NCBI GenBank assembly: GCA_944389225.1
Contig: CALXLP010000016.1
Coordinates: 1 to 32,434, forward strand
Direction of reading: 5' to 3'
Origin: an uncultured Clostridia bacterium
GTDB taxonomy: Bacteria > Bacillota > Clostridia > TANB77 > CAG-508
Length of the DNA stretch: 32,434 bases
The notes beneath the pieces were generated by a model, which saw only the letters and a list, made by a program, of their open reading frames with translations, was not told the DNA's origin and did not search any database. Each line of letters begins with the position of its first letter. Positions within the stretch are counted from its first letter, which is position 1. The translations under genes were made by a program, and so were the position numbers. Below, one piece after another: positions 1 to 32,434 of this stretch.

Positions 1-118
1 TAGTACAAAATTTACCTAATAGTATATCATAAAATTTGCATTTTGAAAATACCTTTTATTAAGAAGGGAGGGATTTTATATAAAAAGCAATCAAAATGTA
101 AAAAAGATATTCCATGCA

Positions 119-544
119 TTGTTTCCATTAATCATTGGAGGAATTGTTGGAATGATTACATCTGGTTATATGGATTATAATGATTTAATAAAACCAACAT
201 TATCTCCACCAGGAATTGTATTTCCAATTGCTTGGACAATTATTTATTTGTTAATAGGAATATCTTATACACTTTTAAAAGAAAAAGGAGAAGTGCCAAA
301 AGAAACTAAACAGCTATATTACACTCAATTAGTTTTTAATTATTTGTGGACATTTATATTTTTTGTGTTTAGACTTAGATTATTATCTGTCTTATGGATT
401 ATTATTTTAGATGTATTGGTTATTATTATGACATATCAATTTTATAAACAAAATAAACTATCTGGAATTTTATTAATACCTTATGTCTTATGGCTACTTT
501 TTGCAACTTACTTAAATATTTCTATATACTTTTTAAATATTTAA
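119..544 (+). CDS. tspO: TspO/MBR family membrane protein
   Basis: A small, very hydrophobic protein of 141 residues with about five membrane segments and the family's Trp/Pro-rich features: a KPTLSPPG loop (about 26-33) before the second helix, FPIAWTIIYLLIGISY, an NYLWTFIFF helix and a C-terminal LWLLFATYLNISIYFLN helix. The family binds tetrapyrroles and related hydrophobic ligands in the membrane; its role here is not evident from neighbours. The start is uncertain. Only a TTG at 119 is conventional, but the frame stays open upstream and a good Shine-Dalgarno (gggagg, 65-70) sits 9 bases before an in-frame ATA at 80, which would add 13 residues and match the usual family length of about 155. 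Confidence 0.85.
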   Translation: MFPLIIGGIVGMITSGYMDYNDLIKPTLSPPGIVFPIAWTIIYLLIGISYTLLKEKGEVPKETKQLYYTQLVFNYLWTFIFFVFRLRLLSVLWIIILDVLVIIMTYQFYKQNKLSGILLIPYVLWLLFATYLNISIYFLNI

Positions 545-629
545 TGAATAAAATCATTAAATTTAATAATATTCTTAAAACTTTTGCATATACATATATA
601 TAGGAATTTGGACAAAGGAGAAAAGGTAT

Positions 630-1772
630 ATGTTTAATGTAACAGTATTAAGATTAAAGGATATCGTAAAATATATTATATGTATATTTGTATTAATTTT
701 ACTGATATTTAGTATCACCAATTATTTTTCTGGAACAAAGAAAAATACAGAACAAGTTACACAAAAAGTAGAAAATGTAACCAATCAATTATCTAGTCAT
801 AGTTTATTATCCTGTTTAGATGCTACACTTCCCGTTGTAGCATCTATTAATCATAGTGAAGAAAATGAAAAAGAAAAATTAAGTGAAAATGATATATTAG
901 AATCAATGTTAAAAACGCAAATTAGTTCTATAGATGAAATTCAAAATATGGAAGTATCAGAAGAAGTTGAAACAGAAAATACAGAAGAAGAACAAAATGT
1001 AGAATTAGCAGAAACAGGTATTACAACAGAAGTTGTTACAAACAATCCAATAACAGAAAACTATAATGCACAATATGGAAATGTCAAAATCAGAAATCAA
1101 ACAGACTATGAATTAACCCAAGAAATGTTAACACCAGATATTACAATTGAAAATAAAAACATTATCATATTTCATACTCATAGTTGTGAAAGTTATACAT
1201 CAAGTGAACTATATCCATATACACCAACTGGAAATTTCAGAACAACAGATTTAAATTTTACAGTCACAAGAGTAGGAACAGAACTAACCAACCAATTACA
1301 ACAATATGGATATAATGTCATACATGATACAAGTTATCATGATTATCCATCATACAACGGATCATATACCAATTCCTTGAAAACGGTAGAAAGCTTATTA
1401 CAATCAAATCCATCAGATATTATTATTGACTTACATAGAGATGCGATAGGAAGCCGAAGTGATTATGCACCAACAGTCAAAATCGGAGATGAAGAAGCAG
1501 CACAAATCATGTTTGTTATCGGAACAAATGCAGGAGGATTATGGCATCCAAACTGGAATCAAAACTTAAAATTTGCTATAAAAGTACAAGAGAAAGCAGA
1601 AGAATTATACCCAGGACTATTTAAACCAATTATGCTAACAACATCAAGATATAACCAACACACAGGAAAATATGCAAATATCATAGAAGTAGGAGCAACA
1701 GGAAACACATTAGAACAATGCTTAACCAGTATGAAATATCTAGCAAAAGTAATGGACGAAATCATGAAGTGA
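630..1772 (+). CDS. spoIIP: Stage II sporulation protein P (SpoIIP), septal peptidoglycan hydrolase
   Basis: 380 residues. An N-terminal membrane anchor (about 14-32) is followed by an acidic, low-complexity linker (about 75-145) and a C-terminal catalytic domain beginning near residue 177. The domain carries HTHSCESY (182-189), TDLNFTVTRVGTEL, a DLHRDAIG motif and a conserved C-terminal IIEVGATGNTLEQC segment. In the family these residues coordinate metal and form the active site of an amidase/endopeptidase that, with SpoIID and SpoIIM, thins septal peptidoglycan during engulfment. The start has an AAAGGAG Shine-Dalgarno (614-620) nine bases upstream. It stands alone; spoIIM and spoIID are not adjacent. 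A dispersed short repeat begins 6 bases after the stop. Confidence 0.93.
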   Translation: MFNVTVLRLKDIVKYIICIFVLILLIFSITNYFSGTKKNTEQVTQKVENVTNQLSSHSLLSCLDATLPVVASINHSEENEKEKLSENDILESMLKTQISSIDEIQNMEVSEEVETENTEEEQNVELAETGITTEVVTNNPITENYNAQYGNVKIRNQTDYELTQEMLTPDITIENKNIIIFHTHSCESYTSSELYPYTPTGNFRTTDLNFTVTRVGTELTNQLQQYGYNVIHDTSYHDYPSYNGSYTNSLKTVESLLQSNPSDIIIDLHRDAIGSRSDYAPTVKIGDEEAAQIMFVIGTNAGGLWHPNWNQNLKFAIKVQEKAEELYPGLFKPIMLTTSRYNQHTGKYANIIEVGATGNTLEQCLTSMKYLAKVMDEIMK

Positions 1773-1777
1773 ACGAT

Positions 1778-1823
1778 AGGGACGTGTCAAATCGTTCAAA
1801 AATTGAATGAAAGGGACAGACCT
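1778..1823 (+). repeat. Dispersed GGGACGTGTC...GGGACAGACC repeat, copy A
   Basis: AGGGACGTGTCAAA at the left end and AAGGGACAGACCT at the right end match the ends of the copy after pheS (16091-16136). The interior differs. It begins 6 bases after the spoIIP stop. Confidence 0.7.
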
Positions 1824-1850
1824 ACATAAATGAATAAAAAAATATAAATC

Positions 1851-1877
1851 ATTCCTAGAGTTCTTTACTCCAAGAAT
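1851..1877. repeat. Left inverted repeat of switch 1
   Basis: Arms ATTCCTAGAGT and ACTCCAAGAAT flank the centre TCTTT. It is a near-palindrome and the reverse complement of the right repeat at 22 of 27 positions, including an unbroken GAGTAAAGAACTCT block. Confidence 0.75.
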
Positions 1878-2041
1878 GATTTATTCAAGTACATAATAGC
1901 AATAAAGAAGTAGAATGTCAATAAAAATTTAAAAATAATATAGAAAAGTTGTATGAAAAGTTAGATAACAATTTTCTAAATATCATAGATCATTATTTGT
2001 TAAAATCCGTAGATTTTTTTTGCTTTTTCGTAATTATATAT

Positions 2042-2068
2042 TTTCTTAGAGTAAAGAACTCTGAGAAA
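2042..2068. repeat. Right inverted repeat of switch 1
   Basis: Arms TTTCTTAGAGT and ACTCTGAGAAA flank the centre AAAGA, the reverse complement of the left-repeat centre TCTTT. The centre differs from those of switches 2 and 3. It ends 33 bases before the pilin-like start codon. Confidence 0.75.
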
Positions 2069-2101
2069 AATATATTAAGAGAAAAGAAGGGAAGAAAACA
2101 A

Positions 2102-3424
2102 ATGAAGAAAAAATTAAAGAATACAAAAGGTATTACATTAATTGCTTTAGTTATTACAATTATTGTACTTTTAATATTGGCTGGTGTAACGATTGCAACA
2201 TTAACTGGAGATAATGGGATATTAACAAGAGCACAGATGGCAAAAGAGGGAACAGAAAAAGCAACAGCAGAAGAGAGAATACAAACAGAGGTTATGGGAA
2301 GTTATGATAATACTGGAAAGATTGAATTAGATGTATTAAATAATAATTTAAAAAATAATATACCAGAGCTAACATATAAAGGTAAGGCATTATCAGAAAC
2401 TAACAAAATAACAAATTTGCCAGCTACAGTAATGCTTGAGACATATAAAATGCAAATATCTGAGGATGGAGAAGTAAGAGAAATAAAAACAGTAGCAGAA
2501 ATAACGGATTATGTAACAAAAAATACACCAGTAGAAGATGAATATGAAAATTTGATAATTGTGCCAGAAGATTTTAAGATAAGAATTGATAATACAACAA
2601 ATAATGCAGATACAGTAAATGAAGGAATTGTAATAGAAGACAGAAAAGGAAATCAGTTTGTATGGATACCATTAGGAGAAGTAAAAACAGACAATGCTGG
2701 AACTGTTGTAAATATTACGTTGAACAGATACGATTTTGGTGGTTGTACAGAAGATACAGAAGAAAATCATGATAGTAGTTACAAGAATGCAATAGCCAAA
2801 AATATAACTGATTTTATAAATAATAGTAATAGTAACAATGGATATTATATAGGAAGATATGAGGCTGGTATAATAAATTATGATAAACAAAATATTATTA
2901 CAGAAAATACTAATGAAGAAGTAAATTGGACAGGATATAGCCCAGAAGAAGGGAAAAAACTGGAATTAGTATGTAAATCAGGTGCACAACCATGGAATTA
3001 TGTGACACAAAGTAAAGCATCTGAGTTGGCAAGAAATATGTATACAGGAAAAAATTATGAAAGTGATTTAATTAATAGTTATGCATGGGATACAGCAATT
3101 TCATATATACAGATGTGTGGAATGAAAACAAATAGTAAAAGTTATTCATCACAAAATGGACAATTTATAGATACAAGTAAACCATCAATGACAGGAGAAG
3201 GAATTTTAACTTCAACTAATACTGTAGATGAACAATGTAATATATATGATATGGCAGGAAATGAAACTGAATGGACAACGGAAACTTCTGATTTGAAATT
3301 TAGTCCTTGTGTAGACAGAGGAGGAATGTATTATTTTGATGAGCGAACTATGAATTTTAGAGGAAGAAATTCAAATACACTTGTATATGACTATATTTCT
3401 TTTCGTCCAGTTTTGTATTTTTAA
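2102..3424 (+). CDS. Pilin-like surface protein with a formylglycine-generating-enzyme (SUMF1)-like domain
   Basis: 440 residues from an ATG with a GAAGGGAAG Shine-Dalgarno; the longer frame from 1949 crosses the upstream regulatory segment and is rejected. The N-terminus (KKLKNTKG then ITLIALVITI) is a class III (type IV pilin-like) signal: basic leader, Gly10 cleavage site and a long hydrophobic helix, but with Ala instead of the usual Glu at +5. The C-terminal two thirds look like the FGE-sulfatase fold: FVWIPLGEV, GYYIGRYEAG, QPWNYVTQSKA, CNIYDMAGNETEWT, then a CVDRGG...FRPVLYF ending. This fold is used by enzymes and also by C-type-lectin-like surface binders; binding seems likelier here because of the pilin-like N-terminus. 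A putative OFF-oriented promoter switch precedes it. Confidence 0.8.
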   Translation: MKKKLKNTKGITLIALVITIIVLLILAGVTIATLTGDNGILTRAQMAKEGTEKATAEERIQTEVMGSYDNTGKIELDVLNNNLKNNIPELTYKGKALSETNKITNLPATVMLETYKMQISEDGEVREIKTVAEITDYVTKNTPVEDEYENLIIVPEDFKIRIDNTTNNADTVNEGIVIEDRKGNQFVWIPLGEVKTDNAGTVVNITLNRYDFGGCTEDTEENHDSSYKNAIAKNITDFINNSNSNNGYYIGRYEAGIINYDKQNIITENTNEEVNWTGYSPEEGKKLELVCKSGAQPWNYVTQSKASELARNMYTGKNYESDLINSYAWDTAISYIQMCGMKTNSKSYSSQNGQFIDTSKPSMTGEGILTSTNTVDEQCNIYDMAGNETEWTTETSDLKFSPCVDRGGMYYFDERTMNFRGRNSNTLVYDYISFRPVLYF

Positions 3425-3437
3425 AATGAATAAAATC

Positions 3438-3470
3438 AAAAATTCAGGCAAATGCTTGAATTTTTTTTCA
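3438..3470 (+). terminator. Rho-independent terminator after the pilin-like gene
   Basis: AAAATTCA and TGAATTTT arms around a short loop, followed by a run of T. Confidence 0.7.
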
Positions 3471-3518
3471 TATATATATATAATGACGGTAGAAAATTAG
3501 AAGGAAAGAGGTAATCAT

Positions 3519-4826
3519 ATGGCAAATATTAGTTTAAATCTAAAACATGCAGGAATTACACAAAAAACAATCTTAACATACAAAGAACAAGTAGAAAATA
3601 TACACAAGGATTTGCATAGAAGAGCAAATGATGAAAAAGATTTTGTTGGATGGTTAGAATTACCAACCAATTATGATAAAGAAGAATTCGCAAGAATAAA
3701 AAAAGCAGCAAAAAAAATAAAAAAAGAATCTGATATATTAGTGGTTATTGGAATTGGTGGATCATATTTAGGAGCAAGAGCAGTTATAGAAGCACTAACT
3801 AGTTCGTTTTATAACATGTTACCAAATAAACAAAGAAAATATCCACAAATATTATATGTTGGAAATAACTTAAGTCCAAATTATATTAATGAATTAATTG
3901 AATATATAGGAGATAAAGATTTCTCTGTTAATGTTATTTCAAAATCTGGAACGACTACAGAACCAGCCATTGCATTTAGAATCTTTAGAGAAATCTTAGA
4001 AAATAAATATGGAATTGATGAAGCAAGAAGTAGAATTTATGCAACAACTGATAAAGCAAAAGGAGCATTAAAAACATTAGCACAAAATGAAGGATATGAA
4101 CAATTTGTTGTTCCTGATAATGTAGGTGGTAGATATTCTGTATTAACAGCTGTTGGATTATTACCAATTGCAGTAGCAGGAATTGATATTGATAAATTAA
4201 TGATGGGAGCAAAAACAGCACAAGACAGATATGATGATCCAAATCTAAAATATAATGAATGTTATAAATATGCAGTTGTAAGAAATATCTTATATAAACT
4301 ATATAAAAACACAGAAATATTAGTAAATTATGAACCTAAGATGCATTATTTTACAGAATGGTGGAAGCAATTATTTGGAGAAAGTGAAGGAAAAGATCAA
4401 ATGGGAATCTTCCCAGCAGGAGTTGACTTTACAACAGATTTACATTCTATGGGACAATATATTCAAGAAGGAAGAAGAAATTTATTTGAAACGGTTATTA
4501 GTATCAAAACACCAAATTCAGATATAACAATCAATCCAGATGATGACAATTTAGATGGATTAAATTATTTAGCAGGAAAAGGTTTAGACTATGTCAATAA
4601 AAAGGCAATGGAAGGAACGATAAAAGCACATGTATCAGGAGATGTTCCTAACATTGTAATAGAAATGGAAAAACTAGATGAAGAAAATATAGGAGAACTA
4701 ATTTATTTCTTTGAAAAAGCATGTGCAATGTCTGGAAATATATTAGGGGTTAATCCATTTAATCAACCAGGTGTAGAAGAATATAAAAAGAATATGTTTA
4801 AATTATTAGAAAAACCAGGATATTAA
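3519..4826 (+). CDS. pgi: Glucose-6-phosphate isomerase
   Basis: 435 residues, the usual length of the short Gram-positive form. It interconverts glucose-6-phosphate and fructose-6-phosphate in the cytoplasm. Visible motifs are GIGGSYLG (78-85), the phosphate-binding SKSGTTTE (141-148), [14 protein letters not shown], the conserved [10 protein letters not shown] and [12 protein letters not shown] region, and the C-terminal signature [12 protein letters not shown]. The start has a GGAAAGAGG Shine-Dalgarno. The gene is monocistronic, with its own terminator downstream. Confidence 0.97.
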
Positions 4827-4827
4827 A

Positions 4828-4864
4828 AATAAAGATTGAGGGATATTCCTTCAATCTTTATTAG
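4828..4864 (+). terminator. Rho-independent terminator of pgi
   Basis: Perfect 12-bp arms AATAAAGATTGA (4828-4839) and TCAATCTTTATT (4851-4862). The T-run is short, so part of the T content is in the stem. Confidence 0.75.
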
Positions 4865-4909
4865 AGAAAAGAATGATATATAATAAATGAAATTACAATA
4901 AATAGGTGA

Positions 4910-4954
4910 GACGTGTCCCTTTTTGATAAAAAATGTCCATTTTGACACGTCCCC
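4910..4954 (-). repeat. Dispersed GGGACGTGTC repeat, copy B (inverted)
   Basis: Read on the minus strand it begins GGGGACGTGTCAAAATGGAC and continues ATTTTTT, nearly identical to the copy after pheS (16091-16136). It lies 22 bases upstream of the thioesterase gene. Confidence 0.75.
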
Positions 4955-4975
4955 AAAAGTTCATAGGAGGAAAAC

Positions 4976-5701
4976 ATGATATATAAGGAAAAATTTAAAA
5001 TAGGATTAAAAGATGTATGGGCAAAAGATGAAGTGAGTAATATTGCTATTTTAGAGTACTTAGAAGATATTGCAGCATATCATTCTGACAGTGTAGGAAT
5101 TGGTGTTAATACAACAGATGAAACACATGTAAGTTGGTTACTATTAGATTGGGAACTAGAAGTATTAAAAAGACCAAAATACGGACAAGTTTTAGAGATT
5201 CATACATGGTCTAGAGAAATAGAAAAATTTTATGCACTTCGTGATTTTGAGGTTTATGATGAGGAAAACAATTTATGTGCAATAGCAACCTCAAAATGGT
5301 TATTAGTAAATAGTAAAACAGAAAAAATAGTAAGAGTGGAACCAGAAATAGCAGATAGATATCGATCAGAATTTGGAAAATGTGTTTTTAAAGATCCTAA
5401 AATTGAAAAATTAAAAGAACCAAAAGAATATATAAGTGAAATGACATATACAGCCAGAAGAAGAGATATTGACGTCATTGGTCATATGCATAATTTAAAT
5501 TATTTATATTTAGCTTATGAAGCATTACCAGAAGAGGAATATCAAAAAAGGCCATTTAACCATGTTAGAATACAATATAAAAATCAGATAAAATTAGGAG
5601 AAACAGTAAAATGCAAATATGCAAAAGAAAATAATGAAAATATAGTCGTTATAAAAAGTGAAGATGACAAAACATTACATGCAATTATCAAAATATATTA
5701 A
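4976..5701 (+). CDS. Acyl-ACP thioesterase (FatA/B-like double hotdog)
   Basis: 241 residues, typical of bacterial acyl-ACP thioesterases, which release free fatty acids from acyl carrier protein. Two hotdog halves are visible: residues 1-130 (SNIAILEYLEDIAAYHSDSVG, VSWLLLDWELEVLKRPKYGQ, IHTWSREIEKFYALRDFEV) and 145-241, where RRRDIDVIGHMHNLNYLYLA carries the conserved Asn/His-containing active-site region. The start has a TAGGAGG Shine-Dalgarno. It stands alone between pgi and pyk, so its link to lipid metabolism rests on family similarity only. Confidence 0.9.
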   Translation: MIYKEKFKIGLKDVWAKDEVSNIAILEYLEDIAAYHSDSVGIGVNTTDETHVSWLLLDWELEVLKRPKYGQVLEIHTWSREIEKFYALRDFEVYDEENNLCAIATSKWLLVNSKTEKIVRVEPEIADRYRSEFGKCVFKDPKIEKLKEPKEYISEMTYTARRRDIDVIGHMHNLNYLYLAYEALPEEEYQKRPFNHVRIQYKNQIKLGETVKCKYAKENNENIVVIKSEDDKTLHAIIKIY

Positions 5702-5843
5702 AATGTTGAAATAACAATGTTAGTTAAAGTAAAAAAATAAAGTCAATGAAGAAAAAGTGCTAATTAAAATATAAAAAAGGAATATAATAAAGATAAAGAA
5801 AAGTATAATTTTTTAAGTTTGTGCAAAAAATAATAAAAAAATG

Positions 5844-5873
5844 TTGAAAACCGTTCTTATAGTGTGATATAAT
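5844..5873 (+). promoter_or_regulatory. Housekeeping promoter of pyk
   Basis: TTGAAA (5844-5849), an 18-base spacer, and TATAAT (5868-5873), 38 bases before the pyk start. The upstream gap from 5702 is otherwise AT-rich with nothing else recognisable. Confidence 0.7.
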
Positions 5874-5911
5874 AAGCTCTGGTTTTTAAGTTAATAAGGG
5901 AGGAATAAGAA

Positions 5912-7357
5912 ATGAAAGAAGTTTTAAGAAAAACAAACATCATTGGTACAATAGGACCAGCAAGTGAAAGTGAAGAAATGTTTACAAACTTAGTTAAAGC
6001 AGGACTAAATGTAGCAAGAATTAACTTTTCACACGGAGGATATGAAGAAAACGCAGAAAAAATAGCAACAATTAAAAAAGTAAGAGAAAAATTAAACAAA
6101 CCAGTTGCTTTATTATTAGACACAAAAGGACCTGAAATTAGAACAGGAAAACTTGAGTCTGGAGATGAAAAAGTAACTATAAATGAAGGACAAGAATTTA
6201 CATTTGTTTATGATGATATTATTGGAAATGAAACAAAAACAACAATCAGTTACAAAAACTTATATCAAGATGTAAAACCAGGAGCTAAAATCTTAGTTGA
6301 TGACGGAGCTTTAGAATTCCAAGTTGTAGAAATTGTTGGAAAAGATATTAAATGTAAAGCATTAAACACAGCAAGATTAGGAAGCAGAAAAACAATGAAT
6401 GTTCCTGGATTAAAATTAAACTTACCAGCTTTAGCACAAAAAGATATTGATGACATTACAAATGGAATTAAAGCAGGATTTGATATGATAGCTGCTTCAT
6501 TTGTAAGAAGAGCATCAGATGTTCAAGCAATCAAAGACTTATTAAAAGCAAATGGTGGAGAACACATCAAAATTATATCAAAAATTGAAAGCCAAGAAGG
6601 TATTGATAACTTTGAAGAAATCTTAGCAATATCAGATGGTATCATGGTAGCTCGTGGAGATATGGGTGTTGAAATACCAATGGAACAAGTTCCAATTGTT
6701 CAAAAACACTTTATTAAGAGATGTAATCAAGTTGGTAAACCAGTAGTAACAGCTACACAAATGTTAGAATCAATGACTTCTAACCCAAGACCAACAAGAG
6801 CAGAAGTTAGTGACGTTGCAAATGCTGTATATGATATGACAAGTTGTATCATGCTTTCTGGAGAATGTGCTATGGGTAAATATCCAGTAGAATGTGTTGA
6901 AACAATGGTTAAAATATCAAAATCAATTGAGGGAACAGTTAATTACTGGAAGAGATTTAGCAAAAAGAACTTCAAAAAAATAGATTCAGAAGATTTAGAA
7001 AAAAATATTGCTTATACAACATGTGTAACAGCTTACCAAGTAGAAGCAGATGCAATTGTTGCTTATACACATAAAGGTGATTCAGTAAGAATGATTGCTG
7101 GTATGGGACCAGGTTGCCCAATATTTGCTATAACAGATAATGAACAAACATATTATCAATTAGCAATTACATGGAATGTAACACCAATCTTAGTTAAAGA
7201 TGGAAAAACAATTGAAGATACAATTCAAAAAGGAATTGCTGAATTAGAAAACGAAGGAATTTTAGAAAAAGGTGACAAAGTTGTTCTTGCAGGAGGACCA
7301 AAAATATTACCAGATGCAACAGAAAACAAAGTTATCGGTGGAGTTGCTATCGTATAA
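5912..7357 (+). CDS. pyk: Pyruvate kinase
   Basis: 481 residues, catalysing phosphoenolpyruvate plus ADP to pyruvate plus ATP in glycolysis. The motifs are clear: GPASES near the N-terminus, ARINFSHG (35-42), DTKGPEIRTG (70-79), the KIESQEGIDNFEEI active-site segment, MVARGDMGVEIPMEQVP and VTATQMLESM. The C-terminal allosteric domain is present. The extra PEP-utiliser-like domain of Bacillus pyruvate kinases is absent, so this is the standard-length form. The Shine-Dalgarno is GGGAGG. The gene has its own promoter and terminator. Confidence 0.98.
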   Translation: MKEVLRKTNIIGTIGPASESEEMFTNLVKAGLNVARINFSHGGYEENAEKIATIKKVREKLNKPVALLLDTKGPEIRTGKLESGDEKVTINEGQEFTFVYDDIIGNETKTTISYKNLYQDVKPGAKILVDDGALEFQVVEIVGKDIKCKALNTARLGSRKTMNVPGLKLNLPALAQKDIDDITNGIKAGFDMIAASFVRRASDVQAIKDLLKANGGEHIKIISKIESQEGIDNFEEILAISDGIMVARGDMGVEIPMEQVPIVQKHFIKRCNQVGKPVVTATQMLESMTSNPRPTRAEVSDVANAVYDMTSCIMLSGECAMGKYPVECVETMVKISKSIEGTVNYWKRFSKKNFKKIDSEDLEKNIAYTTCVTAYQVEADAIVAYTHKGDSVRMIAGMGPGCPIFAITDNEQTYYQLAITWNVTPILVKDGKTIEDTIQKGIAELENEGILEKGDKVVLAGGPKILPDATENKVIGGVAIV

Positions 7358-7369
7358 TATAAATAATAG

Positions 7370-7399
7370 AAAAAACTCATCATATTGATGAGTTTTTTT
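7370..7399. terminator. Bidirectional terminator between pyk and cdd
   Basis: AAAAAACTCATCA and TGATGAGTTTTTTT arms around a 3-base loop serve both convergent genes. Confidence 0.85.
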
Positions 7400-7422
7400 G
7401 ATGCTTTATTATCAAATAAATT

Positions 7423-7812
7423 TTATAAACGAAAACTATCAGGTAGCAACTCTCCTAATGTTTTTTTATCCATTTTATCATTATCATAGTACATGTAAAT
7501 TTCAAAATCTTTATTACAAAATTCAGACATGAATTGTCGACAATATCCACAAGGAGAGGTATATTGTAATTCTTCTTTTCCACCTAATACTAAAATACAT
7601 TCAAAATCTTTTTCACCTTCAGAAATGGCTTTGGTGAAAGCAACTCTTTCTGCACAAATAGACATAATTTCATCATTTTCAATATTACATCCAGAAAAAA
7701 TCTTTTCACTTTTAGTAAGTAAAGCACAACCCACTTTATAATTGGAATATGGAGTATAGGCGTTTTCTCTGGCTTTTTTAGCAGTTTCAATTAATAAATT
7801 TATATCCATCAT
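7423..7812 (-). CDS. cdd: Cytidine deaminase
   Basis: 129 residues, the size of tetrameric cytidine deaminases that convert cytidine or deoxycytidine to (deoxy)uridine in pyrimidine salvage. The zinc site is present: CAE (53-55) with the catalytic Glu, and PCGYC (87-91). YTPYSNYKVGCAL and GCNIEN form the substrate-binding region. The segment between GCNIEN and CAE looks one residue shorter than usual, which may be lineage variation. Two adjacent ATGs (7812 and 7809) lie behind an AGGAGG site. It is convergent with pyk. Confidence 0.95.
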   Translation of the reverse strand: MMDINLLIETAKKARENAYTPYSNYKVGCALLTKSEKIFSGCNIENDEIMSICAERVAFTKAISEGEKDFECILVLGGKEELQYTSPCGYCRQFMSEFCNKDFEIYMYYDNDKMDKKTLGELLPDSFRL

Positions 7813-7963
7813 TAGATTCCTCCTTTTGAAAGTAATATATCATAAAATAGAAGAATTTACTATAAAAAAAGATAAAATATATAATTGTTGTTGACAAAAT
7901 AACTTTCTTGATATAAACTACAAATGGTTTACAAATGTAATCTAATAAAAGGAGAGCGTTCAA

Positions 7964-8467
7964 ATGCCATTTTTTGAAAAATATAAAAAAACAATATTAT
8001 TTTACTGGTTCTTATATCTTTTTATTTTAGTAGCATCAAGAGAAATTTTGCTGAAATGCAATATGGAATATAGAGGATGGGTTTATATAGTATCTTGGGG
8101 TGTCTTTATAATAGGATTTATAGCAGGAATTATACAACTCATATTAAGGATAAAAAAGAAGCCCATAAAAATTATAGGAATCATATTATTTATTATTTTA
8201 ATCATGATTTGTAGTCCATATGTATTATTATTTTTTGCTGTTACTTGTGAAGAAGAAAATATTGTCACTTATGAAAATCAAAAAATGGTAACATATACAC
8301 AATCATTTTGGGATAAACGTATTAATTATTACGAATATATAAATTTTCTAGTTAGAAAAAGATATCCAAAATTAAAAGAATATTATGGTGAAAATGGAGA
8401 GCATATACTTACATATTACAATGATAAGGGTGAAGTTATAAAAGAAGAAAATTTGGATGAAGAATAA
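7964..8467 (+). CDS. Small membrane protein of unknown function
   Basis: 167 residues. Three membrane segments (about 12-28, 40-62 and 70-92) are followed by a polar tail from about residue 95 rich in Tyr, Lys and Glu, including EYYGENGEHILTYYNDKGE, which resembles short Tyr/Gly repeats of surface or sensor domains. I recognise no family. It begins at an ATG with an AAAGGAGAG site. A weak promoter-like pair (TTGACA at 7891, TATAAA at 7912, spacing 15) lies upstream. The next gene follows after 18 bases and is also a small membrane protein, so the two probably form an operon. Confidence 0.6.
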   Translation: MPFFEKYKKTILFYWFLYLFILVASREILLKCNMEYRGWVYIVSWGVFIIGFIAGIIQLILRIKKKPIKIIGIILFIILIMICSPYVLLFFAVTCEEENIVTYENQKMVTYTQSFWDKRINYYEYINFLVRKRYPKLKEYYGENGEHILTYYNDKGEVIKEENLDEE

Positions 8468-8485
8468 TTTTTTTGGAGGATTAAT

Positions 8486-8899
8486 ATGGATATAGTAATT
8501 ATTGTATCTTTTTTAATTAGTTTTATTGCATCTATTTTAGTATTAAATAAATATCGTAAATCAGAAAGAATAGCTATGTATATTCTGATTCAATTCATAT
8601 TATGGTTTGTAAATTCTATATATGTATTTTTATCAATGTTGTTAATGCATGTGATGTTTCATGGTGTAATTGATGATATAACCATATATGCAATAGGGTA
8701 TATCATAGGTATATATTTAGTTCCTGTTTATGCTTTTTGTATTAACAAAAATAAAGGAAATGGAAAATTAATGTGTAAAGACATTCTTATTTCTACAGTT
8801 ATTTTTATTATTCTACTAGCATTTGTGTTTCTATGTATTGCATTTTTAGATGAAAAATATAATATTTTAAATTATATACAAATTTATGAACAAGGATGA
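8486..8899 (+). CDS. Small integral membrane protein of unknown function
   Basis: 137 residues, almost wholly hydrophobic, with four predicted membrane helices (about 2-20, 30-55, 62-85 and 97-120) and short charged loops (NKYRKSERIA, NKNKGNGKLMCKD). The Shine-Dalgarno is TTGGAGG. It lies 18 bases after another membrane protein and before a terminator. No family recognised. Confidence 0.6.
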   Translation: MDIVIIVSFLISFIASILVLNKYRKSERIAMYILIQFILWFVNSIYVFLSMLLMHVMFHGVIDDITIYAIGYIIGIYLVPVYAFCINKNKGNGKLMCKDILISTVIFIILLAFVFLCIAFLDEKYNILNYIQIYEQG

Positions 8900-8918
8900 T
8901 TGTATATGTATAAGTTAT

Positions 8919-8960
8919 AAAGGTGTATGAGATATGTTTCTTATACATCTTTATTTTTAT
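8919..8960 (+). terminator. Rho-independent terminator after the membrane-protein pair
   Basis: AAAGGTGTAT pairs with ATACATCTTT (with wobble), followed by ATTTTT. Confidence 0.65.
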
Positions 8961-9054
8961 ATACATGTAAAAATAAGACAGCACATTATAGAAAAATAAT
9001 AGGAAAACATATAATGAATTTATATAGAAATTCATAACGAAAATGTCAACCTTT

Positions 9055-9083
9055 TTTGTTACCGTACATATAATGTAACAAAA
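9055..9083 (+). promoter_or_regulatory. Inverted repeat and sigma-E-like -10 upstream of cotJA
   Basis: TTTTGTTAC (9055-9063) and GTAACAAAA (9075-9083) form a perfect 9-bp inverted repeat. Between them lies CATATAAT, close to the CATAnnnT -10 of mother-cell sigma-E promoters. The right arm runs into the AAAGGAGG ribosome binding site, so the repeat could act as an operator or an RNA hairpin. The -35 is not clear. Confidence 0.45.
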
Positions 9084-9097
9084 GGAGGAATTTTAAT

Positions 9098-9457
9098 ATG
9101 TTTAGTAGAAGAAAATGCTATTGTATGAACAACAATTATTCAAATAATTCATGTGAAATGCAAAATGATATCATGGAAACAAAATGTAATCATGTTGTAT
9201 CTTATGAAGATAATTCAAATAGTTGTGATTGTGGCTTTGATGAGGAACAAAGTGTATTCCCAGAAAATCCAATGTTAGCACAAAGTTACGTTCCAATCCA
9301 ATACATGGATAGAACATTTAAACCATGTGTAGGATTAAAAATGGGAACGATTTTTCCTGAATTAGTAAGCCCATATTCACCAGGTCAATCAATGGAAGAA
9401 ATCAATTATATTGCAATGACCAATCAAATAGGAAAGGGGTGCAACAAATGTCAATAA
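9098..9457 (+). CDS. cotJA: Spore coat-associated protein CotJA
   Basis: 119 residues. The C-terminal half (about 58-105: PMLAQSYVPIQYMD, TFKPCVGLKMGTIFPELVSPY, SPGQSM) is the conserved CotJA core. The first 55 residues are a Cys/Asn-rich extension with several cysteines (CYCMNNN, SCDCGFD) not expected in the short Bacillus protein, possibly for disulfide cross-linking in the coat. First gene of a cotJA-cotJB-cotJC operon with overlapping or abutting genes, expected to be expressed in the mother cell during sporulation. Confidence 0.9.
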   Translation: MFSRRKCYCMNNNYSNNSCEMQNDIMETKCNHVVSYEDNSNSCDCGFDEEQSVFPENPMLAQSYVPIQYMDRTFKPCVGLKMGTIFPELVSPYSPGQSMEEINYIAMTNQIGKGCNKCQ

Positions 9458-9789
9458 ATCAAAATAGAAATTGTGGATGCGAAGAAGAAAATGAAATGAT
9501 GTGTTGCAATCAAATGCAAGATGTTGAAAGAACAATAGATTGTGATGAAAGAAGAGAAATGGCTGAGCAGATTAGATGCCTTGATTTTGCGATAAATGAA
9601 TTAGCATTATATTTGGATACACATCCAAATGATCAAAAAGCACTTTGTTTGCACAGAAAATATTGTAAGGAAGTAAAAGAATTAAAGGATAAATATCAAA
9701 AAGTATATGGACCGTTAACGATTCATTATCCTTGCAATAAATGGAGATGGTTTGAAGAACCATGGCCATGGGAAAGGGGGAATTTTTAA
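9448..9789 (+). CDS. cotJB: Spore coat protein CotJB
   Basis: 113 residues from ATG 9448, which sits nine bases after AAAGGGG; a GTG at 9439 is too close to that site. It overlaps the end of cotJA by 10 bases, suggesting translational coupling. The conserved region runs from about residue 35 (MAEQIRCLDFAINELALYLDTHPND) to the family C-terminal signature NKWRWFEEPWPWE. The N-terminus has an extra Cys-rich stretch (NCGCEEENEMMCCNQ), echoing the one in CotJA. A structural coat component. Confidence 0.9.
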   Translation: MSINQNRNCGCEEENEMMCCNQMQDVERTIDCDERREMAEQIRCLDFAINELALYLDTHPNDQKALCLHRKYCKEVKELKDKYQKVYGPLTIHYPCNKWRWFEEPWPWERGNF

Positions 9790-10395
9790 ATGTGGACATA
9801 TAATAAAATGTTACAATACCCAATCAATATCAAGTGTACAGATCCAAGACTTGCAAAAGTAATCATTTCACAATATGGTGGCCCAGATGGGGAATTGGCA
9901 GCATCACTTAGATATTTATCACAAAGGTTTGGAATGCCAGACCAAAATGCAAAAGCTATCTTAAATGATATTGGAACTGAAGAATTGGCTCACCTAGAAA
10001 TGGTAGGAACCATTGTACACCAATTAACTAAAGGAGCAAGTATTGAAGAAATTGAAAAAGCAGGATTAAGTGCATATTACACAGACCATGGTGTAGATGT
10101 ATATCCACAGGCAGCAGCAGGATTTCCATTTAATGCAGGGGTACTTGCTTGTAAGGGAGACCCAATTGCGAACTTGCAAGAAGACTTAGCTGCAGAACAA
10201 AAAGCAAGAGCAACTTATGAAAAATTAATTGATTTATGTAGAGACAATCCAGATGTCTTAGATCCATTAAGATATTTAAGAGAAAGAGAAATCGTACACT
10301 TCCAAAGATTTGGAGAAGCATTAAGAGGTGTTCAAGACAAATTAGCAGAGAAAAAGTATTATATGAACCATAATAACAATTGTGGTTGTAATTAA
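9790..10395 (+). CDS. cotJC: Spore coat protein CotJC, manganese-catalase family
   Basis: 201 residues starting directly at the cotJB stop. A ferritin-like four-helix protein of the non-haem Mn-catalase family. Probable metal ligands are Glu35 (GPDGELAASLRYLSQR), Glu65 and His68 (TEELAHLEM), and the later LAAEQKARATYE and REREIVHFQRFGE helices. Shorter than soluble Mn catalases, as usual for CotJC. The C-terminus HNNNCGCN is Cys-rich like its operon partners. Family role: spore coat component, possibly peroxide protection. Confidence 0.93.
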   Translation: MWTYNKMLQYPINIKCTDPRLAKVIISQYGGPDGELAASLRYLSQRFGMPDQNAKAILNDIGTEELAHLEMVGTIVHQLTKGASIEEIEKAGLSAYYTDHGVDVYPQAAAGFPFNAGVLACKGDPIANLQEDLAAEQKARATYEKLIDLCRDNPDVLDPLRYLREREIVHFQRFGEALRGVQDKLAEKKYYMNHNNNCGCN

Positions 10396-10430
10396 AAAGA
10401 AACTCCTATATTTTAATAATATGGGAGTTT
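10394..10430 (+). repeat. 37-bp direct repeat, left copy; terminator of cotJ
   Basis: Identical to 11576-11612. Each copy is itself a hairpin (AAACTCC...GGGAGTTT) followed by T-rich DNA, here acting as the cotJ operon terminator. Confidence 0.85.
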
Positions 10431-10528
10431 CTTTTTAGTAAAAAACTATTAATAAATTGCAATAATTAATTGACAAAAGAACAATTGTTTGATAACATAT
10501 AGCAAACAAGAAATGGAGTTGGTTTATT

Positions 10529-11545
10529 ATGAGCAACAAACTAATTGGAAATAAAAATAACATTGTTTTTTACACTGATGAAGAAGGAAATACAAAAATA
10601 GAAGTAGTATTACAAAATGAAGATGTATGGTTAAATGTAAATGCGATAGCAGAATTATTTGATGTACAAAGACCAGCAATATATAAACATATTTCTAATA
10701 TTTTTACTGAAGAAGAATTAGAGGAAAAATCAGTGTGTTCCATTTTGGAATATACTGCATCAGATAATAAAAAATATAAAACAAAATATTATAATTTAGA
10801 TATGATTATATCAATTGGATATAGAGTAAACTCAAAAAAGGCAGTAAAATTTAGACAATGGGCAAACAAAATAATAAAAGAATATATGGTAAAAGGTTTT
10901 GCTTTAGATGATGATAGATTTTTAAATGGAGGTAAAGTAAATAGGCAATATTTTGATGAGCTATTAGAAAGAATTAAAGTAATTCGTACAAGCGAAAGAA
11001 TGGCTTATCAAAAAATAACTGATTTATTTATAGCAACATCTATTGACTATGACAAAAAATCAGAAGAAGCATATACATTTTTCAAAATAGTTCAAAATAA
11101 ATTACATTATGCAATAACAGGTCATACTGCAGCAGAATTAATTTACAATAGGGTAAATTCTGAAAAAGAAAATATGGGATTGACTACTTGGAAAGAAGCT
11201 CCAGATGGAATGATATATAAATATGATGTTAGTATAGCAAAAAACTATTTAAATGAAGACGAATTGAAAAAGCTAAATAATTTAACAAATTTCTTTTTAG
11301 ATTATGCAGAATCAATGGCGGAAGAAAATCAAGTTATGACAATGAAAGACTGGATAAATGAAACTGATAATCTTTTAAAATTTAGAAAAAAAGAAATACT
11401 AAATGATTCAGGAAAAATTTCACATAAGCAAGCTATTGAAAAAGCTGAAAAGGAATATGAAAAATTTAGAGTAAAACAAGATATACAATACATTTCTAGT
11501 ATGGATAAAATGTATCAAAGATATTTAAAAGAGAATAATAAATAA
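10529..11545 (+). CDS. RhuM family protein
   Basis: 338 residues, typical of the RhuM (virulence protein RhuM) family, which is common in genomic islands and near restriction or toxin loci; its biochemical function is not established. Family features are VWLNVNAIAELFDVQRPAIYKHISNIFTEEEL (about 32-65), a KYYNLDMIISIGYRVNSKKAVKFRQWANKIIKEYMVKGF block (about 90-128), DYDKKSEEAYTFFKIVQNKLHYAITGHTAAELI and a charged helical C-terminus. It is the only gene between two identical 37-bp repeats, suggesting acquisition. A weak GGAG site precedes the ATG. Confidence 0.85.
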   Translation: MSNKLIGNKNNIVFYTDEEGNTKIEVVLQNEDVWLNVNAIAELFDVQRPAIYKHISNIFTEEELEEKSVCSILEYTASDNKKYKTKYYNLDMIISIGYRVNSKKAVKFRQWANKIIKEYMVKGFALDDDRFLNGGKVNRQYFDELLERIKVIRTSERMAYQKITDLFIATSIDYDKKSEEAYTFFKIVQNKLHYAITGHTAAELIYNRVNSEKENMGLTTWKEAPDGMIYKYDVSIAKNYLNEDELKKLNNLTNFFLDYAESMAEENQVMTMKDWINETDNLLKFRKKEILNDSGKISHKQAIEKAEKEYEKFRVKQDIQYISSMDKMYQRYLKENNK

Positions 11546-11575
11546 AATTAAAAAGGTTCATTAGAGAAATTATGA

Positions 11576-11612
11576 AAAAAGAAACTCCTATATTTTAATA
11601 ATATGGGAGTTT
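11576..11612 (+). repeat. 37-bp direct repeat, right copy; terminator of rhuM
   Basis: Exact copy of 10394-10430, again a terminator-like hairpin. The pair brackets the RhuM-like gene. Confidence 0.85.
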
Positions 11613-11657
11613 TTTATAGAAAAAAATGAATTGGTTTCTTGTCAAACTTAGTAAAAA

Positions 11658-11686
11658 TTGATTTTTAGGCCAAAATCTGGTATAAT
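11658..11686 (+). promoter_or_regulatory. Housekeeping promoter upstream of the GC-richer membrane protein gene
   Basis: TTGATT (11658-11663), 17-base spacer, TATAAT (11681-11686). A dyad (GATTTTACC, AATAT, GGTAAATC, 11693-11714) just downstream of the start site could be an operator. Confidence 0.6.
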
Positions 11687-11799
11687 ATATATAGATTTTA
11701 CCAATATGGTAAATCATGTAACTAACAAAATTTTCCTTGGTATTACTACTACAAGGGAAAAAACAAAAAAAGAGCCGAATGGCCAGGAGGAAAAAAAGA

Positions 11800-12423
11800 A
11801 TGAAGAAAGAAAACAAAATGAATGTAACTCTCGCACTTGCAATTATTGCTGTTCTCGGAGTCCTTGTGACAGCCGTGATATGCAACTATCGGATTAACCA
11901 GTTGCACAACAATACCATCACCAGGGTTGTAAACATTTACGACCAAGGAGAAGGCGGAGAGCAGACCTTGTCTCTGACCAGTCAGGGATGGTTAGATTTC
12001 TTTAGAACTTACGAAGGAGCTGGTTCTACCATTTCCAACGTAGATTTTGAAGACTTATTCACTTTTACCGAGGTTGACTCTTGGTATCCAGAAGAAGTAA
12101 AAAATTTCTTGGATGCAGAGAAGGAAACCTTCGCAGTGTGGTCTCCGGTTTCCGGATATGACGGAGAATTGTATGGAGGGGATTTTATCATGTACTACGA
12201 TGAGTACAGAGATGGAATCAAGTTACTCTTTGACAACGCAGAAGACGACCTCGAAGTCGAGTATGAAATTCGTGGTGCTAAGCACGCGAAGAGAGTCTAC
12301 ACCTTTATTGGAGGTGGGGATCATGATTACGATAGTTTATACTATCTTGTTTTCGAGGATGGAGATGGGAAAGTCATGGCAATCAATCAGGACATGGAGA
12401 TGTATGAATTGACAGCAAAATGA
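11800..12423 (+). CDS. Membrane-anchored extracellular protein of unknown function, anomalous composition
   Basis: 207 residues from ATG 11800 behind an AGGAGG site (11785-11790). After a short basic leader, one membrane helix (about 8-28) is followed by an outside domain rich in Asp, Glu, Tyr and Gly (SLTSQGWLDFFRTYEG, WSPVSGYDGELYGGDF, EDDLEVEYEIRGAKHAK, YYLVFEDGDGKVMAINQD). I recognise no family. Codon use differs sharply from neighbours: many GC-ending codons and CTC, ACC, GAC and TCC, plus one in-frame CGG (Arg31), a codon otherwise avoided here. It has its own GC-rich terminator. This suggests recent horizontal acquisition. Confidence 0.65.
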   Translation: MKKENKMNVTLALAIIAVLGVLVTAVICNYRINQLHNNTITRVVNIYDQGEGGEQTLSLTSQGWLDFFRTYEGAGSTISNVDFEDLFTFTEVDSWYPEEVKNFLDAEKETFAVWSPVSGYDGELYGGDFIMYYDEYRDGIKLLFDNAEDDLEVEYEIRGAKHAKRVYTFIGGGDHDYDSLYYLVFEDGDGKVMAINQDMEMYELTAK

Positions 12424-12450
12424 ACTGATAGCGCGGACAATCTTTCTGGG

Positions 12451-12491
12451 GGTTTAGCACACGGATGTGTGCTAGAACCTCTCTTTTTATT
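12451..12491 (+). terminator. GC-rich rho-independent terminator
   Basis: GGTTTAGCACAC and GTGTGCTAGAACC arms around GGAT, followed by TCTCTTTTT. More GC-rich than the other terminators, matching the foreign composition of its gene. Confidence 0.8.
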
Positions 12492-12539
12492 TAATTTGTA
12501 TAGAAAAAGAAATGTCAATAGACAATAATAAAATAATTA

Positions 12540-12585
12540 TTGACAGTTAGAATTCTAAGTATTATAATATTGATTAGAATTCTAA
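12540..12585 (+). promoter_or_regulatory. Promoter with two MarR operators
   Basis: TTGACA (12540-12545), 17-base spacer, TATAAT (12563-12568). Two identical perfect palindromes TTAGAATTCTAA lie in the spacer (12547-12558) and over the start region (12574-12585), 27 bp apart. The placement predicts repression by the MarR protein encoded directly downstream. Confidence 0.85.
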
Positions 12586-12603
12586 CTAATTAAGGAGGAA
12601 GTT

Positions 12604-13050
12604 ATGTACCATAATTTAATGATGGAAAATCAATCTATGTTTACTAAATTGGTATTTGAGGAATTATCAGATAGAAATTTATCAATTGGACAACCCAAAA
12701 TACTAGAATATTTATTTTTACATGATGGAGCTTATCAAAAAGATATTGCAGAAGCATGTCAAATAGAACCAGCAACCATTACAAACCTTTTATCAAGAAT
12801 GGAAAAGAATGGTCTAATTACTAGAAAAAATAATGATGGGGATAAACGATATGTATGTGTATATCTTACTAAAATAGGAAAAGAAAATGGAAATTATGTT
12901 ATGAAAGCTTTTGAAACAATTGAAAAAATAGCATTAAATGGTTTTTCAGAAAAAGAGAAAGACGAATTTATTTTTTTTCTACAAAAAGCAAATAAAAATT
13001 TAGTTCAAAGAAAGGAAGTAGATAAAAATGAGAAAAAAAGAAATCGTTAA
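12604..13050 (+). CDS. MarR family transcriptional regulator
   Basis: 148 residues with a central winged helix-turn-helix (about 28-100): GQPKILEYLFLHDGAYQKDIAEACQIEPATITNLLSRMEKNGLITRK followed by the wing with the conserved DGDKRYV. Flanking helices form the dimer interface. Its promoter carries two identical 12-bp palindromes, so autorepression is very likely. Its 3' end overlaps the next gene by 23 bases, suggesting joint control of that transporter-like fusion. The ligand cannot be deduced. Confidence 0.9.
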   Translation: MYHNLMMENQSMFTKLVFEELSDRNLSIGQPKILEYLFLHDGAYQKDIAEACQIEPATITNLLSRMEKNGLITRKNNDGDKRYVCVYLTKIGKENGNYVMKAFETIEKIALNGFSEKEKDEFIFFLQKANKNLVQRKEVDKNEKKRNR

Positions 13051-14350
13051 ACGTTATATTATTTTTATTATTGGATTATTTATTAATTCTTTAGGTGTCA
13101 GTATGATAACAAAGGCAAATTTAGGAACATCACCAATTTCATCTATACCATATGTATTAAGTTTGCATTTTCCATTCACTTTAGGACAATTTACAATTAT
13201 GTTTAGTATTTTATTAATTGTTCTTCAATTACTTATTTTAAGAAAAAATTTTAAATTCGAACACGTTTTACAAATACCAGTTTCGATTGCTTTTGGCTAT
13301 TTCATTGATTTTACCATGATTTTATTAGGATTTGTGAATCCAAACATATATATTATGAAAATTGTATATCTTTTAATAGGTTGTGCAATTCTTGGCGTGG
13401 GCGTATATATGGAAGTTCTAGCAAATGTGGTTATGCTTCCAGGAGAATCATTTGTAAGAGCTATTGTAGCAACGTGGAAGACAGAATTTGGAGTAACAAA
13501 GGTTGCTTTTGATGTGTCTATGACGGTTATTGCTGGAATATTATCATTTATCTTTATGGGACAACTTGTGGGGGTTAGAGAAGGAACCATTATTGCAGCC
13601 TTATTAGTAGGTTTTATTGCGCGTTTTATAGGAAGAAAACTTTCTTTTTTACCAGAAAAACTATTCCCAAAAGAAACAGATACAGAAAAGAAAGAAGAAT
13701 TAATATCACAAAAAGAAAATTCACCTATTTGTATTGCGATTGGTAGACAATATGGATGTGGCGGACATGAAATTGGAAAAAGATTAGCTAAAAAACTAGG
13801 TTTTGAATTTTATGATAGTGAAATTATAAAGATGGTAGCAAATACAACAAATTATTCAGAAACATATATTGATAAAAAAGATGAAAAAATGACAAATTGT
13901 TCTGTTTTTGATTTGATAAATTATATGTATGAACAATATGATAAACATGAAAACCCTAAGGATGAAATATTTACTGCAGAGGTTGAAGCAATTCAAAAAT
14001 TAGCTCAAAAAGGAAATTGTATTATTATAGGGAGATGTGCAGATTATATCTTAAAAAATCAAAAAAATTGCTTAAGTATATTTTTGTCTGCACCAATAGA
14101 ATATAGAATTCAAGAAGTAGCAAAAAGAGAAAATATTAGTGAACAAAAAGCAAAAAAGAAGATACATCAAAATGATCGTTTAAGAGCTAATAATTATCAA
14201 TATTATACACATCAAATTTGGGGTGTATCATCAAACTATGAATTATGTATTGATACATCTAAAGGAGAAGAATTTGTAGACAATTTAATTATGAAAGCAG
14301 TAGAAGAAATTAAAAATAGTACAGAAAATGAAAAAATTACAATGAAATAG
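13028..14350 (+). CDS. YczE-like membrane protein fused to a cytidylate kinase-like domain
   Basis: 440 residues in two parts. Residues 1-205 are a YczE/YyaS-type integral membrane domain with about five or six helices and the conserved NSLGVSMITKANLGTSPISSIPYVLS segment. After a charged linker (about 210-232) comes a cytidylate-kinase-like NTPase domain with a P-loop-like GRQYGCGGHEIGKRLAKKL (239-257), a YDSEIIKM segment, NCIIIGRCADYIL and a helical RENISEQKAKKKIHQNDRLRANNY lid region. Both modules occur in Firmicutes proteins of unknown function. It is co-transcribed with the overlapping marR gene. Confidence 0.8.
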   Translation: MRKKEIVKRYIIFIIGLFINSLGVSMITKANLGTSPISSIPYVLSLHFPFTLGQFTIMFSILLIVLQLLILRKNFKFEHVLQIPVSIAFGYFIDFTMILLGFVNPNIYIMKIVYLLIGCAILGVGVYMEVLANVVMLPGESFVRAIVATWKTEFGVTKVAFDVSMTVIAGILSFIFMGQLVGVREGTIIAALLVGFIARFIGRKLSFLPEKLFPKETDTEKKEELISQKENSPICIAIGRQYGCGGHEIGKRLAKKLGFEFYDSEIIKMVANTTNYSETYIDKKDEKMTNCSVFDLINYMYEQYDKHENPKDEIFTAEVEAIQKLAQKGNCIIIGRCADYILKNQKNCLSIFLSAPIEYRIQEVAKRENISEQKAKKKIHQNDRLRANNYQYYTHQIWGVSSNYELCIDTSKGEEFVDNLIMKAVEEIKNSTENEKITMK

Positions 14351-14361
14351 AAATATTTTCT

Positions 14362-14392
14362 AAAAAAGGCTTGTTTTTCAAGCCTTTTTATG
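14362..14392 (+). terminator. Terminator of the marR operon
   Basis: AAAGGCTTG, TTTTT loop, CAAGCCTTTTT. Confidence 0.8.
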
Positions 14393-14460
14393 ATACAATA
14401 TTATCTGTAAGAAAAATAGAGCAAAACCAATTAAAAAGCAAAGTATATATATTTCAAATA

Positions 14461-14673
14461 TTTACAAGAGAAAATGGTCATTGGCTGGAAACCATTAAAT
14501 ATCGTATATAGAAAATTCACTTTTTAGGTCCTTTTTTGAAATGATAGTAGGAAAAGGCGGTTGGACCGTTAAAACTATAACGAGGTTAGTATAAAACATA
14601 CTAATAAATTTAGGTGGTACCACGGAAAATAACCATTTCGTCCTAATAGAAACTAGGAAGAGATGGTTTTTTT
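14461..14673 (+). ncRNA. T-box riboswitch, phenylalanyl-tRNA responsive (inferred)
   Basis: The near-invariant T-box TAGGTGGTACCACGG is at 14611-14625. TTAGG there pairs with CCTAA at 14642-14646 to form the antiterminator. The competing terminator uses AACCATTTCGTCCTA (from 14631) and TAGGAAGAGATGGTT (to about 14669), followed by T residues. TGGT would pair with an ACCA tRNA 3' end, fitting tRNA-Phe. A GGTCC/GGACC stem (about 14527-14567) is part of the upstream structure. I could not place the specifier codon; a TTC at 14516 is a candidate. It fills most of the gene-free stretch 14351-14725 and controls the phe operon. Confidence 0.9.
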
Positions 14674-14725
14674 GATGACAAAGATTTAAATTTTAAGTAA
14701 AATTTAATAAAGGATGTTGATAGAT

Positions 14726-15055
14726 ATGAATAATGAAGGAAAATGTATTGAATATTATTTTGATTCAAAAACCTTTACAAAAGAACAATTAATGAAAAAT
14801 ATCGAAGAAGCGAAACAAGAATTTCCCAATAAGAAGATAGAACCAAATTTATTTTTAAATGAATGGGGCGTATATATTCTAAAAATCCATTTTACAGATA
14901 AAATAGAATATGTTAGTGATTTTAAAGAAAAAAGAAAAAATAAAAAGGTATTACTTCTTACGGAAAAAAATAGAAAGATTAGTGAAAAAAGAACATCATT
15001 TTTAAACAGAAAATATGGGCAATACAAAAAAACGGGAGAGTATAAGCCACTATAA
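14726..15055 (+). CDS. Small basic protein of unknown function in the phe operon
   Basis: 109 residues from ATG 14726; an ATG at 14714 directly abuts the AAAGG site and is less likely. The N-terminal part is mixed ([50 protein letters not shown]) and the C-terminal part is very basic ([40 protein letters not shown]), suggesting nucleic-acid contact. No family recognised. It is the first gene after the T-box and lies 17 bases before pheS, so it should rise when Phe-tRNA is uncharged. Confidence 0.6.
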
Positions 15056-15072
15056 AGAAAGGAATGGACGAG

Positions 15073-16092
15073 ATGAAAGAACAAATTGCAAGTATCAAAG
15101 AAAAATCTATTAAGGAGATATCAGATTCTAAAGATTTAAAAGAATTAAATGAGTTAAGAGTAAAGTATTTAGGAAAAAAGGGTGAGTTAACGCTTATCCT
15201 AAGAGGAATGGGAGGATTATCTCCAGAGGAAAGACCAGTTATAGGAAGTTTAGTAAATGAATTAAGAGAAGAAATTGAAAATTTAATTCAAAGTAAAGAA
15301 AAAGAATTTAAAAATCAAGAACTTTTAAAAAGATTAGAAAATGAGACAATTGATGTTACAGAACCAAGCAAAAAAGTCGTTTTAGGATCTTTACATCCAA
15401 TTACCAAAATTATACAAGAAGTAGAAGAAATATTCTTAGGAATGGGATATGAAATAGCTGATGGTCCAGAAGTAGAAAAGGCAACATATAATTTTGACAA
15501 ATTAAATACACCACCAGATCATCCAGCAAGAGATGTTCAAGACACATTCTACATCACAGATGATATCGTATTAAGAAGTCAAACATCACCTGTTCAAGCA
15601 AGAGTTATGGAAAATCAAAAACCACCAATCAAAATCATATGCCCAGGAGCCGTATACAGATCAGATAGTGTGGATGCAACACATTCACCAGTGTTCCATC
15701 AAGTAGAAGGTTTAGTGGTTGATAAACATATTTCTATGGCAGATTTAAAAGGAACATTAGAGATGTTTGCCAAAAAATGTTTAGGAGAAAATACAAAAAT
15801 AAGATTTAGACCACATCACTTCCCATTTACAGAACCATCAGCAGAAGCAGACGTATCATGCTTTGTATGTGGTGGAAAAGGTTGTAAAGTATGTAAAGGA
15901 GAAGGATGGATAGAATTATTAGGATGTGGAGAAGTTCATCCAAATGTTTTAAGAAATTGTGGAATTGATCCAGATATTTATTCAGGATTTGCATTTGGAT
16001 TTGGTGTAGAAAGAATTGCTATGGCCAAATATGGAATCGAAGATATGAGATTATTATTTGAAAATGATATCAGATTCTTAAAACAATTTTAG
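15073..16092 (+). CDS. pheS: Phenylalanine--tRNA ligase alpha subunit
   Basis: 339 residues from ATG 15073, nine bases after AAAGGAA; an in-frame ATG at 15064 lies too close to that site. An N-terminal coiled-coil arm (about 1-85) that contacts tRNA precedes the class II core. Motif 2 region ([26 protein letters not shown]), [26 protein letters not shown] and motif 3 ([18 protein letters not shown]) are intact. Together with PheT it charges tRNA-Phe. A cysteine pair ([14 protein letters not shown]) is a common insertion in clostridial PheS. A short dispersed repeat starts in the stop codon. Confidence 0.97.
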
Positions 16093-16136
16093 GGACGTGT
16101 CAAAATGGACATTTTTTGTCCAAAAGGGACAGACCT
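16091..16136 (+). repeat. Dispersed GGGACGTGTC...GGGACAGACC repeat, copy C
   Basis: AGGGACGTGTCAAAA, an inner hairpin TGGACA-TTTTT-TGTCCA, then AAAGGGACAGACCT. It overlaps the pheS stop codon. Copy B is an almost identical inverted version. Confidence 0.75.
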
Positions 16137-16242
16137 ATAGCTATAAAATAAAAAATGAAAATAGATTGTTAATTGTATAATATATAAATTAACAAATAAC
16201 AAAAATTAATTAAAAATTTAATTGATTAAGGAGAAATGAAAA

Positions 16243-16650
16243 ATGGGGTTATTTAGAAGAAAAGAGAAAGAATATACATTAGGTCAAATTTTGAACTTAA
16301 TGCAAAAAGATACAGAGGGAAAATATCATGATTACATACCAGTACCAACTAGACCAGGAAGTAAGAATACAACATATTGGTTTAGAAAAGAAGAAAGAGA
16401 TGAAAAAGATGGACAACAAGTAAGAGTAACCAATCCAATTTTAGAAACGAACCAAAAATCATCATCTGTTTTTGAACAAAGAAGAGATAGATTTATGAGT
16501 GAAGTAAATGGAAATGGAGAATATAGAAAGTTATCTCATGATATTCATGAGAGTAGTAGTTCAAGAAAAGGAAGAGTTGTACCATCATATAATAATTGGC
16601 AAAGTGCTAAAAAATATAATCAAGGAAATCAATATGGACAATATAGATAA
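16243..16650 (+). CDS. Polar protein of unknown function between pheS and pheT
   Basis: 135 residues, hydrophilic and without membrane segments. The start MGLFRRKEKEYTLGQILNLM is followed by YHDYIPVPTRPGSKNTTYWFRKEER and a low-complexity tail of Ser, Gln, Asn and Tyr (SSSSRKGRVVPSYNNW, KKYNQGNQYGQYR) that looks disordered. No family recognised. A TAAGGAG site precedes the ATG. It separates two genes that are normally adjacent, and is presumably co-transcribed from the T-box promoter. Confidence 0.6.
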   Translation: MGLFRRKEKEYTLGQILNLMQKDTEGKYHDYIPVPTRPGSKNTTYWFRKEERDEKDGQQVRVTNPILETNQKSSSVFEQRRDRFMSEVNGNGEYRKLSHDIHESSSSRKGRVVPSYNNWQSAKKYNQGNQYGQYR

Positions 16651-16740
16651 TCAAAATATATAACATAAGAAGGGAATAGAAGGTTGAAAAATGAATTCTT
16701 TTCCAACCAGATTTGCACCTCGAGAAAGGAATGAAATAAA

Positions 16741-19155
16741 ATGAAAGCAAGTAGAGAGTGGTTAGAAGAATATAGTGATATAGATGTTGACACAGTAAAA
16801 TTAGGAGACATCTTAACAATGACAGGTTCTAAGGTTGAAACCATAGAACAAAAAGGAAACAACATAAAAAATGTAGTTGTTGGAAAAATTTTAGAAGTTA
16901 CAAAACATCCAGATGCTGATAAACTAGTGGTAACAAAAATAGATGTTGGAAACGGAGAAATTCTTCAAATTGTAACAGCAGCACCTAATATTAAAATAGG
17001 AGAAACTGGACAAATTGTACCAGTAGCAAAAGATGGAGCAGAGTTACCAAAAGGTGTAACTATCCATACAGGAAAATTACGTGGTGTAGAATCACAAGGT
17101 ATGATGTGTGGGATGGAAGAACTAGAAATTGATCCAGCAAGTTATCCAGATAAAGTGGTAGATGGTATCTTTATTTTAGATGACAAATACGAAAAAGATT
17201 TAGGAAAAGATTTAGTAGATGTATTAGAATTAAAAGAAGATATCATTGATTTTGAAATCACACCAAACAGACCAGATTGTTTGTCTATTGAGGGATTGGG
17301 AAGAGAAACAGCAGTATCTTTAGGAAAACCATTTAAAAATCCTAGAAAAAATATTGATGAATTAAAAGTAGAAGATAAAAAAGAAATCGAAGGATTAAAA
17401 GTCGATATTACAGCACCTGACTTATGTTACAGATATATTGCAAGAGTCGTAAAAAATGTAAAGATTGGTCCATCACCTAAATGGATGGTTAGAAGATTAA
17501 ATGCTTGTGGTGTCAGAAGTATTAATAATATTGTTGATATTACCAATTATGTCATGCTAGAAATGGGTCAACCAATGCATGCATTTGATATTAATTCAAT
17601 TGAAGGAAAACATATTACAGTAAGAAGAGCAAAAAATAATGAAAAAATCATCACGCTAGATGAACAAGAAAGAATATTAGATGAAAATGATTTAGTCATC
17701 GCAGATGATAAAAAAGCAGTAGCTATTGCAGGTGTTATGGGAGGACTAAATTCAGAAATCGAAAATGATACAGAAACAGTTGTATTTGAATCAGCTGTAT
17801 TTTATGGTGGAGCTGTTAGAAAAACAGCTAAAAAAGTAGGATTAAGAACAGAAGCATCTTCTCGTTTTGAAAAAGGATTATCACCAGAAAATGCATTAAG
17901 AGCAGTAAATCGTGCAGTAGAATTGGTGGAAATTTTACATGCAGGAGAAGTGGTAGATGGAAAAGTAGATGTATATCCAACAAAACAAAAAGTACATCAA
18001 ATTAAATTAGATAGTGATAGAATTAATCAATTATTAGGAACACATATTTCTAAAGAAGAAATGATTGATATTTTGAATAAGTTAGACATAAAAGTTGAAA
18101 ATGATATTGCTACTGCACCATATTTTAGAATGGATGTAGAACAATTAGCAGATTTAGCAGAAGAAGTATTAAGATTTTATGGATATGACAAATTAGAAAC
18201 AACATTAATTAAATCTGATACAACATTAGGTATGAGAAATAAAGAACAAAAAATAGAGAAGAAGATACAAGAAGTTCTTGTCAATAGTGGTTTATCAGAA
18301 ATATATACTTATGGATTTTTAAGTGAAAAAGATTTAGAAAAATCAAATATTAGCGATACATTAAAGAAAACAGCAATTACCATTCAAAATCCATTAAGTG
18401 ATGAATACAAATTGATGAGACCATCAACCATACCAAGTATGTTACAAATATTAGCTAATAATGCTAATAAGAAAAATCAAAATGTAAAATTATTTGATAT
18501 TTCAAGAAATTATAAAAACATGCATGGTGAAGTAGAAAAAGGAGAAGTACCTTTACAAGAAAATATTTTAACCATTGGTATGTATGGAGATGATGTTGAT
18601 TTCTATATCTTAAAAGGAATTGTAGAAAATGTATTAGAAGCAACATATATTAATCATTATGAAGTAGAAAGAGAAACAAATAATAAATCATATCATCCAG
18701 GAAGATGTGCAAATATCACAGTAGGAAGAGATGTGATTGCAACTTTAGGTGAAGTACATCCAGTTGTTTTAAATAATTATGATATTGAAAAAAGAGTATA
18801 TTTAGCAGAAATTAATATTAGTAAACTAGAAAAATATTCAAGAAATAACAAAAAATATGTAGAAGTTCCAAAATTCCCAGCAGTAGAAAGAGACATTGCC
18901 ATTATTGTTGATGAAAGTGTTGAGGTTGGACAAATCGAAAAAATTATTACAAAGAAAGCTAAGAAATTATTAGAAGGATTAAAATTATTTGACATTTATA
19001 GAAATGAAAAACTAGGAGAGAATAAAAAGAGTGTGGCATATGCTTTAACATTCAGAGATAAGAATAAAACATTAAGTGATGAAGAAGTAAATGTTGCGAT
19101 GGAAAATATTATTACTGAATTGGAAAAAACAGTAGGTGCAGAATTAAGAAAATAG
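16741..19155 (+). CDS. pheT: Phenylalanine--tRNA ligase beta subunit
   Basis: 804 residues, full bacterial length. Domains in order: N-terminal module and EMAP/OB-like tRNA-binding domain (about 40-150, with VVGKILEVTKHPDADKLVVTK and GVESQGMMCGMEEL); the B3/B4 editing region (about 210-380, including NIVDITNYVMLEMGQPMHAFD and EASSRFEKGLSP); B5 (about 400-475); the catalytic-like core (about 480-690); and the C-terminal ferredoxin-fold anticodon-binding domain (about 710-804, VPKFPAVERDIAIIVD). It pairs with PheS. The Shine-Dalgarno is GAAAGGAA. Its length is continuous with no damage. Confidence 0.97.
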   Translation: MKASREWLEEYSDIDVDTVKLGDILTMTGSKVETIEQKGNNIKNVVVGKILEVTKHPDADKLVVTKIDVGNGEILQIVTAAPNIKIGETGQIVPVAKDGAELPKGVTIHTGKLRGVESQGMMCGMEELEIDPASYPDKVVDGIFILDDKYEKDLGKDLVDVLELKEDIIDFEITPNRPDCLSIEGLGRETAVSLGKPFKNPRKNIDELKVEDKKEIEGLKVDITAPDLCYRYIARVVKNVKIGPSPKWMVRRLNACGVRSINNIVDITNYVMLEMGQPMHAFDINSIEGKHITVRRAKNNEKIITLDEQERILDENDLVIADDKKAVAIAGVMGGLNSEIENDTETVVFESAVFYGGAVRKTAKKVGLRTEASSRFEKGLSPENALRAVNRAVELVEILHAGEVVDGKVDVYPTKQKVHQIKLDSDRINQLLGTHISKEEMIDILNKLDIKVENDIATAPYFRMDVEQLADLAEEVLRFYGYDKLETTLIKSDTTLGMRNKEQKIEKKIQEVLVNSGLSEIYTYGFLSEKDLEKSNISDTLKKTAITIQNPLSDEYKLMRPSTIPSMLQILANNANKKNQNVKLFDISRNYKNMHGEVEKGEVPLQENILTIGMYGDDVDFYILKGIVENVLEATYINHYEVERETNNKSYHPGRCANITVGRDVIATLGEVHPVVLNNYDIEKRVYLAEINISKLEKYSRNNKKYVEVPKFPAVERDIAIIVDESVEVGQIEKIITKKAKKLLEGLKLFDIYRNEKLGENKKSVAYALTFRDKNKTLSDEEVNVAMENIITELEKTVGAELRK

Positions 19156-19166
19156 AATTTAAAACA

Positions 19167-19207
19167 AAAGGGAAAATGGAGTTTATCTCCAAATTCCCTT
19201 TTTTATT
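19167..19207 (+). terminator. Terminator of the phe operon
   Basis: AAGGGAA...TGGAG and CTCCA...TTCCCTTTTTT arms form an imperfect stem with a T-run. Confidence 0.75.
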
Positions 19208-19296
19208 TTTTTTCAAAAAATAAAAATATGCAGGTAACTTTTCTGGAAAAAATGGTAATATATAGATGTAGATATCTAAGGGGAGTTCTAAACTAA

Positions 19297-19848
19297 ATGA
19301 AAAAAGAAAATTTGATTAAACAATATGTAGAAAAAGATAATTTAAATATTGAAAAAGTTATAGAAGATTATACGAATTATCTATATGTAATTATAAAAAA
19401 TAAAAATTTTAAATTAACAGAAGAAGATATAGAAGAAATTGTTTCAGATGTATTTTTGGCCGTCTGGAAAAATCAAAAACAATTAAATGTACAAAAAGGA
19501 ATGTCTTCTTATTTGGTTGCAATTGCTAATCATTTATATACTAAAAAACTAAGAAATTTTAAAAATGTTATAGATATAGAAAATTATGAAAATCAATTAC
19601 AAGATACGAAAAATATTGAGCAGGAAATAGAAGATAGACAAAAAAATCAAGTAATCTTACAAGAAATGAATACAATGAAACAAGAAGATCAAGATATATT
19701 TTTATATTACTATTATTATGCAAAATCCATAAAAGAAATTGCAAAAGAATTAAATGTAACAGAAGCAAAAGTAAAATCTAGGTTATTTCGTATTCGAAAA
19801 AAGTTAAAAAATAAATTAGAAAAAAGGGGGTATAGTTATTATGGGTAA
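19297..19848 (+). CDS. Sigma-70 family (ECF-type) RNA polymerase sigma factor
   Basis: 183 residues with the two domains of an extracytoplasmic-function sigma factor. Region 2 spans about 25-95 (DYTNYLYVIIKNKNFKLTEEDIEEIVSDVFLAVWKN and the QKGMSSYLVAIANHLYTKKLR promoter-melting helix). Region 4 spans about 125-180, with the helix-turn-helix SIKEIAKELNVTEAKVKSRLFRIRKKLK. The GGGGAG site precedes the ATG. It overlaps the next gene, a single-pass membrane protein, by 8 bases: the classic sigma/anti-sigma arrangement. A GGTAAC at about 19233, followed by AT-rich sequence, could be an ECF-type -35, but that is weak. Confidence 0.9.
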   Translation: MKKENLIKQYVEKDNLNIEKVIEDYTNYLYVIIKNKNFKLTEEDIEEIVSDVFLAVWKNQKQLNVQKGMSSYLVAIANHLYTKKLRNFKNVIDIENYENQLQDTKNIEQEIEDRQKNQVILQEMNTMKQEDQDIFLYYYYYAKSIKEIAKELNVTEAKVKSRLFRIRKKLKNKLEKRGYSYYG

Positions 19849-20992
19849 CGAAAATTTAGATAAGATTATGAAAAAATCCAGAATGAAAATAGCTGTATCT
19901 AAATTTGAAGAAGAAGAACATACAATTCCGAAAAGAAATTTACTAAAAATGGTGGCAACATTTGTATTAACGATTGGAATGACATTTGGACTTGTTTATG
20001 CTGGAAATGTAGTATATGAAAAAATTTGGAAAGAGCCAGAGGCTTATAAGATTTCTCAAGAAATCACAGAAGAAGAAAAAGCACAATGTATATCAGAAAC
20101 AGAAGCAGAAGAAATTGCGAAAGCATATTTAAAGAAAATTGGCTATACAGATGAAAGTATAGGCTCAATTGGATTATATAAAGAAAGTTTATCACAAGAA
20201 AATATATGGTCAATGGGATCAGAATTAGGGACTATCAGGATAGATGCCAATACTGGAAAGTTAAAGTCTGTAAGTATGCCAGTTAGAGAAGGTAGTATAC
20301 CATATAATTATGGAATTAATAGAGAAGAAGCAAGAAGAGTGGCATATGAATTATTAGAAAAATACAAACCAATAGGTGATACAGGAGAATATGAATTAGT
20401 TAGCTTAAAAAGGAATGCAGGAAAAGATGAAGAGGCTTATATTTGGTATGCGGAATTTTATAAAAAGTATGGAGATTTATATAATGCATCAGAAAGAATA
20501 AAAGTTGGATGGATTCCTACAAGTAATATTTTATATTGTTTAGATATAGAGCAAAATACTTATGAAAATAATGAAGAAAAAATCAGTAAAGAGGAGGCTA
20601 TCCAAATTGCAAAAGAGAAAGAAGAACAAATTGAGACTACTAGAGAAATACAAGGAATAAAAGCAGAAATTAGAATTAAACAAATGAATGAAGAAGTATA
20701 TTTAAGAGAAAAATTAAAAGAAGACTATGGAAATATTATGCTAAACATGGAGAAGGTAGAAGATGGTGTGTACAGGTATAAAGAAGATGCGGTGTTTTAT
20801 AAAACAGAAGAAAGAGTTAGAAAAGTATGGTGTGTTGTGATAACATATAATCCAGAAGAAAGTAGATATTTGCCAGCATTTACATATTATGTAGATAGTA
20901 CAACTGGAGAAATTATAGGTGGAAGTGCGGGAGATGTCCTATTCTCTGAAGAAGAAGAGAAAAATGATGTAAATAATGTTATTCAAAAATAG
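19841..20992 (+). CDS. Single-pass membrane protein with PepSY-like repeats, probable anti-sigma partner
   Basis: 383 residues. A cytoplasmic N-terminus of about 32 residues (MGNENLDKIMKKSRMKIAVSKFEEEE) is followed by one membrane helix (about 35-54) and a large outside region. The outer part has PepSY/YcdB-like modules: ISETEAEEIAKAYLKKIGY...LGTIRIDANTGKLKSVSMP, INREEARRVAYELLEKYKP, and SKEEAIQIAKEKEEQ...AFTYYVDSTTGEIIGG. The overlap with the sigma gene and the topology suggest it tethers or inhibits the sigma factor and senses something outside. The short inside segment does not match a known anti-sigma domain that I can identify, so this role is inference. Confidence 0.75.
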   Translation: MGNENLDKIMKKSRMKIAVSKFEEEEHTIPKRNLLKMVATFVLTIGMTFGLVYAGNVVYEKIWKEPEAYKISQEITEEEKAQCISETEAEEIAKAYLKKIGYTDESIGSIGLYKESLSQENIWSMGSELGTIRIDANTGKLKSVSMPVREGSIPYNYGINREEARRVAYELLEKYKPIGDTGEYELVSLKRNAGKDEEAYIWYAEFYKKYGDLYNASERIKVGWIPTSNILYCLDIEQNTYENNEEKISKEEAIQIAKEKEEQIETTREIQGIKAEIRIKQMNEEVYLREKLKEDYGNIMLNMEKVEDGVYRYKEDAVFYKTEERVRKVWCVVITYNPEESRYLPAFTYYVDSTTGEIIGGSAGDVLFSEEEEKNDVNNVIQK

Positions 20993-21034
20993 AAAATAAT
21001 TAAAAGATATAAGAAAAATAAAATAAATTAGTTT

Positions 21035-21090
21035 AAATGAATCCTAATTGTTAGATTAAAAAAATTTAATAAAAAGGATTCATTTTTATT
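21035..21090 (+). terminator. Terminator of the sigma operon
   Basis: AAATGAATCCT and AGGATTCATTT arms around a 29-base A/T-rich loop, then TTATT. Confidence 0.6.
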
Positions 21091-21161
21091 GTATAGGAAC
21101 TTATTGAGATTTATTGCATATACTTTATTATGGTTGAATTTTATAGGAGGAATAAAGAAAA

Positions 21162-21609
21162 ATGGCATATTCAGATAGAGAATTGATTGCAAGAATTATT
21201 CAATGTGAGGCACGGAGGAGAAGGGGATAATGGAATGAAGGCAGTAGCAAGTATAATTTTAAATAGAGTAAATAGCACAGTAGGGGAATATGCAAGAATA
21301 TCACAAGGTGGTAGTGTTAGAAATATTATTTTTCAACCAGGACAATTTGATTGTGCGACAGAGACACTGTTTAATCGATATAATCCTCAAAATATCTATA
21401 ATATGAATCCAACAGAAGAACACTATTACATAGCAGATTGGGCATTAGCTGGAAATCGATTAAATGAAATTGGAGAATGCTTGTGGTATTTAAACCCGTT
21501 TAAACCTAGTTGTGATACTACTTTCCCAAGAAATGGATCAGGGACTTTTCATACAAGACTGGGAGAACACTGCTTTTATCGTCCAACAAGTCAATATGCA
21601 AGTACATAA
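21162..21609 (+). CDS. SleB-type cell wall hydrolase, interrupted by a +1 frameshift
   Basis: The gene starts at ATG 21162 behind TAGGAGG. Read straight, it stops after 22 codons at 21230. Skipping one C at 21213 joins MAYSDRELIARIIQCEA to GGEGDNGMKAVASIILNRVNS and gives a 148-residue hydrolase_2 (SleB/CwlJ) domain. CwlJ/SleB enzymes cleave cortex peptidoglycan in germination and need the Glu of the CEAxGE motif (Glu16 here), directly before the shift. The C-terminus keeps CLWYLNPFKPSCDTTFPRNGSGTFHTRLGEHCFYRPT. No signal peptide, as in CwlJ. The following gene is GerQ-like, and GerQ is the partner of CwlJ in Bacillus. Similar shifts occur in two other genes here. Confidence 0.85.
21213..21215 (+). 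other. In-frame CGG codon at the +1 frameshift of the SleB-type gene
   Basis: GAG GCA CGG AGG reads into a stop five codons later; GAG GCA (C) GGA GGA GAA restores the family sequence. Context NNA-C-GGN. Confidence 0.85.
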
Positions 21610-21700
21610 GAGCTTTATAAAAAGTACTATAATAACATTATAGTTAATGAAAATATAAAAAATAAAAAGATAGCAAATTTATTATATTAGGAGGTTTAAC

Positions 21701-22027
21701 ATGGCAGATGAGAGACAAGACAAAAGAGAAAATAGAAATGTAACTGTTAATCAAGATTCACCAGAAATTTTAACAAATGCAATTTATACACCAGCTTTTT
21801 TACGAGAACAAATTGGAAAATTGATGAGAGTAGAGTTTTTGATAGGAACGAATAATTTAGTAGATAGAATTGGTATATTAGAGGATGTTGGAGCAAGCTA
21901 TATTCTATTACGTTCCTTAGAAAGTGATACAATCACTTATTGTGATATTTATTCTATAAAATTTATTACGATATCTAATAGAAGAATTAATAACTTTATG
22001 AATGGAGGGTACTATAATTACTATTAA
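21701..22027 (+). CDS. gerQ: GerQ-like spore coat protein
   Basis: 108 residues. After a polar leader (about 1-30) the region YTPAFLREQIGKLMRVEFLIGTNNLVDRIGILEDVGASYILLRSLESDTITYCDIYSIKFITI (about 32-93) matches the GerQ domain: a short beta-rich module in which a regulatory line such as YILLR...YCDIYSIKF is conserved. GerQ is a coat protein needed to localise and activate the cortex hydrolase CwlJ during germination. Its position just after the SleB/CwlJ-type hydrolase supports this. The Shine-Dalgarno is TAGGAGG. The tail NGGYYNYY is typical of coat proteins. Confidence 0.75.
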   Translation: MADERQDKRENRNVTVNQDSPEILTNAIYTPAFLREQIGKLMRVEFLIGTNNLVDRIGILEDVGASYILLRSLESDTITYCDIYSIKFITISNRRINNFMNGGYYNYY

Positions 22028-22047
22028 TTATTTATAAATTAATTGAT

Positions 22048-22076
22048 TTGAAAAGATTAGAAAAATATGTTAAAAT
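22048..22076 (+). promoter_or_regulatory. Promoter of the serine hydrolase gene
   Basis: TTGAAA (22048-22053), 17-base spacer, TAAAAT (22071-22076). A hairpin follows in the leader: ATGCGT (22077-22082) with ACGCAT (22104-22109), and ATACC with GGTAT around AAAAC. Confidence 0.6.
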
Positions 22077-22134
22077 ATGCGTTATGCATACCAAAACGGT
22101 ATGACGCATTAATTAATAAGGAGGTATAGATAAT

Positions 22135-22941
22135 ATGCGGAGAAAAAGAGTGGATGAATGTTTAAACATTCAAACGGTGTTATATAAAACACCAAATGTA
22201 TTACTTTTGGGAATTAAAAATGAAGGAAATGACACAGCCTTTATAGTCGGTGAAGGTGTTTCCATGAGTGTAAATGAACAAAATGTTCCATACAGATGGG
22301 ATCCGTATTTAACGATTCCAGATGGATATGACGCATTAGAAGGAGATGTTATAGGTATGTATTTTCCTTTTGAAAGTGCTGGTCTGGAACAAGCAGGTAG
22401 TGACTTGGCTATGTATGTCAATCAAAACATGCGAAAGTATAAAAGTATTGTCCTTATCGGTCATTCTAAAGCGGGTGTTTGTTTGGCAAATATGGCAAAA
22501 TGGTTAAAACGGAAAACAGTCATGGGATTTGTGTCTGCACCTTTTTTAGGAACAAATATGACAGATGCTAAGAAAATCAGAGAGAAATTAACAAAGGCAG
22601 AATACATAATTTACAGGAAGTACTATAACCAACACAAGGTAGATTTGGATATTATGCCAAACTCAGATTTTCTGAAAAACGCTGACTTTTCTGGAGTAAA
22701 AGATCATATATGTATAAATGTGGTTTCAGAATGTATACATGTGTGGTCTTTGGCAGATATAGGTTGCAAATACCTTAATCACAGACTACAGTATAAGCAT
22801 GGCGACGGAATTGTGAATGTTACCTCACAGGAATTTCTGACTTTTTTATACCCAGAAGTTCGAAAAATAAAACTCGATGCTTCACATGCCAACTCTTTGA
22901 AAAGGTTGTTTTCAAATAAGGAAAAGTATATTATCGAATAA
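22135..22941 (+). CDS. Alpha/beta-hydrolase (lipase/esterase-like), anomalous composition
   Basis: 268 residues. A nucleophile elbow GHSKAG (109-114) puts the catalytic Ser at 111. A probable Asp (Asp224 in KHGDGIVNV) and His (His251 in DASHANSL) complete a triad. The GDGIV/ASH pattern resembles lipase-like serine hydrolases of the PGAP1/lecithin-acyltransferase type. No signal peptide or membrane helix, so cytoplasmic. Composition is richer in GC than neighbours and uses in-frame CGG twice (Arg2 and Arg126), with a very GC-rich terminator, like the gene at 11800. Probably acquired. The substrate is unknown. Confidence 0.75.
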   Translation: MRRKRVDECLNIQTVLYKTPNVLLLGIKNEGNDTAFIVGEGVSMSVNEQNVPYRWDPYLTIPDGYDALEGDVIGMYFPFESAGLEQAGSDLAMYVNQNMRKYKSIVLIGHSKAGVCLANMAKWLKRKTVMGFVSAPFLGTNMTDAKKIREKLTKAEYIIYRKYYNQHKVDLDIMPNSDFLKNADFSGVKDHICINVVSECIHVWSLADIGCKYLNHRLQYKHGDGIVNVTSQEFLTFLYPEVRKIKLDASHANSLKRLFSNKEKYIIE

Positions 22942-22945
22942 CACC

Positions 22946-22996
22946 TTGTGTGCCGGGACGGGGAAATTTTCTTGTCCTGGCACATTTTCTTTTAAA
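22946..22996 (+). terminator. GC-rich terminator of the serine hydrolase gene
   Basis: TGTGCCGGGAC and GTCCTGGCACA arms around a GGGGAAATTTTCTT loop, then TTTTCTTTT. It ends just before the ylxM promoter. Confidence 0.85.
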
Positions 22997-23002
22997 AAAC
23001 TA

Positions 23003-23031
23003 TTGACAAATTGAAAAAAATAGTGTAAAGT
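23003..23031 (+). promoter_or_regulatory. Promoter of the ylxM-ffh operon
   Basis: TTGACA (23003-23008), 17-base spacer, TAAAGT (23026-23031), 35 bases before ylxM. Confidence 0.7.
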
Positions 23032-23065
23032 ATATTAGCATTACATTTTAAAGGAGTCGTTATTT

Positions 23066-23413
23066 ATGGAGAAAAATGTAGAAATCAGTATTTTATGTGA
23101 TTTATATGGAAAATTATTAACTGAAAAACAATTTGAATTCATAAATGACTACTATAATAATGACTTGTCTTTATCAGAAATTGCAGAAAATAATGACATC
23201 ACAAGACAAGCTGTTAGAGATATCATCAAAAAGGGGGAAAAGAAGCTTTTTGAATATGAAGAAAAGCTATTGTTTATGAAAAGGATGTTAAAGCAAGAAA
23301 AAAAGATTGAACAAGTTTTATCAGAATTAACAAAGATTCAAAAAGAATCTTCAGATGAGCAAGTAGCTGTTGTATTAGAACATATAAAAAAAGAATTAAA
23401 TTGTTTAGTTTAA
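23066..23413 (+). CDS. ylxM: YlxM/p13-like DNA-binding protein
   Basis: 115 residues. A sigma-70 region-4-like helix-turn-helix fills the N-terminal half (LTEKQFEFINDYYNNDLSLSEIAENNDITRQAVRDIIKKGEKKL, about 18-63), followed by a long helical, charged tail. YlxM is the conserved upstream neighbour of ffh in Firmicutes and is thought to modulate the signal recognition particle system. The order ylxM-ffh here is the standard one. The Shine-Dalgarno is AAAGGAG. Confidence 0.93.
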   Translation: MEKNVEISILCDLYGKLLTEKQFEFINDYYNNDLSLSEIAENNDITRQAVRDIIKKGEKKLFEYEEKLLFMKRMLKQEKKIEQVLSELTKIQKESSDEQVAVVLEHIKKELNCLV

Positions 23414-23447
23414 ACATATGAATAAAAAATGAATGGAGTTGAAAAAT

Positions 23448-24801
23448 ATGGCTTTTGAAGGATTATCTTCTAGATTACAAGAAATTACAAGAAAAATCAG
23501 AGGAAAAGCAAGAATTACAGAATCAGACTTAAAAGAAATGCTAAGAGAAGTAAAACTTGCGTTATTAGAAGCTGATGTTAACTATAAAATCGTAAAAGAA
23601 TTTATTGCGACTATTCAAGAAAAAGCCTTAGGTCAAGATGTTCTAAAATCTTTAACTCCAGGACAACAAGTTGTAAAAATTGTAAAAGATGAATTAGTAG
23701 AACTACTAGGTGGACAAACAAGTCAAATTAATTTTACACCAAATCCACCAACGATTATCATGTTAGTAGGTCTTCAAGGTTCAGGTAAAACCACAACAGC
23801 AGGAAAATTGGCAAATATACTTAGAAAACAAGGTAAAAAACCTTTATTGGTTGCTTGTGATGTATATAGACCAGCTGCTATCAAACAATTACAAATTGTT
23901 GGTGCACAGTTAAACATACCTGTTTTTGCAAATGAAAACTCAAAAGATGTTGTGCATATTGCAAGACAAGCATTATCTGTTGCGATGTCAAAACTAAATG
24001 ATGTAGTAATCTTAGATACAGCAGGTAGACTACATATTGATGAAGAATTAATGCAAGAACTAAAGAATTTAAAAGCAAATATTAAACCTCATGAAATATT
24101 ACTTGTTGTAGACAGTATGACAGGTCAAGATGCGGTAAATGTTGCACAAAGCTTTAGTGATAATGTTGGAATTGATGGAATTATCCTTACAAAGCTTGAT
24201 GGTGATACCAGAGGTGGTGCAGCACTTTCTGTTAAAAAAGTAACAGGAAAGCCAATTAAATTTGCAGCAACTGGAGAAAAACTAAGTGACATCGAAGTAT
24301 TCCATCCAGATAGAATGGCTCAAAGAATTTTAGGAATGGGAGACATTCTAGCAGTTATTGAAAAGGCTGAAGAATCATTTGATATGGAACAAGCTGAACA
24401 GCTTGAAAAGCAAATGAAGAAAAAAGAATGGGATTTAGATGATTATTTAACACAAATTAGACAAGTAAAGAAAATGGGTTCATTTTCATCATTATTAAAA
24501 CTAATACCAGGATTTAGTCAGATAAAAGATTTAAAAGTAGATGATAAGGAATTTGTTAAAATTGAAGCAATTATTTGTTCAATGACAAAAGAGGAAAAAC
24601 GAAATACAAAATTATTAAATGCAAGTAGAAGACAAAGAATTGCAAAACGGAAGTGGAACAACTGTACAAGATATTAACAAATTCATCAAATCTTTTGAAA
24701 TGACACAAAAAATGATGAAACAGATGAAAAACAACAAAGGTGGTATGAAGAAACTATTAAGTGGAATTGATGAAAACACATTAAAGAATTTTAAATTTTA
24801 A
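23448..24801 (+). CDS. ffh: Signal recognition particle protein Ffh, interrupted by a +1 frameshift
   Basis: The start is ATG 23448 (MAFEGLSSRLQ), nine bases after GGAG; an ATG at 23433 lies before that site. Straight translation ends at 24677 (409 residues), in the M domain. Skipping the C at 24648 joins RRQRIAK to GSGTTVQDINKFIKSFEM and gives 450 residues, the normal length. The NG GTPase domain is intact: GLQGSGKTT (108-116), DTAGRLH, TKLDGD. Ffh binds signal peptides and SRP RNA to deliver membrane proteins; the shift falls at the conserved GSG loop that contacts SRP RNA, so the truncated form should not work. Ffh is essential, so the shift must be bypassed or be a sequence error. Confidence 0.95.
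24648..24650 (+). other. In-frame CGG codon at the +1 frameshift of ffh
   Basis: GCA AAA CGG AAG TGG is the straight reading; GCA AAA (C) GGA AGT GGA restores the conserved AKGSGT. Context NNA-C-GGN, as at two other loci. Confidence 0.88.
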
Positions 24802-24862
24802 GTTGTTATTAAATTTTTAAATTTATATAAATATTCAAAAATTTTCAGGAGGTGAACCAAAA

Positions 24863-25096
24863 ATGGTAAAAATAAGATTACAAAGACAAGGAAAGAAAAA
24901 AGCTCCATTCTATCACATTGTAGTTGCTGATTCAAGAGCTTCAAGAGATGGAAAAATTATAGAGCAAATAGGAACATATGATCCAATGACAGATCCAGCA
25001 ACAATCGTATTAGACAAAGAAAAAGTTGAAAAATGGATTAAAAATGGTGCAAAACCAACAGATACAGTTAAAGCTTTAATTGAAAAAGCTAACTAG
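24863..25096 (+). CDS. rpsP: 30S ribosomal protein bS16
   Basis: 77 residues covering the full conserved core: [35 protein letters not shown] and the C-terminal [21 protein letters not shown]. It assembles early on 16S rRNA. The Shine-Dalgarno is AGGAGGTG. Its position between ffh and a KH-domain gene is standard. Confidence 0.97.
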
Positions 25097-25148
25097 TCAA
25101 ATAATTTCTTTGGACAATAAAGAAGAACAAGTTTAGTTGGAGGAAATT

Positions 25149-25379
25149 ATGGAAGAATTTTTAAGAATTATCATTTCAAATTTAGTAGAGAATAAAGATG
25201 CTATCGAAATCAATACGATAGATAAAGGAAAATCTGTTACATTTGAAGTAAAAGTAGCCCAAGAAGACATGGGAAAAGTAATAGGAAAGCAAGGTAGAAT
25301 TGCACAATCTATTAGAAATGTTATGAAGGCTGTTGCAAATAAAGAACATAAAAAAGCATCAGTAGAATTTTTAGGATAA
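25149..25379 (+). CDS. khpA: KH-domain RNA-binding protein KhpA
   Basis: 76 residues from ATG 25149, six bases after GGAGG; a TTG at 25137 lies before that site. A single KH type II domain with the RNA-binding loop VIGKQGRIAQSIR (GxxG = GKQG). In Firmicutes KhpA pairs with KhpB/Jag and affects cell division and RNA metabolism. It sits in the conserved place between rpsP and rimM. Confidence 0.93.
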   Translation: MEEFLRIIISNLVENKDAIEINTIDKGKSVTFEVKVAQEDMGKVIGKQGRIAQSIRNVMKAVANKEHKKASVEFLG

Positions 25380-25393
25380 TAGGAGTAACCAAT

Positions 25394-25900
25394 ATGTTAC
25401 CAAATCTAGAAATTGGTCAAATCGTCAATACATTTGGGATAAAAGGAATGGTGAAAGTCAAACCATTTACAGATGATATTAGAAGATTTGATGAATTAAA
25501 AACAGTATATGTTGAAAAAAACAGTAATCAAACAGAATATGAAATTGAAGAAGTAAAATATCATAAAGATATGGTATTAATAAAATTCAAAGGTATAGAC
25601 AAAGTAGAACAAGCAGAAATGCTTCGAAATAGTTATCTAACAGTTTCTAGAGATTCAGTAGAAAAGCTAGAAGAAGGAAGATATTATATCGTAGATTTAC
25701 TTGGACTAGAAGTTTATACAGATGAACAAACTTTATTAGGAACTTTAGAAGACATATTCAATACTGGTAGTAATGACATATATGTTGTAAAAGATAAACA
25801 AGGAAAACAAATTCTTTTACCAGCCATACAGGATGTAATTAAACAAATTGATATAGAAAATAAGAAAATCATTGTACACTTACTTCCTGGGTTAATATAA
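25394..25900 (+). CDS. rimM: Ribosome maturation factor RimM
   Basis: 168 residues. The N-terminal beta-barrel starts IGQIVNTFGIKGMVKVKPFTDD; the C-terminal PRC-barrel has YYIVDLLGLEVYTDE, LGTLEDIFNTGSNDIYVVK and ILLPAIQDVIKQIDIENKKIIVHLLPGLI. It helps mature the 30S head, acting with bS19. Start 15 bases after khpA with an AGGAG site; trmD follows after 12 bases. Confidence 0.96.
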   Translation: MLPNLEIGQIVNTFGIKGMVKVKPFTDDIRRFDELKTVYVEKNSNQTEYEIEEVKYHKDMVLIKFKGIDKVEQAEMLRNSYLTVSRDSVEKLEEGRYYIVDLLGLEVYTDEQTLLGTLEDIFNTGSNDIYVVKDKQGKQILLPAIQDVIKQIDIENKKIIVHLLPGLI

Positions 25901-25912
25901 AAGGAGCATTTT

Positions 25913-26575
25913 ATGAAATTTGATGTTTTAACACTATTTCCAGAAATGTTTGAAATATTAAATCAAAGTATTATTGGAAAAGCAATTGAAAAAGACATAA
26001 TTGATATTAATTTAATTAATATTAGAGATTTTTCAAAAGATAAACATAAAAAAGTAGATGATACACCTTATGGTGGTGGTGCTGGAATGGTAATGAAACC
26101 AGATGTAGTATATGATGCATATCAATCTGTAACAGATAAAGATGCAAAAGTTATCTATATGTCACCACAAGGAAAACCATTAAATCAAAAGAAGGTAGAA
26201 GAATTATCAAAAGAAAACCATTTAATTATACTTTGTGGACATTATGAAGGAATTGACCAAAGGGTATTGGATAAAATTGTAGATGAAGAAATATCTATAG
26301 GAGACTATGTATTAACAGGTGGAGAAATCCCAGCAATGGTGTTAATAGATAGTGTTAGTAGATATGTAGAAGGCGTTTTAAAAGAAGATTCTATAAAAGA
26401 AGAAAGCTTTTCAAATGGACTTCTAGAATATCCACAATATACAAGACCAGAGGTTTTTGAAGGAATGAAAGTTCCAGAAGTATTACTTTCAGGTCACCAC
26501 GAAAATATAGAAAAATGGAGAAAAGAAAAATCTTTAGAAATAACAAAGAAAAAAAGACCAGAGTTATTAAAATAA
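25913..26575 (+). CDS. trmD: tRNA (guanine-N1)-methyltransferase
   Basis: 220 residues. TrmD methylates G37 of tRNAs reading CNN codons, preventing +1 frameshifting. Motifs: [30 protein letters not shown], the trefoil-knot SAM site [13 protein letters not shown] and [11 protein letters not shown], then [11 protein letters not shown]. The length is slightly shorter than the usual 240, with a shorter C-terminus. Its known role in frame maintenance on proline tRNAs makes it worth noting next to a frameshifted ffh, though no direct link is implied. Confidence 0.96.
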
Positions 26576-26588
26576 ATTAATTTTAGCA

Positions 26589-26690
26589 AGGGTCATCATA
26601 TATTCACAAGGGTAAGGGACATATCTTGTCCTAATAGAAATACCCGAGAGAAAGATGTGTCCCTTGACATTAAGAAAAGGAGGAAATTCT
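26589..26690 (+). ncRNA. Probable ribosomal protein L19 leader RNA
   Basis: The gap between trmD and rplS contains a strong 14-bp stem: AAGGGACATATCTT (26614-26627) with AAGATGTGTCCCTT (26652-26665). GGGTA (26610-26614) could pair with TACCC (26641-26645) inside the loop, a pseudoknot-like contact. The position directly before rplS fits the known L19 leader of Firmicutes, an autoregulatory mRNA structure. The identity is inferred from position and shape. Confidence 0.6.
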
Positions 26691-26693
26691 AAA

Positions 26694-27302
26694 ATGGATA
26701 TTATAAAATCAATTGAACATGAACAATTGAAAAATAAGATACCAGAATTAAAAGTTGGTAATACAGTAAGAGTACACGTAAGAATAAAAGAAGGAAACAA
26801 AGAAAGAATCCAAGTTTTTGAAGGAATTATTATAAAAGTACAAGGTGGAGGAGTGAACCAAACATTTACAGTAAGAAAAAATTCTTATGGTGTAGGTGTT
26901 GAAAAAACATTCTTAGTACACTCTCCATTAGTTGAAAAAGTAGAATTAGTAAGGGTAGGTAAAGCAAGAAGAGCAAAATTATACTACCTAAGAGATAGAG
27001 TAGGTAAAGCTGCTAAGACTAAAGAACAAGTTGGAGCAAGAATTGAAAATAGAGAAATTACTATTAAAGAAGATTTAGTAGAAGAACCAGCAGTAGAGGA
27101 AGCTCCAGAAGAAGCACCAGCTGTTGAAACAGAAAACGTAGCTGTTCAAGAAACAGTTGATACAGTTTCTGAAGAAGTTGTTGAAGAGGTTAAAGAAGTA
27201 GAAGAATCTAAAAAAGAAGAAAAAGCTGAAAAAGTTGAAGAAACTAAAGCTGAAGAACCAGCTAAAAAAGAAGAAGTAAAAGAAGATTCTAAAAAAGCAT
27301 AA
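26694..27302 (+). CDS. rplS: 50S ribosomal protein bL19 with long acidic C-terminal extension
   Basis: 202 residues from ATG 26694 behind AAGGAGG; a longer frame from 26655 starts inside the leader hairpin. Residues 1-115 are a normal bL19 ([70 protein letters not shown]) at the 30S-50S interface. From about 125 on is a low-complexity tail of Glu, Val, Ala and Lys ([33 protein letters not shown]), about 80 residues longer than the family norm. The tail is in frame and has matching composition, so it is real. Its role is unknown. Confidence 0.95.
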
Positions 27303-27317
27303 TATGAAAGATAATAA

Positions 27318-27362
27318 AGAGTTGTATATTGAGATATTTATTTCAGATATAACTCTTTTTTA
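27318..27362 (+). terminator. Terminator of the ylxM-rplS operon
   Basis: AGAGTTGTATATTGAGAT and ATTTCAGATATAACTCT arms with a T-run. Confidence 0.75.
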
Positions 27363-27508
27363 TTGGATACTGGAGTGATTAACCAAATATGAAATTTATT
27401 TAAATTTCTTGTTTTTTATTTTTTGCTATGATAAAATTTTTTTGAAATAAGCTTATTTAAATATAAATAGAACTAAAATAACTTATAAAGTTAAAAGGGG
27501 AAGATTTA

Positions 27509-28045
27509 ATGAAAATAGAATATGAAAGGCATACAAATTCAACAAGTTTTATGATTATATGTGGTATTACTTTAATAGTATTAATTATATTTGAAATAAT
27601 AAATTATATAGTCATTGGATTTAATATAAGTTTTGTAGTTTTAGTATGCTTGAATATATTAATGATAGCAGTACTTGTATCAGCGATATATGATAAAAAA
27701 ACGATTACTATAGAGAAAATAAAAAATAAAGGAAGAAAAATAAAAGCACATATTATTGAAACAGGAACTATTAACAAAAGTAGGCAAATGGGGATTTATT
27801 ACTATTTAGGTATTCGTTACAATGGAAAAAATATGAGAATCTATGTGAAAAATAATAAAACCTTTAAAATATTAAATTTATTATTAAAACCATATCCTAT
27901 TGATAAAAAAATTGAAATACCAGTAGATATGTATATATATAAAGGTAATCGATATGTAGATATAGAAAATATAAATCTTACAAAAATTGAAGGTTATAAT
28001 GAAGCTGAAAAAATAGTGAAAGAAATAAAAAATGAATTTTATTAA
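27509..28045 (+). CDS. Two-helix membrane protein of unknown function
   Basis: 178 residues. Two membrane helices (about 13-33 and 38-60) are followed by a soluble beta-rich domain of about 110 residues (KIKAHIIETGTINKSRQMGIYYYLGIRYNGKNMRIYVKNNKT and DMYIYKGNRYVDIENINLTKIEGY). The layout resembles DUF3592-type small membrane proteins, though I cannot confirm the family. The Shine-Dalgarno is AAAGGGG. It stands alone with its own terminator. Composition is like its neighbours. Confidence 0.6.
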   Translation: MKIEYERHTNSTSFMIICGITLIVLIIFEIINYIVIGFNISFVVLVCLNILMIAVLVSAIYDKKTITIEKIKNKGRKIKAHIIETGTINKSRQMGIYYYLGIRYNGKNMRIYVKNNKTFKILNLLLKPYPIDKKIEIPVDMYIYKGNRYVDIENINLTKIEGYNEAEKIVKEIKNEFY

Positions 28046-28052
28046 AATAAGA

Positions 28053-28078
28053 AAGAGGGAATATCCTCTTTTTTTGCT
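28053..28078 (+). terminator. Terminator after the two-helix membrane protein
   Basis: AAAGAGG, GAATA loop, TCCTCTTT then T-run. Confidence 0.8.
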
Positions 28079-28114
28079 TATAATAGTTTGGCTTTTTGTA
28101 TATACAAAAAATAA

Positions 28115-28141
28115 TTTCTTAGAGTTAGATACTCCAAGAAA
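28115..28141. repeat. Left inverted repeat of switch 2
   Basis: Arms TTTCTTAGAGT and ACTCCAAGAAA flank the centre TAGAT. Confidence 0.75.
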
Positions 28142-28280
28142 TTTTTTCATAAAAATAATATCAATAAATGATGATAATGTCAATAAAAAACAAATAAATT
28201 TATAAAACTAAAATTATAAGTAGAAGAGTAGAATAGATTTCTAAAAATCCATATTTTCTAATATATTGCTCGCTTTATAT

Positions 28281-28307
28281 TTTCTTAGAATATCTAACTA
28301 AAAGGAG
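28281..28307. repeat. Right inverted repeat of switch 2
   Basis: Arms TTTCTTAGAAT and ACTAAAAGGAG flank ATCTA, the reverse complement of the left centre. The most diverged repeat of the six; its outer part is close to the AAAGGAGG ribosome binding site. Confidence 0.65.
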
Positions 28308-28328
28308 AATATAAAGGAGGATAAATAA

Positions 28329-29825
28329 GTGAAAACAAAAGAATTAAAAGGAGACAGAGGAATTACATTATTGGCATTAGCTATTACAATTATTATCTTA
28401 TTAATTTTAGCGGGAATTACGATAAGTGCGATAACAGGAGATAACGGATTAATAAGAAATGCAGGAAATGCAAAAGAAGAGAGCGAAATAGATAATGAAA
28501 AAGAAATTGTAGATACATGTACAGTACAAGCCATGGGAGAAAATAAATATGGAAATATAACAAAGGAAGATTTACAAAATGAATTAGATAATTACACTGG
28601 TGAAGGAATAACAGAAGTATTATATGATGGAGAAGATACTTTATATGTTTATTTTACAGAAACAAAACGATATTATACAGTAGATATAGATGGAATAGTA
28701 AATGGACCAGTAACAGCTGATAGAGCAGAAGATAACTATCCAGGAGATATTACAAAAGATGAAAATGGAAATGAATTATCAGGTGATACAGAAGATGATG
28801 CATATCAAATAAATTGTATAGAAGATTTATGTGCGCTTTCTAATTATTGTAATAATGGTGATAATACATGGAGTAACAATACTTTTAGTGGAAAATATAT
28901 TGTACTTACAAAAAATCTTGATTTTAAATCAGATTTATCTTATATCAATGGTCAAATTGGCGCAAAAGGAAATATACCAAGTTGTAATTCTATAGAAGAA
29001 CTGAAAGAACTATTAACGACAGGAGAAGGGTTTTGTCCAATTGGAATAGAAAATAACACATTTAGAGGACATTTTAATGGTGATTATTATACTCTATCCA
29101 ATTTATATATGAATAGTGATAAGAATGCAGGAGTATTTGGAGCGTGTTGGAATGCAGAGATTAAAAATATACTAGTAAAAGGAGAAATGAATGTTAGAAA
29201 TGATTTATCAAGTTCACTTGTTCAGGCTGGAGGAATTACTGGTTGGAGTAGAGGGTGTACTTTTATAAATTGCATTAATTATGCTAATATAAAAGGAGTA
29301 AGCTCTGCAAGAATGGGAGGAATTTCAGGAGTTGAATATAATGATGGTAGTCAGTTTATAAATTGTGCTAATTATGGAACAATTACAGGTGGAAGTAATG
29401 GAGCAGGAATTCTTGGATGGGATTGGAGTATGAATTCTAAAATATATAATTCTGTTAATGCAAATGTAGCACCAAATGGCATTGTTGCTTGTGGATATGC
29501 AAATACATATACAGAATTAGTAAATACAATTATTTATGGAAAATGTAATTCTTCAATAGAAAAAGGGATTACGAAAATTAATCATTGTTTCTATTTGATT
29601 GAAAATATAACTTCATCAAACAATGAATTGATTGTAGGATATAATGAAACAAAAATGAAATCAGAAGAATTTGTTGAGGAGTTAAATACATTTATTGAAA
29701 CAGGTGGAAATGGAGATAATATTGATACAACAGGTTGGGCTAAATGGGTATATCATGAAAGTGATTTTCCAACATTAGATATAAAAACAACTTGGGATGG
29801 TACAAAATGGAAGACAGTAGAATAA
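28329..29825 (+). CDS. Pilin-like surface protein with GLUG-type repeats (paralog 1)
   Basis: 498 residues from a GTG start behind AAAGGAGG. A class III signal is present: KTKELKGDRG then ITLLALAITIIILLILAG; cleavage is after Gly, and Ala replaces the usual +5 Glu. Residues about 45-130 form a conserved stalk-like region shared with the gene at 30076 (VQAMGENKYGNITKEDLQNEL, RYYTVDIDGIVNG). YPGDITKDENGNELSGDTEDDAYQI follows. The C-terminal half has GLUG-like beta repeats (AGGITGWSRGCTFINCINYANIKG, MGGISGVEYNDGSQFINCANYGTITG), typical of adhesins. A probable secreted or pilus-associated adhesin under an OFF-oriented switch. Confidence 0.8.
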   Translation: MKTKELKGDRGITLLALAITIIILLILAGITISAITGDNGLIRNAGNAKEESEIDNEKEIVDTCTVQAMGENKYGNITKEDLQNELDNYTGEGITEVLYDGEDTLYVYFTETKRYYTVDIDGIVNGPVTADRAEDNYPGDITKDENGNELSGDTEDDAYQINCIEDLCALSNYCNNGDNTWSNNTFSGKYIVLTKNLDFKSDLSYINGQIGAKGNIPSCNSIEELKELLTTGEGFCPIGIENNTFRGHFNGDYYTLSNLYMNSDKNAGVFGACWNAEIKNILVKGEMNVRNDLSSSLVQAGGITGWSRGCTFINCINYANIKGVSSARMGGISGVEYNDGSQFINCANYGTITGGSNGAGILGWDWSMNSKIYNSVNANVAPNGIVACGYANTYTELVNTIIYGKCNSSIEKGITKINHCFYLIENITSSNNELIVGYNETKMKSEEFVEELNTFIETGGNGDNIDTTGWAKWVYHESDFPTLDIKTTWDGTKWKTVE

Positions 29826-29868
29826 AAAAATGTAAAAATGAAATATTTTTATATAAAAAATAGAAAAA

Positions 29869-29895
29869 TTTCTTAGAGTAATTTACTCTAAGAAA
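29869..29895. repeat. Left inverted repeat of switch 3
   Basis: A perfect palindrome in its arms: TTTCTTAGAGT and ACTCTAAGAAA, with asymmetric centre AATTT. Confidence 0.8.
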
Positions 29896-30034
29896 TTTTC
29901 TTATAAAGATAATATCAATAAAATATTGAACTGTCAATAAAAATAAAAGAAAAAATAGAAATGAAATAACAACAATAATAATAATAACCGCTTAAGAAAA
30001 ATCCATTTATTCTGCAACTTTTGCACTTCTTTTA

Positions 30035-30061
30035 CTTCTTACAGTAAATTACTTTAAGAGA
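30035..30061. repeat. Right inverted repeat of switch 3
   Basis: Arms CTTCTTACAGT and ACTTTAAGAGA flank AAATT, the reverse complement of the left centre. It agrees with the inverted left repeat at 23 of 27 positions. Confidence 0.75.
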
Positions 30062-30075
30062 AAAAGGAGGAAAAA

Positions 30076-31528
30076 GTGAGAACAAAAGAAATTAAAGGAA
30101 ACAAAGGAATTACATTATTAGTATTAGTAATTACGATTATCATCCTATTAATTTTAGCAGGAATTACCATAAATGCCATAACAGGAAATAATGGAATTAT
30201 AGGAAATGCTGGTAAAGCAAAAGAAGAAACAGAGATTGCAGATGAAAAACAGATTATAGAGAAAGCAACAATACAGGCAATGGGAAATAACAAATATGGA
30301 AATATAGAAGAAAGTGAATTACAAAGTGAATTGAATAAAGAAACAGATGAAGGAAAAACAGAAGTAACAGATATGGGGGAGAATTTTGAGGTTATATTTA
30401 ATGAAAGTAATCGATATTATACAGTAGACAAAGATGGAAATGTAAAAGGTGCGTATGATATTATAAAAGACAAATACCCAGGAGATATAACTGTTGGAAA
30501 GGATGGAGAAACATTAGATGGGAATACTGAGAAAACAGCCTATCAGATATGGAATATAGAGGACTTAGTGGCTTTTTCAGAAGATATAAATAGTGGAAAA
30601 ACTTATGAAAATAAGTATATATGTTTAATGCAGGATTTGGACTTTTTGTCTAAAACATCATATAATGATTGGAAAACAAAAGAATATGATGTTTATTTAG
30701 GTGGAGATGGGAATACAGAAATAAGAGAACAACTTTCTAGTAATGGAAAAGGCTTTAAAACAATAGGAAATAATACGGCTCTGTTTAGAGGAGAATTTAA
30801 TGGAGATGAAAATATTATAAAAAATATATGCATTAACAATGTTGGATTTTTTGGAAGTATATCGAATGCTACTATAAAAAATGTTACAATACAAGGAGAG
30901 GTGTACTCAGAAGCAAATGCAGGAGGAATTGTACAGACAGCATATTCATCATACATATATAATTGTTGTAATCAATTAACTATAACACGGTCAAGCTGTT
31001 GGTGGAATATGTGAATATGCAAGAAACTGTTATTTTATAAATTGTGCGAATTTAGCGAATCTTACAGGAAAATGGCAAAGCGGTGCAGGTGGAATTGTAG
31101 GAGAATCTAGGGGAGATTATAACAACTATATATATAATTCATATAATATTGGAGATATAGAATTAGTAAATGGAACATCTTATGCATCAACAGGTGGAAT
31201 TGTAGGATACAATGAAGCAAATTTAGTAATAGAGAATTGTTATAATACAGGAATTCTAAAATCATCTAGAAATACAGGTGCTATTGTAGGAAATGGTAGT
31301 GAAATATTAAAAAATTGTTTTTACTTAGATAATTTACAAGAAGGATATGGGAATATAATAGAAAATAATGCGATTCTTATAAATGAACAACAATTAAGAG
31401 GTAATGAAAATATAAACGGAAAGTTTTTAGTAGACATTTTGAATGAATATGTAGAAACAAATAATAAAGTTAATGATATTGAATTAGCAAGATGGAAAAG
31501 TACAGGTGAATATCTTATATTTGAATAA
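30076..31528 (+). CDS. Pilin-like surface protein with GLUG-type repeats (paralog 2), interrupted by a +1 frameshift
   Basis: GTG start behind AAAAAGGAGG. Straight reading stops at 31014 (312 residues). Skipping the C at 30988 joins NQLTIT to GQAVGGICEYARNCYFINCAN and runs to 31528: 483 residues, close to the 498 of its paralog. The N-terminus RTKEIKGNKG then ITLLVLVITIIILLILAG is a class III signal, and the stalk is clearly paralogous (IQAMGNNKYGNIEESELQSEL, RYYTVDKDGNVKG). After the shift come GLUG repeats (GAGGIVGESRGDYNNYIYNSYNIGDI, STGGIVGYNEANLVIENCYNTG). Probable adhesin under an OFF-oriented promoter switch. Confidence 0.8.
30988..30990 (+). other. In-frame CGG codon at the +1 frameshift of pilin-like paralog 2
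   Basis: ACA CGG TCA reads to a stop eight codons later; ACA (C) GGT CAA GCT restores the GLUG repeat. Context NNA-C-GGN. Confidence 0.85.
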
Positions 31529-31552
31529 GATTAACATAGTAAATTTTCAAAA

Positions 31553-31587
31553 ACAAAAGTAAGATGAATAATTCATCTTACTTTTAA
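31553..31587. terminator. Terminator between paralog 2 and convergent dapB
   Basis: AAAGTAAGATGAA, TAA loop, TTCATCTTACTTTT. Perfect arms; likely serves both strands. Confidence 0.8.
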
Positions 31588-31618
31588 AATGTGTTCTTAT
31601 ATATTTTGAACATAAAAA

Positions 31619-31674
31619 TGTCCAAAAAGAAACGTCCCAAATTGTCCCAAATTGTCCCCAATTGCCCCAAATTG
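31619..31674 (-). repeat. Dispersed GGGAC-type repeat, copy D (degenerate)
   Basis: Read on the minus strand: CAATTTGGGGCAATTGGGG, repeated GGGACAATTT units, GGGACGTTTC and TTTTGGACATTTT. It shares the GGGAC/GGACATTTT elements with copies A-C and has an internal short tandem unit. It begins 4 bases after the dapB stop. Confidence 0.55.
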
Positions 31675-31677
31675 TTA

Positions 31678-32427
31678 TTAATCAAACATATCTTCCATAG
31701 CATACATGCCAGGTTGTTGATTTACAATAAATTCAGCAGCTCTTAAGGCACCTTCTGCAAATACATTTCTAGAATAGCTGGTATGTTTAATCTCGAAAGT
31801 TTCAAAATTACCAATAAATTGAACAGAATGTTCTCCAACAATATTTCCACCTCTGATAGAAGACATACCAATTTCATTTTTATCTCTTTTTTCATGTTTA
31901 TCATGTCTGTTATATTCACAATGAAGCGTATTTCCTAAAGATTCATTAATACTATCTGCTAACATTTGAGCAGTACCGCTTGGACTATCTACTTTTCTGT
32001 TATGATGTGCTTCAATAATTTCAATATCTGTGTTTTTTAAAAGTGGTGCTAACCAAGAAACAATTTTTTTCATAAGCATAATGTCAAAAGACATATTGGC
32101 AGATTTAAAGATAGGAATTGTTTTACTTGCTTCTTCAATTATTTTTGTTTCTTCATCTGTAAATCCAGTTGTGGCAATAACCATTGGTATTTTATTTGTT
32201 TTTGCATAATTTAATATATTTAGTGTTGCAACAGGAAGTGAAAAGTCGATGATGACATCTGGTTTTACATTAATATTTTCTATTTCTGTAAAAATTGGGA
32301 ATTTAGAATCAGAATAACTTACTTTGTCAAATCCGCCAATAACTTGCATGTTTTCATTTTCTTCTACTAAATTACATACTACATTTCCCATTTTTCCATT
32401 ACAACCATTTACAAATACGTTTAACAT
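31678..32427 (-). CDS. dapB: 4-hydroxy-tetrahydrodipicolinate reductase
   Basis: 249 residues on the minus strand, complete within the window. It reduces hydroxy-tetrahydrodipicolinate with NAD(P)H in lysine and diaminopimelate (hence cell-wall and dipicolinate) synthesis. The N-terminal Rossmann motif is VNGCNGKMGNVV; DVIIDFSLPVATL and ATTGFTDEE follow. The catalytic and binding region is IEIIEAHHNRKVDSPSGTA, and SSIRGGNIVGEHSVQFIG is the C-terminal signature. Convergent with the pilin-like gene. Its promoter lies beyond the window. Confidence 0.96.
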   Translation of the reverse strand: MLNVFVNGCNGKMGNVVCNLVEENENMQVIGGFDKVSYSDSKFPIFTEIENINVKPDVIIDFSLPVATLNILNYAKTNKIPMVIATTGFTDEETKIIEEASKTIPIFKSANMSFDIMLMKKIVSWLAPLLKNTDIEIIEAHHNRKVDSPSGTAQMLADSINESLGNTLHCEYNRHDKHEKRDKNEIGMSSIRGGNIVGEHSVQFIGNFETFEIKHTSYSRNVFAEGALRAAEFIVNQQPGMYAMEDMFD

Positions 32428-32434
32428 TTGATAC

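Follow-up and report, generated by a model that had tools for sequence, protein, structure and literature searches.

Surface variation is well known to arise either from the inversion of promoters by an enzyme common to them or from slippage in homopolymers. The master DNA invertases of Bacteroides fragilis (Mpi, Tsr0667 and Tsr19/BF2766) exemplify the former, with one enzyme acting on many distant promoters of surface genes (PMC4747536). The system described below resembles these in the many distant surface-gene promoters assigned to one enzyme, here on the basis of co-occurrence, but differs in that the B. fragilis systems belong to Bacteroidota hosts and control capsule and outer-membrane loci, with Mpi being a serine recombinase; further, the available text of that account does not mention a homopolymer gate on the enzyme gene (PMC4747536). 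In the lipoprotein switches of Mycoplasma, i.e., the invertible promoters of M. penetrans and the Xer1/vpma system of M. agalactiae, a tyrosine recombinase varies paralogous surface proteins (PMC2268961, PMC9187656). These are lipoproteins as opposed to pilin-like proteins, the vpma genes are moved to one promoter, and the T-tract of vpma lies at the vpma promoter, whereas the tract considered here lies within the recombinase gene.

The RecV-type switches of Clostridioides difficile, likewise a member of Clostridia, involve recombinase-driven inversion of a promoter or leader, but they act on flagella, signalling and other single loci in place of one paralogous pilin-like family. In a defined gut community, the Clostridia inverton group 139 has been reported with invertase group 35, which is of the tyrosine type (PMC11892184). 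As here, segments flanked by inverted repeats in Clostridia are tied to a nearby tyrosine recombinase family, but the word 'pilin' occurs 0 times in that paper and a frame-variable enzyme is not mentioned in its available text (PMC11892184). In the gut commensal Bifidobacterium breve, pili are gated by an intragenic homopolymer that undergoes replication slippage (PMC9187656); this G-tract is situated in the pilus clusters, whereas the T-tract described here is carried by the presumed invertase gene, a step higher in the hierarchy than the pilin-like genes. A search of the literature, with preprints and most subscription journals outside its range, found no published account of an invertase gene gated by a homopolymer.

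Set beside these systems, the genome analysed here is best explained as carrying at least 19 invertible pilin-gene switches which are probably under one tyrosine recombinase, itself predicted to be gated by slippage of a T-tract.

Three switches in the window

The window, i.e., the whole analysed stretch of 32,434 nucleotides, contains three such switches, and the segments, minus-strand promoters and exact reverse-complement centres of the original prediction were all recovered at their positions. Switch 1 occupies 1851..2068 (no strand is assigned to this or the other two segments), with sites at 1851-1877 and 2042-2068 and the centres TCTTT/AAAGA. Its promoter-like sequence, TTGACA-N17-TATTAT, lies on the minus strand at 1893..1921 and points away from the plus-strand pilin-like gene 1 (2102..3424, 440 aa; PF07963 at E 0.064, under the cut-off), the switch thus being OFF. 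Switch 2 (28115..28307, OFF) has sites at 28115-28141 and 28281-28307 with the centres TAGAT/ATCTA, and the same promoter-like TTGACA-N17-TATTAT on the minus strand at 28155..28183; pilin-like gene 2, with a GTG start, lies on the plus strand at 28329..29825 (498 aa; PF07963 at E 0.22, under the cut-off). Switch 3 (29869..30061, OFF) has sites at 29869-29895 and 30035-30061 with the centres AATTT/AAATT, a minus-strand TTGACA-N17-TATTAT at 29909..29937, and the plus-strand pilin-like gene 3 at 30076..31014, an open frame of 312 aa from which a GLUG-like reading runs on in another frame to 31528.

The arms are shared among the three switches as proposed, but the partner repeats are imperfect copies, matching 18+21, 21+17 and 22+18 of the 22 consensus positions. 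The consensus site, allowing up to 3 mismatches, is found 3 times in the window, once per pair, and 0 times in 100 shuffles, with the remaining three window sites being more degenerate copies. The promoter pattern TTGACA-N16-18-TA[TA][TA]AT has 4 matches in the window, 3 of which are the switch promoters.

A family of switches preceding pilin-like genes

At the same threshold of up to 3 mismatches, the consensus site occurs 26 times in the whole genome, as against 0 for the reversed pattern used as a control, and 26/26 of these sites belong to switches preceding pilin-like genes. There are 18 site pairs with exact reverse-complement centres, plus a 19th, with a pilin-like gene beside each. Hence, the genome-wide search yields further switches of the predicted kind, each before a pilin-like gene, and the expectation of at least three switched surface genes grows to a genome total of at least 19. 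The common layout is a segment of 189-221 bp between two 27-bp sites, each consisting of an 11-bp arm, a locus-specific 5-bp centre and a second 11-bp arm. A promoter-like sequence is present between the inverted repeats, with 2/19 being weaker matches (C18:23273 and C5:56418).

When sites from 11 genomes were paired blind to the centre, 154/172 pairs had exact centres, a count which leaves out 9 strong sites lacking a partner in the stretch examined. In all 17 pairs with unrelated centres the partner is weak (13-16 of 22), and for one of these, at G000:C41, the true partner is a lower-scoring site with an exact centre. The proposal that the centres act as a barrier to crosstalk is in line with the 18 distinct centres among the 19 here, but fits less well with four relatives in which TCAAT is common to 4 or 5 loci per genome. 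No exact site was found in the viral contigs searched.

A terminator within the segment was considered as a general feature and dropped, with hairpins in the gene-side half of 29/138 segments versus 12 upon one shuffle of each. The gene-side mean fold z is -0.38 (67 segments), and no terminator-like hairpins were found in the three window switches.

The products of the switched genes are predicted to have a type IV pilin-like N-terminus. Of 8 proteins scanned, 6 match PF07963, with E values from 0.0018 to 0.22; since none of these matches exceeds the cut-off, we call the proteins only pilin-like. No NCBIfam model scored over its cut-off in 8 pilin-like proteins. The genome also contains a prepilin peptidase (PF01478 at C1:29632-29970) and an assembly ATPase (PF00437 at C9:37736-39770, two over cut-off).

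Orientation and inversion between genomes

Among the 159 switches paired in 11 genomes, including the source genome, 121 are OFF, 18 are ON and 20 have no resolvable gene side, the ON/OFF count thus referring to 139 switches. The original prediction of switches that are all OFF is therefore true of switches 1-3 but not of the whole set, with 1/19 being ON in the genome and 18/139 of those scored across the 11 genomes. The strong OFF bias (121/139) was counted against the explanation favoured here. The presence of contig ends at switches was also considered as a sign of mixed orientation, a reading rejected because several contigs break inside the conserved pilin start.

At one locus compared between two genomes, the flanks are 97-100% identical and the 163-bp core shows a 100% match in the inverted sense only. 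Both flanks could be matched in 62 locus comparisons. Promoter and segment agree on inversion in 5 of these (covering 4 loci) and on collinearity in 43; in the other 14 the promoter is collinear and the segment has no match. There are 0 conflicts. Core identities at the inverted loci, read as-is and inverted, are 74.1/100%, 58.3/98.1% and 50.8/88.4%, with 28.4/51.4% in a partly masked case. Both orientations are thus found between genomes at 4 loci, 3 of them clean. The three window loci are not among these; switches 1-3 were not seen inverted, and their orthologous comparisons are collinear. In the second inverted pair (58.3/98.1%), the inner arms have travelled with the segment, with the outer arms remaining in place.

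It could be argued that the repeats, instead of being recombination sites, form a cruciform or an RNA structure within a regulatory region of fixed orientation, given that every site is itself palindromic, that the centres are complementary within a pair, and that orthologous pairs are mostly collinear. However, inverted cores between matching flanks, with exchanged inner arms, contradict this explanation, to which we give hardly any credence. As judged from assembled genomes, these inverted cores show that such segments undergo inversion in nature, as had been predicted, and an orientation fixed across relatives, which had been named as the outcome speaking against the prediction, was looked for and is not what the 4 inverted loci display. 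The genome comparisons show that crossing over within the 27-bp site inverts the segment. In one orientation the promoter faces the pilin-like gene, and the orientation would set the transcription of that gene.

A frame-variable candidate recombinase

In accord with the suggestion that the recombinase lies outside the window, one tyrosine recombinase gene located elsewhere tracks the sites across genomes. This candidate (G000:C18:1908-2841) codes for ~310 aa when full and is out of frame in the source assembly. Orthologs with at least 84% identity occur in exactly the 5/94 genomes that have 16-27 sites, the next homolog being at 52%, and six further ortholog-bearing genomes all have sites (6/6, with 8-36 each and 0 in controls, orthologs L190 and L192 being left out of these counts). 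Recombinases at the ~50% level are present in G021, G041 and G012. The co-occurrence of candidate and sites may partly stem from common descent within one clade. The full-length ortholog P0007 matches PF00589 (E 1.9e-33), and its closest solved chains are those of the 'Int protein' 6en0 (E 2.6e-22). Additionally, HxLRH, GH and NRY stretches, which we take to be the catalytic motifs, are found in the full form and are missing from the short forms. By domain and motifs, the candidate qualifies as a predicted tyrosine site-specific recombinase, and it likely inverts all ~20 pilin switches.

The frame-variable nature of this gene is new and had no place in the original prediction. It carries a run of 9-11 T's (T9-T11), and no other long homopolymer was present in the 163,884 coding bases of the source genome that were examined. 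Of 13 gene copies, 3 are in frame and 10 out of frame; at the protein level, 11 of 22 are full-length and 11 short, a count leaving out P0024 (179 aa, 62% of the query). Tract length differs among near-identical copies: three clusters of near-identical sequences include four pairs that differ in frame at 98.6-99.1% identity across 218 residues, the variation in close relatives being of the kind seen at contingency loci. These lengths come from metagenome assemblies, where homopolymer miscalls are possible. The dN/dS is 0.087 before the tract and 0.013 after it (computed after omitting the pairs, 9 and 10 out of 78, whose dS fell outside 0.05-1.5). The part downstream of the tract is hence under strong purifying selection despite 10/13 copies being out of frame. 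Changes in tract length would likely switch the recombinase on and off. No clear relation was seen between frame state and orientation, with 5/30 switches ON in genomes with an in-frame copy and 13/109 in the others.

These patterns bear on two further alternatives. First, another enzyme, such as the housekeeping Xer pair or the one serine recombinase of the source genome (which codes for XerC/XerD-like and other recombinases besides), might perform the inversion, with the tract-bearing gene being a decaying passenger. The out-of-frame state of most copies and the presence of two Xer-like genes in 15/15 genomes scanned would agree with this; however, the Xer-like genes are likewise present in site-free genomes, whereas the distribution of the candidate matches that of the sites exactly. 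Further, a dN/dS of 0.013 is not expected of a decaying gene, and homologs of the candidate in G021 and G041 adjoin switches with other arms. We regard this alternative as very improbable. Second, the tract might be no genetic gate: were RNA polymerase or the ribosome to slip on it, out-of-frame copies would still yield a steady, small share of full-length protein. This would account for the very strong selection after the tract, even though 10/13 copies cannot be read through directly, and for an ON share not tied to frame state. However, near-identical copies vary in tract length and 11/22 proteins are in the full-length frame, as slippage in DNA predicts, and we consider this second alternative unlikely, if distinctly less so than the first. 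Slippage in DNA and slippage during transcription or translation could operate together.

Implications of a proposed gated invertase

Under gating by DNA slippage, a tract in frame would give the full recombinase, and only cells in this state would be able to flip the pilin switches; upon its slipping out of frame, the whole pilin pattern would be frozen. We lean, with some reserve, towards a two-layer hierarchy, wherein the slippage tract in a master invertase permits or bars the reshuffling of ~20 pilin promoters; on this view, the genus also contains sister recombinases for which distinct site arms have evolved within an otherwise common design. As the tract would decide whether a lineage may reshuffle, populations would pass back and forth between shuffling and frozen phases.

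In this genome the two mechanisms seem to be stacked, with the shuffler itself placed beneath a stutter switch. The sites form a natural set with one arm pair and many centres, and the series of recombinases and sites across species opens their specificity to testing. If correct, this hierarchy would account for an invertase that appears defective in the majority of assemblies and yet keeps its frame conserved, and a lineage would gain heritable, reversible control over the rate at which its whole pilin repertoire changes.

Invertible promoter switches of the window and its genome

The segments at 1851-2068, 28115-28307 and 29869-30061 carry, at exactly the positions of the original prediction, paired 27-bp sites, 5-bp centres and promoters directed outward. 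With up to three mismatches allowed, the consensus site matches three times in the window and never in 100 shuffles. Across the assembly of the same genome (G000; 1.72 Mb in 109 contigs, 86.6% complete), it finds 26 matches, against none for the pattern read backward. These sites form 18 pairs, 189-221 bp long with exactly reverse-complementary centres, and the genome-wide search that had been proposed places all 18 directly before a gene with a pilin-like start (for example GITLIALVITIIVLLILAG). Searching G000 by the pilin-like N-terminus recovers 29 places, 26 of them strong, and the remaining places yield a 19th switch on contig C12. Hence, a well-formed switch accompanies 19 of the 26 strong pilin-like genes, or 21 when an additional, weaker switch on C46 and a site cut off at the start of C13 are included; no switch is seen at the pilin-like genes on C8, C80, C9, C7 and, at a contig end, C6:15.

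The C-terminal parts of eight scanned pilin-like proteins vary, comprising LRR_5 repeats, GLUG motifs and a weak sulfatase-modifying-like match, and G000 encodes a prepilin peptidase and pilus-type ATPases. The third pilin-like gene of the window (30076-31528 region) meets a stop at 31014, and a GLUG-like reading resumes in another frame at 30986-31528; a long homopolymer was sought at this junction and is absent. Elsewhere in the window, the product of 10529-11545 belongs to the RhuM family and includes a Bro-N-like part (PF13310, E 1.5e-101); genes of this type are frequent near mobile elements.

Centres and asymmetry of the sites

When each strong site in 11 genomes was paired, irrespective of centre, with the best-matching second site at a distance of 110-400 bp, 154 of 172 pairs had exactly reverse-complementary centres, one had a single mismatch and 17 were unrelated, the partner site being weak in all 17. 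The predicted locus-specificity of the centres is upheld in G000, with 18 distinct centres among 19 switches, but not throughout: TCAAT recurs at four or five loci in each of four relatives (G007, G020, G095, G098), so centres are not always private.

In 139 switches, the inner arms, whose partner is exchanged at each inversion, match the consensus at 10.0 and 10.3 of 11 positions, the outer arms at fewer (9.3 and 8.5). In these gene-oriented switches, drawn from 11 genomes, deviations of the gene-side outer arm from the consensus recur at fixed positions (2, 4, 5 and 9 of 11), and the sites are thus systematically asymmetric.

Orientation and inversion between genomes

States were scored from gene side and promoter direction on stretches fetched from 11 genomes, including G000. 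The 159 paired switches comprise 121 OFF, 18 ON and 20 without an assignable state. The observation that all are OFF holds for the three in the window, but 18 switches elsewhere are ON, one of which, C1:78332-78524, is the sole ON switch of G000 beside 18 OFF and may be held in that state. Its ortholog, G097:C1:193753-193944, is likewise ON.

Inverted orientations, looked for in related genomes by matching both outer flanks, were found at four loci. They account for five of 62 comparisons, promoter and segment alignment agreeing; 43 are collinear by both measures, 14 have a collinear promoter with the segment match absent, and in none of the 62 do the two conflict. In G020:C93 versus G095:C12, 400 bases of flank on each side agree at 97-100% identity, and the core of 163 bp reaches 100% in inverted orientation only. 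In G094:C61 versus G098:C95 (flanks 96% and 83%, inverted core 98.1%), the inner arms are swapped while the outer arms stay in place, which places the crossover inside the site. The inverted core of G094:C13 versus G098:C19 is 88.4% identical, and G007:C75 versus G095:C33 is a weak case with partly masked sequence.

A candidate recombinase and its co-occurrence with the sites

A recombinase acting from outside the window had been proposed, and a candidate tyrosine recombinase gene occurs at C18:1908-2841 of G000, 177 bp behind the pilin-like gene of a switch and split over two frames. An upstream pilin-like gene on the same strand is present at seven of 13 copies of the recombinase, and a called switch at four. 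Among 94 genomes, orthologs of at least 84% identity (next, 52%) occur in exactly G000, G027, G025, G020 and G007, which have 26, 22, 24, 27 and 16 sites, respectively; 88 of the other 89 have none, and G031 has two, with one in the control. A scan of named genomes gave 12 orthologs of at least 79% identity (next best, 40%), recorded under uncultured Clostridia, Eubacteriales or Clostridium assemblies, one named Chicken_20. Six of these 12, from genomes beyond the five above, were searched for sites, and all six genomes contain them (16, 29, 14, 16, 36 and 8; controls 0). Two Xer-like genes are present in all 15 genomes scanned, site-bearing or not. We infer that this recombinase inverts the promoter-bearing segments and that their orientation sets transcription of the pilin-like genes.

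More distant homologs were examined at 25 loci, two of which (G021, 52%; G041, 49%) adjoin switches of the same build, L088:2574-2775 and L089:2448-2663, with different arms (TTCTTTAAGT/ACTTAAAGAA) and again reverse-complementary 5-bp centres. The enzyme and its sites thus seem to diverge in step. Like the G000 gene, and in the same part of the coding sequence, the G021 homolog is out of frame; it has no T run there. G012, a relative without these sites, has five homologs of 47-50% identity.

A variable T tract in the recombinase gene

An alignment of five orthologs reveals a tract of 9-11 consecutive T's inside the coding region. Three of 13 DNA-level copies (L195, L198, L200) are in frame and ten are out of frame; among 22 proteins of at least 74% identity, 11 have 309-310 residues and 11 have 227-244. 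The frame differs within four pairs that share 98.6-99.1% identity across 218 residues; two of these pairs fall in one cluster, so three clusters are represented. In the 163,884 coding bases of G000 surveyed (frames of at least 150 codons), the tract is the sole run of at least 9 A or T, or at least 7 G or C. The median dN/dS is 0.087 for the part ahead of the tract and 0.013 for the part behind it; the later frame is therefore in use, though most copies as assembled are unable to read it. The short forms stop ahead of the HxLRH, GH and NRY stretches, which we take to be the catalytic motifs, and should therefore be inactive.

Slippage at the tract would probably gate the recombinase in living populations. 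The ON share shows no clear difference between frame states (5/30 in frame versus 13/109 out of frame), which speaks against tight coupling of tract and switches and fits either a gate that shifts on a time-scale of its own or slippage during transcription.

Relation to known systems

Master invertases over many promoters are described in Bacteroides fragilis (PMC4747536), recombinase-driven surface switches in mycoplasmas (PMC2268961, PMC9187656) and Clostridioides difficile, invertons tied to tyrosine recombinases in gut Clostridia (PMC11892184), and a pilus under a homopolymer gate in Bifidobacterium (PMC9187656). No description of a homopolymer gate on an invertase gene was found in the literature searched, and the term 'hierarch' is absent from the accessible part of a 2025 phase-variation review. 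The system of switches and tract in these Clostridia is real and large, and its separate kinds are already known.
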